A stretch of 64,000 bases of DNA from positions 1,116,001 through 1,180,000 of the forward strand of contig NZ_CP017015.1 in the NCBI RefSeq assembly GCF_001715535.1, in the 5' to 3' direction. Positions within the stretch are counted from its first letter, which is position 1, and every line of letters starts with the position of its first letter. The DNA is from Spiroplasma helicoides. Its GTDB lineage: Bacteria > Bacillota_I > Bacilli_A > Mycoplasmatales > Mycoplasmataceae. The notes under the pieces are model-generated. The model was not told the DNA's origin and ran no database searches. It was given only the letters and a program-made list of their open reading frames with translations. Below are positions 1-64,000 of this stretch, piece by piece. The translations under genes and the position numbers were made by a program.

Positions 1-1
1 G

Positions 2-322
2 TCAAAATTAAAAGTTATAAATGATAAATATATAAAACTTTCTGAAGTTCAAAATCTAGATCTTTTAAATAAGTTAGAGTTATTAAAAAAAGAAAAACTT
101 GAGTTAGAAAATCAAGTTAATGATATACAAGAAAATTATATAAAAGTAGCTCAAAGTTTATTGTCTGAAATTGCAAAAGAAATAAATCATCCATTTATAA
201 TAAACTTACAAATGGCATACTTCAATGCAATACACTCATACGACATAAGTTACATGTTAACAGAAAAACAAGATGTTGATACAAAATATTCAAATTACAA
301 AATATTGAGTGTAAATAAATAA
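2..322 (+). CDS. C-terminal part of an unrecognised coiled-coil protein
   Basis: An open frame enters from the left edge and ends at TAA 320-322, giving about 106 residues. The first half is rich in Leu, Glu and Lys with heptad-like spacing (LLNKLELLKKEKLELENQV), which suggests a coiled coil. The end is more globular (FIINLQMAYFNAIHSYDISYM). The start lies outside the window and I do not recognise the family. A hairpin followed by a T-run begins about 20 nt after the stop, so it is probably the last gene of its transcript. Confidence 0.6.
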   Translation, partial: SKLKVINDKYIKLSEVQNLDLLNKLELLKKEKLELENQVNDIQENYIKVAQSLLSEIAKEINHPFIINLQMAYFNAIHSYDISYMLTEKQDVDTKYSNYKILSVNK

Positions 323-342
323 AATTTAAATTTGTATAAAAG

Positions 343-376
343 CAGCTAAATCCATGTTATTAAAGCTGTTTTTTTT
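343..376 (+). terminator. Rho-independent terminator after the coiled-coil gene
   Basis: A short stem CAGCT/AGCTG with a loop of about 16 nt is followed by eight T residues. The stem is weak, but the T-run is clean and the position directly after a stop codon fits. Confidence 0.5.
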
Positions 377-700
377 ATTGTTTAATTTACCTTTAGACTC
401 TTTTATTTTTGGAAAATTTTAAAAATTTTTAATACAACTTTAAATAAGGCTGTATTTACCTTTAGGTTTCTTATACCTATATAAAACAATTTGATATTAA
501 TTATAAAATTACTTATCCCTTTTTTGGATAATTCTAAATAAAATATTAAATTTATTATTGTATATGTAAGTAGTTATCTTGTTAAATAATTAATTTGTAG
601 AAACTTAAAAATATTTTTACTCATATCTACAATTTATCAAAATTCATTATCTTTTTTATTTTTTTCTTTATAGTCGTTCACACTCCATTTATAAATGTGA
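377..700. other. Intergenic AT-rich stretch, no gene seen
   Basis: Dense stops in all frames even with UGA read as Trp. I see no RNA gene and no repeat. The right end presumably holds the promoter of the gene starting at 727, where a TATATT-like box lies about 25 nt before the start. Confidence 0.5.
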
Positions 701-726
701 TATATTTTTATTGGGAGAAAAAACAT

Positions 727-1200
727 ATGAAAAAAGAAATTATTTGATTAGTGTCAAGTTATTTTATGTTATTTGTAGTTACATTAGGAATTGGATATGC
801 AATTTTTCATAATGATCCTGTTAAAGAAACAGCAAAGAATATTACAAACATAAATATTAGCAATGTAAATTATAGCGAATCTAGTAAAAGGTTAAACATG
901 ATAAATGATAAAGAATATAACCTATTAGATATTGATAATTATTATGATATAGTTTCACATGACTATAAAATTTCAGCTCACGGTATTGCTTCAGGATACA
1001 CACAAAATAATGGCAGTAAACTGGATGCCTCTTATTTTTCAGACTTTGTTACTTTTCAATATAGAGAAAATAAATGAAAACTAGTTTTTTGCAACACTGG
1101 TAGTTATGCATATGATTATGGTTGAATTGATTATTCAATATTAATAGATAATCAAAAAGGTCTTCACTATAATTCAAATGTGATTAGAATGTATTACTAA
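727..1200 (+). CDS. Small membrane-anchored or secreted protein, unknown function
   Basis: 157 residues, starting at an ATG preceded by GGGAG. Two internal TGA codons (codon 7 and codon 117) are read as Trp, and the frame ends at TAA 1198-1200. The N-terminus is MKKEIIW followed by a hydrophobic stretch (residues 7-26), so it is either a single-span anchor or a signal peptide without a lipobox Cys. The rest is polar, Asn- and Tyr-rich and presumably extracellular. I recognise no family. It converges on the minus-strand gene ending at 1283, and the two share a hairpin terminator. Confidence 0.6.
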
Positions 1201-1222
1201 TTTTAGTTAATATTCAAATAAC

Positions 1223-1255
1223 AAAAAAACTCTAAAATAATTTTAGAGTTTTTTT
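1223..1255. terminator. Bidirectional terminator between convergent genes
   Basis: Stem ACTCTAAAA/TTTTAGAGT with a 3-nt loop, flanked by seven A on the left and seven T on the right, so it can end transcripts from both sides. Confidence 0.85.
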
Positions 1256-1282
1256 GTATATAAACTTAAAAAACTTATAATT

Positions 1283-1696
1283 TTATTTAGAAATATAAAA
1301 TTTCTCTATTAAGCAAAATAAATCATATGTTTCTCTTTTAACACAACCCAAATTTAGCATAACGTTGACTATATTCTGCACATTTTCTATTATATACTCA
1401 TTACTCATAATTCCTTTATGTGATTCTTTAATTACATAATAATTTTCATAAAAAAATATAAAATAGCTCTTTAAAAAATCTACATAACATTCATCTTCTT
1501 TAGTATAATTTTCCATAAGTGATTTTTTATGGATAAAAAATCTTAAATCTATTATGTCTCTGGTTTCTTTACTCATACGATCAATAAACTCAGCAAAAGC
1601 TTTATCGAAAGCTTTTATTTTATCAACTTTTTCTTTGGCTTTAAATCCAAAATATAATCCTGTAGCTCCTAATGCTAATCAATCTATTCAAGACAT
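1283..1696 (-). CDS. Small protein, unknown; C-terminus shared with the 2489-3391 protein
   Basis: 137 residues. The start is the ATG at 1696 behind AAGGAAG; codons 3 and 6 are TGA (MSWIDWLALGATGLYFGF), giving a short hydrophobic N-terminus. The body is rich in aromatic and charged residues. The last 23 residues (NLGCVKRETYDLFCLIEKFY...) align with the last 22 of the protein encoded at 2489-3391 (DLGTIKKANYDMLYLIISKY...), so the two carry a common C-terminal element on different N-termini. It is last in a minus-strand row of small genes. Function unknown. Confidence 0.6.
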
Positions 1697-1712
1697 TATT
1701 GCTTCCTTTCTT

Positions 1713-1740
1713 AAGATAAGTTTATAAAAAACTTATCTTA
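1713..1740. repeat. Perfect inverted repeat overlapping a stop codon
   Basis: Arms TAAGATAAGTTT and AAACTTATCTTA around a short A/T loop. The outer end contains the stop codon of the 1738-2067 gene. No T-run follows, so this looks like an mRNA hairpin or weak attenuator between the two genes. Confidence 0.5.
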
Positions 1741-2067
1741 ATATTTTTCTTTTAACCATTTTATAACATTATCGATGTGTTTTGTTATTTTATTTGCAGC
1801 TTGTTTGTGAATTAGACCAACTATCTGATTTACAGAATTTTTATTGGTATATAAGAAATTAATCAAATCCTCAGTTGACTCAATAACTTCTCAATCTACT
1901 CTATCGTTTATATCTCTAATGATAGCCTCTCATGACTTTACAAAATATTCATCCCCAGGCTCTATCAAATCGATATTTGTTGTTCTGGTCAATGAAGCTT
2001 TATAAAACTGAGGACCTAAAAATTCTTCAGAAAAAAATATTTCTTTTCAAGTATCTAAAAAATTCAT
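1738..2067 (-). CDS. 109-residue protein, tandem paralog of the next gene
   Basis: Starts at ATG 2067 behind AAGGAG and ends at TAA 1738-1740. Trp is encoded by TGA at three positions and by the rare TGG once. It has the same length as the 2089-2418 product and aligns along its whole length: xTWxxI near residue 7, FVKxWE in the middle, a TEDLIxxxx segment and an ending VIxWLxxxx. It looks soluble and mainly helical. I recognise no family. A tandem duplication of a small cytosolic protein is the simplest reading. Confidence 0.6.
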
Positions 2068-2088
2068 TACTTTTTCTCCTTTTTAATA

Positions 2089-2418
2089 TTAAAAGTTAGT
2101 TTGTAGTCACTCAATAACATAAAAAATATGCTCTTTTAAAATTTTTGTTTTATCATTTTGTTCATTTTTGTAATTTGCATATAAATATTTACAAAAATTC
2201 ATAAAATACTCAATCAAATCCTCGGTGTTATTTATTATATTATTTAACACTTTTTTGTCAATATCTATTAATAAAACTTCTCATGTTTTTACAAAAAACC
2301 TTTCCTCTTCACTATTTATTTTATAAATTCTATTATTATTTAATGTAGCTTCATAAAGCTTTTCTGTTATAAACTCCTTAGATTTTCTAATTTTATCTCA
2401 TGTTTTTATGTAACTCAT
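2089..2418 (-). CDS. 109-residue protein, tandem paralog of the previous gene
   Basis: Start ATG 2418, stop TAA 2089-2091; three TGA codons read as Trp, including one near the N-terminus (MSYIKTWDKIRKSKEF). It shares length, Trp positions and the NTEDLI segment with the 1738-2067 product. It lies 21 nt upstream of that gene, so the two are probably cotranscribed. A run of 14 AT repeats sits 28-55 nt before its start, where a promoter or leader would be. Function unknown. Confidence 0.6.
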
Positions 2419-2440
2419 TATTTTACCTTTCTAAATACAT

Positions 2441-2478
<38 letters not shown>

Positions 2479-2488
2479 ATGAAAACAA

Positions 2489-3391
2489 TTAGCGAAAATA
2501 TTTACTAATTATTAAGTACAACATGTCATAATTTGCTTTCTTTATGGTGCCTAAATCTAAAAAATTCTGCTCTAAATTTTCAGCTGTTAATGTAACTATG
2601 TACCCTGGTTCAACCCCTGGTTTAGTCATTCTTTCAAAACAAAGTTTTTTATTTAAAAATATATATAAAGTTTGAGCAAAATCTATTGACATTTCTTCAT
2701 CATCAGAATAAATTTCTTTAAGTATTTTATAATTTTGGACTAAAATACCTGCAATAATAGTTTTACTATTAACATCTAAACTTGAAATGAGTTCCTTACA
2801 CTCATTAAATATTTGCATTTTTAGTCTTTGTTTACTTAATTCATCTTTTACTTTAAAATCAGTTTGTTCTTGATTTTTATTCATAGCTTTTTCTTCTGTG
2901 ACAAAATTACTATTTGAATTATGCATCTGACTAAAATTGTTTTGATTTTCTATTGTAGATTTTACACCAAAATTATTATTTTCTTCATGCGCTTCATTTT
3001 CAGCTTGTCTTGTGTATTCTTTTCAAAATCTATTAAAATCTTCTTGATTAACTGAGGTATGTTTTTCATTCTCTGTCATCTTATCTTTTTTTACAATTAA
3101 AAATAAAATACCAGATAAAAAGTTACAAATCAAAATACATATTATTCCAGTCAAAATAAAATTTTTGTTTTTTTGTTTGTTTTTATAAGTTGTAATTAAT
3201 AAAATACCTGTAACTACTAAAATTATATAAACAATAATGTCCCCAGTTAATATTTTTAAATCTCGTCCGTTGAATAAATCTTTAATATTTAATATAATGT
3301 TTACAATTGTAAAAGAAGAACAGCAAACAAAACTGTATATCAAAAAACAGTATCCTAAATATGCGTTTTTAAATCTAAATTTATGTTTCAT
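2489..3391 (-). CDS. Membrane protein with three N-terminal spans and a cytosolic tail, unknown
   Basis: 300 residues from ATG 3391 to the stop at 2489. A TGA codon at residue 123 (NRFWKEYTRQ) joins what would otherwise look like two genes. Hydrophobic segments lie at about residues 13-35, 50-68 and 79-99. The remainder is hydrophilic, with a Glu/Asn-rich linker (about 105-165) and a helical domain. The C-terminus (DLGTIKKANYDMLYLI...) resembles that of the 1283-1696 product, which suggests a shared interaction module. I recognise no family. Confidence 0.65.
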
Positions 3392-3458
3392 TGTTTTTTG
3401 TTTCCTAATACTATTATTAAAATATAATTAGTTTGTATATGAAAATTTTTAAAGTTTA

Positions 3459-3946
3459 TTAACCTTCACATTCATCGCTACATTTTTCAACTACTATTAA
3501 GTATTCACCACTTTTATTATTGTTTGTGTAAGTAATTATTGTTGTTTCATAAGTACCTTGAAGAGCTCATCTAAACAACTCATTTATATCAACATTCTCG
3601 TTACATTTCAAGCATCTTAAATACTTATTTGTTTCATTTGAACCATTGATTTTTGGTGAAATAATATTGCTAATTTTTAAATAATTTATAACTGACTTAT
3701 AGCATGTAGTTATAAGATCAATATTTTGTAAATTATACTTTTTTTCATCAATTGAAAACTGAGTAACATTATTTAAATGACTTGATCTTACAAAATAATC
3801 ATTTCAAAAATTATTTAAATCATTAGTTGCTTGATTATAAATAATTCAGTTTCTTATTTTTTTTACATGAAAATACATAACAATAATGGCAATAACTGAA
3901 AAGAAAGTTAAAAAAATAATAAGACATTTATAACTATAATTGGCAT
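3459..3946 (-). pseudogene. Frameshifted membrane protein with Cys pairs
   Basis: The only start with a good ribosome site (GAGGGG, 9 nt before ATG 3946) opens MPIIVINVLLFF and then meets TAA at a run of seven T (minus strand). One more T would join it to the long downstream frame, which continues LTFFSVIAIIVMYFH... for about 150 residues to the stop at 3459. The restored protein would have one N-terminal membrane span and a C-terminal part with two Cys pairs (CLKC and CSDEC), suggestive of metal binding or disulfides. A sequencing error, a true pseudogene and a phase-variable tract all remain possible. Confidence 0.5.
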
Positions 3947-4138
3947 TTGTTAAGTTCCCCTCTTGATAATTGCTATTTTTAGATAAATAGACTTCTATAT
4001 GTTTTGATTATAGCAAAATATTTGTGTATTTTTTATATCTATAAAATTATATGTATCTTAGCGAATTAGAATATATAAAATGTTTTTATTTAATAAGCTT
4101 TTTTAACTTTTAGACTGTTTAAAACTCTTTTATTTAAG

Positions 4139-4144
4139 TATAAT
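4139..4144 (+). promoter_or_regulatory. -10 box of the 4174 lipoprotein gene
   Basis: A perfect TATAAT 30 nt before the ATG, followed by the ribosome site AAGGAAG. Confidence 0.6.
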
Positions 4145-4173
4145 ATCGTTGTTAGTTAAGGAAGTATTAAATT

Positions 4174-5166
4174 ATGAAAAAAATATTAAATTTTTTAGCA
4201 GCAACTGGTCTAGTTACTACAAGTGGAAGTGTGGCATTTGCATGTAACAAAAATAATAGTGTTAATAAAGTAGAAGAAAAACCAAATAACGATAGTAATC
4301 AAAATAATGATCCGTTGAATTTTGGAAAGAATTTTAAAGATCAAAAAATCAGATTTAGAGAAAAAATTGAGTTAAGTTTAAATTTTTCTAAACCTAAAAA
4401 AGGAGCTTACTGATATGCAAAATCACAAGATAATAGTGTAGTTCAAATCCAAAATGATAGTTCAGTGGATTATAATGGTACTGGTAAGTTAGCGATGACA
4501 TTAATCGGTGGTGAAACTGAGGGTGAAACAACTATTGAAGTCACATATGGAAGTTTTACAAAAAGTTTCAAAGTTACCAGTTATAAAGGATCAACTCCTT
4601 ACTTTGATATGATTGAAGATTTTGAAGCAGTTGTAGATACACAAATAAATAAAAACACTAAGGGAAAAAAAGTGTTTTTAAATAATCCTAAGTTAAAAGA
4701 AAATGGAGAAAATCCAGATAAGCAATTTAGAGTAAAATCAAGTGACGAAACTATTGTAAGGGTTAACTTTGAAAAAGCACAAATTTATAAAGATGAAAAA
4801 CAAGAAGGTTTAATTAATTTTATAGGATTAAAAAAAGGTGAGGCTATTATAACTGTTACATATGAAGACAATATATCTACTTCTTTTAAAGTTATAGTAA
4901 GTGAAAAATTTGATTTAAATAATTTAGAAAACTGAAGATTAGAGATTGACCCGAATTTAAATAATTTAGAGGGGTTCAAGGCAGCTCTTATAGATTACCT
5001 GAAAGATTTTGGTTTAACAAAAGCAAATTTTAATGATGAGCTCAGACTAGCAGATTTTAAAAAAGTAGAGTACATCTTTAAAGGTAGTGTTTGAATTTAT
5101 ACAAACAAAAAAGATAATGGTAAATTTTTGTATGATGTTCACATGTATTTTTATTTAAAAAATTAA
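4174..5166 (+). CDS. Lipoprotein with Ig-like repeats
   Basis: 330 residues; Trp is encoded by TGA at three places, including residues 80 and 254. The signal peptide MKKILNFLAATGLVTT runs to a lipobox ending FACN, so Cys24 should be lipidated and the protein anchored on the outer face of the membrane. An Asn-rich linker (about 25-45) is followed by two Ig-like (BIG-type) units of about 90 residues; each ends in the beta-strand pattern GETTIEVTYG or GEAIITVTYE. The signal peptide matches that of the large family at 15854-62200 but the body differs. It is the only gene in its interval. Confidence 0.75.
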
Positions 5167-5640
5167 ATATCAAATTACAAACTAGAAAAAGTTAAATGTT
5201 AATTATTATAATATTTTTTAAAAATTCATGCTAATGAGTTTTTTTGTTTTGAAATAAAAAAAATACAATACTTTGTATATTTTAGTTATATTTACAAATT
5301 AAATGTTTTTTCAAGTTTGTATATTCCAAAATTTAAAATTATATAAATAGATAACCTAGCAATTAGATAACAGTATTATCAATATTTACTTTTGCTAAAA
5401 ATGCTAGTAGGTTTAGTATATCTTATAAATTTTAATTTTATTATTTATAGATATTTTCTATTTAGATTTTTATATTTTTAATATACACAAATATAAAAGA
5501 ATAGTTAATTTATAATTAAATTAAAATTAGTTTATATAATTGTATATAGAATAAATAAAATTGTAGTATATATCATTTAATAATATTAATATTTAAATTA
5601 TTAAAACATTTCCTTAAGTTTGCATTTGAAATATATAACA
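5167..5640. other. Intergenic AT-rich stretch, no gene seen
   Basis: About 480 nt with frequent stops in all frames. A weak hairpin-like sequence with seven T (around 5228-5245) follows the lipoprotein stop. No coding sequence, RNA gene or long repeat is visible. Confidence 0.5.
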
Positions 5641-5647
5641 TACCGTG

Positions 5648-7882
5648 TTACTCGCCTAAGTTTATTTTTACATCTTGAACTATGTTTACTGCATTATTTT
5701 GCTCAAACTCTTTTAAAGCGTTGATGCTTGCTTCTTTTAATAAAACAGCAAATGCATATTTAACAGAATCTTCATGAGTGTCATATAAATCTAAACATTT
5801 GACCTTTAAGTATAATTCATCATTTAGAATTGAGTATTTCTTTGGCTTATTAAAATCTTTATTTTTTAATACTCTATTTGGATCATATTTTTTAAAATGA
5901 TTTAATAAATCATTTTCATTTGCATCTATCCCATCAACTTTTTCTGTATCTGGAGATTTGTATATATCTCTATAACCCTTTTTACCCTTTTTACATACTA
6001 TTTTGGCTTCTAAGTTTATTGAAGAATATTCGTCTCCCAACTTATTAGATGGAACTACTATATATGAAGTTGATGTCGCATAAGTGAAATTTTGCACAAA
6101 CTTACTTTTTTTATTTTTTTCAGCTTCTAATAATGGTAAATTTATTGAAATTAACTTTGATTCTTTTGGTTTAATTTCTCCTTCTATCAGCAATAATATA
6201 TTATTTGTATCATCATCAAATAATATATTTGGCAATTTATTTGATGATACCTTAGAAAGTAAATTAATTATAGCCTTGATAGATTCAAGTGATAGATTAT
6301 ATTTATTTAATAAATAGCAGCACTTTCTTGCAGTTAAAGGTGCAGAAAATGAAGTTCCATCTGTTCAAGTTATATATCCAGAGTCATCAATAACATATTT
6401 AAAATTTTCTGAAGCATCATTGGCTTGTACATCATTTGAGATTTCATATGTATTAGGTTTTTCAAATCTTCCAAATATTTTTTTATAGCCTGAATAGCTT
6501 GTAATTTTTAAATCATAATTTTCATCTTCATACAAGGAACCAACAGTAATTGCAGACAATGAATCTGCTCCTGAAGAAATAGTGTTCTTATCATTACCTG
6601 CTGAAACGATAAATAAAACATCATATTTTTTTTGCAAAATATCAAAAAATCTTCCTAAAACCGATATTCCTTGAGCATAATTTTCTGATTGAATAGAAAG
6701 GTTTCAAATTTTTATAGCATTATTTTCAGAAATTATTCTTTTAATAATCTTCATAAAATAAAATAAACTTATTTCACCCATTGGAAGCACACCAAATAGA
6801 GCCACCTTATAAATACCTAAACCATCTTGAAATCTATCATTTATTATGTCATTACCCGCTAGCAATGATGCAACCGATGTTCCATGACTGTAATCTTTTT
6901 CAAAGTTAAATCCAGGTATTTTGGGAAGTGGATATTCTACATAATCTATATAGTTTTCTCATCCATTTTTGAAAGAACCATAAGTATCAATGGCTCCTAT
7001 AGTACCATTAACATCGAGACCTTTATCTATTAGAACTGGTTCTTTTATTTTTGGGTCAATCTTTTCAGTTGAAATATACAAATTTTTTGATGCTTTTGAT
7101 ATTAAAAAAGGATATAAGTCTAAAATTTTATTTAAGCTTAATAAATCTAAGTTAAAAAACTGATCCATTACAATAGATTCATCCAGAATTTCAATACCTT
7201 TTTTATTTAATAAATCTTTTATATGACTAAAATTGGCTAAATCAAAAAATGTAATTATTTGACCTTCATTAAATTTCTTTTGCTCAAATAATTCAACAGA
7301 TTCTATTTCAAATAAATCACCATAATACTTTTCAAAATGACGATAACTTTCGTTGGCAAGAATATGGTCAAATATTAATTTGTTAAAAGTTTGTGCATTT
7401 TGTTTTGACTCATCCTTACTATGAGAATTAGCTTTTTTACTTTTTATCAAATTGTATTGTTGTTTTTTTTCATTAATAAATTTCTCTAAATCTGAGGGTC
7501 AATTATTGTATAAATCCTTTATTTTATTTAAAGTGATTTCAATGTCATTTTCACTACATTTGTAAATAATGTCGATTTTGTGTATCAACTTTTCATCTTT
7601 GAAAACATAATTAGAACCAATGTGTTCTGGTTCAAGACCATCGCATTTAAAAATATTTTTAATTCTTGAGGTTTTTGGAAGTACTCTGCTAAACCTTATT
7701 TTTATAGGTAAATATTTAAAATCTCCCCTATATATTTCAAAATTTTTTAATATTTTATTCAAGCTACTCAATAGAGGTTCAAGATCATGTTTATTCATCT
7801 TTCATTTCAGATAATTATAATTATGAGAGTCTCCATTATAATCTATAGAAACATAAGGTTGTTTAAATTTTAAGAGTTTCAT
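5648..7882 (-). CDS. S8 (subtilisin-like) serine protease, IetS-like
   Basis: 744 residues after reading TGA as Trp. Start ATG 7882 lies behind a perfect AGGAGG and overlaps the end of the ATPase gene. The catalytic set of a subtilase is intact: Asp299 (GAIDTYG), His333 (DYSHGTSVASLLAG), oxyanion Asn430 (SAGND) and Ser511 (DGTSFSAPL). There is no signal peptide, so it should act in the cytosol. The roughly 290 residues before the catalytic domain and 200 after it are not recognised. A cytosolic subtilase translationally coupled to an AAA+ ATPase is the arrangement of IetAS, known as a plasmid-stability and anti-phage system; assignment to that system is inference from gene pairing. Confidence 0.85.
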
Positions 7883-8874
7883 TTGTTCCTCCTAAATGTT
7901 GAGTAGCTAATGTTTAGTACTTTTGATTTATCTTTATCACTAAGTTCTGTTGATTCTAAAATTTCATTATTTGTTATGTTCAATATTTTAAACAATGATT
8001 GTTCTAATGATACTGAGTTCAATAAGCAATTTACTATGCAATCTTCAATTAAAGCATAATTTAGATGATCTGTTTTTAAATTAATCAGCTTGTTAACTAA
8101 TAGGTTATCAAAACTAATATTTTTTTGATTTGCTATATAAAATAAATTATCTTTGAATTTATTAATATTTATTTCATTTAGCATCATTTTGATATTAAAT
8201 CTTCTTAATGTAGCTTTATCAATCATATCTATTCTATTGGTTATTGCAATAATAATAGTTTCTGGTAGCAACTTATCAAGCATCAAATTAAATGAACCTA
8301 TCATTCTGTGATATTCTTTGTTCATGACTTCATCTCTTGATCCAATAACAGAGTCCAACTCGTCAATTAAAAAAATACTGTTTTTATAATTATTAAGTAT
8401 ATCTTTAAATAAAAGGTCAATATTTTTTTGACTCTCACCAAGTAGAGAAGAAACAAGTTTTGAAGCATTTATAGAATATAACTCTCTTTTGGTAATGTGT
8501 GCTAAATCATTGACGAATGTAGTTTTACCAGTTCCTGGCTTTCCATAAATTATCGCTCTTATATTACCTAAAAGTCTCAGGTTTTTTTTATTATTAATTA
8601 TTTCTGCTAGTTTATTTAAATCCTCGTTATCTTTATTGTATATATTTTCTTTGATGATTTCTTTTTCTAAAATAAGTAGTTTATTATTTACACTCTTATA
8701 TAAATTAGCAGCACCAACTGTTTCTTTAGAACCAATAAGACTTAGTAAATAAGAGGCATCATTATAATTACCATCTCCTCTTAGTTGAATGGCATATTCC
8801 TTTACTTTTTGAATGGCTTCCTCATCATTTGTCGATAAAGCCATTTCAATAATTTCTTTTAATGTGTTATTCAT
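7870..8874 (-). CDS. AAA+ ATPase, IetA-like
   Basis: 334 residues. Walker A GKPGTGKT at 111-118, Walker B IFLIDE at 167-172, a sensor-1-like ITNR at 211-214 and paired Arg at 224-225 (LRRFN), as in classical AAA proteins. The N-terminal 90 residues are helical. A TGA three codons before the real TAA is read as Trp, so the gene ends at 7870 and overlaps the protease start by 13 nt. That overlap indicates one operon and coupled translation. The partner is predicted to be the protease, with the ATPase sensing a trigger or controlling it. Confidence 0.85.
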
Positions 8875-9038
8875 AAGTCACCTTCCACTTGTCTACTAAT
8901 AGATTTTATCACTACTTAAATTAATAAATAAAAAAATGAGTAAAAATTAGTAAAAAATGGATAAAATTTTAAAAAAAATGAGTAATTTATAGGTTTTTTT
9001 GAGTAATTTCAAACAACTTTTTTTAACTTTAATTAATA

Positions 9039-10166
9039 TTATTCTAATTCATTTGCATTTATTAGCCTTTCATATTCTTTTTTTAATGTTTTTTCTTTTT
9101 TAGATACATTTGAATAACTTTCACTTAATTGTTCAATAGATTTAAATAGTTTAGCCATTGCCTCATCATAGTTATCGATATATTTAATCACTTTATTTAA
9201 AATATCTACTTTTTTATCGTATTTACTAATATTGTTAAATAAACTCATATAATTTTCGATAGATAATATAATTGACATCAAAGTACTTGGTCCAGCTATA
9301 ATTACTTTATCTTTAAATGCATCATCAACTAAATTAGTATGACCACATATATATGAAAATATAGATTCACTTGGAATAAACATTATTGCATATACAGTTT
9401 TGTCCTCAATACTTATATATTTTTTTACTTCATTTTTTCTGTTTGTACAATCTCTTACAAATTCATTTTGTATTTTTTTAAAATCCTCTGTATCTGGATT
9501 TATATTAACTAGTTTTTCGTAAGCATTAAAAGGAAACTTTGCATCTATTGGTATATTTACTAAGTTACTTCCGTTTCCTTTAATGAAGAGATCTACTTTT
9601 AATTGCTTTCCGTTCTCACTTTTTTTGATCATTGTATATTGTTCTAAAAATAAAAGATTTCTAAATTTACTATCGCTAGAAATATTATCAAAAACTCTTG
9701 TTAGAAAGTACTCGCCCGCTTTTCCCGCTTTATTATTTTGACTTAAAAGTATGTTTAATTTGTTAACTTTTTCTTTCATTTCACTTATTGGTAATGTATG
9801 ATCATTTACCTTTTTTAATCATTCTTGTAATTGTTCTACACTTTTTTCCAATTTATCTCTTGTAGAGTTTGTTTGATTTAAAATAAAGTCTTTAACCTGT
9901 TTATCTGATGTATTTAGGTTTTCACTTGTTTTATTAAACTTTTCATTTAGTAATGCAGTTAATTGTTTTTCGCTATTTATTAAAGCATCTTTTAGTTCTC
10001 CTGTTTTATTAGAACTTTCTTTATCAATATCTTTTTTTAATAATTCAAGATCAATTTTTTGTACACCTTCTATTTTTGTGTTCACTTTTTTCTTTAAGAA
10101 TATAATAAATAATGCTCCAACTAAAACAATTAAAATTACTAATAAAGCAATAATAATACTTTGCAT
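9039..10166 (-). CDS. rmuC: RmuC family DNA recombination protein
   Basis: 375 residues; one TGA (residue 116) is read as Trp. It has an N-terminal membrane span (residues 3-25), a coiled coil (about 30-150) and the RmuC domain with the conserved stretch VNIPIDAKFPF near residue 200. The family is linked to limiting DNA rearrangements and has a restriction-endonuclease-like fold; the role in mollicutes is not established. It is preceded by its own gap of about 200 nt and follows the ATPase gene's upstream region. Confidence 0.85.
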
Positions 10167-10378
10167 ATAATAAACCTCTCTTTAATCTATAATCATTTTA
10201 TAAAAATTATTTACAATTTTAAAAAAATTATCATATATTTTTTTGCATTTTATGTATACTTTTTATATTTTTAGTAATTTATATATTGGTTGGAAAAATT
10301 ATATTTAATAAACTACCTCAATAGCAAAAAGTATATATAAAAAATATTAATTGATTATATATATGATTATTGCTTATA

Positions 10379-11857
10379 TTATTCCATTATAGATGACTGA
10401 TCAAACATGTTATAAAATGCATGAGCAAATTTATCAGACTCTAATTTAAATGCGATAAATATATCCAATAATATTAAGCCCATACTATTAAATACATTCT
10501 CAAAGTTATTTTTTAAATCTATATTGATATTATAATTTTTTAGTGTAATTAAATAATTCCCATTATAATCAAACTCTCTTGTAGGTATTTCCTCAGCTTG
10601 GTTTATAAATATGTTTGAAAATTTAACATCTTTTTTTAAAAATAAATATGCAATATCGTGAGGTAAAAGTCTATCATTATATAAAAAATTTATAGCACTT
10701 CTTCTATTCTGGAAATTGTGTTCACTAAAATAATAATTTACATTAAACTCTCTGTTTAAATATTTTAAGTTGTCTTGTTTATCTATTAGTTCTATAAAGT
10801 CAATAAAACTAGCCTTAGTTACATCAAGTATATTTTTATTTTCACAAAATTTATTAACAGCATCATTTCAAGATTTTTCATCTATTATATTTTTAAAATT
10901 CATTTCTATATTTGTGTTTATATCAAATTTTAATTCTTCATATTCTTTTTTATAAGTTGCAATACTTTTTGAATAAAGCATAAATCACATCATAAATACT
11001 TCTAACTCATCCTCATTGTTTTCAACAGCTATTTGATAGCATTTTTCAGCTACTCTAAAATTTTTAAAGCTATAATTTTTCATTACATAACTAATATATA
11101 CATTATCAATAATGGTAGCAGAACTAGAAAAATCTAATATTTCATTTACAGTATATGAAAGATTAAATATTTTATCTGTAAAATTTTCTTTTGAACTATG
11201 TTTATCGAATAAATTATTTACATAATTTTTATTCATAGAAACTATAAAAAAAATATTGTTACAATCTTCGATAGAAAAAAGTACATTTTTAATACATGTT
11301 ATAAATTTAATAATGTGTTCGTTAGAACATCTATCAATATCATCAAAAACTATAATATAATTTTCATTTTGTTTTTTATTTAAACACTCTTTAAAAAAAT
11401 TTATTAAGCTTTTTAATGCCTGATCAGTTGAGTAATTTTCGTCAATGCTTTTGCTTAATAACTCCTTATTCTCTTTAGTTGGTGTTTGTATTTCTACCCC
11501 TGTGTACTTTTTTAAAAAAGCAAAAGGAACTTGAAGAAAGAAATTTTTGATTATATTAAAAAATTCTTTTCTTTTTTCTTTTTTTTCTTTTTCTATTAGT
11601 TTATCTAAAAAAAACTCTTCTGTTAATGTTATTAGAAAAGTGTATAAAAAATTGGAATCATTAATTTCATATTTTCACATATCAAATATATAAGTTTTTG
11701 TATTTTTTTCTTTTTGTTTATTCATAACTTCTTTTATTATTGTAGTTTTACCAACACCTCATTCTCCATTAATTAATAAATTATTTATATAACTATTTAA
11801 TTTAAAATAATTATTAATTTTTGAATTTATTATATCTACAATTTTTTCTAATTTCAT
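10379..11857 (-). CDS. KAP-family P-loop NTPase
   Basis: 492 residues, start ATG 11857 behind AGGAG, stop TAA 10379-10381. The Walker A motif NGEWGVGKTT lies near residues 30-39 (its Trp is a TGA codon), and the Walker B-like IIVFDDIDRCS near 170. This strand pattern with FDDIDR is characteristic of KAP NTPases, often found in phage resistance or plasmid-borne modules. Unlike many members it has no obvious membrane-spanning insertion. The C-terminal half is helical. It sits next to the protease/ATPase pair and RmuC on the same strand. Confidence 0.75.
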
Positions 11858-12068
11858 AACTTCTCCTTTCGCTTTTTATATTTAAATTAGTAACTTTAAA
11901 AAAGTACTATTTATATTTTCTACTAATATTATATTTGATTAATTAATAGTAAATTAAGAGATTTTTATTCAATTTTTTATAAAAATATATTTTAGTAATT
12001 TTTTTTAAACTTTAGTTTTATAATTTTTAAAAGCTATTTCACTTTTTTAAAATATTAACTACCTAATC

Positions 12069-12670
12069 TTATAATCAACTATAAGCAACAGCTGCTTTTA
12101 CACTTCCTTTTAAAATAGTACTTCCCTCTTTTGATATAATAACTAGACTTCCATCCACTCCTCCGACTTTAGCGGGAATATAATCTCCAAATACATAATC
12201 AAAATCATATCTTGCTCCTGGTGCATAAGAATTAATAGTGTATTTTGCTCCTTCAACAACATATTCTCAAGGGTTTTTATATGGATAGATCATTGGGTTT
12301 TTAAAGTTTTTTAAATATAAAAATTTAAAGTAAATTTTAAAAACAGCACTTCCAGTTAGAAGATTACTATTTTCATTTGCTTTTATTCTAATATAAGCAA
12401 CTTGTCCATTACGATTCACAAAATCAGAATAACTATAATCAACATCAACTTGGGCTTTATCCACTAGTTTTGTAATACTTGATTGATTTGTTATTGCGGT
12501 TTTTGTTGACTAAAATCATTGTTATCTATAAAAGTAACTGATTTATCTTCAATTTTTTCTAAATTAAATAAAGTTTTATTATTAAATGCAATACTAAATG
12601 TAAAAAGAATTTCTTCAAAATACTTATTGACGCTATATCCATTAATAAAAATAAACCTTTTGTTAATCTT
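12069..12670 (-). pseudogene. Truncated, frameshifted copy of the 13925-15556 lipoprotein
   Basis: Two overlapping frames match consecutive parts of the neighbouring lipoprotein: an upstream piece containing FNLEKIEDKSVTF (homolog: LNLEKIENKVVTF) that stops at TAA, and a downstream piece containing DVDYSYSDFVNRNGQVAYIR that continues to AVAYSWL and TAA 12069-12071. The frames are offset between about 12495 and 12515. The signal peptide and the first 300 or so residues are missing. It is a decayed duplicate. Confidence 0.75.
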
Positions 12671-12852
12671 TGTTATAGCAATAAATTGATTAAAATTAAT
12701 ATAAATCTTTAATAAGTTTTTTTTACTCTATTTGCAATAGCTAAACATATTTTTTTATAAACTTAAAAAAATTTTTATATATTAGTATTTTTTTAGCAAC
12801 ATTTTTATAATATAAAAAAACTTTTGTGTATTAAAAAAGTAAAATTCTTATA

Positions 12853-12866
12853 ACCTCAATTGAGGT
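12853..12866. repeat. 14-bp palindrome before the ribosome site
   Basis: ACCTCAATTGAGGT is a perfect palindrome 5 nt before AGGAGG of the 12881 gene. It occupies the same place as the CCTAAGTTG...CAACTTAGG hairpin of the 15854 gene and may be a variant of that leader. Confidence 0.6.
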
Positions 12867-12880
12867 AATAAGGAGGAAAA

Positions 12881-13651
12881 ATGAATAAATTATATAAATG
12901 ACTGGGAGTAATGTCTTTAGGTATTAGTGCTAGTGCAAGTCTTATTCCATTTGTAAACAAAAATGAAAGTGTAAACCAAATTCAAGACTTAAATAATAAA
13001 AGTTTTTCGAAAAATAGTAATGAAGTAAATGACGTTGATTTGAATCTTTTAGAAAAATTTGTAAATGGTGAAGGTATCTATGGATACATAAATAACGCAA
13101 TTGTAAAAGGTGGACTAACAATCGATCCAAAAGATAATAAAAGTCAAACAAAAGTTGTAGAGGCAACTAAGGTATATATAATCGAAATCTTAAAACAAGT
13201 TAAATTCTGATTGCATTATGATATAAATGTTGATGAACTAATGAACATAATCAGCTTCAATTTTTACTCAGACCAAGAAGGTTATGTAGAACAAGTAGAT
13301 GGTGTATCAGAAATCAAAAGTTTTAAAATCTCAATTGTTAATGGTAAAGAAGATAACATATCAGGTTTCTATATGCATGGATCATCTAAATTTAAAGTAA
13401 TCAATAAAACCAATTTACAATTAGCGATTACTAATAGAGATTTTCAACAAAACCTAAACAGTTCTGAAAAACTAAAAAAATACATTGTAGAATCAAATGA
13501 TTTAATTAGTGAGAGTGCAATAGAAATCACAAACTTTACTCATACTGGTTGAATAAATGGTAGTGCAAATGTTGTTATTAGTCAAGGTATTAATAATTTA
13601 TATTACTTAGATGATAACAATAGCATAAAAGTAACATTTATATTTATTTAA
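12881..13651 (+). CDS. Secreted protein with the NGEG domain of the lipoprotein family
   Basis: 256 residues, start ATG 12881 directly after AGGAGGAAAA. It has a signal-peptide-like N-terminus (MNKLYKWLGVMSLGISASAS) but no Cys, so it is probably secreted or membrane-anchored rather than lipidated. From residue 48 (VDLNLLEKFVNGEGIYG) to the end it aligns with the C-terminal domain of the lipoproteins at 15854, 17664 and 60704: NGEG, then GGLTIDP, then SFKIS and a GFYMHG motif. Trp is encoded by TGA. It carries the C-terminal domain alone, without the repeat modules. Confidence 0.7.
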
Positions 13652-13676
13652 TAAGCACAAATCAAAAAACTAAACT

Positions 13677-13706
13677 CTCTATACTTATTTTGTATAGAGT
13701 TTTTTT
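13677..13706 (+). terminator. Terminator of the 12881 gene
   Basis: Stem CTCTATAC/GTATAGAG with a 7-nt loop followed by seven T, 25 nt after the stop codon. Confidence 0.85.
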
Positions 13707-13924
13707 ATCTTGCATTTTATTATTTTAAGTTCAAATTAAATATTCATACAAAAATTATTTAGTTTTTTTCTAAATTTTTGTGAGTTTTTTAAATCTAAAT
13801 GCTTTTTTTAGTATATTTTTATTGTTCATATAAAAACCAGCTGAATATCTAACTGGCAAATTTTACTTTTTCTTAAATAATTTTAAATTTTGTAACTAAA
13901 TTTTTTGTAAATATTTTTATAATG

Positions 13925-15556
13925 CTAATCCTCTATTCAACTATAAGCAACTTCGCATGTAACAGAGCCTTTTAAAATTGAGCTTCCTTTTATTGCTTTA
14001 ATAAACAAACTACCATTCTTACCACCTTTTTTTGCAGGTGTGTATTCCCCAAACTCATAATCTAGATTAATTTGAGCGCCTGGAGCATATGATTTAACAT
14101 AGCTTGTGGCAGATTCTACAACATCTTCTCATTTGTTTTTATATGGAAATAAGATTGGTTTTCAAGAAATATTTTTTAAATCTAAAAATTTTATATTAAT
14201 TTTAAAAATAGCATTACCAGATAAAACATTACTACTTTCACTAGCCTTAACTCTAATATATCCTGTTTGTCCAACTGGTTGTACATAATCATAATAACTA
14301 TAATCAACACTCTTTTGTGCTTTTGAAGCAAACTTAGTGATGATTTTATCAACTTCATTTTCAACTTTATCTCTTGTAAAATCATTATTATCTTCAAATG
14401 TTACTACTTTATTTTCAATTTTTTCTAAATTTAATAAAGTCCCATCATTAAAATCAATTGTAAATGTAGCACTACTTTCTTCTAGGTATTTACTTGAATT
14501 ATAAGCATCAACCACTATTGATCCTTTTACAGTTCTAGTTGGAGCCACAAACTTACTAAATTCTAAGTCAACTCCTTTATTTAAATTAAATCCTCATAAA
14601 TTTTTTAGTTTATCTAAAATTGCATTTTCTGATTGTGATTGATTATTATCGGTTGGTTTGATTATTAAATCATTAGATGATAGTGAACCAAGTGATTTTT
14701 TTATTATTTTATTTATATATTTAATTTTTAATTCTAATACTCCATACAAATAGACACTTTCTTTTGTTGCGGTTAAAGTAATCGAACCATCATTTGAACT
14801 GGTTGCTTCTTTATAATCACTAAAATAATAATCAGTTTTTTCTTCAACTGGATATTGGAATCACAAAAGTGCTTTTTTAGCTGATTTTACTACTTCATAA
14901 TAACTATTTTCTTCTGGAGTTACATATTTGTTTGGCAAATCTTGTAAATTTTTTTTAACTATTCCAATTTTTTCATAAATATAATCAATAGTTACTTTTC
15001 CTATATAGTTCTTTGAGCTTTCTTTTGCTTTAATAATACAACTTGTAAGAGTTGGATCACCTTCAAATTCAATTTCTTCTTCAGTCAAATCAAAGTAATA
15101 ATTTAATCTATTAATTTGAATAAGTAGATTTCTTAGTGTTGGTAATTCTTCATAACCTTGAAATTTACCTAATTCTGTTGTTGGTAAAGTAGATAAATAG
15201 GTTTTATAGTTATTTTCTACATAAGTTAATTTAAAACTTGCATTACCTTTCAATTTCTCGCTTTTAGGGTTTGTAAAAATATCTAATAATCCATTTTTTT
15301 TACTATTAGATGAACTATAAGTGTCTGTGAAATCTAAATTTTTAACAACATCAACATTATATTCATTTTTTATTTTAGTAGTAAATTCTCTTTCAGCAGC
15401 AGTTTTAGTATTTGTAGTTGGATTTAAAGTTAATTGGGTATCATCTCAACTAGAAATATCGATTTTATTTGTATTATTACTTGAGCATGAAACAATTGAT
15501 AAAGAAGTGTTTGCAATTATAAAACTCATTGATAATAAAACTATTAGTTTTTTCAT
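13925..15556 (-). CDS. Diverged multi-module lipoprotein
   Basis: 543 residues from ATG 15556 to TAG 13925-13927. Signal peptide MKKLIVLLSMSFIIANTSLS with lipobox SIVSC, so Cys24 is the lipid anchor. The body contains diverged forms of the modules found in the main array: an A-type unit near 35-110, a B-type unit (TELGKFQGYEELPTLRNLL) near 120-200 and two more A-like units (DYYFSDYKEAT and DLEFSKFVAPT). The C-terminal 170 residues match the pseudogene at 12069-12670. The ribosome site AAGGCG is weak, and the GTTGG leader of the main array is absent. Probable surface antigen. Confidence 0.7.
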
Positions 15557-15805
15557 ATAAATTCACGCCTTACTTTTAATTATAATTAGTATTAAAATAT
15601 TTAATTTAAAATCTTTTTTATTATATCACATCATGGTATTTTAAGTTTTTTTGACACTAGGTTGATAATTGTAAAAAAAATCATATGATAAATAAAAAAA
15701 TAGTGCATTAATTCTTTTGATAACTAAAAATATAATTTGTTTTATTAAAATATTTTAATACTTATAATAAAAATTTTTTACTATAATAAAAAAACTTTTA
15801 AATGT

Positions 15806-15845
15806 TATATAAGTAAAATTAACCTAAGTTGGTTTACAACTTAGG
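15806..15845 (+). promoter_or_regulatory. -10 box and leader hairpin of the 15854 gene
   Basis: A TATATA box at 15806 is followed by a perfect 9-bp stem CCTAAGTTG/CAACTTAGG with loop GTTTA (15823-15845), directly joined to the Shine-Dalgarno AGGAGG. The 3' arm overlaps the first AGG, so folding could hide the ribosome site. Confidence 0.6.
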
Positions 15846-15853
15846 AGGATATA

Positions 15854-17468
15854 ATGAAGAAATTATTAAGTTTACTAGCAGCTACAGGGTTAGTTGCATC
15901 AAGTTCAAGTGTTGCGGTTGCATGTAACAAAAAAAGCTGATGATAAAGGAACAGCTACTACTACAAAAGATTTATCAACACTAGGAGCAGATGATTTAAA
16001 ATTGCAAGTATCTGATGATAAAAAAGAAACTGCAGTCACTGCTGTTATTGCTCAAATTAAAGCAAAATTAAAAGTCGATGCTAAATTAGACACTGACTTT
16101 ACAGTTGGTGATTCAGACTTTACAGCACCAAAAAGTGATGGTACAGGTAAAATTAAAGTAACTTCAAAATCTGGAAGTAAAGTATTGGTTGAAGGAAAAT
16201 CTGCTGAATTTAGTTTAACTCTAAAAGCAGCTGAATCTACAGTAAAAGATTTATCAACAATTACTGGAGATAAGTTAAATGTTATTAGTGATGATGCATC
16301 ACAAGAAAAAGCAGAAAGTGCTGTTATTGCTCAAATAAAAACTCAGTTAGGAGTTGAAGTTGCCAAAACAACTGATGTTACATTTAGTGGTTTTAAAGCA
16401 CCAAGTCAATCTCAATCAGGAACAATTACAGCAACAGCTGTGAGTACAAGCACTTTAGTTAAAGGCTCAGCAACATTTAATTTAACTTTAAAGTTTGATG
16501 AAGCCTCAACACCTCAGGATTTATCAACAATTACAGGAGATGATTTAAAATTAGATCCAGAGGGTGATACAAAAGAATATGCAGTTAAACAAGCAATTAT
16601 TTTAATTCAAAATAAATTAAAAGTTATTACTGCTTTAGATACTGACTTTACAGTTGGTGACTCAGATTTTACAGCAGCAACTAATAAAGCAGCAGGTTCA
16701 ATTAAATTAACAGCAAAAGAAGGAAGTACTAAATTAGTTGCTGGAAAATCAGTTACATTTAGTTTAGTGTATAGAAAAAATGTTGATTTAAAATTTTTTC
16801 AAGATCTTATCAACGGTGAAGGTGAAATGGGAGCAATGATGCCTACTCTTTATAAAGGTGGAGTAACAATTGATCCAACAACATCTACTAATAAAGATAA
16901 TGTAAATAATCAAGTAAAAGCCTTTATTGAAAAATTATGGCCAGTAGCAGCCTCAGAGAATATTAATTTTACATTAGATCAATTATTAAAAAATGTAAAT
17001 GCCACTTATTATGATGATGCAGCATGAACAACTGAACATTCAAGCGATAAAATTCAATCATTAAAAATTAGTGTAAAAAACAATAATGAAAGAAGTTTAG
17101 AGGGCTATTACTTACATGGTGAAATCAAAACACACATTGTTGAACAAATTGATATTACAACAGTTGTAAAAGATGAATCACAAATAGCTTTAGAGTGTAA
17201 ACAAGGTGAAGAATTACAAGCATTGCAAACATATTTAAAAGAAAAATATGCAAGCTTCTTAACAGAACATAGAACAACTGTAGATATTTTTGGATTAAAT
17301 AATTTGAATAAATCTTTAAAATATAAAGATGATGGAAGTGCAGAAGCTGGTGGTAGTGCAGAAGTAACTTTACCAAACTCTAATCCTGAAATGATTGTAA
17401 ACAGCTTATTTTCTAAAACTATAACTTTACAATTAAAAGTTACTATTAAAAGCGGTGCGACAAAATAG
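15854..17468 (+). pseudogene. Modular lipoprotein gene switched off by an A7 tract
   Basis: The signal peptide begins normally at ATG 15854 (MKKLLSLLAATGLVASS, lipobox VAC), but the Lys codons after the lipobox contain seven A (15929-15935) where intact homologs have six. The frame then runs to AGC TGA TGA TAA and stops at about 29 residues. In the shifted frame, the remaining 510 residues are fully open to TAA 17466-17468: three A-type modules, then the C-terminal NGEG domain. The body is about 80-90% similar by eye to the intact 17664-19262 gene. It could be a phase-variable OFF state, a fresh mutation or a base-calling error. Confidence 0.7.
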
Positions 17469-17512
17469 TTAATAATGGTAAATTTTAAAATATTAGTATA
17501 TAAATATTAAAA

Positions 17513-17553
17513 ACTCCTAATAAAAGAGCTTATCTATTTTATTAGGAGTTTTT
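17513..17553 (+). terminator. Terminator of the 15854 gene
   Basis: Stem ACTCCTAATAAA/TTTATTAGGAGT followed by T residues. Confidence 0.85.
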
Positions 17554-17616
17554 CTTATATGTATTACATCAAAAAAATAAAATTTATTTTACGATAATAA
17601 AAAACTTTTAAATGTT

Positions 17617-17652
17617 ATATAAGTACAATTAACATAAGTTGGTTTACAACTC
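17617..17652 (+). promoter_or_regulatory. -10 box and leader hairpin of the 17664 gene
   Basis: TATATA at 17617, then AAGTTG GTTTA CAACT, a shortened form of the 15823 hairpin (two arm positions changed), then AGGAGG. Confidence 0.5.
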
Positions 17653-17663
17653 AGGAGGATAGA

Positions 17664-19262
17664 ATGAAGAAATTATTAAGTTTATTAGCAGCTACAGGAT
17701 TAGTTGCTACGAGCGGAAGTGTTGCAGTTGCATGTAACAAAAAAACAGATGAAGCAACAGGTAAAGATTTATCAACCTTAGGAGCGGATGATTTAAAATT
17801 ACAAGTTTCAGATGCTAAAAAAGAAACTGCAGTAGCTGCGGTTGTTGTTCAAATTAAAGCAAAATTAAAAGTAGATGCTGTTCTAGATACAGACTTTACA
17901 GTTGGTGATGCTGATTTTACAGCACCAAAAAGTGATGCAGTAGGTAAAATTAAAGTTACTGCAAAATCTGGAAGTAAATTATTAAATGAGGGAAAATCAG
18001 CTGAATTTAGTTTAACTTTAAAAGCAGCTGAATCAACAGCCAAAGACTTAGCAACAATTACTGGAGATAAATTAAATGTTGTTAGTGATGATGCAACTCA
18101 AGAGAAAGCAGAAAGTGTTGTTCTTGCTCAAATAAAAACTCAATTAGGAGTTGAAGTTGCCAAAACAACTGATGTTACATTTAGTGGTTTTAAAGCACCA
18201 AGCGAATCTAAAACAGGAACAATTATAGCTACAGCCGTAAGCACAAGTAACTTAGTTAAAGGGTCAGCAACATTTACTTTAACTTTGAAATTTGATGAAG
18301 CCTCAACACCTCAAGATTTATCAACAATTACTGGAGATGATTTAAAATTAGATCCAGAGGGTGATACAAAAGAATATGCAATTAAACAAGCAGTTCTTTT
18401 AATACAAAATAAATTAAAAGTAACTGCTGTTTTAGATAAAGACTTTACAGTTGCTGATTCAGACTTTACAGCAGCCACAAAAGATACTGTGGGTTCAATC
18501 AAATTGAGTTCTAAAGAAGGAAGTACTAAATTAGTTGCTGGAAAATCAGTTACATTTTCTTTAGTATATAGAAATAATGTCGATTTAAAACTTGTTCAAG
18601 ACTTCATTAATGGTGAAGGAGATTATGCAACATTTAACCCCGCTCTTTATACAGGTGGAGTAACAGTTAGTCCAACAATAATTACTGATAAAGATGCTGT
18701 ACATAATCAAGTAAAAGCCTTTACAGGAAAACTATTAGTTATGGCTGCTTTTATTGGAATTGACTTTACATTAGATCAATTACTTGAAACAGTTGATGTA
18801 ACTTATTATGATGATGCAGCTGGAACAGTTGAACATACTAGTAATAAAATTCAATCACTAAAAATTGTTGTAAAAGATAATAATGAAAGACACTTACAAG
18901 GATTCTACTTACATGGTGAAATAAAAACAAAAATCTTTGAGCAAATTAATATTACAACAATTGTAAAAGAAGATTCTCCAATTACATTAGAATGTAAAAA
19001 AAGTGGGGAATTAGATGCATTGCAAGCATACTTAAAAAATAAATATTCAAGTTTCTTAACAGAACATAAAGCAACTGCTAACATTTTTGGATCAGATTCA
19101 TTGAATGATTCTCTTAAATATAAAGATGGGGGAAGTGCAACTGCTGGGGGAAGTGCAGAAGTAACTTTACCAAATCCAAATGGAGACTATAATCTAAATA
19201 ACTTATTTTACAAATCTGTAACTTTAAAACTAACAATTACTATTAAAAGTGCTTCAGAATAA
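17664..19262 (+). CDS. Modular surface lipoprotein (A-A-A-NGEG)
   Basis: 532 residues. Signal peptide MKKLLSLLAATGLVATSG with lipobox VAC (Cys24). Three A modules of about 85-100 residues follow, each starting with a D-L-[SA]-T segment and containing a TDxxF core (residues about 33-115, 118-210, 213-310). The C-terminal NGEG domain (about 315-532) begins NNVDLKLVQDFINGEGD and has YTGGVTVSPT and GFYLHGEIK. Intact paralog of the frameshifted 15854 gene, 200 nt downstream in tandem. Expected to be lipid-anchored on the outer membrane face and variable in sequence; no enzymatic motif seen. Confidence 0.8.
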   Translation: MKKLLSLLAATGLVATSGSVAVACNKKTDEATGKDLSTLGADDLKLQVSDAKKETAVAAVVVQIKAKLKVDAVLDTDFTVGDADFTAPKSDAVGKIKVTAKSGSKLLNEGKSAEFSLTLKAAESTAKDLATITGDKLNVVSDDATQEKAESVVLAQIKTQLGVEVAKTTDVTFSGFKAPSESKTGTIIATAVSTSNLVKGSATFTLTLKFDEASTPQDLSTITGDDLKLDPEGDTKEYAIKQAVLLIQNKLKVTAVLDKDFTVADSDFTAATKDTVGSIKLSSKEGSTKLVAGKSVTFSLVYRNNVDLKLVQDFINGEGDYATFNPALYTGGVTVSPTIITDKDAVHNQVKAFTGKLLVMAAFIGIDFTLDQLLETVDVTYYDDAAGTVEHTSNKIQSLKIVVKDNNERHLQGFYLHGEIKTKIFEQINITTIVKEDSPITLECKKSGELDALQAYLKNKYSSFLTEHKATANIFGSDSLNDSLKYKDGGSATAGGSAEVTLPNPNGDYNLNNLFYKSVTLKLTITIKSASE

Positions 19263-19307
19263 TGGTTAGTATTATGGTGTTTTAAAATATTATTATTTAT
19301 AAAAACT

Positions 19308-19346
19308 CCTAAGAGGATAGGTTTGCTTTTATTCTTAGGTTTTTTT
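19308..19346 (+). terminator. Terminator of the 17664 gene
   Basis: Stem CCTAAGA/TCTTAGG with an 18-nt loop and a following run of seven T. Confidence 0.7.
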
Positions 19347-19414
19347 AGTTTATTTTAGGTTATGATTGAGCAGTTTGAATCTTATATACTTAAACTTTTT
19401 CTAAATGTTAAATT

Positions 19415-19461
19415 AAAAAATACTCTTATGGGAAAGTAAATTACTTTATATAAGAGTATTT
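19415..19461 (-). terminator. Hairpin ending the 19441 pseudogene
   Basis: Perfect 12-bp stem AAATACTCTTAT/ATAAGAGTATTT that includes the stop codon region; on the minus strand it is followed by a T-run. Confidence 0.7.
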
Positions 19462-20660
19462 GAATTTATTATTAAGATGATTTTTAAAGTTAAATTGTTG
19501 TATTAAATCTTTTGCCAATTGATATTTGATAGTAAAAGTGTAGGCTCCTTCTGGTGAATGATCTTTATCAAAAACAACATCATACATTCATTCACCGTTT
19601 CCTAAACTTGCAAAACTTCTAGAAACTGTAACATATTCATTATGTCCTTTATCACATGAAACTTCTGGTTCTACTTTATCAATTGAATTGCTTACAATAA
19701 CTTTTATTGTAAAAATAGCACCAATTATTTCTTCTGTTGAGTTATCTCCTTCAGCTGCAATAACTGGTGCTTCTAAAACTTTAATAATTATATCTTTTGT
19801 TAAACTTTCTCCATATTTTAGAGTAATTTTTGCAAATTCAGCTGCTGCTTTACCTTTATATGAAACTGTAAATTTATTTTTATTTGATCGATCTTGTACT
19901 ACGCTTACTTCTTCTAATCTAGTATCATTTTCAGCAGTTGCTGTAAGTACTGTTGATGAATCACCATGTTTAATAGTTACATCAAATGATTTTGTATCTC
20001 CAACTATAACATCAGTTGTAGTAATTGATTCAGGAAATGCTGGAATTAATTCAGGATCTTTTTGATAACTATAACTTACTTCAACACTTCCACTAAAGTT
20101 AGCTGAACTTTCCACTGCTTTTAAAGTAGCTTTTTGTGCTGTTGCTTCTCCATCAAATGCTACATCACCATCAGTTAATTCATAATCACTATTTACTTTA
20201 TTAACTGCTTCAACAATGTCTGCAATACTTGGTAATGATCCAGTTCCAACTTTATTTCCTAATGCTTTTATTGATAATTGACCTAAATCTTTTTTAGCAA
20301 TTTCACTAGATTTTTTAGTATAAGTATAAGTTAACTCAACACTTCCACTAATGTTTTTTGAATCACTTTTTACTGTTAATTTAGCTCCTTTAGTTAAATC
20401 TTTAAGTGATGGTTCACTTAACTCTACATCACTTGCTGTTAACTTTAAGTCTTTGTTAATAACATTAACTTGAGTTACACTTTTGCTAAAGTAGGTTTAT
20501 CTCCAGCTCCTTGTCATAATTTTAAATCTTTAACAATTGTTGATAAATCTTTTTTAGTTGTTGAAGTAGTATCATTAGCTTTTTTGTTAAATGCAACTGC
20601 AACACTTGAACTTGATGCAACTAATCCTGTTGCTGCTAATAAACTTAATAATTTTTTCCT
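19441..20660 (-). pseudogene. Dead modular lipoprotein gene (B-B-Ig)
   Basis: It reads like its neighbours but carries three independent defects. The start codon position is AGG instead of ATG (20658-20660), the lipobox Cys is Phe (VAF N), and a missing base near 20480 breaks the first B module (KPTLAKV then stop). Beyond the shift the frame is open to TAA 19441-19443 and encodes the rest of B, a second B module (DLGQLSIKALGNKVGTG) and an Ig-like C-module (TKSFDVTIKHGDSS). The reading frame is otherwise well preserved, so decay is recent, or the locus serves as a sequence donor. Confidence 0.8.
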
Positions 20661-20743
20661 TGTTTTATTCTTCTTATCTCTTGGTTATTTTCGTAAATAT
20701 TATAAATGAAAGTTTTAAAATTTTAAAGGATTTTTTTAGGGTT

Positions 20744-20772
20744 AAAAAAAACTTTCATAGAAAGTTTTTTTT
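20744..20772 (-). terminator. Terminator of the 20782 lipoprotein gene
   Basis: Stem AAAAACTTTC/GAAAGTTTTT with a 3-nt loop, flanked by A and T runs on both sides. Confidence 0.8.
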
Positions 20773-20781
20773 ATAAGAATA

Positions 20782-21963
20782 TTAACCTTTGTTTTTTACT
20801 ACTAGTGATCCACTACCATAAACAATAGTTGATTCTTTTTTAGCTGTAACTGTATAAGCTATACCAGCCTCTTTATCTCCTGAACCTTTTACAAAAGTAA
20901 CATCAGATGCACTAATTTTTTGGTTAGGTTTTGCTTCATTTCAAGCTGCAATAATTGCTTCATCTGTCGGAAATTCATCAGATATTGTGAATTCTAGAAC
21001 TACTGGAACAGCTGGCATTCAAGTTTTTAAATCATTTTTAGCAACTGTTACTGCAACACTTTTTGTAACATTTGTTCCATAACTTAATTTAATTGAAGTT
21101 GTGTATTCTTCTTTTGCACTACCATCACCTGCACTTGCTTCACCTGCTTTAATTGTATAACTAACAGTGTAAACGCCAGCCCCAGTTCCTTTTGCAACTT
21201 TTACTTGATCTAATAATGTTTTTCCATCTTCAACTGCTGTTAAATCAGTTCCTTCTTTTACATTTGAAACTGTTACACTAAAAGATTTTGATTCATAAAC
21301 CAAACCACTTTGTGCTGCAACATCACCAATTGAAGGTGTTAATTCAGCTTTTTTAACTGTATATGATACTTCAACTGATCCAGTGAATTTGGTTGAAGCT
21401 GATGCTGCTTTTAATTTAGCTTTTGTTGCTGATGCATCACCATCTAATGCAACATCTGAATCCTGTAATCCATAATTAGCATTTTTAGAATTAATTGCTG
21501 ATACTATTTGTGATAATGTTGGTACACTAGCATCGCTAGCAATTTGAATTTCACCTAAATCTTTTACTGCTAATGCACTCAAATCAGTTTTTGCTGATGG
21601 ATCTTTTCATACTAATGAAAATTCAACTTTACCTGTTACTAATTTACTTGTTGAAACTGATTCAACTGTAATTTTCCCTGCTTTATCAGCCGCTGTTGCT
21701 GCACTGAACCCTGAGAATTTAACATCTGTATTTTCAACAACTGTTACTTTTAATTTTTCTTTAATTTGAGCAATTACAGCTGTTTTTGCTGCAGCTTCTG
21801 TATTTGCACTTGGTGACAATTTTAAGTCAGCTGCTGCAATTTTACTTAAATCCTTTAAAGTAGATGCTGCTGTATCGTCAGCTTTTTTGTTACATGCAAC
21901 TGCAACGCTTGAACTTGATGCAACTAGCCCTGTAGCTGCTAATACACTTAATAGTTTTTTCAT
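20782..21963 (-). CDS. Modular surface lipoprotein (A-B-Ig)
   Basis: 393 residues from ATG 21963 to TAA 20782-20784; TGA-coded Trp join the parts. Signal peptide MKKLLSVLAATGLVASSSS with lipobox VAC. An A module (about 35-118) and a B module (DLGEIQIASD..., 130-205) are followed by an Ig-like module (SIGDVAAQSGLVYESKSF) and a C-terminal unit of about 80 residues not seen elsewhere in the window. The ribosome site is AAGGAG. Unlike the main array, its leader has no GTTGG hairpin, so it may be regulated differently. Confidence 0.8.
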
Positions 21964-22009
21964 TCTTTTTATTCTCCTTCTTTTTTATACATTTTAATTA
22001 TAAATGTGA

Positions 22010-22335
22010 AATAAAATTATTATTTCACAATATTTTCCACTTATAATGGAAAATATTTGTTTTTTTTCGATAAATTGAAGTTTTAATAATACATAACTAT
22101 AAAAAATAAGTATTTGGTATTTTTTATAATATAAATAGCCCATAAATAACTTACTTTTACAGTCTAATATTATTGTACCAAAAAAGTGTTAAAAGTGTTA
22201 AAAAAGTGTTATTTTTTTAAAAAAATGTTGAACTTTGAAAAAAATTTGCTAAAATAAAATTGTTTAATAAAACTATTAGTTTTATTAAACACTCCTTCCT
22301 GTATAGGAAGCTCGTTAAAAATCAATAAATTTGTT
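22010..22335. other. Gene-free stretch with several hairpins
   Basis: No coding frame. Three inverted repeats: ATATTTTCCA/TGGAAAATAT near 22030-22056 followed by eight T, GTTTAATAAAACT/AGTTTTATTAAAC at 22262-22290, and CTTCCT/AGGAAG at about 22294-22309. They could be a terminator plus a small structured RNA, but I cannot show transcription. Confidence 0.4.
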
Positions 22336-22380
22336 AAAAAAAATATAAAGTTTGGGGAAAGTAAACTTTATATTTTTTTT
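22336..22380. terminator. Bidirectional terminator after the first ABC-2 gene
   Basis: Stem ATATAAAGTTT/AAACTTTATAT with T8 on the plus side and T7-8 on the minus side, just past the stop of the 22384 gene. Confidence 0.8.
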
Positions 22381-22383
22381 CTT

Positions 22384-24261
22384 TTAAATTACATTAAACA
22401 ATTTATAAAAACTAAATCCAGCAACTCCCAACAATAGTGAAAAAATAATATACCCGAGAACTACAAAATTAGTATCAACTATTCTATTTGTTAGCTTAAT
22501 CTCTTTTGTAAAAATTTTATCAAAATCTTGATACATTGATTGCCTTGGAGCCACCAATATTCCATTTTGTGAAGCATCTTCATTATATGCAAGTTCTTCA
22601 TAAGCACTATTTTGTTCATAAAGATAGGCTCTTACAGGTAAAGGTTCTATATAACTATTTGTCATTGTTAATTGTTCATTTGCAAATCCCATATTTGGGT
22701 TTAAATACATTAGTAAATATTGATGAAAATAAAAAGGATTTTCAATAAAGTATTTTAAATACTTTAAATCATGACTTTTAACAGCATAATATTTAGTTTC
22801 TGTTCTTTCTTTATTAGAAGATACATACATTTTTTCCATATTATAGTTTAAATAGCGATCAATTAAGGTAAAAAAGATTGCCATATATAATCGATTACCA
22901 TCTTTTAATAGAGCTTTATTATATAAGTCTCTTTCATTAATTAAATTTAGTTTTGGTTTACCTTGTCTTCCTCATGAACCATTAACTGAATTATGTTCTC
23001 ATTTATCTGCTAAATAAAATCTACTATCAAAGTATTCTTGAGGACTACGCGATCATGTATAAATAAAATCCCTTATAATTATTTGATTTAATTGATAAAG
23101 TTCTTTTTTAATATCTCCATTACTTATATTTAAATTTAAAGTTGTTTTTATTTTTGCTATTGCTTCATCATTTAGTAATCACATAGAATAATCATTTAAT
23201 TGTGATGGTCCTTTAAGATTTTTAGCACTTCATTGATAATAAAAAGTATCTTCATAGTGATTTTTATTATCACTTGGATATAAAGTATTTATTAAAAACT
23301 GATAAATTTTATTTTTTGAATAATTTGGTGATATTTCATAACTAAAGTTTTTATTGGTTGAAACACTGTTATTTAAAAAATATGTAGAGTCAAGCATTAA
23401 TCCTGATTGAGCAACATAACTATAACCACCCATATATTTATAAAAGTTCATATCTCCCACTGTATCTGCTTGATATAAACATTCATATTCTTCATTTGAA
23501 CATGAATCATTTTGTGAGTTTTTAGCAGTTATTTTATAACTATAATCATCATTTAAACTACTAAAGTTTTTCATCAAATTATAAACAACCCCGTCTTGTT
23601 GATAACTTAATTTTTCAAGATCTAAAAGTGATTGAGTTTGTAGGTTTGGTGGTTCTCAAAGATAATTAAAATCACTTTGAGCACCACTCATATGAACTTT
23701 ACCAATTATTGGTGAACATAAGTAAAATACAAAAACTGAAGAACTCAAAAAATAAACTATTCGCGTTTTTTTAAATGAACAAAAAAATATTAGTAAACAG
23801 CTAAATACAAGATCTAGTAAAAAGAAGGTTAGATAACCAAAAAGTACAGATGAACTATAATAATCAAAGTTAATTGGATTAACTATGTAGAGTCCTAAAT
23901 ATAAAACAACCATTAAAAAAATATTTAAAGGAATAGTAATTAGTTTATTGGCAAATAATTTATAAAATAAAAGCTCACTATGACGAAACTTTTTTGCTAA
24001 CTCTAAATTTAAAATCCCATTATTACTATCTTGAACCATCGCATTAGATATAAAAACTAAGTTAACATAAAACAACAATATTATTCAAAATAGTGATGAA
24101 AAAATTAAGATCATAACAGTTTTATCAGTATTTAAGCTAGTATTTAAAATAAATAAGCTAAAGTTTGATGCAATTACTCCAATGACACTCAATAAAATAA
24201 CAAGTATAAAATACTTATTTTTAAAGTTTCTTCCTATGTTAAACAATATTACATGTTTCAT
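22384..24261 (-). CDS. ABC-2-type multi-span membrane protein, paralog 1
   Basis: 625 residues, start ATG 24261, stop TAA 22384-22386. An N-terminal block of about five hydrophobic spans (residues 15-200, e.g. LITIPLNIFLMVVLYLGLYI) is followed by a 380-residue extracytoplasmic region rich in Tyr, Asn and Ser and a last span near the C-terminus (VVLGYIIFSLLLGVAGF). The layout resembles ABC-2 permeases with a large extracellular loop. No ATPase gene is adjacent. It shares most of its length with the 27974-29845 product, from which it is separated only by the reverse transcriptase pair. Confidence 0.65.
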
Positions 24262-24277
24262 TACTACTCATTATCCT

Positions 24278-24298
24278 TTAAGTTTATTTTAACTTAAA
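24278..24298. repeat. Small inverted repeat before the ABC-2 gene
   Basis: TTAAGTT/AACTTAA around a short T-rich loop, between the second reverse transcriptase gene and the ABC-2 gene start. A similar TTTTAACTTAAA sequence occurs upstream of the other ABC-2 gene at about 29870. Confidence 0.4.
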
Positions 24299-24352
24299 TT
24301 ATTGTTATTTTGTTTTTAGAACACCAATATTTATTACAAAAATAGTTTTAAT

Positions 24353-25906
24353 TTAACTAAAAAAGTTGGATATAAAATCAAAGTCATCTATTACAGTCTG
24401 TTTTGTTATTTTGATATTTTTATTTATGATAATTTTTAAGATTTCTCTAACAAAAAAACTTTGTAAATGCTTTATTTGATTAAGATTATTTATAAATTTA
24501 TAATTATTTAAAAAACCTGTTGTGTATTTAATTTTATCTTTGTAAAAAACCCTTTTATAAAAAGCCTTTTGTATTAATACTTTACATTTTTCATAACTTT
24601 TTATGTCATTTAGGTAATAATTTAGATAACTTTTTCAATACTTTAGTTTTTTAGTAAACTTACTACTATCTATTTTAATTTTTAAATTATTATCCTCAAA
24701 TATAAATTCATAACCTAAATATTTGAGTGTTTTATCATGAGATTTTTTATCTAAATTTTCAAATGTAAATTTTGTTTCTGAATTTTTTTGTTTGTTTTTC
24801 TTATTCTTTTTTTCTGAAATAGGTTCATAAATAAAAACAGTACTTTTTTTAGTGTTTAAACTTAAATTCAGTGTTTTAAATAAATTTCTAATTTTATTCA
24901 TTAGTAATTCGGAATTATTTAAGTTATTAAATATTATTAAAATATCATCAACATATCTAAAATAACCCAACATATTATAGGTTTTCATTTTAATTAATTT
25001 ATCGATTTTTTTAATTGCATACCATTCTGCAAATAAAGATGAGAAATTTATTCCTTGTGGGAGACCTATTTTTTGATTTGACTTTTGAAAAGCACCTTTT
25101 ATAAAATGCAACAAAATTTTTGTATCTTTTATGTCATACTTTCTTTTTAAAATTTTTTTTCAAGCAATATCTTTATCTAAGTCTTTTTCAATTTCTTGTC
25201 AATCAATGGCCCTTCAATCAATTGAATTGAAATAACCTTTAATATCTATCTTCATAATTGGTAACTTCATTTGTTTTTGAATTAAAATATTATTCAAAGT
25301 ACTATATAAATTATATATTATTTTATTTCTTGACTGCCTATGATTGAATAAGCTATTTTTACTAACTATTTTGAATATATAATTCGATACAATTTTATCT
25401 TTAAAACTTTGGTTGAATATTTCTCTTTTATTATTTGATCATTTCATGTATTTATAAAAACTGTAATTTTTATTCTTTATTGATTTCAGGCAATTAAATA
25501 ACAAATCTTCAAGTATCTCATATTTAAAAAAATTTTTCCTTAAATTATAATCTATAGCTTTTTTTATATTTTTTTTGAAACGCTTGTATTTTTTTGTTTT
25601 TTGATCAAATTTGCTTACCGAAGTACTCAGATTTTTAAGTTTTTTAGTAATTATGCTATTTTTTAAATCAAAATCGATCAAAATAGCTTTTATCCTATTA
25701 AAGAGCTTACTTCTAATAATTTTATTTAATCCATAACTTTCCATATAAAATGACTCAACTATGAAATACAGCTGTTTTTTACTAAAATAAACTTTTTTGT
25801 AAAAATTATCTTTTATATAAAAATTATCTTCTAGTTTTTTAAAATTTTCATCAGAAAGAATTTTTTTTATATTAAAATTATTTTTATTTCTCATATTTAA
25901 ATCCAT
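24353..25906 (-). CDS. Reverse transcriptase 2 (GLPQG type), putative antiviral
   Basis: 517 residues. RT core: motif A IMKIDIKGYFNSI with Asp221, GLPQGINFSSLFAE at 281 onward, and the catalytic box YFRYVDDILIIF with YVDD at 318-321. A Lys-rich region follows, then a thumb-like CLGYEF-type segment (KYLGYEFIFEDN near 385-396). There is no maturase, endonuclease or integrase domain, so it is not an intron or retrotransposon RT of the usual kind. The chosen start, ATG 25906, lies inside the end of the first RT gene (23-nt overlap); GTG 25918 and ATG 25894 are alternatives. Very low GC and Lys/Asn-rich. Confidence 0.8.
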
Positions 25907-27764
25907 TTCATTTTTCACAGCTTTCTATAATTTTGTTTCATAAATCATCTTCTGATAAATCATGCATAAATATATTGAAAAAATTAGTTTTTCAAAAAAA
26001 GTTGTCTTTATTTTCTACATTTTTTAGCTGAAAAATCATTTTACTTAAGTTAGAATTATTTGCATTTTTTAATTTATTGTTTAGAAAAGAAAAATAATGA
26101 GATAGTGTTGCGTAAGTTGAGTAATTTTCAGTTTTTATAAATTTTCAATCGAAGCTACTTTTTTCGGTTAAATATTTTGCTAACTCAATATTTACTTTGT
26201 TTATATATTTAGTAAATTTCATTTCAATTTCTTCTGATCAATACTCATTTTTTTTGCAAAAAAATAGTATCGTTGTAACCAAAACTCAATTATCTCAATC
26301 AAGCTCGGGATTTCACTTATTTAAGATATTTTCTACAACATCGTTTAAATCATTCTTTAGTATGACATCATTTATTAAAATTAAATTCGCTAAATCTATT
26401 GTAAAAAAATTGTTATCTAGTTTTTTAATTAAAAGGTCTAAGTATTTTTGCAAAAATTTTTTAAAATATATTTTATAACTTTTTAGTAAATCCTTTTTAT
26501 CTTGAAAAGTTACTAACAATAGTTCAATTTTTTTATAATTTACAAACTCGCAATGATTAATTAAAAACCTAATTATAAAAATTAAAGACTTGTTTAGCAT
26601 ATTTTTATTTTTTTTATCTACCTTGATTTTTTTATTTAATTTAATTTTTTTGTGGTTAGTCTCACATTTTTTTAATAAAGTCTTTGATTTTTTTCTTAAT
26701 ATAGAAAAAATATAACTAACAAAAGTTGCATCTCTCATATATATTATCTCTTTTTGTTCTTTACCCTTAATACTAAATTTTTTGATGTATTTTGAAAGTT
26801 TATTTTGAAGTTGCATACTGAATTTATACCTTTTTAATAATTTTTTTACTTTTTTTCTTATATTATAGTAATACTTCAAATCTTTAAAATTATATATACT
26901 TTTATTGGTAGTTTCTTTAAGATATAGCTTGATATTTTTTAGTTTTTTTTCATAAAATTTGCGAATATTTTCAATAGTATTTTCACTTTCAGAAAATATA
27001 TATATATCATCAACATATCTTATAACTTCATAATCCTTTTCATGTAGATTTTCTAGTTCATAATATACTGCTCAATCAATTTTTCCCATTAAACATTCTG
27101 CAAATAATCTAGAGAGCTCTGGACCTATTGGTATACCATTAGTCTCACTTCGTATTGGTAATGTGATAATTTTTTCAAAATCTTTTAAAAAATAGTGATG
27201 ACTTTGATTATTATCATATAAATATTTACCTTTTGTAAAATCATTATCAACTATTCATTGAAGTGTGTGTGAATATATTGATGGAAAAAAATTTTTTATA
27301 TCAATTTTACAAAAAAAATTATATTTTTTATTTTTATAATTATTTTCTATGATTTGTGATAATGTGGTATTTTCATAAAAAGTGAAAAATGGTGCATTTA
27401 TAGTTTCTTCATAAACATGGTCACCCTTGCCATCATCATCGACATTTTTTATAAAATTTGCTATTTGCTTATGTACTCTCAAAGAAAAACAATGATAATG
27501 GTCTAATGTAAGGGATATCGCACCCCATAATTTAAAAAAGTTTTTAAAAATTCATTTATAATAATAGCAATTTATAAAAGTTATTTCACGAATCTTACCA
27601 ATATCATAAAAATAATACTTCATATTAATGTATCCTATTGGTTTTTCAATACTTTCATCATTATATTTCATATCATAAATATTATTTAATATATAAAGAG
27701 TTTCTTGGGGTTGAATAACAAATTTCACAAATTTGTTAAAAAAGATATCATTTTTTTTGCTCAT
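25884..27764 (-). CDS. Reverse transcriptase 1 (GIPIGP type), putative antiviral
   Basis: 626 residues; eight or more TGA-coded Trp. Start ATG 27764 follows AAAGGAG at normal spacing; an upstream extension lacks such a site. RT motifs: motif A FFCKIDIKNFFPSIYSHTL with Asp155, GIPIGPELSRLFAE at 210-223, and RYVDDIYIF with YVDD at 250-253. The remaining 370 residues are helical and Lys-rich, like the alpha-helical C-terminal parts of abortive-infection RTs. The SIYSHTLQW and IGPELSR variants differ from group II intron and retron enzymes. It overlaps RT 2, so the pair is one translation unit. By architecture (two different RTs in tandem) it recalls DRT type 3; that is inference. Confidence 0.8.
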
Positions 27765-27802
27765 TTTGAACTCCTTTGTTAAAATATATTTGTTCTGCTC
27801 AG

Positions 27803-27824
27803 TTAACAATTTACTAATTGTTAA
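27803..27824. repeat. Inverted repeat in the RT leader
   Basis: Perfect 9-bp stem TTAACAATT/AATTGTTAA with loop TACT, 40-60 nt upstream of the first RT gene on its transcript. Confidence 0.7.
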
Positions 27825-27916
27825 TGATATAAAACTATCTATATTTACTGTATTTATAGATATAAACACACAGTATCCTAGCAGGCATTTATTTAGTAAT
27901 TGTAGTTTTAAAAAAA

Positions 27917-27922
27917 ATTATA
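27917..27922 (-). promoter_or_regulatory. Possible -10 box of the reverse transcriptase operon
   Basis: TATAAT on the minus strand, about 150 nt before ATG 27764, leaving a leader that can form the hairpins at 27803-27824 and 27848-27874. Confidence 0.4.
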
Positions 27923-27938
27923 CTTGCTAAATATTCGT

Positions 27939-27975
27939 ATGAGATTATCTATTAAGATAATCTCATATTTTTTTT
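27939..27975. terminator. Strong hairpin terminator, T-run on the plus side only
   Basis: Perfect 12-bp stem ATGAGATTATCT/AGATAATCTCAT, loop ATTA, then T8 on the plus strand. The minus side lacks a T-run, although the only neighbouring coding gene (ABC-2 paralog 2) ends here on the minus strand. Confidence 0.75.
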
Positions 27976-29845
27976 AAATAACATTGACCTTTTTATAAAT
28001 AACTATACCAATTGAACCAAAAAGTAGACAAACAAAAAGATAACCAATTATAACAAAGTTTGTATTAACAACCCTGTTTGTTAATTTCATTTCTTTGGTA
28101 TAAATTTTTTCAAGATCTTGATAAAGCAAAGATCTTGGTTTATTGATATTTGTAAAATCATTATCATATTCTAATGGTTCATAGTTATTATTTTTTATAT
28201 ATCCATAAGTTCTAACAGGAAGTTCTTCAAAAGGACTATAATATAAAGCTTTTTGTTCATTTGCATAACCCATATTAGGGTTTAAATACATAAATAAATA
28301 TTGATGAAAATAGAATGGATTACTAATAAAGTATTTTGTATATTTCATACTTTTATTAGTAATATCTTGATAAATTTGTTCATATCTATATGTATTTCAT
28401 GCAAGGCTATCAGTAGTTGAGTTATAACTTAAATAACTATCAATTAAATTAAAAAATACTGCCATATATAATTTGTTACCGTTTTTTAAAATTGAGTTTT
28501 GATAAATTTGATTTTCATCAACTAATTTTAAAACTGGTTCTTTACCTTGTGATTGGATTTCATCATCTCTGTCTTTAATTCAACCATTAGAAACATACTT
28601 TTTATTATTAACATATTTTTGTTGATTGTCATATCAACTTTTAGTAAAGTCATTAATTACTATTCGATTTAAACTTTTAACTTCATTTTTAATATCACTA
28701 TCACTAATAGTTAAATTTAAGCTTGATTTGATATTTGCAATGGTACTATCTTTTATTAATCAATTTGTGTAATCATATAGTTGATCTTCTCCAGATAAGT
28801 TGGCTTTACTTGGTTTATAGTAAAATGTATCTTTAAAGTGATCTGTATTATTGCTTTGATATAAAGTATTTATTAAAAATAAGTAAACTTTTGATTTTTG
28901 ATAATTTGGTGACAAACTGTAAGTAAAGTTTGTATTAGTTGAAGGACTGTTATTTAAAAAATATAGTGAATCAAGCATTAACCCTGATTTAATAATATAG
29001 TTATAACCACCCATATATTTATAATAGTTTAAATCACTAACTCTACTTGCTTGATATAAGCAATCATACCCATTTGGTCTACAACTACTATTATTACTTT
29101 CTGGTTTAGCACTTAAAGTATATGCATAATCATTATTTAAACTACTAAAGTTTTTCATTAAGTTATAAACTATTCCCTCTTGGTTTTTAGATAATTTTTC
29201 AAGATCAATGACAGATTGAATCTCATATTCTGGAAGTGAACCAGTTTGTGAGTATTCATTTGGAGCAGCAATTTGTTGAATCTTTCCCAATAATGGAGAA
29301 AACATATAAAATACAAAAATTGCAGAACTTAAAAAGTAAACAATTCGCGTATTTTTAAATGAACAAAATAATATTAATAAAGAGCTAAATACTAAGTCTA
29401 GTACAAAAAAAGTTAATAAACCAAATAAAAGCGATGATTTAAAAAAATCATAATCTATTGGATTTATTATATATAAGCCAAGATATAGTAAAAACATTAA
29501 AAAACAATTTGTGGGAATCGTAATTATTTTATTAGCAAATAGTTTATAAAATAACAATTCAATATGGCGATATTTTTTGGATAATTCTAAGTTTAAGATT
29601 CCATTACTAGTATCTAAAATCATGGCATTAGATATAAAACAAAGATTGACATAAAAAAGTAATAAAATTCAAAAACTTATTATTCCAATATATAAACCTT
29701 GAAAAGTATTTTGTGATAAATTAGTTTCAAATGTAAATAAGTAAAAACTAATAGCAATTATTGCTAATAAGCAAATTAGATAGATAATTGAAAAATACTT
29801 ATTTTTAAAGTTTCTATTTATATTAAATAGTATGATATTTTTCAT
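27974..29845 (-). CDS. ABC-2-type multi-span membrane protein, paralog 2
   Basis: 623 residues, start ATG 29845 (MKNIILFNINRNFKNKYF), stop TAA 27974-27976. Same plan as the 22384-24261 product: N-terminal spans, a long Tyr/Asn-rich outside region with conserved stretches (YNLMKNFSSLN, DLEKLS, NPFYFHQYL, YLNPNMGYANEQ) and a final span. The two are about half identical by eye, so they are an old tandem duplication now split by the RT pair. Exporter permease is likely; substrate unknown. Confidence 0.65.
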
Positions 29846-29904
29846 TATTGATCATATCCTTTTAATTAATTTTAACTTAAATATGTGTGCTTTAGAATTA
29901 AAAA

Positions 29905-29934
29905 AACCTTGAAGTTTTTAAATTCAAGGTTTAG
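29905..29934. terminator. Terminator of the 29958 lipoprotein gene
   Basis: Stem AAACCTTGAA/TTCAAGGTTT with a 9-nt loop. Confidence 0.8.
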
Positions 29935-29957
29935 GTTTTGTAATATAGTTTTTTGTA

Positions 29958-31217
29958 TTATTCTACATTTGTAGCTGTTACTTTTAATGTGATTGCTTGT
30001 GCTCCATCATAACTAACTGTTACAGTAACACCTTGTTCAGTTGTAATTTTTGCTGATGCAGTTAGTGTAAATGTGTAAGATGTTGCACCATTTGTTCCGG
30101 TTACTTCTCCAACAGTTAAACTAGCCGCTCCAGCTTCTTGACCTTTTGCTGCTGTTATTTTTTTATCTGTTTTAGGGTGAGCAACATTAACTGTAATTGT
30201 TTTTGCTTCTTTATTTGCTAAATCAACTGTTGCACCACTTTGTAAACTTTCTCCAAATGTTAAAACTGGAGTTTGAGCTGCTTCTGCCGCTTGAACTGTA
30301 ACGTTAAATTTAACATCACTTGCTCCATCATATTTTAAAGTAATTTCTACTGGTCCACCAGCTTTTTTAGAAGTTAAAGTAACTTTGTAACTTCCATCGG
30401 CTTTTGTTGATGCTGCTTCAACTGCTACAGATACTGTTGTGTCATCTGCTGAAGTAGCTGTTAAAGCTTTTCCTGAAACAACATTTGTAACTGAAACTGT
30501 TAATTCTTTTTTGTTACTTGATTCACCCATTTTCATTGTTACATCTTGTTGTGCTCCAATAACTGGAGTTGTAGATGGTGTATCACCAGCTTTAAATGTT
30601 AAAACAAATGTAGCTGCTTTTTTAGCTGTAAGTAATTTACTTGAATCAGCTGCTGTTGCAACGATTTGTCCTGGATGGCTTGCATCAGTTGCTGCACTAA
30701 ATCCACTAAACACAACATCATCTGTTTCTTTTGCAGTAATTGATAATTTTGAGTTAATTTGTGCTAAAACAGCTGTTTTTGCTGCTGTTTCATCATTTGC
30801 AGTTGGTGCAACTGTTAAGTCAGCTCCTGTAATCGCTGTTGACAAGTCTAATTTTGCAAAAGCTTTTACTGTGTAAGTAACAGCAACGCTTCCTGTAAAT
30901 TTAGTTGAAGTTGATTTTGCTGTTAATGTAGCTCCTGTAACTGTTTGTGCAGGAGATTTAGCAATTTCAACATCACTTTCACCTAATCCATATGATGCAT
31001 TTGTTTTGTTTACGGCTGCCACTAATTCTTTAACTGATGGCATTGTTTCATCAACACCTAATTGGATTTCTCCTAATTCTTTTTTTGCTAATGCACTTAA
31101 ATCTTTTTTTGTAGTAGCTGTTCCTTTATCATCAGCTTTTTTGTTACATGCAACTGCAACACTTCCACTCGTAGCAACTAAACCTGTTGCTGCTAATAAA
31201 CTTAAAAGTTTTTTCAT
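29958..31217 (-). CDS. Modular surface lipoprotein (B-A-Ig-Ig)
   Basis: 419 residues; standard signal peptide and lipobox VAC (Cys24). A short Lys/Thr-rich linker, then a B module (KKELGEIQLGVDETMPS, about 42-125), an A module (DLSTAITGADLTV, 127-208) and two Ig-like D modules (about 215-310 and 313-419), each ending in a strand pattern such as YDGASDVKFNVTV. The B module is nearly the same as the first module of the 39856 gene, placed in a different module context. First of eleven genes in the tandem array. Confidence 0.8.
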   Translation of the reverse strand: MKKLLSLLAATGLVATSGSVAVACNKKADDKGTATTKKDLSALAKKELGEIQLGVDETMPSVKELVAAVNKTNASYGLGESDVEIAKSPAQTVTGATLTAKSTSTKFTGSVAVTYTVKAFAKLDLSTAITGADLTVAPTANDETAAKTAVLAQINSKLSITAKETDDVVFSGFSAATDASHPGQIVATAADSSKLLTAKKAATFVLTFKAGDTPSTTPVIGAQQDVTMKMGESSNKKELTVSVTNVVSGKALTATSADDTTVSVAVEAASTKADGSYKVTLTSKKAGGPVEITLKYDGASDVKFNVTVQAAEAAQTPVLTFGESLQSGATVDLANKEAKTITVNVAHPKTDKKITAAKGQEAGAASLTVGEVTGTNGATSYTFTLTASAKITTEQGVTVTVSYDGAQAITLKVTATNVE

Positions 31218-31237
31218 ATAATATATTTCCTCCTATT

Positions 31238-31252
31238 GTTGGATCTTCCAAC
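31238..31252 (-). promoter_or_regulatory. Leader hairpin of the 29958 gene
   Basis: GTTGGA/TCCAAC with loop AGA, 4 nt before AGGAGG. Here the -10 is less clear; a TATTATAAG lies about 20 nt further upstream. Confidence 0.55.
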
Positions 31253-31300
31253 TATTATTATTTTACTCTTATAATAGTGAAAAGCAATTAATATTGAAAT

Positions 31301-31328
31301 AAAAAATCAGCTATATTAAACTGATTTT
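31301..31328 (-). terminator. Terminator of the 31339 gene
   Basis: Stem AAAATCAG/CTGATTTT with a 10-nt loop and a minus-strand T-run. Confidence 0.75.
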
Positions 31329-31338
31329 CATTTGTATA

Positions 31339-32232
31339 TTAACCTTTGAATTTTAAAATAAATGTAATTTTTCCTGAAAGTAATTTACTTCCTGAACCTG
31401 CTGTTACAACTAATGAACCTGCTTTATCACTTGATTCAGCTGCTTTAAAATCACCAAATACATAATCAGTAGTTTCTTTAGCACCTGATGCATATGCAAC
31501 AATTGCTGCAGTTGCAGCTGCTTTAGCTTTTTCAACTGTTTGGTCATCTGGAGCTAATTCTTTTGGTGTAATATCATCTAATTTTTTAACTGAACTAGAT
31601 TCAGCTGCTTTGAATTTTAAACTAAATGTAACTGTTCCTGAAAGTAATTTACTATCTGAAGCTGCTGTTACAACTAATGAACCTGCTTTATCACTTGATT
31701 CAGCTGCTTTAAAATCACCAAATACATAATCAGTAGTTTCTTTAGCACCTGATGCATATGCAACAATTGCTGCAGTTGCAGCTGCTTTAGCTTTTTCAAC
31801 TGTTTGGTCATCTGGAGCTAATTCTTTTGGTGTAATATCATCTAATTTTTTAACTGAACTAGATTCAGCTGCTTTAAATGTTAAAGCAAAAGTAGCTTTT
31901 CCTGTAACAAGTGTGCTTTTTTCAGCTGCCGTTACAACAATACTTCCTGCTTTGTCGCTTGATTCAGCTGCTTTAAAATCACTAAATACAACATCTGTTG
32001 TTTTAACAACTGTAACAGTTAATTTTGCTTTAATTTGATCAATAACTGCTTTTTCAGCTGCTGCTTGATCATTTGCTTCTGGAGCTAATTTTAAACTATC
32101 TCCTGTAATTGTTGCTAAATCTTTTTTAGTAGTAGCTGATTTATCATCAGTTTTTTTGTTACATGCAACTGCAACACTTCCACTTGTAGCAACTAATCCA
32201 GTTGCTGCTAATAAACTTAAAAGTTTCTTCAT
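31339..32232 (-). CDS. Modular surface lipoprotein (A-A'-A') with a near-identical repeat
   Basis: 297 residues with standard signal peptide and lipobox. After one A module (about 35-122) come two copies of an 88-residue A' module (VKKLDDITPKELAPDD..., 123-210 and 211-297) that differ at only a few positions. At the DNA level the copies are offset by exactly 264 bp and are almost identical, so this is a very recent in-frame duplication. It is direct evidence that the array changes length by adding whole modules. Confidence 0.85.
   Translation of the reverse strand: MKKLLSLLAATGLVATSGSVAVACNKKTDDKSATTKKDLATITGDSLKLAPEANDQAAAEKAVIDQIKAKLTVTVVKTTDVVFSDFKAAESSDKAGSIVVTAAEKSTLVTGKATFALTFKAAESSSVKKLDDITPKELAPDDQTVEKAKAAATAAIVAYASGAKETTDYVFGDFKAAESSDKAGSLVVTAASDSKLLSGTVTFSLKFKAAESSSVKKLDDITPKELAPDDQTVEKAKAAATAAIVAYASGAKETTDYVFGDFKAAESSDKAGSLVVTAGSGSKLLSGKITFILKFKG
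31350..31870. repeat. 264-bp tandem direct repeat inside the lipoprotein gene
   Basis: Two adjacent near-identical 264-bp units encoding the A' module; for example, the same TTTTGGTGTAATATCATC sequence occurs at 31561 and 31825. Confidence 0.85.
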
Positions 32233-32252
32233 ATAATATATTTCCTCCTATT

Positions 32253-32284
32253 GTTGGCTTTTTACTCCAACTAATAGTATTATA
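32253..32284 (-). promoter_or_regulatory. -10 box and leader hairpin of the 31339 gene
   Basis: TATAAT (32279-32284), 7 nt, then GTTGG/CCAAC with a 9-nt loop, then AATAGGAGG. Confidence 0.65.
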
Positions 32285-32306
32285 CTACTTTATGTGTGAA
32301 AATAAA

Positions 32307-32335
32307 AAAATATATCAATAAAATTGATATATTTT
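32307..32335 (-). terminator. Terminator of the 32363 gene
   Basis: Stem ATATATCAAT/ATTGATATAT with a 3-nt loop, A-run and T-run on either side. Confidence 0.75.
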
Positions 32336-32362
32336 AGTAAAATTAAGTTTATTAACGCTATA

Positions 32363-33325
32363 TTAACCGTTTGCTTTAACATTAACTGTTAATGTAACAT
32401 TATCAGCTTTTGCGTATGAAAATGTAACTACAATACTATCTTTAGCTGCTTTAGCAGATAATGTAACTTTAAATTTTCCTGATTGATCTTGAATAGCTGA
32501 TACTGCCCCAGCACTTAAATTAGCATCATTTCCATCTGCCACTTTTACAGTTGGTAATGTCCCACTAACAGAATTTGCAACACTAATTGTAACATCTTGA
32601 TCTTTTTTTGCATTACCTGAGTTTAAAGTAATATCTAATTTATTTTCTGAAATACCGTCTAATGTAATAACAGGTTTTTTTGCTTCTTCAGCTTTAGCTA
32701 CTGTATAAGTAACAGCAACACTTCCTGTAAATTTAGCTGAATCAGATTTTGCTGTTAATGTAGCTCCTGTAGTTGTTTGTGCAGGACTTGATGCGATTTC
32801 AACATCACTTTCAGCAAGATCGTAATTTGAATTTACCTTGTTAACAGCTGAAACTAACTCTGTTAATGTTGGTTTAGTGTCAACTGTTGCTAATTTAAAT
32901 TCTCCTAATGCTTTTGTAGTCATTTTGCTTAAATCAGTTTTAGCTGCTTCAGCCGCTTTGTAAGTTAAACTAAATGTAACTGTTTTACCTTCAGTTAATT
33001 TTGTACTTCCTGTTTTTGCAGTTACTTTTAATGATCCTGCAGCTGAACTAGTTGCTGCTGTAAAGTCTTTTTCACCAATTGTAAAGTCAGTACCTTTAAC
33101 TACATCTACTGATAATTTTTCTTTAATTCTAGCAATTGCTGCAGTTTCAGCTGCTGCTTGATCATTTGCTGTTGGAGCTAATTTTAAACTATCTCCTGTA
33201 ATTGTTGATAAATCTTTTGTAGTAGCTGCTGCTTTATCGTCAGCTTTTTTGTTACATGCAACTGCAACACTTCCACTTGTAGCAACTAATCCTGTTGCTG
33301 CTAATAAACTTAAAAGTTTCTTCAT
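32363..33325 (-). CDS. Modular surface lipoprotein (A-B-Ig)
   Basis: 320 residues; standard signal peptide, lipobox Cys24. A module with a TDFTIGEKDFTAAT core (about 38-125), B module (KALGEFKLATVDTKPT, 130-215), then one Ig-like D module (PVITLDGISENKLDITL, 222-320). The A-B order is shared with the 33487, 37636 and 42315 genes, while the following module differs. Expressed from its own promoter and ended by its own terminator. Confidence 0.8.
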   Translation of the reverse strand: MKKLLSLLAATGLVATSGSVAVACNKKADDKAAATTKDLSTITGDSLKLAPTANDQAAAETAAIARIKEKLSVDVVKGTDFTIGEKDFTAATSSAAGSLKVTAKTGSTKLTEGKTVTFSLTYKAAEAAKTDLSKMTTKALGEFKLATVDTKPTLTELVSAVNKVNSNYDLAESDVEIASSPAQTTTGATLTAKSDSAKFTGSVAVTYTVAKAEEAKKPVITLDGISENKLDITLNSGNAKKDQDVTISVANSVSGTLPTVKVADGNDANLSAGAVSAIQDQSGKFKVTLSAKAAKDSIVVTFSYAKADNVTLTVNVKANG

Positions 33326-33345
33326 ATAATATATTTCCTCCTATT

Positions 33346-33373
33346 GTTGGATCTTCCAACTAATAGTATTATA
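33346..33373 (-). promoter_or_regulatory. -10 box and leader hairpin of the 32363 gene
   Basis: TATAAT (33368-33373), 7 nt, GTTGGA/TCCAAC hairpin with loop AGA, then AATAGGAGG. This puts the likely transcription start at the hairpin base. Confidence 0.65.
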
Positions 33374-33420
33374 CTCCTTGGGTGTTATTTTGCAAGTTTT
33401 AGACTTTGCATTATATAAAA

Positions 33421-33453
33421 AAATTATATGAAAAAAACCTTTCATATAATTTT
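33421..33453 (-). terminator. Terminator of the 33487 gene
   Basis: Stem AAATTATATGAAA/TTTCATATAATTT. Confidence 0.75.
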
Positions 33454-33486
33454 GTATTTATTAATTTGTCTATTATCTTTCCTAGA

Positions 33487-34749
33487 TTATTGATCTGCTG
33501 ATTTTACATTAACTGTTAAAGTAACATCTTGTGCTCCAGCATATGAAATTTTAACTTGTACTCCATCTTTTGCTTTAACTGGTGTCAATGGCAATGTGTA
33601 TGGTGAATTATCACCTGTTATTTGCCCCAAAGTTAGGTTTTCACTATCTCCACCAGTAACAAGAGCTGCTGTTGGTTTTGTGCTTCCAGCTGGATTAGTA
33701 ATAGTAATTGCAACATTAGTGGCTGTTTGAGAGCTCCCACTTACTAATTTAATATCAACACTATTTTTTGACAATGAAATTTCTGGTGTTGCTCCTTGAG
33801 TTGCTTGTTTTTTAACATTTACAGTTACTTCAACTGATTCTGCTCCTTCATATGCAACCGCTACTTTAATTCCACTTACATCAACTTTTCCTTTTGCTGT
33901 TAATGTTACTTGGAAATTATCTCCTTGTTCTGTAACTGCACTTGCTTCTAAAGCAGCACTATTTGCTTCAGGCACAGTTACAGTTGGTAATGTTTGTCCA
34001 CTTTTATTTGCAACTTCAATTGTTAAAGTTACAGGTGTACCAACAATAACATCAACTGCACCACTAACTGCAACACTTCCATTTTTAACACTAATTACAG
34101 GTTTTGTAGTTTCTCCTGCACTTTTAGTATATGTATAAGTTACAGTAACAGCTTTTTCAAATTTAGTTGAATTTGATTTTGCTGTTAAAGTAGCTGAAGC
34201 TGTAAGTTCTTTATCACTTGGTTTTGTCATATCAACATCATCTACTGATAAGTTTAATCCTTCATTTTTAGCATTTACTTGTTTTACAACTTCACCAACT
34301 GTTGGTTTGTCACCAACTCCTGAAAATTCTCCTAATTCCTTAGTTGTTATAGTACTTAAATCTTTTTTACCTGCTGGTGCAACATATGTTAATGCAAATG
34401 TAGCTGTTTTTTTAGGTGTAAGTACTTTACTTGCGTCAGCTGCTGTTGCAACAATGCTTCCTGTTTTTGCTGATGTAGCTGCACTAAATGCACTAAATAC
34501 AACATCTGTTGATTCTTTTACATCAATAGTTAATTTTAATTTTGTTTTAATTTGAGCAAGAACTGCTGTTTTTGCTGCTGCTTCAGTATTATCACTTGGT
34601 TTAACAGTTAAGTCAGCTCCTTTAATTGTTGATAAATCTGTTGATGCTGTACTTGCAGTATCAACAGCTTTTTTGTTACATGCAACTGCAACACTTCCAC
34701 TTGTAGCAACTAATCCTGTAGCTGCTAATAAACTTAAAAGTTTCTTCAT
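33487..34749 (-). CDS. Modular surface lipoprotein (A-B-Ig-Ig)
   Basis: 420 residues; standard signal peptide. The first 215 residues (A module DLSTIKGADLTVKPSDN, B module KELGEFSGVGDKPT) are nearly identical to those of the 42315 gene, but afterwards this protein has two Ig-like D modules (about 220-318 and 325-420) where the other has A plus Ig. That sharp change from near identity to difference at a module border is a recombination signature. Confidence 0.8.
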   Translation of the reverse strand: MKKLLSLLAATGLVATSGSVAVACNKKAVDTASTASTDLSTIKGADLTVKPSDNTEAAAKTAVLAQIKTKLKLTIDVKESTDVVFSAFSAATSAKTGSIVATAADASKVLTPKKTATFALTYVAPAGKKDLSTITTKELGEFSGVGDKPTVGEVVKQVNAKNEGLNLSVDDVDMTKPSDKELTASATLTAKSNSTKFEKAVTVTYTYTKSAGETTKPVISVKNGSVAVSGAVDVIVGTPVTLTIEVANKSGQTLPTVTVPEANSAALEASAVTEQGDNFQVTLTAKGKVDVSGIKVAVAYEGAESVEVTVNVKKQATQGATPEISLSKNSVDIKLVSGSSQTATNVAITITNPAGSTKPTAALVTGGDSENLTLGQITGDNSPYTLPLTPVKAKDGVQVKISYAGAQDVTLTVNVKSADQ

Positions 34750-34770
34750 ATAATATATTTTCCTCCTATT

Positions 34771-34798
34771 GTTGGATCTTCCAACTAATAGTATTATA
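34771..34798 (-). promoter_or_regulatory. -10 box and leader hairpin of the 33487 gene
   Basis: TATAAT (34793-34798), 7 nt, GTTGGA/TCCAAC hairpin, AATAGGAGG. Confidence 0.65.
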
Positions 34799-34869
34799 AC
34801 ATTAATGTTTTATTTGCTCACTAAATTTAAATAGTGGTAGCATTTATACAAAAGATTATATTAAAAATT

Positions 34870-34905
34870 AAAAAATCTTGTGCTTATTCAAACACAAGAT
34901 TTTTA
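34870..34905 (-). terminator. Terminator of the 34923 gene
   Basis: Stem AAAATCTTGTG/CACAAGATTTT with a 10-nt loop and T-run. Confidence 0.8.
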
Positions 34906-34922
34906 AATAATAAATATTTTAA

Positions 34923-35627
34923 TTAAGCATTTTTAGCTGTAACTTTTAATGTTACTGATTCAGCATTATCATATGATACAGTTACTGATACAAAATTTGT
35001 AAATTGTTCAGTAGCTTTTAATGTAAATGTATATGACTCTTGTCCAGCTTTACCTGTAACTTCTCCAATTACTAATTTTGTTTTATCAGTTTCTGAACCT
35101 AATGTAGCTTTTGGTGATTTTTCAGATACTGGGTTAGCAACTTTGATAGTTACAGTTGTTAATGTAGAATTATCGGCTTTAATATCAAGAGCACCCTCAC
35201 TTAAACTTTTAGCTTCTAAAGTAATAACGGGTTTTTTTGCTTCTTCAGGTTCAGCTGCTTTTTGTTTTAATACAAATGTAACTGTTCCTTTTACTAATTT
35301 ACTTGTTGAAGCGGCAGTCACTTTAATGCTTCCATCTGTTTCTTTTTCAGCTTTTTTGAATCCGTCAAAAGTTACATCAGTAGCTTTAACTACGTCAACA
35401 CCTAATTCTTTTTTGATTTGTGCAATTACAGCTTCTTCAGCTTTATCTTGAGTATCATCTTCTGGAGTAATGTTTAATTTATCTCCTGATAATGTTGATA
35501 AATCTTTGATTGTAGTTGTAGTTTCTTCAGTTTTTTTGTCATCTGCTTTTTTGTTACATGCAACAGCAACTGAACTACTTGTAGCTACTAATCCTGTAGC
35601 TGCTAATAAACTTAATAGTTTTTTCAT
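34923..35627 (-). CDS. Modular surface lipoprotein (A-Ig), shortest of the array
   Basis: 234 residues. An in-frame ATG lies 60 nt further upstream (35687), but that extension would translate across the leader hairpin and AGGAGG, so the start is the ATG at 35627, directly before the signal peptide. One A module (DLSTLSGDKLNITPEDD, about 42-125) and one Ig-like D module (PVITLEAKSLSEGALDI, 132-234). The minimal two-module architecture in the array. Confidence 0.8.
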   Translation of the reverse strand: MKKLLSLLAATGLVATSSSVAVACNKKADDKKTEETTTTIKDLSTLSGDKLNITPEDDTQDKAEEAVIAQIKKELGVDVVKATDVTFDGFKKAEKETDGSIKVTAASTSKLVKGTVTFVLKQKAAEPEEAKKPVITLEAKSLSEGALDIKADNSTLTTVTIKVANPVSEKSPKATLGSETDKTKLVIGEVTGKAGQESYTFTLKATEQFTNFVSVTVSYDNAESVTLKVTAKNA

Positions 35628-35650
35628 AATTGTTATTCCTCCTATTGTGC

Positions 35651-35684
35651 GTTGGTTTTTACCACCAACTAAAAAAATTCTATA
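35651..35684 (-). promoter_or_regulatory. Leader hairpin of the 34923 gene with a possible -10
   Basis: GTTGGT/ACCAAC hairpin with a 7-nt loop, then GCACAATAGGAGG. A TATAGA lies about 9 nt before the hairpin. Confidence 0.55.
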
Positions 35685-35912
35685 CAATTTTGTATGAAAT
35701 TTAAAGACATTATATGTGTAGTATAATTTTTTTCTTAATTAGAACTCTTATTTTAAATTATATTTAAAATATTTTTATATGAAAAATAAGTTATTTAATA
35801 GTTTTATAGATTTATTATACAATTTATAAAAAATTAGAGTATTTAAACGTCCTTTGCTTATTTTTTTATTTAAAACAAGTTATAATCTTTTTAATAAAAA
35901 AGGAAAAAAATA

Positions 35913-36425
35913 ATGAAAGTTAAATTAGTAAAACCAAACTTAAAAAACATTAAACAAATTAATAACTTAATTGATGACTTTAAAAAGTATGATGATATTA
36001 GTAATGGGATTAATGGATCTGCTAGTTTGCTATCTTTTGCATCAATTGAAGAATGAATCAACTATGTTAATGAACAAAAAGTATCTAAAAATAAAGTACC
36101 TTTTAAACAATTTCTAGTAGTTGATGAAGCAAATGTTGTAATTGGATTTACAAACTTGCGATTAGAATTAAATCAAGATTTATTAAATCATGGTGGTCAC
36201 ATTGGTTATTCTATAAGTCCTCAATATCGTCAAAAAGGTTATGGAACAGAAGTTTTAAAACAAGGGCTAGAAATTCTTAAAAAATATAATATTAATAAAG
36301 TGTTAGTAACTTGTGCACAAGATAATATAGCAAGTGAAAAGGTAATTTTAAAAAATAAGGGTGTTTATGAAAACACTTATAAAAAAGGTGATCAAATCAC
36401 TAAAAGATTTTGAATTGAAATATAA
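35913..36425 (+). CDS. GNAT family N-acetyltransferase
   Basis: 170 residues from ATG 35913 (behind AAAGGAAA) to TAA 36423-36425, with TGA-coded Trp at two places. The acetyl-CoA loop YSISPQYRQKGYGTEVL (RxxGxG/A pattern) lies at about residues 93-109, followed by the usual helix and the late strand with ASEKVILKNKG. It resembles the cytosolic RimJ/RimL-like GNATs of Firmicutes and mollicutes; substrate unknown. It is the only gene on the plus strand within the lipoprotein array and so probably a separate insertion or an old boundary. Confidence 0.8.
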
Positions 36426-36486
36426 ATATATTATTTTTTATTTAATAAATTAAGATGTGAAAATTATTTAATAATAAAATTTAATT

Positions 36487-36526
36487 AAAAAAACTTATTC
36501 TTTAATTATTAGAATAAGTTTTTTTA
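36487..36526. terminator. Bidirectional terminator between the GNAT and a lipoprotein gene
   Basis: Stem AAAAAACTTATTCT/AGAATAAGTTTTTT with a 9-nt loop serves the convergent genes at 35913 and 36544. Confidence 0.85.
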
Positions 36527-36543
36527 ATTATTTAAAATATTTT

Positions 36544-37473
36544 TTACTCCGCTTTTCCTTTAAGAACAAATGTTGCAGTACCTGTTAATGTTGTGTTGCT
36601 TTTTGCAGGTTCTACTGTGATTGAACTATCTTGTGATCCTGAAGGGGCCTTAAAAACTCCAAATTTAAGATCTTCTAATTTGTATGTTACACCATAAGCT
36701 TTGAATTTTAAATTAATTACACCTAAAATATAATTTTTTGTTTTACTTTCATCCATACTATTTTCATTGGTAATTTGTAATTCTTGTTCACTCAATTTAG
36801 CTAGATCAGCTTTACCTTCGGGTTTTTTTACATCAAGCAAACCAAATGTAGCTGTTTTGTCTGCAACAAGGACTTTACTTGTAGATACTGATTTAACTGT
36901 GATTTTACCATTTTTTGTCATTCCTTCTTCAGGTGCTGTAAAGTCACTAAAAGTAACGTCTGTGTTTTCAACTACTGTAACTTTAAATTTTGATTTAATT
37001 TTATTTATAACTGCTTCTTTTGCAATTTCAATACTATTACCTTGAATTTGTAAAACAACATCATTACCTTTCAATTCAGAAATATCTTTTGGTTCAAAAT
37101 AATTTAAAATGAAAGTTACTTTTCCTAAAACTAATTTACTTGATTCTACAGCTGATACTATGATTTTACCGGTTTTTTCAGCACTTGTAGCTTTTGTAAA
37201 ATCACTAAAAGTAATGTCTGTGTTTTCCACAACATCTATTTTAAGAACAGTTTTAATTTGAGCTAAAACTGCTGCTTTCGCTTCTGTTTCTTCATTACTT
37301 TCTGGTGATATTTTTAAATCTTGTTCTGTTATTTTTGTTAAATCTTTTTTTTCTGTATTTTTATCAGTATTGTTACTTGTATTATTTGCAGGTTCTTTTT
37401 TACATGCAACTGCAACACTTCCACTTGTAGCAACTAAACCTGTTACTGCTAATAAACTTAATAGTTTTTTCAT
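36544..37473 (-). CDS. Modular surface lipoprotein (A-A-A')
   Basis: 309 residues; signal peptide MKKLLSLLAVTGLVATSG, lipobox VAC followed by KKEP rather than NKK. Asn/Thr-rich linker (about 28-42), then three A-type modules (DLTKITEQDLKISPES; DISELKGNDVVLQIQG; DLAKLSEQELQITNEN), each with a TDxxFSDF-like core except the last (LEDLKFGVFKAPSG). No Ig module. It is one of the more diverged members of the array, with fewer near-identical neighbours. Confidence 0.8.
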   Translation of the reverse strand: MKKLLSLLAVTGLVATSGSVAVACKKEPANNTSNNTDKNTEKKDLTKITEQDLKISPESNEETEAKAAVLAQIKTVLKIDVVENTDITFSDFTKATSAEKTGKIIVSAVESSKLVLGKVTFILNYFEPKDISELKGNDVVLQIQGNSIEIAKEAVINKIKSKFKVTVVENTDVTFSDFTAPEEGMTKNGKITVKSVSTSKVLVADKTATFGLLDVKKPEGKADLAKLSEQELQITNENSMDESKTKNYILGVINLKFKAYGVTYKLEDLKFGVFKAPSGSQDSSITVEPAKSNTTLTGTATFVLKGKAE

Positions 37474-37497
37474 AATTGTTATTTCCTCCTATTGTGA

Positions 37498-37535
37498 GTT
37501 GGTTATTTACCACCAACATAAATAATAATAACATT
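37498..37535 (-). promoter_or_regulatory. Leader hairpin of the 36544 gene
   Basis: GTTGGT/ACCAAC with an 8-nt loop. Upstream is only a TATTAT-type -10. Confidence 0.5.
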
Positions 37536-37606
37536 TTATTTTTAAAATAATTTTCTTTCTTTTTGTTATAGTTGAGATAATATTTAAAATAATTTATTAT
37601 TAAATA

Positions 37607-37628
37607 AAAAAGACCTAATGGGTCTTTT
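37607..37628 (-). terminator. Terminator of the 37636 gene
   Basis: Stem AAAAGACC/GGTCTTTT with loop TAAT and flanking A and T runs. Confidence 0.8.
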
Positions 37629-37635
37629 AATTTTT

Positions 37636-38580
37636 TTATCCACTAAATCCAGATGTTTTAACTTTTAAAACTAAATCTTTAGCATTTTTATATGAAAAAG
37701 TAACTGATGTTTCTTCTGAGTTTTTTAATCCTGTCAATATAAAATTATATGTGTCTAAATTAACTCCCTCAGAGTTTTGTTCAACTTGTACATTACCTGA
37801 TGTTGCTGAAATTGCTTTAGCTTTTTCTGTTTCAATTTTATTTGTAACTTTGATTATAATTGTTGCTTTTCCATTTCCAACTGATTGTTTAATTTCAATA
37901 GCATTTTCTTGAACATTTTCTCCACCGAATGCTAATACAGGTGCATTCACTGCTTCTTTTTTAGAATATGTCAAAGCAACTGTTCCTTCATATTTATCTC
38001 CTGCCCCTTTAATGGTTGCAGTTGTTGTAGTTTGTTCTGGACTATTTTCAATAGTAAAATCATTTATTGAAAAATCACTTGGTAAATCACTATTTTTAGC
38101 TTTTATACCTTTTAATAAGTCCTCAGCTGTTGGTTTTTCAGCACTAAAATCAATTTTATCTAGTTGCGCAACTTTAACAACTTTATTTAGTTGTGTTTTT
38201 GTTGATGCTTGCGCTTCTTTAAATGTTAATGAAAAAGTAGCACTTCCAGTAATTAATGTACTTGATTCTACAGCTGTAACTTTAATTGATCCAGCTTTTG
38301 AACTTGATTCTGCTTTTACAAAATCACTAAATGTAATATCAGTTTTTTCAACTACTGTTACACTTAATTTTGCTTTGATTTGATCGATAACTGCTGATTT
38401 AGCTGCAGCTTCATCATTTGCATTTGGTGCTAATTTTAAATTAGCTTCTCCAATTTTTGTTAAATCTTTTTTAGTAGATGTTGTTGCTTTGTCATCCGCT
38501 TTTTTATTACATGCAACCGCAACACTTCCACTTGTAGCAACTAATCCAGTTGCTGCTAATAAACTTAATAGTTTTTTCAT
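37636..38580 (-). CDS. Modular surface lipoprotein (A-B-Ig)
   Basis: 314 residues; standard signal peptide. The A module (DLTKIGEANLKLAPNAND, about 38-120) is nearly identical to that of the next gene upstream (38759). The B-type module (VAQLDKIDFSAEKPTAEDL) belongs to a subtype with ILLKGIKAKNSD-like core also found in the 54199 gene. It ends with an Ig-like D module (PVLAFGGENVQENAIEI, about 220-314). Confidence 0.8.
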   Translation of the reverse strand: MKKLLSLLAATGLVATSGSVAVACNKKADDKATTSTKKDLTKIGEANLKLAPNANDEAAAKSAVIDQIKAKLSVTVVEKTDITFSDFVKAESSSKAGSIKVTAVESSTLITGSATFSLTFKEAQASTKTQLNKVVKVAQLDKIDFSAEKPTAEDLLKGIKAKNSDLPSDFSINDFTIENSPEQTTTTATIKGAGDKYEGTVALTYSKKEAVNAPVLAFGGENVQENAIEIKQSVGNGKATIIIKVTNKIETEKAKAISATSGNVQVEQNSEGVNLDTYNFILTGLKNSEETSVTFSYKNAKDLVLKVKTSGFSG

Positions 38581-38602
38581 ACTATTATTCCTCCTATTGT
38601 GC

Positions 38603-38622
38603 GTTGGTTATTTACCACCAAC
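38603..38622 (-). promoter_or_regulatory. Leader hairpin of the 37636 gene
   Basis: GTTGGT/ACCAAC with an 8-nt loop, GCACAATAGGAGG downstream. The -10 (GATAAA) is weak. Confidence 0.5.
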
Positions 38623-38720
38623 TAGTAAAATTTTATCATTTACTAATATTTATTTTCAAGTGCTTTAAATAATTTTATTTGTCATAAAAAATCTTTATTT
38701 AAAAATTAAATAATAGGTTT

Positions 38721-38754
38721 AAAAAAACTTTTATTGTTTAAATAAAAGTTTTTT
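38721..38754 (-). terminator. Terminator of the 38759 gene
   Basis: Stem AAAAAACTTTTAT/ATAAAAGTTTTTT. Confidence 0.8.
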
Positions 38755-38758
38755 GAAA

Positions 38759-39697
38759 CTATTTAGTTTCAGTTACTGTTCAAGTAAGTGTTACTGAACC
38801 TTTTAATAATTTACTTCCTGAATGTGAATTAACTGGTAACTCACCATTGGTTACAGCATCCAAGTCACCTGCTTGTGCTGCTTTAAATTTACCAAAGTCA
38901 TAATCTGTACCTTCTTTTGCACCTGCAGCGAAACCTTCGATTGCTGATTTAGCTGCTTTTTTTGCTTCTTCCTCAGTGTTTTTTGCAGGATTTATACTTT
39001 TTGCTAAATCTTTTAAATCTTTAATTTCTGAGTCTGCATTGTTTACATTAACTGTAACATTTTTAGTTATTTCTCCATAAGTTAAAACTATTGTTGCTCC
39101 TTCATGAGCAGTTTTACCTGTAAATGAAACTGTGAAAATATTTTTATTATCTTGTGAAGCTTTAACTTCTGCTTTTACATCTTTTAAATAATCTTCACTT
39201 TCTTTAACATTTGCTTTTAATATTGTGCTATTATCCCCATTTTGAATAGTCACATCAAAAGTTTTTGTTTCATTTACTTTTACTGACTGAGTTTCTACAT
39301 CTGGAATTGATGGTGAAGTTGTTTCACCAGCTTCTTTAAATGTTAATGAAAAAGTAGCACTTCCAGTAATTAATGCACTTGATTCTACAGCTGTAACTTT
39401 AATTGATCCAGCTTTTTGACTTGATTCTGCTTTTGCAAAATCACTAAATGTAATATCAGTTTTTTCAACTACTGTTACATTTAATTTTGTTTTGATTTGA
39501 TCGATTACTGCTGATTTAGCTGCTGCTTCATCATTTGCATTTGGTGCCAATTTTAAATTAGCTTCTCCAATTTTTGTTAAATCTTTTTTAGCGGTTGTTG
39601 TTGCTTTGTCATCGGCTTTTTTATTACATGCAACTGCAACACTTCCACTTGTAGCAACTAGTCCTGTTGCTGCTAATAAACTTAATAGTTTTTTCAT
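38759..39697 (-). CDS. Modular surface lipoprotein (A-Ig-A')
   Basis: 312 residues; reading TGA as Trp adds the ending WTVTETK to TAG 38759-38761. A module like that of 37636, then an Ig-like C module (SIPDVETQSVKVNETKTFDV, about 130-222) and a final A' module (DLKDLAKSINPAKNTEEEA, with GAKEGTDYDFGKF). Standard signal peptide and lipobox. Confidence 0.8.
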
Positions 39698-39719
39698 ACT
39701 ATTATTCCTCCTATTGTGC

Positions 39720-39752
39720 GTTGGTTATTTACCACCAACTAGTTCTATTATA
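39720..39752 (-). promoter_or_regulatory. -10 box and leader hairpin of the 38759 gene
   Basis: TATAAT (39747-39752), 7 nt, GTTGGT/ACCAAC hairpin, GCACAATAGGAGG. Confidence 0.65.
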
Positions 39753-39789
39753 ACATTTGCAATTAATAAACAAATATTATAATTGAAAG

Positions 39790-39831
39790 AAAAAACTTTT
39801 AATTAGTTAAAAACTAAATAAAAGTTTTTTT
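39790..39831 (-). terminator. Terminator of the 39856 gene
   Basis: Imperfect stem AAAAAACTTTTAATTAGTT/AACTAAATAAAAGTTTTTT. Confidence 0.75.
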
Positions 39832-39855
39832 ATATTGTAGGTTAATTAAAGTTTA

Positions 39856-41031
39856 TTATCCTAAAGCAGGTCATGTAAATGTAACAGTACCTGTTAATTT
39901 TGTGCTTTGATCAGCTGGATCAACTTGTATTGAACCTTTTTTACCTGATTGACCCGCTGCTTGAAAATTAGTAAATTTTAAATCTTGAGCTGTATAATTT
40001 TTATTGCTAAATTTAGCATTGATTTTGGCAAGTGCAGCTGTTTGAGCAGTTCCTTCTTGGTTATCAGAGTTTTCAATTGTTTTATCTGTCACTTTGCTTA
40101 AATCATCTTTTGTAACAGTTTCTGCAGCAGTAACTTTAACTGTTACATCTTTTGTGATTTTTCCATAAGTTAGAGTTATTTTTGCTGCATCACTAGTTGC
40201 TTTACCTTTGTATGATACTGTAAATTTGTTTTTGTTAGAACCATCAACAACTGCGCTAACTTCTTCTAAAAATGCAGTGCTATCTGATTTTACATCTGCA
40301 CTCATTGATGTTTTTCCATCACCATTTTCAACTGTTACATCAAATGATTTTGTTTCTCCAATTTTAACTTCTGGTGCACTTACATCTGGAATTGATGGTG
40401 AAGTACCTGGTGCAACATAAGCTAAACTAAATGTAACTGATTTAGATTCAGTTAAAAGTTTGCTTCCTGTTTTTGCAGTTACAACCAAACTTCCTGGTTT
40501 GCTTGCTTCAGTTGCTTCTTTGTAAGTATCTGTAAAGTCTGTATCTTTAACAACATCTACTCCTAATTTTTCTTTAATTTTTGCAATTGCTGCTGTTTCA
40601 GCTGCTGCTTGTGTATTTGCTGTTGGAGTTAATTTTAAATCATTTCCTGTAATTGTTGATAAATCTTGTTTTACAAATTCTTTTACTGTATAAGTAACAG
40701 CAACACTTCCTGTAAATTTAGTTGAAGCTGCTTTTGCTTTTAAAGTTGCTCCTGTAACTGTTTGTGCAGGAGATGTAGCAATTTCAACATCACTTTCACC
40801 TAAACCGTATGATGCATTAGCTTTGTTTATAGCTGCCACCAATTCCTTAACTGATGGCATTGTTTCACCAGCACTTAATTGGATTTCTCCTAATTCTTTT
40901 TTTGCTAATGATCCTAAATCTTTTTTATCAGTAGTTGCTTTATCATCTGCTTTTTTGTTACATGCAACTGCAACACTTCCACTCGTAGCAACTAATCCTG
41001 TAGCTGCTAATAAACTTAAAAGTTTCTTCAT
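39856..41031 (-). CDS. Modular surface lipoprotein (B-A-Ig-A')
   Basis: 391 residues, ending WPALG after a TGA-coded Trp. B module (KKELGEIQLSAGETMPS, about 38-122), A module (DLSTITGNDLKLTPTANT, 125-210), Ig-like C module (SIPDVSAPEVKIGETKSFDV, 215-300) and a last A-type module (DDLSKVTDKTIENSDNQ). It shares the B module with 29958 and the Ig module with 41174, and so borders two different neighbours in sequence. Standard signal peptide and lipobox. Confidence 0.8.
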
Positions 41032-41052
41032 ATAATATATTTTCCTCCTATT

Positions 41053-41079
41053 GTTGGACTTCCAACTTATATTATTATA
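41053..41079 (-). promoter_or_regulatory. -10 box and leader hairpin of the 39856 gene
   Basis: TATAAT (41074-41079), 7 nt, GTTGG/CCAAC hairpin with a 4-nt loop, AATAGGAGG. Confidence 0.65.
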
Positions 41080-41133
41080 ACACTTTAAATGTATTTATAG
41101 TTTTAATCTTTTTTTAATTAAAATAAGAAAATA

Positions 41134-41159
41134 AAAAAGTGCTTTCAAACACTCTTTTA
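41134..41159 (-). terminator. Terminator of the 41174 gene
   Basis: Stem AAAAGTG/CACTCTTTT (one bulge) with an 8-nt loop. Confidence 0.65.
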
Positions 41160-41173
41160 TTGTTTATATCATT

Positions 41174-42133
41174 TTATTGATAAGTTGCTGCACTTACATT
41201 AAATGTTAAGTTAGAAGTAGCACCTTCATACTTAACTGTGATAACTACTGCTTGTTCAATTTTCGCTTTTGCTGTTAATGTAAATGTTTGAGCAGCATCT
41301 GTTCCACCAATTTCTCCAAGAGTTAAACTTGCTTCTGCTGTACCTAAGTCAACAGTAATTTTTCTAGAAGTTACTGGATTTTCAACTTTAACTGTAAATG
41401 TTTTTGGTTGTTTATCAGATAAATCCACTGGATTTGATGGTGCTTCACTAAATGATAGTACTGGTGTTTTTGCAACTTCAGCTTCACTAACTTTAACTGT
41501 AACATTTTTTGTCACATCTTTATAAGTTAAAACAATTGTTGCTGAATCACTTTTTGATTTACCTTTGTATGATACTGTAAATTTGTTTTTATTACTGCTA
41601 TCAGTTGCAACCTTAATATCTTCTAAGAATGTTTCTCCTGATTTAACAGCTGCAGTCATAACTGATGATCCATCACCGTTTTCAACTGTTACATCAAATG
41701 ATTTTGTTTCTCCAATTTTAACTTCTTGTGCATTTACATCTGGAATTGATGGTTTAGCTGCTTCAGCTGCTTTAAATGTTAAGGCAAAAGTAGCTTTTCC
41801 TGTAACTAGTGTGCTTTTTTCAGCTGCTGTTACAACAATACTTCCTGGTTTATCACTAGATTCAGCTGCTTTAAAATCGCTAAATGCTACATCTGTTGTT
41901 TCAACAACTGTAACAGTTAATTTTGCTTTAATTTGTGAAATAACCGCTTTTTTTGCTGCTGCTTCATCATTTGCATCTGGAGCTAATTTTAAACTATCTC
42001 CTGTTATTGTTGATAAATCTTTTTTAGTAGTAGCTGTTCCTTTGTCGTCGGCTTTTTTGTTACATGCAACTGCAACACTTCCACTTGTAGCAACTAGTCC
42101 AGTTGCTGCTAATAAACTTAAAAGTTTTTTCAT
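41174..42133 (-). CDS. Modular surface lipoprotein (A-Ig-Ig)
   Basis: 319 residues; standard signal peptide. A module (DLSTITGDSLKLAPDANDE, about 38-122) almost identical to the first module of 31339, an Ig-like C module (SIPDVNAQEVKIGETKSF, 130-218) and an Ig-like D module (PVLSFSEAPSNPVDLSD, 222-319). The leader is also the same subtype as that of 31339 (loop AGTAAAAAG), so promoter, signal sequence and first module appear to move as a unit. Confidence 0.8.
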   Translation of the reverse strand: MKKLLSLLAATGLVATSGSVAVACNKKADDKGTATTKKDLSTITGDSLKLAPDANDEAAAKKAVISQIKAKLTVTVVETTDVAFSDFKAAESSDKPGSIVVTAAEKSTLVTGKATFALTFKAAEAAKPSIPDVNAQEVKIGETKSFDVTVENGDGSSVMTAAVKSGETFLEDIKVATDSSNKNKFTVSYKGKSKSDSATIVLTYKDVTKNVTVKVSEAEVAKTPVLSFSEAPSNPVDLSDKQPKTFTVKVENPVTSRKITVDLGTAEASLTLGEIGGTDAAQTFTLTAKAKIEQAVVITVKYEGATSNLTFNVSAATYQ

Positions 42134-42153
42134 ATAATATATTTCCTCCTATT

Positions 42154-42185
42154 GTTGGCTTTTTACTCCAACTTTTTATATTATA
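42154..42185 (-). promoter_or_regulatory. -10 box and leader hairpin of the 41174 gene
   Basis: TATAAT (42180-42185), 7 nt, GTTGG/CCAAC with loop AGTAAAAAG, AATAGGAGG. Confidence 0.65.
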
Positions 42186-42248
42186 CTCCTTGAGTGTTAT
42201 TTTACAAGTTTTAAATTATCTATAAACCTTTTATTTAAGGGGTTATTT

Positions 42249-42294
42249 AAAAAAGTCTTTTATAACCATAAAATTGGTTAAAAAGACTTTTTAA
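42249..42294 (-). terminator. Terminator of the 42315 gene
   Basis: Stem AAAAAGTCTTTTATAACCA/TGGTTAAAAAGACTTTTT with small mismatches. Confidence 0.75.
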
Positions 42295-42314
42295 ATTGCT
42301 TATTATTTAAACAA

Positions 42315-43538
42315 TTAAGCTGTAACAGTAACTGTTAATTCAAAGCTTGCAGTTCCGTATTTAAATGTAACTTTAACTTCTTTATTTTCACTTACATCTG
42401 TCGCTGTAAGTTTAACAGTGTAAACTGTTCCTTCATTAGTTGCATTACCTGCTGATAATACTTCTTTATTAGTATCACCAATAGTTGTTGTAAATGATGT
42501 TCCAGAAGCTACTTTTGAAACAGTAACTTTAACATCTGCATTTCCGCTTTTTGCTATTGATAATGCTTTTGAAGTTGTTAAGTCAACACTTCCTGATTCC
42601 ACTTTTGTTATTGTTGCGTCAGTTTGTGATGCTTTTAAATTTAATGTAAATTCTACTGATTTTCCTTCAGTTAATTTTGTACTGTCTGATTTTGAAGTAA
42701 GTTTAATTTTACCTGCAGTACCACTTTGTGGTGCTGTAAAGTCTGAGCTACCAACTGTAAAGTCAGTACCTTTAACTACATCTACTCCTAATTTTTCTTT
42801 AACTTTAGCAATTGCTGCTGATTCGGCTGTTGCTTGTTGATTATCTGCAACTTCTAATTTTAAATCATTTCCTGTGATTGTTGATAAATCTTTTTTAGTA
42901 GTCGTTGCACTTTTAGTATATGTATAAGTTACAGTAACTGCTTTTTCAAATTTTGTTGAAGTTGATTTTGCTGTTAAAGTAGCTGAAGCTTTTAGATCTT
43001 TACCACTTGGTGTAGTCATATCAACATCATCTGCTGATAAGCTTAAACCTGAGTTTTTAGCATTTACTTGTTCTACAACTTCACCAACTGTTGGTGTATC
43101 ACCAACTCCTGAAAATTCTCCTAATTCTTTAGTTGTTATAGTACTTAAATCTTTTTTAGCTGCTGGTGCAACATATGTTAATGCAAATGTAGCTGTTTTT
43201 TTAGGTGTAAGTACTTTACTTGCGTCAGCTGCTGTTGCAACAATGCTTCCTGCTTTTGCTGATGTAGCTGCACTAAATGCACTAAATACAACATCAGTTG
43301 AGTCTTTTACATCAGTAGTTAATTTTAATTTTAATTTAATTTGAGCAAGAACTGCTGTTTTTGCTGCTGCTTCAGTGTTATCACTTGGTTTAACAGTTAA
43401 GTCAGCTCCTTTAATTGTTGATAAATCTGTTGATGCTGTAGTTGCTTTATCATCAGCTTTCTTGTTACATGCAACTGCAACACTTCCACTTGTAGCAACT
43501 AATCCTGTAGCTGCTAATAAACTTAAAAGTTTCTTCAT
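42315..43538 (-). CDS. Modular surface lipoprotein (A-B-A-Ig)
   Basis: 407 residues. Upstream in-frame codons exist to 43571 but would read through the leader hairpin and ribosome site, so the start is ATG 43538. A module (DLSTIKGADLTVKPSDN), B module (KELGEFSGVGDTPT), second A module (DLSTITGNDLKLEVADNQ with TDFTVGSSDFTAP) and an Ig-like unit (ATITKVESGSVDLTTSKAL). The first two modules are nearly the same as those of 33487. Last of the tandem array in map order and probably the first from the left promoter side. Confidence 0.8.
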   Translation of the reverse strand: MKKLLSLLAATGLVATSGSVAVACNKKADDKATTASTDLSTIKGADLTVKPSDNTEAAAKTAVLAQIKLKLKLTTDVKDSTDVVFSAFSAATSAKAGSIVATAADASKVLTPKKTATFALTYVAPAAKKDLSTITTKELGEFSGVGDTPTVGEVVEQVNAKNSGLSLSADDVDMTTPSGKDLKASATLTAKSTSTKFEKAVTVTYTYTKSATTTKKDLSTITGNDLKLEVADNQQATAESAAIAKVKEKLGVDVVKGTDFTVGSSDFTAPQSGTAGKIKLTSKSDSTKLTEGKSVEFTLNLKASQTDATITKVESGSVDLTTSKALSIAKSGNADVKVTVSKVASGTSFTTTIGDTNKEVLSAGNATNEGTVYTVKLTATDVSENKEVKVTFKYGTASFELTVTVTA

Positions 43539-43558
43539 ATAATATATTTTCCTCCTAT

Positions 43559-43585
43559 GTTGGTTTTCCAACTAATAGTATTATA
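43559..43585 (-). promoter_or_regulatory. -10 box and leader hairpin of the 42315 gene
   Basis: TATAAT (43580-43585), 7 nt, GTTGG/CCAAC with loop AAAA, then ATAGGAGG. Confidence 0.65.
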
Positions 43586-43898
43586 ACACTTATATTTTAT
43601 AATTTTAAGTTATTGAAATTAATAGCAGTATTTCTTATATTTAAAATAATTTTTAAATAAAGTGCTTTAACAAGAATCGAAGTTATAATTTTGGATTAAA
43701 CACCTCAAAATAAATATTTATGCTTATATTTTGATATGAAATAATGTTTATAAAAATTCCTGAAAAGTTTAAATTTTTGTCAATATTTTAAAAAGTGCTA
43801 CGATTATTGAATTGGTGATAGTTTTAAAAAATGTCTGTGTATTTATCATATTTAAAGTATTTTTGAAATTGTTATCCGTTGTAAAAAATATTAATAAA
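43586..43898. other. Intergenic AT-rich stretch, no gene seen
   Basis: Stops in all frames; no hairpin or repeat of note. Confidence 0.5.
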
Positions 43899-43899
43899 A

Positions 43900-43927
43900 T
43901 AAAAAAGTAGTTTATTCAACTACTTTG
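43900..43927 (-). terminator. Hairpin after the 43930 pseudogene
   Basis: Stem AAAGTAG/CTACTTT with a 9-nt loop. Confidence 0.55.
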
Positions 43928-43929
43928 AA

Positions 43930-44295
43930 TTAAATTGGATTGTTTGGAAGAGCAATAAATATTATAGCCCCACCATATAAGCATTTACTGTAATTTTTAA
44001 CCACTAATTCGTATTGATATGTATATCCATGATCAAAATAGGCTTTTTTACCACAAACATATTCATAATCGACATCCTTTTTGATGTTTATTGAAAATAA
44101 TGTTTTAATTTTACCAAGAACTAGTCTTTGTACTGCAGTTTTTGTATTGTTTGGGGGTTCCAAGTTTAGATCTTGTGTTTCTATTTTTTATAGATTAGCA
44201 AGTACTTTGTTGTTATTAGTCAAACATGAAACTGAAATTATAGTACTTTAAAACGAAATGCATGCACTTGACAAGATGCTTAGCAATTTTTTTAT
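43930..44295 (-). pseudogene. Chimeric lipoprotein remnant
   Basis: The upstream part matches the first 80 codons of the 45785-47221 gene almost base for base, but the start codon is ATA (44293-44295), and two Ser codons (TCA) have become TAA, one in the signal peptide and one before the ETQDL segment. After DVDYEYV it switches to a sequence like the end of the 44590-45783 protein (YSKCLYGGAIIFI versus DSKYLYGGKIINI). So it joins the front of one neighbour to the tail of the other. Confidence 0.75.
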
Positions 44296-44555
44296 AATGC
44301 TCACGCTATTTTTTACTATTTTTTTTAAAATAATTTATAAAGTGTTTTTAGTATAAATAAATATCTAATTACTAAGTTTTTAAATAATCAAAAAATATAT
44401 CATGATTCTTTATAAAACCTTATCGAGATTATTCTATTATTTGATTGATAAATCGAGGTAGAATAAAAAAATCTTATTAATTAAATAGTAATTAAGGTTT
44501 TTTATAATTTTTAATCATCACAAAGTTTTTTAGCTTTTTTAATTTATTTAAACAA

Positions 44556-44586
44556 ATAAAAAAGTAGGTTTCTAGCTACTTTTTTA
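44556..44586 (-). terminator. Terminator of the 44590 lipoprotein gene
   Basis: Stem AAAAAAGTAG/CTACTTTTTT with an 8-nt loop. Confidence 0.8.
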
Positions 44587-44589
44587 ATC

Positions 44590-45783
44590 TTACGATTTAT
44601 TTTTATATAAAATATTTATTATTTTTCCTCCATACAAATATTTACTATCATCTTTTGCAACTAAGTTGTAATAATATGTTCATCTTTTATCTCAAAATAA
44701 TCTTCGTACAAATACGTACTCATAATCAACATTTCTTTTTACACCTTTATACTTTCTTTCCAATCAAGCATCATATTCTGTTAACTTTTTTTCACTTGCT
44801 TCTAATGTATCTTCGTTTATTAATGAGCTTACTTCTTCGTAACCTGGCTCCGCATCAAATGGATCTGACTTTTGAGATAAATCATTATCATTATATTTTA
44901 AAATAAAAGTGGCCATTCCAGTAATCAAAAGATCACTTGTATAAATACCAATTATTACAGCATATCCGTCTGAATCTTTTGTTGCAGCTTTGAAGTTATT
45001 TTTTTCATCTCAAATGTTTAATGCAATATCAATTTGTGGCAAAACCTCTATATCTGATTTTATGTAATACTGGATAACCATAGCTGCTTCTTGCAATGCA
45101 TCAAATTTAGATATTGTTTTTGGCTTTAAAATTAATTCATCACCTTTCAAATCAGAAATGTCTTTGTTTATAAAAGGTTTTGATGTTGATGAGATTACAA
45201 AATCAGTTTCTCCCATAAGAAGTTTGCTAGTTTTAAGAGCACTTACATGAAGGCTTCCATCACTAGATTCAATTGCTTCCTTATAATTACTTAACTCATA
45301 ATCGTTATTTTCAATAGCTTTTGGACAATAATCCTTTATTAAATCTTTTGCCTTTTGAAAAATAGTTTCTTTATCACTTGAATTAGACTCTATTTTATTA
45401 TTTTTTATATTTTCTAATGAAAGTTTATTATCTTCTGGAAAACTATACTTAACTATAAAATGGGCCATACCCTTTGCTTTTGAACTATTTCTACTTGCGG
45501 TTAAAGTAATTAATCCATCTTCATTCTTACTAGCTAATTTACATGTATCTGTAAAATCTATTTCTGGGAGTAACTCAACTGAAAATAAAGTTTTTATTGT
45601 TTCAACTGCCGCATTTTCATAACTTGTTTTATTATTAGCTAAAGGATTTAAAATCAAGTTTTCATCACTTATTGACGACAAATCTACTGTTTTTTCAGAT
45701 TTATTTAAATTACATGCTTGTGTTGTAGAAATAAAACTTAAAGATAAACTTGTCATTCCCAAAACGTTAAATAATTTTTTCAT
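44590..45783 (-). CDS. Diverged modular lipoprotein
   Basis: 397 residues from ATG 45783 (behind AAGGTG) to TAA 44590-44592, using four TGA as Trp. Signal peptide MKKLFNVLGMTSLSLSFIST with lipobox TQAC. Three A-type modules can be traced (DLSSISDENLILNPLANN; a middle unit with YELSNYKEAIESSDGS; DISDLKGDELILKPKT) and a C-terminal unit of about 110 residues ending DSKYLYGGKIINILYKNKS. Its start is 1 nt after the stop of the 45785 gene, so the two form an operon. It has no GTTGG leader. Confidence 0.75.
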
Positions 45784-45784
45784 A

Positions 45785-47221
45785 CTAATTTTCACCTTCA
45801 ATCTTATAAGATAATGATGAAGATCCAGATAGTATTTTGCTTTCTCTGATAGATTTTACAAAAATTTTCTTATTTTTTAAATCTATATCTTCAATAGTAA
45901 AATCTTTACCTTCAACAGCGTTAGGAGATAATTCTTTAATAGTTTGTAGCGCGTATTGTTTTATAATTGTTTCTTCATTTTTATTACCAAAAACTTTTAT
46001 TTCACCATTGAACATACCAAGCAAGTCTGTTACATCTGGGTAATCTTTACTTAGTAATATCTTAAACAAAGCCGCCCCTTTAACCTTAAATAAAGCATTT
46101 GTTGGGAAATTATAAGAAGCAAATCCCATAATAAGTATTCTTCCATCTTTATCTTTTGTGGGATTCTTAAAATCTCCACCATCAGTAACAATTTGATAGT
46201 CTCTACCTTCAACTAAATCTACTCCAAATTTTTTGAGTAAAAATTCTTTTAACAACGCTTCGGTATCATCCAAACTATTTTTACTTGGTGCCAATATTAA
46301 ATCATCACCTTGTAAAGAATATAAATTATATTCTTTATCAGCATTTTCATCTGGATTTTCATTATATTGAACCTCAATTGTTTTTTCGCCAGTAAAAAAG
46401 ATACTATCATCTATTGCAGAAACTTTAACTGATCCTGCTTTTTCTTTGGAAGAATTTTTATATTCTGAAACCGTGTAGTCTACATCCGCTTCACAATACT
46501 CAGCTAAAGTTTTTAATTTTTTATCAACAATTGATTTAACAGATAAAAGTGTATTTGAATTTGGTAAAACTTGACTAACAGATCACTGACTCAAATCGAC
46601 TTTTTTAAATTCTTTTTTTACATATGTGTAATTTACAACAACACTACCTTCATACAATGCAGAGTCACTTTTAGCAGATAATGAAGCCTTTGTAGTTGTT
46701 GGATAATCACTATCAAATTGGACGTCTTGTGTAGTAAGATAAAATCCAGAGTTTAAAGTACTGATAACTTTTATAATATCTTCTAATTTTGGTAAATCAT
46801 AGTAACCTTCAATAGTTCCTAAATCCTTTTTAGAAATTGAGCTAATATCTTTTTTAGTATTATGATTTGTATTTGTTTCTACATATTTAGTGTTAAAAAC
46901 AGCAATACCTTTGATTTTCTCACTTTTTTCTAAAGCCATTATTTTATAAACACCTGGTGTTTGGGAAGTTGCTGATTCAAAAGTATAAACAAAATCAACA
47001 TCAGGTTTGATGTCTATTGAGAATAAAGTTTTAATTTTTTCAAGAACTAATCTTTGTGCTGCGGTTTTTGTATTGTTTGGTGGTTCCAAATTTAGATCTT
47101 GTGTTTCTATTGTTGATAGATCAGCAAGTACTTTGTTGTTATTAGTCAAACACGAAACTGAAATTGTAGTACTTGAAAAAGATATGCATGCACTTGACAA
47201 GATGCTCAGCAATTTTTTCAT
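45785..47221 (-). CDS. Diverged modular lipoprotein, first gene of a two-gene operon
   Basis: 478 residues. Start ATG 47221, 8 nt after AGGGTG; the signal peptide MKKLLSILSSACISFSSTTI leads to lipobox SVSC. A module (DLSTIETQDLNLEPPNN), B module (KKDLGTIEGYYDLPKLEDI), then further A-like units (DYTVSEYKNSSKEKAG; DYQIVTDGGDFKNPT; DFTIEDIDLKNKK). One internal TGA after DLSQ joins the halves. It ends at TAG 45785-45787 directly before the next lipoprotein gene. A 5' fragment of this gene is duplicated at 44080-44295. Confidence 0.75.
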
Positions 47222-47504
47222 AATGTTCACCCTATTTTTTACTCATTCTTTTATAATAATTTGTATAATTTTAATAAAAAGTTTTAAAATAAACTAATTT
47301 TATTATAACATTTTTTTAGTGTATATGAAAAGTTATTAAAAAAACTAAAAAAACTAGTCATATACTCTAGTTCATTAAGTTTTTTGATTTATTTATTTAA
47401 AGTTAAATAATCTTTGACTTTACAAAGTAATTTATTATGTTTTGATAGATAAATTAAAAAAAAGTAAATTGATAATATAATGGGGGGTGTTATAAACACT
47501 GATT

Positions 47505-47810
47505 AGAATAGTGGTGCCAATACATTTTTAAAAGCTATTATATTGTCGATATAATCAACAATTGCAAACATTTCTCTGCCACAATTAAATGAATTGGTAT
47601 AAGCAATTTAATAAATTCAATTAAAGTATCTCATTGGATTGATATAACTATTGCTTGGTAATAATCATTTTGTACATAATAGTAATCCAAGAAGTAATTT
47701 CCAGCAAATAAAGCAAAGGCTATGAAAAATAAAATTACAGCTTGAATTAAGTAAATATTTTTTATAAAACCAGATAATAATTTAATGCTACTTCTATTTG
47801 CTTAAAAATC
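47505..47810 (-). pseudogene. Membrane-protein remnant related to the 63682 gene
   Basis: One frame reads YLIQAVILFFIAFALFAGNY then DYYYVQNDYYQA; after ISIQ it continues only in another frame (YTNSFNCGREMFAIVDY..IIAFKNVLAPLF) with a TAA inside. Both parts align in order with the C-terminal piece at the right window edge (VQGLSLIILAFLFASGDYF, YTKSFDGGKRVYLIAYN, IPFKNVYAPLF). At least one frameshift and one nonsense codon are present, and the N-terminal part is missing. Confidence 0.65.
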
Positions 47811-48118
47811 TTTTTATACAACTTTAATTTAAAATAATGGTTAACAAACTATCTACAATTTATAAAATTTTTAGATAATATTTGCATTTTTTATTTCTTT
47901 TGATGAAAAGATTCTATAATAAATTTTTAAAAATCATTTTAAACACTAAAAGTTTTTTTTATTATTTTTATTTCTCCTGTTGTTATTTCTAACTTGTATA
48001 TCATATCTTTTATAATTATTTTTTAAAAAAGCTCATTTTTTCATAAATTTTTAATTAAACAAATTTTAAAATAACTTATTATATATAATAAAAAGTATAC
48101 TGTAATTTAAAAGTAAAA
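47811..48118. other. Intergenic AT-rich stretch, no gene seen
   Basis: Nothing coding in any frame and no RNA gene recognised. Confidence 0.5.
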
Positions 48119-48166
48119 TATCCTTATCTATAAAATATGTTAGTACATATTTTATAGATAAGGATA
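48119..48166 (-). terminator. Very long perfect hairpin at the end of the PTS operon
   Basis: 22-bp perfect stem TATCCTTATCTATAAAATAT... with loop TAGT, 17 nt after the epimerase stop codon. The following minus-strand sequence is T-rich. Confidence 0.75.
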
Positions 48167-48182
48167 TGGAAATAGATTTTTG

Positions 48183-48839
48183 TTAATAATTAACTTTCAT
48201 ATAAAAGTTGCTTACTCTATTTTTATAATCTTGCTCACCGAATAATCATGAACCAACAACAATTAAATCAACTTGATTTTCTGCTAGTTTATATATATTG
48301 TTTTCTCGAACTCCCCCATCAATTTGAATTAAGAAGTTTTTTTCTATTTTTAAATTTGCTAATCTTTCAATTGTTGTTCAAGCTTTTTGTTCAAATGATG
48401 ATCCTGCAAAACCTGGTCTAATACTCATAACAGTTACTAGGTCAACTATTTCTAAGTATTTTTCATAATCATCAAATTTATCATCTAAATCTATTGCTAG
48501 ACCAACTTTCAGTCCATTCACTTTTAAATTATTATAGATTTCTTCTAAACTTGATTTTTGTTTTGAAGAAAAGTGTATTGTTACATAGTCTCCATCTTTT
48601 AAAATATCTTGTATATTTTCAATGTCATTAACCATGCAATGAAGATCAATTATAATCTTTGGAAATTTTTCTTTAATTTTAGAAACCATTTGTGGGGCTA
48701 AACCAAGATTTTTGACATACTTACCATCCATCAAATCAAAGTGAATTCAATCAATGCCAGCTTCTTGTAAATCATAAAGCTCTTTTTCGAAATTTAGTAA
48801 ATCACAAGTCATTACTGATGGTGTTATTTTACATTGCAT
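48183..48839 (-). CDS. Ribulose-phosphate 3-epimerase family protein
   Basis: 218 residues, start ATG 48839, stop TAA 48183-48185. TIM-barrel epimerase motifs: SVMTCDLLNFEKEL near the N-terminus, WIHFDLMDGKYV (metal and acid site, about 29-40), DLHCMV, VMSIRPGFAG, and IDGGV with the phosphate-binding VVGSWLF near the end. Trp are TGA codons. It overlaps the IIB gene by 11 nt. Placement in an ascorbate-type PTS operon suggests it acts on a pentose phosphate formed after uptake rather than being the housekeeping Rpe. In other bacteria this step is done by UlaD/UlaE. Confidence 0.8.
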
Positions 48840-49110
48840 TTTCTTTAAAAAACTCGCTTAATTTTTCTTCAATTTCTTCTTTGTCCAATAAATTGTTCAA
48901 AACAATTTTATTTTCAAAGTCAATTGAATCTGCTAAATCTATTCCACAAATTACTGCATCAATAGATGGATCGCCATTATTAAATGAATTTAAGTTAGTA
49001 TGTTCTACTTCAATATCGTCTCTTCCCATTGATATTAATATGTCTCTTATAGACATTTCAATAATTAAGCTACTACCTAATCCTTGACCGCAAACTGCTA
49101 CAAATTTCAT
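48829..49110 (-). CDS. ulaB: PTS IIB component, ascorbate type
   Basis: 93 residues. The phosphorylated Cys lies in the N-terminal P-loop KFVAVCGQGLGSSLIIEM (Cys7), typical of IIB-Ula (SgaB) proteins, and the rest has the expected alternating strands (DAVICGIDLADS). It takes phosphate from IIA and passes it to the sugar on IIC. It sits 6 nt after the IIC gene stop. Confidence 0.85.
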   Translation of the reverse strand: MKFVAVCGQGLGSSLIIEMSIRDILISMGRDDIEVEHTNLNSFNNGDPSIDAVICGIDLADSIDFENKIVLNNLLDKEEIEEKLSEFFKENAM

Positions 49111-49116
49111 ACTACC

Positions 49117-50841
49117 TTATTCCTTTCTATACTCCAGTAATTGACTATCGTATTTTTTACTTATTTCTCTTACTTGTTTGTTATATTCTTTAGTTGCATT
49201 ATCGATTTTAACTCTTACTTCATCTTTTTCGGTTTTTGCTGATTTTTGTTTTAATTCATCATTTAGTTCTTTTATTTGTTTGCTATGATTAATTCTTGCT
49301 TCTTTTAATTCAGTAGCTTTATCTGTATATACTTTTTTGTTGTTTTCATATACATTTTTGTAATTTTGGTTTTTTAATCTCGCAATATGCATAATTGCGC
49401 TTATTCCAGGGAACATTGCTCATGCTGCTAATGTAATTCCTAATAATGCTCATTTACCCGCATATTTTGTTATTAATGCCGGAATAACTCCAACAATAAA
49501 ATCAGCATCACCTCATGTGATGTATGTTCTTGATCCTCCAGAACTAAATGCTGGTGTTAATCCTGAAACAATAAATAGATATGGTACCAGAGATATTATA
49601 AGACCATTTATAAATGCTCCAACTCAGCAACCAATAATTCCACCTTTTGCATTTCCAAATACACCACTTGTTGCTCCGGTAAAGAAATGAGGAACAACAC
49701 TTGGTATTACTATTGCTGCTCAAACTGATTCAGCTCCAACACTATTTGATATACCAATGTTAATTGCAAATGCTATAAATCCCCCAATAGTTGATGCTAT
49801 AAATCCCATAATTACAGCGTTTGGTGCAAATGGAAATACTATTGGACAATCAATACCAGGTTTTGAACCTCTAACAACTTTTTCAGCAAAACCTTTAAAT
49901 GCAGGAACTAGTTCAGCAATAAACATTCTAACCCCAATTAATAAAACCTCTACTCCAGCTGCGAATGTGAAAGCTTGTATTATTCCTTGTGCAATTGGTG
50001 AATCATTTTGTCCTAAAATTCCAGCCGCCACCATTGCTTCAAATCCTTTTACTCCTCATGCAGTATAGTAAACTATACTAAATAGAATAAACATAGTTAA
50101 TGCTATAGAAACGTTTGTATTTCTTAAAAATGCTAATCCTTTTGGGAAGTTTATTTCTTCTGTTGATTTAACATTTCCTTTTTTCATTTTATAAATCAAT
50201 TCTCCAATATATCCACTTAATGCATATGTAATTGATCCTGTATGTGCAACAGCTAAGCTGTTACCTTTTGTTATTATTTTTGAATGTCTGTTTAATAATG
50301 CTGGTGACAATACCATTCACATTGAAACTAATAATGATCCGGTTAAAACTATTAATCAAACATCTTGCGTATCTTTAATACCTCCAAGGTATAGAACACT
50401 TGCTATCATTGTTGAAAAGTATCAAGCACTGTGTCCTGTTAGATAAATATATTTTAAGTTTGATAATTTAGCAATCAGAACATTCAATAATAAAGCAAAT
50501 ACCAATATTAGTGAACCTGCTGTTGCAATTTGTGCTAATCCTTCTTGAGCAAGGTGTAGTCCTGGCATAACATCGTTGTTTGCCAATCATCCTTCTCTAC
50601 CAAATAATAAGTTAAATGCAGACCCAAATTTTCCAATTGATCCAGCAATAATTCCTGCTCCTCCACCAATTATCAAGAAACCGATAACTGTTTTAAAAAC
50701 TGAGGTCAGAATTTCTGTAAATTTCTTACGTTGTACTAAACAACCAATCAGAGCAAATAAACCAATTATTAAGGCTGGTGTACCAAAAAAACCATTAATA
50801 AAATTTAAACCCTGTTCTTTGAACGTAGTTAATAAATTCAT
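49117..50841 (-). CDS. ulaA: PTS IIC component, ascorbate type, with coiled-coil tail
   Basis: 574 residues after joining across several TGA-coded Trp. Many membrane spans and clear UlaA landmarks: [53 protein letters not shown], and [14 protein letters not shown]. UlaA proteins are usually about 460-485 residues; this one adds a charged helical tail of about 95 residues ([20 protein letters not shown]...), predicted as a cytosolic coiled coil. It imports L-ascorbate or a related sugar acid. Start behind AAAGGGATG. Confidence 0.85.
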
Positions 50842-50861
50842 TCTCTCATCCCTTTCTTTAT

Positions 50862-51299
50862 TTATTTAAAATATTGTTTACTAATTGATAAGTAGTTTTC
50901 GTAGTCTTTTACACCATCTAATTCTTTGACAAATTGTTTATTAGACATTTCTTTTGCGAAATTAGATAGTATTTCTATATGATCTTGTGAATTGATAGCT
51001 GTTAGAAAAAAACAATGTTTAACTTTGTGTCTTTCATCACTTGAAAAGTTTATTTCTTTACCTAAATTTATAAATAACAAGTTTGTTTTTAAATTTTCTC
51101 CACCAGGTGCTATATGAACAAGAGCAATTTCTTTTGAAATAATAAAATAGAATCCTAGTTTATCAATTTCTTTTAATAGAGCTTCATGATATTTATTTGT
51201 GACAATGTTTTTTTCTTTTAAATAGCTTGTACCTATTTTTAAAAGTTCTTTTCAATCCTTTACCTCAGGAACATATAAAAAGTTTTCTTTTTCAACCAT
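50862..51299 (-). CDS. ulaC: PTS IIA component, mannitol/fructose-like fold
   Basis: 145 residues, start ATG 51299 behind GGAGGATTG. The phosphorylated His is in EIALVHIAPGGENLK (about residue 61), as in IIA components of the fructose/ascorbate group. First gene of the operon IIA-IIC-IIB-epimerase, so it receives phosphate from HPr and gives it to IIB. The N-terminal Trp is encoded by TGA. Confidence 0.8.
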
Positions 51300-51385
51300 T
51301 CTCAATCCTCCTTCTACTTAACTTAAATTTATTATAAAATATGGAAAAAAACTTTGTATTTTTTTCTAAAAATAGAAAATTATTA

Positions 51386-51395
51386 TAGTACTATT
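51386..51395. promoter_or_regulatory. Possible operator in the divergent PTS/RpiR promoter region
   Basis: ATAGTACTAT is a perfect palindrome within TATTATAGTACTATTATA in the 118-nt gap between the divergent operon and regulator. It could be the binding site of the adjacent RpiR-type protein. Confidence 0.35.
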
Positions 51396-51417
51396 ATAAA
51401 AAGTGAGGATTTATAGG

Positions 51418-52191
51418 GTGTTTATCGATGAGTATTACATTAATTTAACTAATTTAGAAAAAGAAGTTTTAAATTTAATTTACAAAAATATGGAAGAATT
51501 TGTTGGTTTAACTATTCAAGATTTTTCAAAAAAACTGTATACAACTAGCTCTACAATAACAAAGCTAATTCAAAAAATAGGGTTTACATCTTATAAAAGT
51601 TTTCAAAAGTCTTTGGAGATGGAAATAAAAGAAAGAACTATAAATGCAAAAACCTTTAAAGAATCACAAAAAGACTTAACATTTCTATTAAGTATGATAT
51701 CTCAAAACATAAATGCTTACAGTGAAGCACATTTTAATAAGATATCTGAAATGATCATAAATTCACCTAAAATAATTATGGTTGGTTTTGGGAATAGTTT
51801 CATAGCTGCAAATGAACTTTTTCAATCTCTTTCTAGACTTGGTTTTAATTGTTTTTGCACAAATGACATATTTGGTAATATAACATTGTTTGAAAATATA
51901 AGTCCTGATAGCACAATTGTTTTTTATTCTCATCAATTTAAATCGAGAACTATATTTAGAGCATTTGAAATGTTAAGCTCATTTGGTTTTAAGACTATTT
52001 TAATATCTTCAAACAATCAAGTTGAAGATAAATATAAATTTAGTGCAAAAATAATTTATGAAAGTTATGATTCTAAAAACATTAGCTTTAATACTAAATT
52101 AAATCAAATAACAATAAATTATTTATTAAAATACTGCATCAAAAATAAAATATCAGAGGTTAAAAAAGATAAACCAAGTATTTTAATATAA
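51418..52191 (+). CDS. RpiR-type transcription regulator (HTH + SIS)
   Basis: 257 residues. The GTG at 51418 is chosen because GAGG lies 10 nt before it and the product then starts MFIDEYYINLTNLE as in the family; a GTG at 51403 overlaps the ribosome site. The N-terminal helix-turn-helix (LTIQDFSKKLYTTSSTITKL, about 32-60) is followed by a SIS sugar-phosphate sensing domain (IIMVGFGNSFIAANEL, 120-135; TIVFYSHQ). It is divergently transcribed from the PTS operon and probably controls it according to the sugar phosphate level. Confidence 0.85.
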   Translation: MFIDEYYINLTNLEKEVLNLIYKNMEEFVGLTIQDFSKKLYTTSSTITKLIQKIGFTSYKSFQKSLEMEIKERTINAKTFKESQKDLTFLLSMISQNINAYSEAHFNKISEMIINSPKIIMVGFGNSFIAANELFQSLSRLGFNCFCTNDIFGNITLFENISPDSTIVFYSHQFKSRTIFRAFEMLSSFGFKTILISSNNQVEDKYKFSAKIIYESYDSKNISFNTKLNQITINYLLKYCIKNKISEVKKDKPSILI

Positions 52192-52204
52192 CTTTATTTA
52201 TTAA

Positions 52205-53284
52205 TTAGTAAAGAAAGTTTTTAAATAGTAATGATTTGTTTCAATTAAGTTTTTTTTCTAAATAAGTGTAATAATCATTATTTTTTAAAAAATTATCTAT
52301 TTCACTATAAAGTTACTTAATTTTATCCTCTTGGCTTATTATATACATATGTCTATACTTATTTTCGTTTGTTAATGCTCAATTTTTTATTAAATCCATA
52401 TGAATTCTATTTAGAAAATTAATGTACTCATAATTATCACTTATTTTAACTTTTGACTTAAAAGGCATATTGCAGAAAAAAATATTATTATATAATTTAT
52501 TTTCACTTTTTGGTACTTGAAATAAAACCCTATCATTTTCAGCATCTCATACTATTTCTTTACCTTTTTTTACAAATAAAAGCATAAACTCAGAAATATA
52601 AGGCAAAATAAACACTCCTTCATCTAAAAAAATTAAAGAAGGGTTTAACAATAACTGTGTTTGAAAATTTATAAAATAGATTTCATAATCACTTGGGTCT
52701 ATAGCGTTTGTTGGTTTTAAAGCAGCATTTTGATTCAAAAAATCTTTTAGATACTTTAGTTTTTTATCAACTTTTATTTCATTAGTTAATTTTTTTTGAT
52801 TTTCTGATAAAAAATTACTAATAAAATCGTGTTTGTTTGAATAGTAATTATATTCTCTAGTTAGAGTCATATTTATAAAATCAAAGATTTTTTGTCTATT
52901 GTCATTTAAAAAAACTTCTAAACTTTTAGTTAATTTATAATTGTATTTTTTTAAATTATAAGAATTATTTTTAAAATTAGGTAAAATTTTAAGAAGTTTA
53001 TCACAAAAATTAATAAACTTACTTTCAATTTGTGATCACACCAGTTCTAAATTTTCATTAAACTTGGTTTTTTTTATATTCAAGTAAAAGTTATTGTCTG
53101 AGTTTAGCAAATTAGTTATTTTTTCTTCATTATTAATTCTATACTTACTAATAATTTCTAATTCATTGTCAATATTGACTTTCAATATAAATAAAGAATT
53201 GTTGAATTTATTCCTCAAGTAATTTAAATACCTTTTTAGCAATCCTTTAGGATAAGTATGGGATTTCATATTAGGCATACACAT
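52205..53284 (-). CDS. Unknown protein, possibly DUF4238-like, with an in-frame stop near its end
   Basis: From ATG 53284 the frame is open for 323 residues to a TAA at 52313-52315, then continues in the same frame with coding-like sequence (LYSEIDNFLKNNDYYTYLEKK) for 35 codons to TAA 52205-52207. The product is probably a C-terminally truncated version of a 359-residue protein. The beginning (MKSHTYPKGLLKRYL) and the block SLIFLDEGVFILPYISEFMLLF resemble the layout of DUF4238 proteins, but this is a weak call. No signal peptide. Trp are TGA. Confidence 0.5.
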
Positions 53285-53593
53285 CTTCCTTTATTTACAA
53301 CTCATAATAACATATTAAATTTATAATATCATATTTATATAATACGAGCTTTTTTGTAAAATATTTATCACTTCAGTATTCAATAACATGTTTCTTAAAT
53401 AAAAAAATTATAGGTAAATTTTTTAAATATAATTTTTCGAGTATACAAAATGTTTTTTATAAGAATGTTTAAAAATAATTTAAAACATTCTTTTTATTTT
53501 ATATTAGGTTTAAATAAACATTAGCTCATGGCCTTTATGTTTTGTCAATATTTTTTCATAATTATAAAATTTTATTTAATTAGCAGTTTATTT

Positions 53594-53900
53594 TTTTAAA
53601 TCCCTAGAGTTATTTTGTTTTAGTTTTTGCTTTCATTCTTCTTTTCACAATGGAAAGAAAGTTGTGCACATTACATTGTCTATAGAATACATGTTTAGAT
53701 AATGTAATGATTATATTATTTCTTTTGCATATCTTTTTGCAAATATAAAGATGTACTGATTTTTATTGTCAGAATGTATTATGAGCTTTTCAAATAGATT
53801 TTTTTTATGAAAGAAATAATTTTGACCATTTTTCTACATAGTTCAAAATCATTTTTAGTAATAATTTATGACTGATAATAAAACCAATGTTAGCATCTTC
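53594..53900 (-). pseudogene. Degenerate IS3-family transposase remnant
   Basis: Minus-strand translation gives LIIHSDNKNQYIF (transposase consensus HSDxGxQY) followed at the correct distance by NMYSIDNVMCTTFFPLWKEE (consensus DNAxxESFFxxLKxE), but with stop codons between and the catalytic Glu replaced by Thr. It is unrelated in detail to the two IS copies at 55679-58862. The rest of 53285-54150 shows no gene. Confidence 0.5.
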
Positions 53901-54151
53901 AACAATACTAAATAATTAACTTTTTTGTTAAAAGGTATGTAATAGATAATTATTTTTAAGAAATATGCTCATTGAAATGTTTATTTACAAGCTAATTTTT
54001 AGTATTTAAGTTTAAAATTGTTGATTGTTTTCTTTCTGAATCAACATGTAAAAACTTTTTCATTTATAATTTTATGTTTTATTTAAAATAATGTGTAATT
54101 AGAAAATTATATTTAATTTTTAAATATTACATTTTTTATTTTTAAAAATAA

Positions 54152-54191
54152 AAAAAGTTTTCTAAACTTTAAAAACTTAGAAAACTTTTAA
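54152..54191 (-). terminator. Terminator of the 54199 lipoprotein gene
   Basis: Stem AAAAGTTTTCTAA/TTAGAAAACTTTT. Confidence 0.75.
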
Positions 54192-54198
54192 AATAATA

Positions 54199-55110
54199 CT
54201 AAGATGCATCACTTGAGCTAGATGCTGCTTTTTTAGTATAAGTATATGTAACTGTAACACTTCCACTAAATTTTGATGAACTTTGTTTTGCTGTTAAAGT
54301 AGCTGATTTTGTTAGATCTGAACCACTTGGTGCAGCCATATCAACATCACCTTCTGTCAATCCTAAACCTTGATTTTTAGCATTTACTTGATCTACTACT
54401 TCTTTAACGGTTGGTTTATCGGCAGCTCCTTGTCATGCATCCAAATTTTTTGTAGTAACTGCAGTACTTAAATCTTTTTTAGATGCTGGTGCTTCTGCTT
54501 TACTATAAGTTAGTGAAACACTTCCTTGATATGTATTACCTTGACCTGTAATTTTTGCAGCTGTTGCAGAAATTGCTGGTTCAGACTCAATTTTAAAATC
54601 TTTTGTAGTTAATTTTGATGCATCAGAATTTTTAGCTTTAATTCCCGCCAACAACTCTTCAGCTGTTGGTACACTTCCTGAAAAAGTGATTGGGCCTAGT
54701 TCAGTTGTTTTAATAACTGAACTTAATTCATGTTTTTCTTCAGGTTTTTCTGCAGATGCAACATATTTTAATGTAAATGTAACTGTTCCAGTAAGTAATT
54801 TACTATCTTTTACTGCTGCAACAACTATTGATCCTGCTTTATCACTTGCAGTAGCTGCTGTAAATGTTCCAAATGTATAATCTACAGCTAATTTCGCTTT
54901 AGCTTGATAAGCTTTAAGAGCTGTTGTTGCAGCCGTTTTTGCTGATGCTTCATCGTTAGCGCTTGGTGATAAATCCTTAGCAGTTATTGATGCTAAATCC
55001 TTAGATGGGATTGATTCTGCTTCTGCTTCTTTTTTGTTACATGCAACTGCAACACTTCCGCTTGTAGCAACTAATCCAGTTGCTGCTAATAAACTTAATA
55101 GTTTTTTCAT
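54199..55110 (-). CDS. Modular surface lipoprotein (A-B-B)
   Basis: 303 residues; standard signal peptide and lipobox VAC, then KKEAEAES. A module (DLASITAKDLSPSANDEASA, about 36-120), a B subtype module (TELGPITFSGSVPTAEELL, as in 37636) and a regular B module (NLDAWQGAADKPTVKEVV, with TGA-coded Trp) ending in VTVTYTYTKKAASSS. It lies about 10 kb from the main array but has the same leader and signal sequence, so it is a detached member of the family. Confidence 0.8.
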
Positions 55111-55131
55111 ATAATATAACTTCCTCCTATT

Positions 55132-55157
55132 GTTGGTTACCCAACCCTTTAATTATA
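55132..55157 (-). promoter_or_regulatory. -10 box and leader hairpin of the 54199 gene
   Basis: TATAAT (55152-55157), 6 nt, GTTGG/CCAAC with loop GTAA, AATAGGAGG. The loop differs from all others while the stem is kept. Confidence 0.65.
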
Positions 55158-55223
55158 CCAATATAAAGATGTATATCAAGTTTAAACCTTTAAATACTAT
55201 GTTTTTAACAATTTACTTTATTT

Positions 55224-55681
55224 TTATAACTTTTTAATTACTTTTGCAGGGTTACCACCAATAACTACATTACTTCCAAAGCTTTTTGTCACAACAGAAC
55301 CAGCTCCTACAACAACATTATCACCAATAGTTACCCCCGGAAGAATTATAGAACCTCCCCCAATTCATACATTATTGCCGATGACAACTTTTTTACCATA
55401 CTCTTTTCCTTCTATTCTTGGTTGAAATTCTGTTGGGTGTGTTGCTGTATATATTTGAACATTGGGACCCAGCATACAATTTTCACCAAAAATAATGGGA
55501 TAAACATCTAATAAAGTAGCATTAAAGTTAGCATAAAAATTATCACCTAAAAAAATATTGTACCCATAATCAAAATAAATATTTGGCTCAATGTAAAAAT
55601 TGCTATTGGTTTTACCAAAAAGTTCTTTTATTAATAAACTTCGTTTTTTATTATCAACTTCACTATTAATAGCTCTCAAGA
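55224..55681 (-). pseudogene. 5'-truncated hexapeptide acetyltransferase (maltose/galactoside type)
   Basis: The open frame ending at TAA 55224-55226 encodes about 152 residues of a left-handed beta-helix acetyltransferase: NFYIEPNIYFDYGYNIFLGDN, YPIIFGENCMLGPNVQIYTATHP with the catalytic His, and the hexapeptide turns [25 protein letters not shown]. Full-length relatives have about 30-40 more N-terminal residues. Here the frame runs straight into the end of IS copy 1 at 55679-55681, so the gene was cut there. I could not find the missing 5' part beyond either IS copy. Confidence 0.8.
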
Positions 55682-57159
55682 ATAACGGAAGTTAAGTAGA
55701 CCATTTGCAAATATAATAAATGGTCTTTTATATATTAAAATTATATTTTATTTGTTGTAAATTATTGTAAATATTTGAGAACTTCTTAAAATAATAATAA
55801 AAATTCTCCTTATTTTCAAATTTATTACCAAAAGTTTTATAAAATTTTTGTTTAATTCATCCATTTAGACTTTCGGTTGGTGCATTATGTTTAAAGCCTT
55901 TTTTAGACATAGAATGAACTATAAAATCATTTTCATTTACATAGTTAAAAATAAGCTCATTAGCAAAGGCAGAACCTCTATCAGATTGTATTATCTTTTG
56001 ATTTGCTTTTTCAATGGCATAGTTATTTGTTTCTTTAAAAACAGATAATGCACTATTTGAATTTTCACTTTTATCAAAACTATAACTAACTATAGTTCTT
56101 TTTTCTCAATCATATGATATTAAACAATTAATTTTACTTCTGTTTTTTCCATTATTTAAAAATATCTTAAAGTTTGTTCCATCCATACCAATTATATTTG
56201 GTCGACTATAATTCATTTCCACCAAGTCTTCTCTAACATAGATATTATGTTTTTTTGATTCTGATTTCTTAACACTACGTTTCTTTCTACTTGGATTATT
56301 TAATATTCATGGATGATCTACTCTAATTTTTCTAATCATTTTTTCAGATACTTTTACGCCTTTATTTACATAAATTCACTTACTTATTAAATTTGCGCCG
56401 CTTGCTAAACTATTATTTTTTAGATTATAGTCTATTATTAGTTTTTTGGCTATTGTATATTTAGGACTATTAAAATTTGGTAAATCATTAAAATATAGAC
56501 CATTTTTAAATATAATTATTGGGTTCTCTAAATTATTTTTTAGTTTAAACTTAGAAAATGTATTTTTATGAATTTTAAAATAACTAATTAATCTATTAGT
56601 CCCCATACCATGCTTAGCAATAAAATAATATATTTGACAGCATGCATAATGTTTATAAGCTTTTGTTGCCATTATCATTATCTTGTCCTTCTTGCTCATC
56701 TTCAACATGTTCAACATTATAGTTGCTGTGCAAGAAGGTATGGACTTTTCCAAAATTTCTTTACTTGCCATTGCTAATATCTTTTCTTCTTTTTCGAACT
56801 TTAATTATTTTTCTAAAAGTCTAATTTTTTCTTTTAAAACTTTATTTTCTTTTTCTTTTGTTTTTAAATCCTTAGATACAAATTCTTTTTTTAATTTTTT
56901 ACTCATTATTTCAACTTCTTTGCATGTTTTAATTCTACTATCATAAAGAGTAAGTTTACTTTTTTTATCTCAAATTCTTATTAATTAAGAACCAGCCTTA
57001 ATATTCATTTCTAAAGCGATTTTATCTAAATTTTCTCCTGACCAATACCTTTTTAAGGCTTTCTTTTTTAAATCTTCACTATACTTTCTAGGCATATTTT
57101 CCTTTCTAATATAAAAACCAGTTGTATATACAACTGGTCTACTTAGCTTCCTTTTTTCT
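55679..57159 (-). mobile_element. IS3-family insertion sequence, copy 1 (defective)
   Basis: 1481 bp, bounded by imperfect inverted repeats sharing GGAAG[CT]TAAGTAGACCA. Just inside the right end is the palindrome CCAGTTGTATATACAACTGG; inside the left end is a hairpin AGACCATTT/AAATGGTCT. It is more than 99% identical to copy 2 as far as I read. The 3 nt flanking it (TCA and AAA) do not match, so there is no target duplication. Confidence 0.85.
55728..57095 (-). pseudogene. Transposase of IS copy 1, two nonsense codons
   Basis: Same frame as the intact 455-residue transposase of copy 2. Gln37 (CAA) is TAA at 56985-56987 (KAGS then stop), and a second CAA, in LLEKQLKF, is also TAA near 56805. 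A few missense changes are present (for example, Tyr to Ser in EFVSKDLK). The catalytic part with DDE residues is intact downstream. The two identical C-to-T type changes suggest mutational decay, so this copy would depend on copy 2 to move. Confidence 0.85.
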
Positions 57160-57381
57160 AAAATCGTACTAATATTATTTTAATTAAAACTTTATTCAAA
57201 TAACTAATTCAGTATTCTGTTTATAGAAACAATGAGCTTAGATTTAAAAAAGTAAATTAAAATAACTTATTTAGAAGTTTTAATTTATAAATAATAAATT
57301 TTACTTTAAAATATTATGCTAAAAAAATCGCAAATTAATATTATAATAATTTCAATAATTTACTATAAAAGAAAAGTAATA

Positions 57382-58862
57382 AGAATAACGGAAGTTAAGT
57401 AGACCATTTGCAAATATAATAAATGGTCTTTTATATATTAAAATTATATTTTATTTGTTGTAAATTATTGTAAATATTTGAGAACTTCTTAAAATAATAA
57501 TAAAAATTTTCCTTATTTTCAAATTTATTACCAAAAGTTTTATAAAATTTTTGTTTAATTCATCCATTTAGACTTTCGGTTGGTGCATTATGTTTAAAGC
57601 CTTTTTTAGACATAGAATGAACTATAAAATCATTTTCATTTACATAGTTAAAAATAAGCTCATTAGCAAAGGCAGAACCTCTATCAGATTGTATTATCTT
57701 TTGATTTGCTTTTTCAATGGCATAGTTATTTGTTTCTTTAAAAACAGATAATGCACTATTTGAATTTTCACTTTTATCAAAACTATAACTAACTATAGTT
57801 CTTTTTTCTCAATCATATGATATTAAACAATTAATTTTACTTCTGTTTTTTCCATTATTTAAAAATATCTTAAAGTTTGTTCCATCCATACCAATTATAT
57901 TTGGTCGACTATAATTCATTTCCACCAAGTCTTCTCTAACATAGATATTATGTTTTTTTGATTCTGATTTCTTAACACTACGTTTCTTTCTACTTGGATT
58001 ATTTAATATTCATGGATGATCTACTCTAATTTTTCTAATCATTTTTTCAGATACTTTTACGCCTTTATTTACATAAATTCACTTACTTATTAAATTTGCG
58101 CCGCTTGCTAAACTATTATTTTTTAGATTATAGTCTATTATTAGTTTTTTGGCTATTGTATATTTAGGACTATTAAAATTTGGTAAATCATTAAAATATA
58201 GACCATTTTTAAATATAATTATTGGGTTCTCTAAATTATTTTTTAGTTTAAACTTAGAAAATGTATTTTTATGAATTTTAAAATAACTAATTAATCTATT
58301 AGTCCCCATACCATGCTTAGCAATAAAATAATATATTTGACAGCATGCATAATGTTTATAAGCTTTTGTTGCCATTATCATTATCTTGTCCTTCTTGCTC
58401 ATCTTCAACATGTTCAACATTATAGTTGCTGTGCAAGAAGGTATGGACTTTTCCAAAATTTCTTTACTTGCCATTGCTAATATCTTTTCTTCTTTTTCGA
58501 ACTTTAATTGTTTTTCTAAAAGTCTAATTTTTTCTTTTAAAACTTTATTTTCTTTTTCTTTTGTTTTTAAATCCTTATATACAAATTCTTTTTTTAATTT
58601 TTTACTCATTATTTCAACTTCTTTGCATGTTTTAATTCTACTATCATAATGAGTAAGTTTACTTTTTTTATCTCAAATTCTTATTAATTGAGAACCAGCC
58701 TTAATATTCATTTCTAAAGCGATTTTATCTAAATTTTCTCCTGACCAATACCTTTTTAAGGCATTCTTTTTTAAATCTTCACTATACTTTCTAGGCATAT
58801 TTTCCTTTCTAATATAAAAACCAGTTGTATATACAACTGGTCTACTTAGCTTCCTTTTTTCT
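57382..58862 (-). mobile_element. IS3-family insertion sequence, copy 2 (apparently intact)
   Basis: 1481 bp, the same ends as copy 1. The flanking trinucleotide ATA occurs on both sides and is compatible with a 3-bp target duplication. It lies 222 bp from copy 1 in the same orientation, so the two could act as a composite unit or recombine to delete the gap. Confidence 0.85.
57431..58798 (-). CDS. IS3-family transposase (single fused ORF)
   Basis: 455 residues from ATG 58798 (MPRKYSEDLKKNALKRYWSG) to TAA 57431-57433. N-terminal helix-turn-helix (about 1-55), a coiled coil (65-105), then the rve-type catalytic domain with Asp in NIIGMDGTNFKIFL, Asp in KIIQSDRGSAFANE and Glu in HNAPTESLNGWIKQ. 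Most IS3 elements make the protein by frameshift from two ORFs; here it is continuous, as in some mycoplasma members such as IS1221. Both TGA and TGG are used for Trp. Confidence 0.85.
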
Positions 58863-58974
58863 ATATTTGTTTATTTATAAAAACATAAAAATCATATAGT
58901 AAAAATATTAACTTATTTTTTCAGCAATCTAAATTTATAAATAATTTTAGATTTATTACAAACATAATTTAAAA

Positions 58975-59015
58975 ATAAAAAAACTCCATAAAAAATGAAT
59001 ATGGAGAAAGTTTTT
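58975..59015 (-). terminator. Terminator of the 59068 lipoprotein gene
   Basis: Stem CTCCAT/ATGGAG with an 11-nt loop and a minus-strand T7 run. Confidence 0.65.
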
Positions 59016-59067
59016 ATGTAAATTTTAAATTAAAAATTTTAATAATTGAATATTTACTTATAATAAT

Positions 59068-60447
59068 TTATCCCATTGAAGGTTCTTTTGTTATATTAGC
59101 AGATCCAACAAGTGTGTATCCTTGATATTTATCTTTTGCAGATTCTTTAAATGATATAGTTATGTCAGTATTACTGTTATCTTTGTTATTAATATCAATA
59201 ATTGATTCAAAATCTGCTACAAAAGTACTTTTATCAATTGTTCCATCCTTAGTGGTAGTTGATTGATCATCAGAAGCTGCTTTTTGACCTATAAAAAGAT
59301 ATGATCCTGTATCTGATGAAAATTTTTGTCAGAATTCAATATTATTGTTTACATCATATAAATAATCCACTATTCTATTTTTTAAATCACCACTAGATTC
59401 ATAATCATCATAAATAAATGGATAATATATTGAGTAAGTTGTTCATGAACTTAAGTTGAATTGTGCTGCGGATTTACCTATAGTAAATGTTAAATCAATA
59501 TCTTCCTGAGAACAATCCCCATTTATTTGAACTCCTATTTTAGCAGTTCCTTTTTCTAAGGAAAAGTCTCTAATTTCTAATTGGTCGTATGGAAAGTCTT
59601 TAATTGCAGTTTCATTTTTTGTTTTGAACATTCCTAAAAATTCTTCTTTTGAAAGATCTAAATCTGATGGATTAGAAAATGAAAGTTCTCCCAAATTTTT
59701 GTTGAAGTTAAAATTACTTAATTTTTTATATTCTTTTATTTTAATTTCAACTGTACCCACGGCATGAATTTTATCAATATCATCAGCATGTCCATCTTTT
59801 ACAGAACCTTTTATCGAAGCAACCTCAACACCATTTTGAATTTTGTTTCCATTAGCATCAATATAATCAATATTAATCATTCCCATTATAGCTTCTTTTG
59901 TAACTGTTGGATATAGTAATTTTGCTTTATCTACTACCTTACCAATAAATCTATCTAAATCAGAATAAATTTTAGTTTGATCTTTAATATCGCTTACCAT
60001 CAAATAACCTATATTAAATGAATTTGGTCTAGCAAGTGCACCTTGACCAGTATTATCAATAACTTGACTTACTAGAGACAGATCAAAATTTGCTCTTGAA
60101 TCATCTTTTTTGTATGTGTATTTAACTTCAACAGTTCCTGTAAACTTTGTTGAACTATCTTTTGCTTTTAACTTAGCAGAAGTAGTGGTTGGTTTTCCAT
60201 CTAAGTCCACATCATTTGATGTCAAACCATAATCTTTGTTTTTAGAATTAATTGCTTTAACAAGATCTGCAGCAGTCGGTAAATCACTTGTTCCGGTAAC
60301 TTCTCCTAATTCCTTAGTTTCTAAAACACTTAAATCTTTTTTTTCGGTGCTGCTATCTGCATCTTTATTTTTGTTACATGCAATTGCAACACTTCCACTT
60401 GTAGCAACTAATCCTGTTGCTGCCAATAAACTTAATAACTTTTTCAT
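59068..60447 (-). CDS. Modular lipoprotein (B plus long C-terminal region)
   Basis: 459 residues from ATG 60447 to TAA 59068-59070, with TGA Trp after NLSS. Standard signal peptide but VAIAC lipobox. One B module (KELGEVTGTSDLPTAADLV, about 40-125), then a region of about 330 residues beginning FDLSLVSQVIDNTGQGAL. The start of this region and a later GTVEIKIKEY stretch have the same order as the NGEG domain but are strongly diverged. The C-terminus (YQGYTLVGSANITKE) is not matched elsewhere. The leader lacks the GTTGG hairpin. Confidence 0.75.
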
Positions 60448-60703
60448 TATTTCCTCCTTGTTTTATACTAGATAATTTTACTAAACAATTTAGTTTTGTG
60501 TAAATATTTTGAAAAAATAAAATATTTTTTAATTTTTCAAAATATTTTATTATTTAGATAAATTAATAATTCCAAAATAAAATATCACAAATCAAATAAT
60601 ATCAACTTTAATTTATTTGAGAATAGACAACATAACCGTAAAATAATTAAGTAACTATTTTTAGAAAATCTAGTTTCTTACTGAAATTGTAAAATCATAA
60701 TAA

Positions 60704-62200
60704 TTACTTTTTAACAGTAAAACTAACTTCTTTTGTGTTATAAAAAATTTGATTCATACCAACTAACTTGGGCAATATTGCTGTTCCTGCACTTTTATCT
60801 GAATTTAATTTTACTTGTTTATAGTCAACATCAAAAGAATGCTCATTACATTTATTTTCTTCTAAAAAGTTTGCGTATTTTACTTTTAAAGCATCTTTAA
60901 TTGCTGTTGCCGGAGCTGCAGCCGATGAAGATTTAGGTTCAATTTCACCAATATCATTGCCTACAATAACAGTATTTATATCAACTTTTGTTACAAATCT
61001 AGCTTTAATTTCCCCAGTTACATAATACCCATCAATATGATAATTCATGCCTTCTTTTAAAGAAATCTTAAATGATTTAATTACTTCACCATTTTTGTGT
61101 AATACAGATGAATTATCATCACTATAGTAAGATAGAGTAATCATTTCTAATAATTTATTTAAATCAAGGTTTAATCCTTGTATTGCAGCTAAATTTAAAA
61201 GTTTTTGAGTATAATCTTTCAAAGTTGCAAAAGCTTGCTCTTCATCTTTATTTTTATCCGGGTCAATTGTAATTCCAAGTTTGCAAATTGCAGGATTTTG
61301 CGCACCAAAATCCCCTTCCCCTTTAATTGCTTGCTCAACTAAACTCATATCCATGCTTTTTACAGCTTTATATGTATAAGTCACTTCAACAGTTCCTTTG
61401 AATACAGGAGAATCTGATTTAGCATTTATAGTTGCTTTTTCATTAGTTTGACCTTCACCCAACTCAACATCCAATTCTGTTAAATTAGTATTTTCATTTT
61501 TTTCGTTTATTGCTTTAACTATTTCTGCAAGAGAAGGCATATTTTCTTGAATACTTTTTATTTCTCCAAGATCTTTAGTTGTCAAATTAGCCAAATCTAT
61601 TTGACTTGATTGTTGCTTGTAAGTATAAGTTACTTCTACACTTCCAGTAAATTTTTTTGAGTCAGCCTTTGCTTTAATTGTTGCTTTTGAATTTGTTGCT
61701 GAACCATCTATTTCAACATCATTTTCAGATAAATTATAACTACTATTTTTTAAAGTAATAGCTCTAATCAAGTCTGAAATAACTGGACTTGTCCCTCTAC
61801 CAATAACTTCTCCAAGTTCTTTATTTTGTAATTTAGATAAATCTAAAACTTGATTATAGCTATAAGTAACTTCTACACTATTTATAAACTTACTTGAACT
61901 TGTTTTTGCTTTAATTGTTGCTTTTGAATTTGTTGCTGCACCTTCAAATTCAACATCATTTTCAGCTAAACCATAATTGCTGTTTTTTGCATTTATAGCT
62001 TTTACGATTGTGGCAACAGAAGGTGTTGCTTCTGAACCATTAATGTCACCTAATTCTTTAATTGACATTTCTGATAAATCTATAATTTTCCCGTCATCTT
62101 GTGTTGTTGAAGCATCGTTGTTTTTATTACATGCAACCGCAACAGAACTACTTGTAGCTACTAATCCTGTAGCTGCCAATAAACTTAATAATTTTTTCAT
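60704..62200 (-). CDS. Modular surface lipoprotein (B-B-B-NGEG)
   Basis: 498 residues; the ATG at 62200 (AGGAG, 9-nt spacing) is preferred to a GTG 9 nt upstream. Standard signal peptide and lipobox (Cys24). Three B modules (IKELGDINGSEATPS; NKELGEVIGRGTSPV; TKDLGEIKSIQENMPS), each ending in VEVTYTY or VEVTYSY, then the NGEG-type domain (MDMSLVEQAIKGEGDFGAQ, KLGITIDPDKNKDEEQ, SFKISLKEG, GYYVTGEIK). Same C-terminal domain as 17664, but B modules instead of A modules in front. No GTTGG leader. Confidence 0.8.
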   Translation of the reverse strand: MKKLLSLLAATGLVATSSSVAVACNKNNDASTTQDDGKIIDLSEMSIKELGDINGSEATPSVATIVKAINAKNSNYGLAENDVEFEGAATNSKATIKAKTSSSKFINSVEVTYSYNQVLDLSKLQNKELGEVIGRGTSPVISDLIRAITLKNSSYNLSENDVEIDGSATNSKATIKAKADSKKFTGSVEVTYTYKQQSSQIDLANLTTKDLGEIKSIQENMPSLAEIVKAINEKNENTNLTELDVELGEGQTNEKATINAKSDSPVFKGTVEVTYTYKAVKSMDMSLVEQAIKGEGDFGAQNPAICKLGITIDPDKNKDEEQAFATLKDYTQKLLNLAAIQGLNLDLNKLLEMITLSYYSDDNSSVLHKNGEVIKSFKISLKEGMNYHIDGYYVTGEIKARFVTKVDINTVIVGNDIGEIEPKSSSAAAPATAIKDALKVKYANFLEENKCNEHSFDVDYKQVKLNSDKSAGTAILPKLVGMNQIFYNTKEVSFTVKK

Positions 62201-62688
62201 TTTTTTCACTCCTAAATGTATTTTATTTTAAAATTCTATAAAAATTTTTTTAATATTTAAAATTTTTTTTAGCACAATTCACCTTTCTTTTTATTTTTAC
62301 TGAAATGAAATTTGAGCTCTAAATATTTACGTTCGATATTTTTTTTATTGTATTTATTTAAACCATATTTTTTGTAGAAAGTTGTTTTCACACTATAGGA
62401 TGAGTTGCTCGAGTTTTCTCTTCTATTAATAATTTGCATTTTTAAAAAACTTTTTTATATAACTTTACAAGTAATTTAATTCAACTAATCTAGAAAAATT
62501 TATAAAGTTGTTTTTTACAAACATTTTTAAATCAATTGGTATATACATAAATTTAAAATTGGCAAAAGTTGATTTCATATTAAGCATTTTCTAAATATTT
62601 AAGTGATTCAGCAACATTTTGTAAAATACCTGTTCTTTAATATCAATTTATTATAAAAAAGTTAATATATTTCTTTTTTCAAATTAAT
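62201..62688. other. Intergenic stretch, only decayed coding traces
   Basis: Short minus-strand frames with coding-like runs (for example, TGILQNVAESLKYLENA near 62590) are broken by stops and could be remains of a gene downstream of the relic signal sequence. No RNA gene seen. Confidence 0.4.
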
Positions 62689-62780
62689 AATTTGTATTTT
62701 TTATTTGCGCACAAAAGTGCAAAATTTGAGCTAGTAGGAAGCAATCGTGTTGATGCTAATAAACTTAAGAGTTTTTTTAT
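62689..62780 (-). pseudogene. Relic lipoprotein signal sequence
   Basis: Minus-strand codons read IKKLLSLLASTRLLPTSSNF then ALLCANKK, matching the family signal peptide MKKLLSLLAATGLVATSG...VACNKK with a start codon changed to ATA (62778-62780). No modules follow. A remnant of a lost lipoprotein gene. Confidence 0.65.
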
Positions 62781-62936
62781 TGATTTTACTTATTTTATAA
62801 GATTTACTTTTATTTATATTTTTTTAATTATTAGTTAAAAACTTAAAAAAATAAACTTTATAAAAAATTATGACTATTTTTGTTTAATTACATTTATGTT
62901 AATATATAAATAGTTAAAAATTACAAGGAGAATGAT

Positions 62937-63635
62937 ATGATACAACTTAAAAACATAAATAAATATTTTGGAAAAAGACATGTTTTAAAAGATATCACAC
63001 TAGACATTGAAGATAATGCTGCAATTGCTTTTATTGGATCAAATGGAAGTGGTAAAACTACTTTAGTTGAAATAATTGCCAAATTATTAAAACCAACTCA
63101 AGGAAGTATTCACTATACGAGTGATAAAGAAGCAAAAGATGTTAATCGTCGTGTTGGTATGCAATTTCAAGATGGTAGCTGACCACCTGGAACTAAAATA
63201 ATAGATTTAGTAAAGTTTTATAAAGATAAAAGTTTTATTAATAGTGATGAATTTAACCAATTAGTTGATGCATTTAACTTAAAAGACTTTATAAATAAAT
63301 CAATTGATTCCCTATCTGGAGGGGAAAGACAAAGAGCAAATTGTTTTTTATCTATTATAAATAATCCTGAAATATTAATTTTAGATGAGCTAATAACAGG
63401 ATTAGATTTAGAGATGCAAATAAAACTTATCAAGTTTTTTAAAGAATACAAAAAAAATAATAAAGTTGCGCTTTTGATAGTTTCTCATATACCTGAAGAA
63501 GTTGAAGAATTGTGTGATAGAGTAGTTATTTTAAAAAGTGGTGAGATTTATGAAGATAGTGATATGAAAACTATCATTGAAAAACATGGAAGTTTAAGAA
63601 AAAGATTATTAAAATACTACGAAATCCAAGAATAA
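62937..63635 (+). CDS. ABC transporter ATP-binding protein
   Basis: 232 residues from ATG 62937 (AAGGAG, 8 nt upstream) to TAA. Walker A GSNGSGKT near residue 34-41, Q-loop MQFQDGSW, signature LSGGERQRAN near 125, Walker B ILILDEL and the switch His in IVSHIPEE. The Trp in the Q-loop region is TGA. It belongs to the group exporting drugs, lipids or peptides with an ABC-2 permease, but no permease gene follows. The partner may be one of the ABC-2-like proteins at 22384 or 27974, or the membrane protein on the opposite strand. Confidence 0.85.
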
Positions 63636-63646
63636 AAATAATAAAA

Positions 63647-63690
63647 AAAACCTATTTATTGAAGACTCAACAAATAGGTTTTTATTTTTT
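63647..63690. terminator. Bidirectional terminator between convergent genes
   Basis: Stem AACCTATTTATTG/CAACAAATAGGTT (one mismatch) flanked by A8 and T5-6. Confidence 0.8.
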
Positions 63691-64000
63691 AAAAGATAAA
63701 TTGAAACTTGCATATGATATATATCCTTGGAAAGGCGCAATACAAATCATAGAAAATAATGGTGCATAGACATTTTTAAATGGAATTATTGATCCAATAT
63801 TATATGCAATTAGATAAACTCTTTTTCCACCATCAAATGATTTTGTATAAGCCATATAGTAAATTCAATTAAAATATTTTTGAATACTTAAATAACTTAT
63901 ACCTTGATAGTATTGATTTTGACTGAATTCATAATCGATAAAATAATCTCCCGATGCAAATAAAAATGCAAGAATAATTAGGCTAAGTCCTTGAACTAGA
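63682..64000 (-). CDS. Membrane protein, C-terminal part
   Basis: Frame open from the right edge to TAA 63682-63684, about 106 residues. A hydrophobic segment (LSLIILAFLFASGDYFI) is followed by a Tyr-rich region (NQYYQGISYLSIQKYFNWIYYMAY) and a second hydrophobic part (IIPFKNVYAPLFSMICIAPF). It probably ends with two membrane spans. The start is outside the window. A decayed copy lies at 47505-47810. Family not recognised. Confidence 0.6.

Follow-up and report, generated by a model that had tools for sequence, protein, structure and literature searches.

A hairpin at the predicted transcription start of spiroplasma lipoprotein genes, a candidate mRNA stabiliser

Fourteen lipoprotein genes in a 64,000-nucleotide window of Spiroplasma helicoides (contig NZ_CP017015.1, positions 1,116,001 to 1,180,000; coordinates below are those of the window) have a short hairpin at the predicted 5′ end of their transcripts, and comparison of sequences gives good support to the view that this hairpin is a selected RNA element. 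We favor an RNA 5′-end element because the stem is kept while the loop and the spacer before it vary, because the hairpin keeps a constant place with respect to the −10 box, and because related species rebuild the stem with other letters. A sequence-only reading of the window had already proposed such an element, with GTTGG/CCAAC before AGGAGG in all 14 genes. The exact stem does precede AGGAGG in the 12 minus-strand genes, whereas the two plus-strand genes carry a different 5-bp stem, AGTTG/CAACT. The hairpins are as follows (each minus-strand gene starts at the higher of its two coordinates or at the ATG given).

31238..31252, minus strand: GTTGGA-AGA-TCCAAC, 5′ hairpin of lipoprotein gene 29958-31217
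32253..32271, minus strand: GTTGG-AGTAAAAAG-CCAAC, 5′ hairpin of lipoprotein gene 31339-32232
33346..33360, minus strand: GTTGGA-AGA-TCCAAC, 5′ hairpin of lipoprotein gene 32363-33325 (PF05215 spiralin domain)
34771..34785, minus strand: GTTGGA-AGA-TCCAAC, 5′ hairpin of lipoprotein gene 33487-34749
35651..35669, minus strand: GTTGGT-GGTAAAA-ACCAAC, 5′ hairpin of a lipoprotein gene with ATG at 35627
37498..37517, minus strand: GTTGGT-GGTAAATA-ACCAAC, 5′ hairpin of lipoprotein gene 36544-37473
38603..38622, minus strand: GTTGGT-GGTAAATA-ACCAAC, 5′ hairpin of lipoprotein gene 37636-38580
39720..39739, minus strand: GTTGGT-GGTAAATA-ACCAAC, 5′ hairpin of lipoprotein gene 38759-39697
41053..41066, minus strand: GTTGG-AAGT-CCAAC, 5′ hairpin of lipoprotein gene 39856-41031 (PF05215)
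42154..42172, minus strand: GTTGG-AGTAAAAAG-CCAAC, 5′ hairpin of lipoprotein gene 41174-42133
43559..43572, minus strand: GTTGG-AAAA-CCAAC, 5′ hairpin of a lipoprotein gene with ATG at 43538
55132..55145, minus strand: GTTGG-GTAA-CCAAC, 5′ hairpin of the detached lipoprotein gene 54199-55110
15827..15841, plus strand: AGTTG-GTTTA-CAACT, 5′ hairpin of a frameshifted lipoprotein gene starting at 15854
17637..17651, plus strand: AGTTG-GTTTA-CAACT, 5′ hairpin of lipoprotein gene 17664-19262 (PF05215)
12853..12866, plus strand: ACCTC-AATT-GAGGT, a similar 5′ hairpin (a single isolated match from a scan with appreciable background), 7 nt after TAAAAT and before the secreted non-lipoprotein ORF 12881-13651

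Every copy has its own −10 box. A perfect TATAAT precedes eight of the 12 minus-strand stems, seven times at a distance of 7 nt and once at 6 nt, and the remaining genes have TAAAAT, TAGAAT or TATTAT, likewise 7 nt from the stem; the proposed count of at least eight TATAAT boxes at 6-8 nt is thereby borne out for eight perfect boxes, the others being variants. With this geometry, transcription should begin at the hairpin foot or one base earlier. In the predicted RNAs of the 12 genes, a single 5′ nucleotide is unpaired and the energy of the hairpin lies between −4.9 and −8.1 kcal/mol. AGGAGG lies 2-7 nt beyond the stem, outside it, and is mostly open in silico (0.49-0.95 unpaired). Among the 12 copies, all 10 stem columns are invariant and the loops, 4-10 nt between the 5-bp arms, have seven different sequences, in agreement with the proposal that loops vary while the stem is kept. 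Identity falls to 51% in the 7-nt spacer, and upstream of the −10 box the likeness is that of shuffled sequence (0.56 vs. 0.57), with sequence identity ending at about that box. The stem foot lies 6-8 nt after the −10 box in 28 of 33 cases, which, measured from predicted starts, would leave few unpaired nucleotides at the 5′ end, and the distance from stem to ATG ranges from 9 to 27 nt in the same set. Because the distance to the predicted start is kept, and not that to the ribosome site, the geometry argues against a ribosome gate or a DNA operator and for an RNA 5′-end element. An outer stem that had been claimed for the plus-strand copies holds at the 15854 gene, where, in DNA, CCTA/TAGG would lengthen the stem by 4 bp, but at the 17664 gene two of the four outer pairs are broken (printed sequence, by eye), and at both genes the outer arm is mostly upstream of the predicted +1.

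Relatives share the layout of −10 box, 6-8 nt and stem, with stems that are quite different (ATGGCT/AGCCAT, GGCATA/TATGCC, AGTCTA/TAGACT, GGTAAT/ATTACC). A −10 box and, 4-9 nt after it, a perfect stem of at least 5 bp with at least 2 G/C are present in 18 of 104 lipoprotein upstream regions from 19 genomes of the genus and in 1 of 184 control genes, from which 23 lipoprotein-like genes had been taken out (Fisher p = 5e-8); dinucleotide shuffles of the 104 regions yield 0.3 on average and at most 1 (40 shuffles). The regions come from 108 of the matches in relatives (there are at least seven more), and 4 of the 108 (L167, L209, L220 and L221) were dropped because no signal peptide was readable at the expected place. 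Given that the 12 window copies are not independent and that paralogues in relatives also share stems, we counted genomes as well: the 18 positives are spread over 6 of the 19, with 0.55 expected at the control rate. In a second genus, 7 of 26 lipoprotein genes qualify (p = 1.5e-6 against the same controls), after 4 of 30 loci (L373, L379, L390 and L393) were dropped for want of a readable signal peptide; there the stem is 13-48 nt from the ATG, and the hairpin ends 41-48 nt before it in five of eight. Stem positions give a sharp profile: when 4-bp stems are counted, offsets 6-9 from the −10 box hold 52 of 70 counts in relatives and 3 of 23 in controls. Unrelated stems thus occupy the same place far above shuffles and controls, as expected if base pairing rather than a particular sequence is conserved.

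The hairpins are genuine: a chance origin is ruled out by the shuffles, by the control genes and by the profile of positions. Recent duplication as the sole cause is likewise rejected, since the 12 copies resemble each other upstream no more than shuffled sequences do, their spacers and loops differ, and so do the stems of relatives. Neither strand has a T-run after the hairpin (by eye), which rules out an intrinsic terminator. Taken by itself, the GTTGG set tells nothing through covariation: a single pair shows a double change, and 30 of 500 shuffles reach the same score. The case for structure is made by the other stems and by the rny leaders described below.

We also examined how closely the hairpin follows lipoprotein genes. 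A genome-wide motif search, which the sequence-only reading had called for, returned 12 matches to GTTGG-N2-16-CCAAC-N0-8-AGGAGG, every one inside the window before a lipoprotein gene, and no occurrence of the reversed pattern. An unbiased scan of 544 kb of the genome gave 20 matches with a TATAAT-like box, 14 of them at lipoprotein genes (one gene counted twice); the other six are rny, a ribosomal S6-like ORF, the ORF at 12881 and three coding-like or doubtful matches. As four scrambled boxes gave 7-16 matches, the total count (20 vs. up to 16) is by itself weak evidence, and outside lipoprotein genes and rny nothing rises above background. In a covariance-model search of 20 genomes, which scored 150 of thousands of candidates per genome and was not exhaustive, the 27 loci inspected included eight in coding regions or lacking a hairpin (L273, L279, L270, L261, L262, L258, L260 and L268), two operator-like palindromes of PTS-like genes (L274 and L275) and the rny gene of G003 (L271). 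The hairpin is thus enriched at lipoprotein genes but not confined to them, as rny has one too. Of the 69 lipoprotein genes of the genome, 14 have it. In the window, the lipoprotein genes 4174, 15556, 21963, 45783, 47221, 60447 and 62200 have no hairpin, and 21963, 60447 and 62200 encode nearly the same signal peptide as hairpin-bearing genes. PF05215, which has 75 matches in the genome, was found in all three hairpin-bearing proteins scanned, combined with the lipoprotein signal peptide that also defines the class; the hairpin-less protein of 59068-60447 had no PF05215 match.

Of 20 genomes of the genus, 18 have a leader of rny, the gene for RNase Y, that folds into a hairpin at the predicted +1, mostly GTTGN..NCAAC. 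In 16 of the 20 leaders (without L293, L295 and L300, which have longer hairpins, and L304, identical to L303), its covariation score is 0.302 compared with 0.127 after shuffling, and none of 500 shuffles scored as high. These leaders, about 40-50 nt long, hold one hairpin at the 5′ end and another around the Shine-Dalgarno sequence (SD). The GTTG/CAAC core of rny is common to lipoprotein leaders of genomes G000, G005, G006, G012 and G016, while the lipoprotein stems of G008, G011, G007 and the second genus have no core in common with it. The shared kind of hairpin points to a common protection or regulation of both kinds of message. We offer, as a distinctly doubtful extension, a 5′-hairpin regulon in which a single membrane decay circuit would set the levels of RNase Y and surface proteins where the usual decapping enzyme is absent. 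If true, the regulon would join rny, the gene for the main decay-initiating enzyme, to surface lipoprotein mRNAs through the same start-site-anchored hairpin in a wall-less cell.

The best-fitting mechanism is a sequence-flexible 5′-terminal stabiliser beside a strong ribosome site, similar to the aprE and ompA leaders, and we hold this explanation with belief and doubt in about equal measure. The promoter of each gene would place the transcription start at the hairpin foot or one base before it, and the first element of the mRNA would be a stem-loop of 5-6 bp, with a strong, open SD directly after it and then the signal-peptide codons. Such a hairpin would deny a single-stranded 5′ end to 5′-end-dependent decay, by the RNase J exonuclease or by a 5′-sensing RNase Y, a ribosome on AGGAGG would shield the rest of the short leader, and the surface lipoprotein mRNAs would stay long-lived. 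For B. subtilis, long stretches of mRNA are described as being stabilised by a hairpin or a ribosome site located at the 5′ end or close to it (PMC3997798). The genome encodes RNase J1, RNase J2 and RNase Y. We found no Nudix protein in it at E 0.001 with a search that was positive in 14 of 14 control genomes, so that the cell either lacks the decapping step known from Bacillus and E. coli or carries it out with a different enzyme; a triphosphate end might in itself be RNase J-resistant. Other observations also speak against a stabiliser: the short stems have only moderate stability, a purely sequence-free one would not need the GTTG/CAAC core that recurs in several species and in rny, and most lipoprotein genes do without the hairpin, some despite their near-identical signal peptides.

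That core, and the covarying rny hairpin at the predicted +1, would be explained if the hairpin were the binding site of a trans-acting RNA-binding factor, possibly RNase Y or a partner, that co-regulates RNase Y and the lipoproteins. B. subtilis RNase Y is described as cutting its own leader (PMC10303841), but the stems without the rny core and the free variation of loops in length and sequence make such a factor a tentative and rather unlikely explanation. A role in initiation, in which a stem in the first transcribed bases aids start-site choice, promoter escape or the prevention of backtracking, would account for the 6-8 nt from the −10 box being fixed whatever the distance to the ATG; it would also predict hairpins at highly expressed genes generally, and with a single positive control gene we regard it as improbable. 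The sequence-only reading had named a gate over the ribosome site as an alternative to a stabiliser, and the closeness of stem and AGGAGG in the 12 window genes is what such a gate would show. With the AGGAGG mostly open outside the stem, and five of eight second-genus hairpins far from the ATG, gating has become quite improbable.

The inverted repeat could also serve a dimeric repressor as its DNA operator at +1, since palindromes in this position are typical operators. At the corresponding place, two PTS-like genes (in G006 and G016) carry TTGGAAACGTTTCCAA, an operator-like sequence. The half-sites of the lipoprotein stems are, however, 4 to 10 bp apart in one genome, a difference of about half a helical turn, and the stems of relatives are unrelated; without the fixed half-site spacing and conserved sequence of a repressor site, an operator is hard to credit. 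Hardly any more plausible is a recombination site or gene-conversion block, formed by leader and signal peptide, of an antigen-variation system like vpma or vsp of mycoplasmas. The identity among the 12 copies stops at about −10, and vpma genes are described as keeping both 5′ UTR and signal peptide, with the recombination site in the UTR (PMC2268961). Yet each gene here has a separate promoter, the array genes all point in one direction, relatives rebuild the stem with other letters, and the search for tyrosine recombinases yielded a single 165-aa frame, at a distance of about 650 kb.

Several known systems resemble the spiroplasma leaders in part. In the B. subtilis aprE leader, a 5′ stem-loop and the ribosome binding site stabilise the mRNA of an exported-protein gene, and the spiroplasma leaders are like it in their predicted 5′-terminal stem-loop, strong SD, short length and exported product. 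Here, in contrast, a whole gene family is involved, the stems differ between and within species, and the genome has yielded no Nudix pyrophosphohydrolase. The hairpins of E. coli ompA and papA, at the extreme 5′ end with almost no unpaired nucleotide, as predicted here, are thought to hide that end from 5′-dependent decay. The E. coli route is described as RppH with RNase E (PMC3997798), whereas the enzymes at hand here are RNase J and RNase Y. Like the autoregulated E. coli rne 5′ UTR and B. subtilis rny leader, the spiroplasma rny leaders hold hairpins, but their 5′-terminal one resembles those of lipoprotein genes, and they are far shorter than the 164 nt given for B. subtilis (PMC10303841). 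The phase-variable vpma, vsp and vsa lipoproteins of mycoplasmas likewise form tandem arrays of paralogues in which 5′ UTR and signal peptide are conserved; in place of their single promoter with silent copies, the window array has a −10 box before every copy, and no recombinase adjoins it. In the 12 minus-strand genes, the SD is not paired in the hairpin as in RNA thermometers and riboswitch-type gates. Four loci holding rny and array leaders had no Rfam family match at the gathering threshold, a search for related loci with the whole lipoprotein as query gave no match, and literature searches on such hairpins and their mechanism in mollicutes, mostly short of subscription papers, showed no report of these hairpins.

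While 5′-terminal stabiliser hairpins are known from single genes, the spiroplasma layout returns across a gene family and in two genera although its stem has been rebuilt, and this amounts to natural compensatory evidence for structure. The hairpin is anchored to the predicted start site, and the organisms that carry it have very few regulators and seem to lack a Nudix decapping enzyme. It suggests a connection, open to experiment, of RNase Y with the expression of surface proteins, and the leader may be portable to mollicute expression tools. Separately, with regard to the idea of retroposition or a DGR, two nearby reverse transcriptases match Drt3a/Drt3b defence models.

The window (G000:C1:1116001-1180000, GC 25.6%) belongs to the one-contig, 1.33-Mb genome of S. 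helicoides (G000), and long frames emerge in it when TGA is translated as Trp. Proteins of the lipoprotein array carry the signal peptide MKKLLSLLAATGLVATSGSVAVAC and a PF05215 spiralin domain. The sequence-only reading had assigned a conserved 5′-terminal hairpin to 14 lipoprotein genes, and a stem between the −10 box (TATAAT-like) and the Shine-Dalgarno (SD) sequence AGGAGG is indeed present in all of them:

ATGs at 31217-43538 and 55110, minus strand: 12 lipoprotein genes with the stem GTTGG/CCAAC
15854-17468, plus strand: spiralin-like lipoprotein gene broken by a frameshift directly past the signal peptide
17664, plus strand: adjoining intact, closely similar lipoprotein gene

Among the 12 minus-strand genes, the stem is kept and the loops vary freely, as had been described: all 10 stem columns are invariant, and the loop occurs in seven versions. 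The plus-strand copies have a different stem (AGTTG/CAACT), and the outer stem that had been said to pair still does so perfectly only at 15854, the copy with the frameshift. In the 12, mean pairwise identity is 51% over the seven columns of the −10-to-stem spacer, gapped identity upstream of the −10 box shows no excess likeness (0.56 versus 0.57 in shuffled sequences), and third positions of the signal-peptide codons are 85% identical. The exact hairpin-plus-AGGAGG motif occurs 12 times genome-wide, always inside the window (pattern search), and a reversed-pattern control gave 0 matches in the same genome. Predicted leaders are 35-45 nt long in the 12 and 27 nt in the plus-strand pair. RNAs of the 12 are predicted to leave a single 5′ nucleotide unpaired, and their stems range from −4.9 to −8.1 kcal/mol; the frameshifted gene at 15854 has a start codon that is predicted to be buried (0.06).

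A signal-peptide search of G000 yielded 69 lipoprotein places. We scored a hairpin where TA...T with at least five of six matches to TATAAT was followed, after 4-9 nt, by a perfect stem of at least 5 bp with at least two G/C and a loop of 3-10, at most 65 nt from the ATG. Such a hairpin precedes 14 of the 69 genes (13 from the window set and 1 of the other 55). At the same position, hairpins with different stem sequences occur in L066 (ATTGTTG/CAACAAT), in L064 (TGTTGA/TCAACA; the signal peptide of this gene is interrupted by a stop) and, more weakly and as read by eye, in L050 (TGTTA/TAACA). By these counts, the element marks a subset of the lipoprotein genes in this genome.

We took 108 lipoprotein starts from 19 further genomes of this genus; the 104 usable ones were compared with 184 control genes with ATG and SD, called by a simple script in 20-kb stretches of the same genus. 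The hairpin was found in 18/104 lipoprotein genes versus 1/184 controls, and in a mean of 0.3 after shuffling of the lipoprotein upstream regions. Because paralogues are not independent, we also give genome counts: the 18 genes come from G006, G007, G008, G011, G012, and G016, and when 4-bp stems are allowed, 29/104 genes from 10/19 genomes have the hairpin, versus 2/184 controls. In a second genus (G077, G078, and G030), it precedes 7/26 lipoprotein genes, mostly with GGTAA.. stems and TATAAT plus 7 nt upstream. G013 and G005 each add one case outside these counts, and spiralin-like genes of genus g8 mostly have no hairpin in the loci read.

Stems of the relatives' hairpins
GTTGG/CCAAC, TGTTGA/TCAACA, ATGGCT/AGCCAT, ACGGT/ACCGT, GATGA/TCATC
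GGCATA/TATGCC, GCATA/TATGC, AGTCTA/TAGACT, CCATT/AATGG, GTCTT/AAGAC

Plotted by distance from any −10 box, stem starts form one sharp peak at 6-9 nt in lipoprotein genes and a flat profile in controls. Of 33 hairpins, 18 lie 7 nt past the box, 7 lie at 6 nt and 3 at 8 nt; stem-to-ATG distances range over 9-27 nt among the 33 and 13-48 nt in the second genus. Given that bacterial RNA polymerase initiates about 7 nt past the −10 hexamer, the stem is expected to start at +1 or +2, and the start site should be what is fixed. The seventh base after the −10 box is a purine in 28/33 hairpin genes, which adds little because purines are also common there in controls (31/42).

A genome-wide search, which had been proposed to see whether the motif marks only lipoprotein genes, also hit a gene of another kind. 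The pattern TATAAT-N3-9-GTTG-N3-14-CAAC matched not only the array but also the leader of rny, the gene of RNase Y (L286, G000:C1:296978-297034, outside the window; identified by reading the protein sequence), and a covariance model also matched rny of G003. Sought in 40 genomes, rny was found in 29, 20 of these in the genus. The hairpin foot lies 6 nt past the −10 box in 18 of these 20 (leaders other than L286 are L287-L305), with no such hairpin in L287 and L288. Across the 16 leaders counted, pairing holds in 97.4% of cells, and double changes occur at three of five pairs (U-A to C-G, G-C to A-U/U-A, and C-G to A-U). Their covariation score of 0.302 compares with 0.127 in shuffled alignments (0/500 as high); slid versions reach at most 0.130. 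Rfam gave no match in four loci, three with rny leaders and one with an array leader. Most rny leaders have a second predicted hairpin that contains or overlaps the SD, and the short leaders of the genus are possibly autoregulatory. When 544 kb were scanned more loosely, the true box returned 20 hits and scrambled boxes 7-16; a single hit is therefore not trustworthy unless it belongs to the lipoprotein family or to rny. At about 3154 of L315 (G000:C1:20001-40000, plus strand), an 8-bp hairpin lies 8 nt past TATAAT before an ORF resembling ribosomal protein S6; it could represent a known ribosomal-protein leader or a chance match.

We conclude that the hairpin is a real, selected RNA element, 5′-terminal by predicted start sites. 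Its layout fits that of a 5′ mRNA stabilizer, its candidate role. For B. subtilis, a review (PMC3997798) reports that hairpins or ribosome sites located at the 5′ end or close to it stabilize long mRNA stretches, that RppH requires two or more unpaired nucleotides at the 5′ end, and that this end is where RNase J1 attacks. Genes for RNase Y and for two RNase J proteins (above cut-off) are present in G000. No Nudix protein was found in G000 at E 0.001, while all 14 control genomes match; thus, if the hairpin is protective, it would have to shield the RNA not from a Nudix decapping enzyme but from, e.g., RNase J itself, a 5′-sensing RNase Y, or another enzyme. Here the stabilizer reading is at its weakest.

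The other role that had been proposed, a gate over the SD, is disfavored by the open AGGAGG in the predicted RNAs (mean unpaired probability of 0.49-0.95 in the 12), as well as by how far the hairpin lies from the ATG in the second genus. We also disfavor an inverted repeat serving as a DNA operator, given that its arms lie 4-10 nt apart within one genome and that stems elsewhere are unrelated in sequence. For comparison, two PTS-like genes, L274 (G006) and L275 (G016), show the look of an operator at this position: their loop-less palindrome TTGGAAACGTTTCCAA, directly past the −10 box, resembles a catabolite or LacI-type operator. A recombination site of the vpma type (PMC2268961) fits poorly with a promoter before every copy and no recombinase near the array. 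A specific RNA-binding factor common to rny and lipoprotein leaders may be involved, a reading that we keep because the GTTG/CAAC core recurs.

Other loci of the window encode the following:

5648-8874, minus strand: Iet-like defense pair, a subtilase and an AAA ATPase with matches to IetS and IetA
10379-11857: KAP-family ATPase ORF accompanying that pair
24353-27869, minus strand: two adjoining reverse transcriptases, best matches Drt3a and Drt3b (PADLOC)
22384-24261 and 27974-29845, minus strand: two large ORFs, membrane-like and related to each other, on either side of the reverse transcriptases
55728-56771 and 57431-58798, minus strand: two ORFs of transposase-like type; one is an almost exact repeat of the C-terminal part of the other

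The reverse-transcriptase pair near the lipoprotein array resembles a DRT3-like defense system in a mollicute. The ORFs that bracket it look as if they arose by duplication; the one scanned (22384-24261) had no Pfam match. The transposase-like ORFs are two putative copies of one insertion sequence, one of them shortened.

What the first reader, a model, noticed from the sequence alone, without database searches (positions are those of the whole stretch)
24353..27764. Two overlapping, different reverse transcriptases without mobility domains in a Mollicute
Both proteins have complete RT catalytic boxes (YVDD, motif A DIKNFFPSI / DIKGYFNSI) but different signatures at the motif between them (GIPIGPELSR versus GLPQGINFSS), so they are two lineages working together, not a duplication. 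No maturase, HNH, integrase or retron layout is present. From memory, DRT type 3 is the known defence system built from two RTs plus a non-coding RNA. This pair is a candidate DRT3 relative or a new two-RT system; RTs of this kind are rare in mollicutes as far as I know.
Basis: partly seen in the sequence, partly recalled or inferred. Interest (0 to 1): 0.85.

Follow-up and report, generated by a model that had tools for sequence, protein, structure and literature searches.

The report
Two-enzyme DRT3 antiphage system in Spiroplasma
A Spiroplasma genome carries a very divergent version of DRT3, a recently explained bacterial antiphage system in which two reverse transcriptases make the two strands of a repetitive DNA; here, and in Gram-positive relatives, the guide RNA seems to be encoded in a new place, pointing away from the genes.

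Summary
Two intact, overlapping reverse transcriptase genes lie at 24353-27764 on the minus strand of a Spiroplasma genome. The upstream protein is a Drt3b relative and the downstream one a Drt3a relative, by profile scores, trees, AlphaFold folds and the residues known to template and prime DNA in Drt3b. The system differs from the E. coli type. Gene order is b-a, not a-b, and identity to any relative is at most 27%. No ACACAC lies in the intergenic DNA downstream of the genes. The likely guide RNA is on the opposite strand upstream of drt3b (plus strand about 27765-27976), with an ACACAC template at 27866-27871 and the strongest plus-strand terminator of the window. Bacillota relatives support this: 13 of 19 loci with non-canonical gene layout carry ACACAC antisense upstream of drt3b, against 3 of 82 canonical loci, where 80 of 82 carry it sense downstream. 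The genome lacks AddAB and RecC, so the E. coli control by RecBCD cannot apply unchanged. RNA expression, DNA product and defence are untested. Verdict: a new variant of DRT3.

The parts
25884..27764 (-). drt3b-like reverse transcriptase (class 1 / UG8 type), 626 aa, code 4; SD AAAGGAG at 27771-27777
   Evidence: PADLOC Drt3b E 3.5e-43, NCBIfam Drt3b E 5e-31; Drt3b clade 97/97; AF2 fold matches DRT6/DRT4/UG15/AbiP2/AbiK over most of its length
24353..25906 (-). drt3a-like reverse transcriptase (class 2 / UG3 type), about 517 aa, with an N-terminal helical extension of roughly 95 residues; overlaps drt3b by 23 nt
   Evidence: PADLOC Drt3a E 3.4e-27, NCBIfam Drt3a E 1e-20; AF2 fold best matches DRT9 and other RNA-templated RTs; groups with mollicute and Bacillota Drt3a
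27765..27976 (+). candidate guide ncRNA, transcribed divergently from drt3b (ends approximate)
   Evidence: fold z-score -6.5 on the + strand versus -4.0 on the - strand; same position and strand as in Bacillota DRT3 loci; no direct expression data
27866..27871 (+). ACACAC, candidate template for poly(dTdG) synthesis by Drt3a
   Evidence: predicted strand and distance from Bacillota loci; 3% of dinucleotide shuffles of the region have it
27937..27968 (+). intrinsic terminator (14-bp stem, then a run of T), oriented for a + strand transcript
   Evidence: strongest + strand terminator of the window, and no + strand gene precedes it
27702..27704 (-). Glu21 codon of drt3b, equivalent of E. coli Glu22 (adenine gate) in the PxE motif
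   Evidence: invariant column in 38-sequence alignment A3
27588..27590 (-). Arg59 codon of drt3b, equivalent of E. coli Arg71
   Evidence: Arg in 36 of 38 sequences
27108..27110 (-). Arg219 codon of drt3b (GPELSR), equivalent of E. coli Arg241 (cytosine switch)
   Evidence: invariant in 38 sequences
27006..27017 (-). YVDD catalytic motif of drt3b
25893..25895 (-). Tyr624 codon of drt3b, third residue from the C-terminus, candidate priming tyrosine (E. coli Tyr666)
   Evidence: by position only, since the C-terminal tail is hard to align
24944..24955 (-). YVDD catalytic motif of drt3a

Best explanation
This is a divergent DRT3 antiphage system. Drt3a (class 2 RT) binds a small RNA transcribed from the opposite strand upstream of drt3b and repeatedly copies its ACACAC loop into poly(dTdG). 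Drt3b (class 1 RT) primes from a C-terminal tyrosine and makes poly(dCdA) without a nucleic acid template, using Glu21 and Arg219 (with Arg59) to alternate A and C. The two strands anneal into repetitive dsDNA, and when phage infection lets this accumulate the cell stops or dies before the phage is released. Shown here: the two protein identities, conservation of the catalytic, gating and priming residues, and the position, strand and context of the candidate template RNA. Inferred from the E. coli system: RNA expression, product sequence, dsDNA formation and abortive infection. The trigger must differ from E. coli at least in part, because the genome has no detectable AddAB or RecC.
For: Profiles: RT1 scores 146 bits to Drt3b against 76 for the next family; RT2 94 bits to Drt3a against 59; NCBIfam agrees. 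RT1's best PDB sequence match is the Drt3b chain 9z6y. Trees: RT1 inside the Drt3b clade, 97/97, and RT1 and RT2 in matching neighbourhoods of mollicute and Bacillota sequences. Folds: RT1 matches class 1 RTs with an RT plus helical-repeat layout, RT2 matches class 2 RTs, DRT9 first. Residues: Glu21, Arg59, Asp155, Phe160, Arg219, YVDD and Tyr624 correspond to E. coli Glu22, Arg71, Asp182, Phe187, Arg241, YVDD and Tyr666 (PMC13174585). Guide RNA: ACACAC antisense upstream of drt3b in 13 of 19 non-canonical loci (shuffles: mean 1.4, maximum 5 in 500) against 3 of 82 canonical loci. A covariance model from six of these loci finds the expected antisense site in phage SE-1, which was not in the model, at E 0.03. 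In the window the ACACAC, the + strand fold (z -6.5) and the terminator coincide there.
Against: Neither protein reaches NCBIfam's curated cut-offs (108 of 350 bits and 74 of 200); best identity is 24-27%, and RT1 has a very long branch whose exact place in the clade is unresolved. The covariance model does not hit the window. ACACAC in the window region has a 3% chance expectation on its own. Without the terminator and its neighbouring hairpin the 5' part of the candidate RNA folds only moderately better than shuffles (z -1.8). Promoter matches are at chance level. The AF2 model of RT1 is of medium confidence (mean pLDDT 68) and weak at the N-terminus and C-terminal tail where Glu21 and Tyr624 lie. 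Defence was not tested.
Confidence: 0.78

Rival explanations
1. It is DRT3-like in its proteins, but the guide RNA lies elsewhere (within or after drt3a, as in E. coli DRT3) and the upstream ACACAC and terminator are coincidence.
For: The template motif alone has a 3% chance rate in that region, the covariance model misses the window and promoter scans are at chance.
Against: The 91 nt after drt3a contain no ACACAC and fold no better than shuffles. The other ACACAC on the gene strand (27263-27270) is inside coding sequence for the motif YSHT. 13 of 19 non-canonical relatives have ACACAC where the window has it. The terminator at 27937-27968 points the wrong way for any predicted gene nearby.
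Confidence: 0.17
2. The Drt3b partner has changed specificity: it is a Drt3-derived pair that makes a different product (for example another repeat, or untemplated DNA), so the system works like AbiK or DRT4 with a class 2 helper.
For: RT1 has the longest branch in the Drt3b clade. Its N-terminus, which holds the adenine gate, matches Drt3b only through a P-x-E motif, and an N-terminal extension upstream of the ATG gives no score gain.
Against: Every residue known to select nucleotides or prime is present, and the ACACAC template of the partner strand is kept, which fits a complementary poly(CA) product.
Confidence: 0.15
3. The locus is a decayed or silent relic acquired by horizontal transfer.
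For: Found in only 1 of 20 genomes of the genus, with lower G+C (0.19-0.21) than the window (0.256); in E. coli, DRT3 is toxic without RecBCD (PMC13174585), and this genome has no AddAB or RecC, which would favour silencing.
Against: Both frames are intact over 3.4 kb with all catalytic and gating residues, a strong Shine-Dalgarno sequence and overlapping genes.
Confidence: 0.1
4. An unrelated two-RT system that resembles DRT3 only because all UG-type RTs share a fold.
For: Best identities are only 24-27%.
Against: Two independent assignments (b and a) to the two partners of one system, adjacent and overlapping, with clade support and specific residues.
Confidence: 0.03

Closest known systems
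DRT3 (UG3+UG8) of Escherichia coli, PMC13174585
   Same: Drt3a plus Drt3b RTs, adjacent; catalytic YVDD in both; E22/R71/R241/Y666 equivalents present in Drt3b; a candidate RNA with an ACACAC template
   Different: Gene order b-a instead of a-b; the candidate RNA is on the opposite strand upstream of drt3b instead of downstream on the same strand; at most 27% identity; longer Drt3a N-terminus; host without RecBCD/AddAB
Bacillota DRT3 loci with divergent drt3a/drt3b (Lysinibacillus L094, Terribacillus L128, Planococcus L131, Lentilactobacillus L066, Streptococcus sanguinis L127, Lactiplantibacillus plasmid L011, Acholeplasmataceae L073)
   Same: ACACAC antisense upstream of drt3b; outside the Gram-negative Drt3b clade
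   Different: drt3a is divergent from drt3b there; in the window it follows drt3b on the same strand
Bacillota DRT3 loci with drt3a, gap, drt3b (Metabacillus L055, Ruminococcus L118, Clostridia L120 and L132, phage SE-1 L014)
   Same: ACACAC or a shorter AC run antisense in the region upstream of drt3b; nearest rows to the window's Drt3b by path length
   Different: drt3a precedes drt3b, with the RNA facing drt3a's 3' end
DRT4, DRT6, AbiK, AbiP2 (class 1 UG RTs)
   Same: Same fold as RT1: RT domain plus helical repeat
   Different: Single-RT systems; much weaker profile scores
DRT9 and DRT10 (class 2, RNA-templated repeat synthesis)
   Same: DRT9 is the best fold match of RT2; ncRNA-templated tandem repeats (published)
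   Different: No second RT; other templates

Membership tests
DRT3 | A Drt3b (UG8) RT | tested here: met
   below NCBIfam's equivalog cut-off but best family by 70 bits and inside the clade at 97/97
DRT3 | An adjacent Drt3a (UG3) RT | tested here: met
   best family by about 35 bits, below NCBIfam's cut-off
DRT3 | Active-site YVDD and motif A aspartate in both RTs | tested here: met
DRT3 | Drt3b nucleotide-gating residues (E22, R71, R241 in E. coli) | tested here: met
   Glu21, Arg59, Arg219 in alignment A3; Glu21 rests on the alignment of a divergent N-terminus
DRT3 | C-terminal priming tyrosine of Drt3b | tested here: met
   Tyr624 of 626; by position only
DRT3 | ncRNA with an ACACAC template | tested here: inconclusive
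   Candidate on the + strand at 27765-27976; not detected by covariance model R1; no expression data
DRT3 | ncRNA downstream of the RT genes on the same strand (E. coli type) | tested here: not met
   No ACACAC in the intergenic DNA after the genes and no structure. In this sample the feature marks the canonical layout, 80 of 82 loci, and only 2 of 19 other loci, so it defines a subtype rather than DRT3
DRT3 | Poly(dTdG)/poly(dCdA) product and phage defence | not testable with these tools
   Needs biochemistry and infection assays
Retron or group II intron RT | Maturase domain, or placement in those families | tested here: not met
   Only RVT_1 by Pfam; far weaker retron and group II scores; Rfam finds nothing in the window
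Duplication of one RT | Both RTs nearest each other | tested here: not met
   Different best families and fold classes

The most novel reading that the evidence does not exclude
Bacillota and mollicute DRT3 form a distinct subtype whose guide RNA is a divergent gene upstream of drt3b, and in mollicutes without RecBCD or AddAB the system is held in check and triggered in a way unlike the RecBCD guard of E. coli.
Probability: 0.4. Interest if true: 0.75.

Novelty: new variant of a known kind. Interest (0 to 1): 0.62.

Why it matters
DRT3 is the published case of a polymerase that writes a repeat dictated by its own amino acids. A review of June 2026 (PMC13314766) states that its distribution across taxa and whether it has subtypes remain to be characterised. 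The window and the Bacillota loci give a subtype with a relocated, reversed guide RNA, and sequences far enough from E. coli to show which residues are essential. It also poses a testable puzzle: E. coli survives DRT3 because RecBCD destroys the product, yet two mollicute genomes with DRT3 lack RecC and AddAB.

Tried and rejected
The search for related loci with RT1 alone found no relatives in genome or viral contigs; alignments were needed. tblastn of RT2 against plasmids found nothing. A GTG start at 27869 for drt3b, which would extend the protein by 35 residues, was considered because the first alignment seemed to lack the E22 motif; the extension gave no profile gain, and the larger alignment placed P19 and E21 of the ATG form in the invariant PxE columns, so the ATG at 27764 is kept. 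ACACAC at 27263-27270 on the gene strand was rejected as a template because it is coding sequence for YSHT, and other drt3b genes also carry AC runs inside the gene. Covariance model R1 hits phage SE-1 but not the window; a consensus structure over the Bacillota RNAs was poor apart from the terminator hairpin. The solved Drt3b structure (9z6y) did not appear in the Foldseek matches, so no direct structural comparison was possible.

Full report
OBSERVATION. The two frames are real. With code 4, RT1 (25884-27764, minus strand, 626 aa) and RT2 (24353-25906, about 517 aa) are intact and overlap by 23 nt. RT1 starts at an ATG preceded by AAAGGAG. The organism is a Spiroplasma: spiralin-domain genes lie in the window, TGA is read as Trp, and the genome is a single 1.33-Mb contig.

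WHAT THE PROTEINS ARE. PADLOC assigns RT1 to Drt3b (E 3.5e-43; next family 5e-22) and RT2 to Drt3a (3.4e-27; next family 8e-17); NCBIfam agrees, below its equivalog cut-offs. RT1's best PDB match by sequence is the Drt3b chain 9z6y. From 117 further loci I built trees. RT1 lies inside the Drt3b clade with 97/97 support, outside the well-supported Gram-negative clade (100/99), among Bacillota and Acholeplasmataceae sequences; the genome's own third RT falls outside. RT2 lies with Acholeplasmataceae and Bacillota Drt3a (83, weak). Both have long branches, so the exact neighbours are unsure. AlphaFold models of medium confidence (68 and 74) match class 1 UG RTs for RT1 (DRT6, DRT4, UG15, AbiP2, AbiK) and class 2 for RT2 (DRT9, DRT2).

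MECHANISTIC RESIDUES. In E. coli Drt3b, E22, R71 and R241 select alternating A and C, and Y666 near the C-terminus primes synthesis (PMC13174585). In a 38-sequence alignment the window protein carries Glu21, Arg59 and Arg219 in these columns, the catalytic Asp155 and YVDD, Phe160, and a tyrosine third from its end. Glu21 is the least certain because the N-terminus is divergent; Tyr624 is assigned by position, as the tail cannot be aligned well.

THE GUIDE RNA. Canonical DRT3 has gene order a-b and an ncRNA with a conserved ACACAC template downstream (PMC13174585). In my sample 80 of 82 canonical loci have ACACAC or CACACA in the 300 nt after drt3b, on the gene strand. The window has no ACACAC in the intergenic DNA after its genes, and the 91 nt there are unstructured. 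In 19 loci with other layouts (a and b divergent, or a, gap, b), nearly all Bacillota, mollicute or phage, the motif is on the strand opposite drt3b, upstream of it: 13 of 19, against 1.4 expected by shuffling (maximum 5 in 500) and 3 of 82 canonical loci. Folding places the template partly or wholly in loops in most of them. A covariance model made from six of these loci finds the site in Erysipelothrix phage SE-1, which lacks a full ACACAC there and was not used in the model (E 0.03). The window fits this pattern: ACACAC at 27866-27871 on the plus strand, 102 nt upstream of drt3b, in a region that folds far better than chance (z -6.5), ending in the strongest plus-strand terminator of the 64 kb (27937-27968), with no plus-strand gene before it. 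Much of the z-score comes from two 3' hairpins; the 5' part alone gives -1.8. The model does not hit the window. I rate the RNA assignment at about 0.75.

MECHANISM. By homology: Drt3a copies ACACAC into poly(TG), Drt3b writes poly(CA) without a nucleic acid template, the strands anneal, and accumulation of dsDNA aborts infection. All of this is inferred. In E. coli RecBCD destroys the product and DRT3 is toxic without it (PMC13174585). The window genome has no AddA or AddB above cut-off and no RecC; the Acholeplasmataceae genome with DRT3 also lacks them, while Metabacillus and Terribacillus with DRT3 have AddAB. So the mollicute systems must be restrained or triggered otherwise, or be kept low. 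This is a puzzle, not evidence against membership.

NOVELTY. The proteins are members of a known system. New, as far as the held library shows (the original 2022 UG/Abi survey and the first DRT3 mechanism paper by Deng et al. could not be read), are the b-a order, the occurrence in Spiroplasma, and the divergent guide RNA of Bacillota and mollicute DRT3. I file it as a new variant of a known kind.

Noticed in passing
G000:C1:492504-492980 (L003:943-2742): A third, single reverse transcriptase of 599 aa in the same genome, best matched by UG31, followed by an unassigned ORF.
   Followed up: partly
window 22384-24261 and 27974-29845: The DRT3 genes sit between two 55%-identical paralogous membrane proteins without a Pfam match. 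Another pair at C1:537935 and 542361 flanks a lipoprotein-like gene and an ABC ATPase, so these are probably ABC permeases.
   Followed up: partly
L014 / L054 (Erysipelothrix phage SE-1): A phage carries a DRT3 pair; the candidate template is shortened (ATACACATCAGCGG), found only by the covariance model.
   Followed up: partly
L117, L068 intergenic regions: Divergent DRT3 loci with TACACAA where others have ACACAC; the product repeat may differ.
   Followed up: no
L073 (Acholeplasmataceae, also L005): Mollicute Drt3b without a tyrosine near its C-terminus (ends STQNSDI), so priming may differ.
   Followed up: no
window 24353-25906, N-terminal part of RT2: Helical N-terminal extension of roughly 95 residues compared with most Drt3a proteins.
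   Followed up: no
Enterococcus faecium plasmids (e.g. L013): About 90 plasmids carry an RT matching RT1's core; in the one opened (L013) the 281-aa RT gene adjoins IS elements.
   Followed up: no
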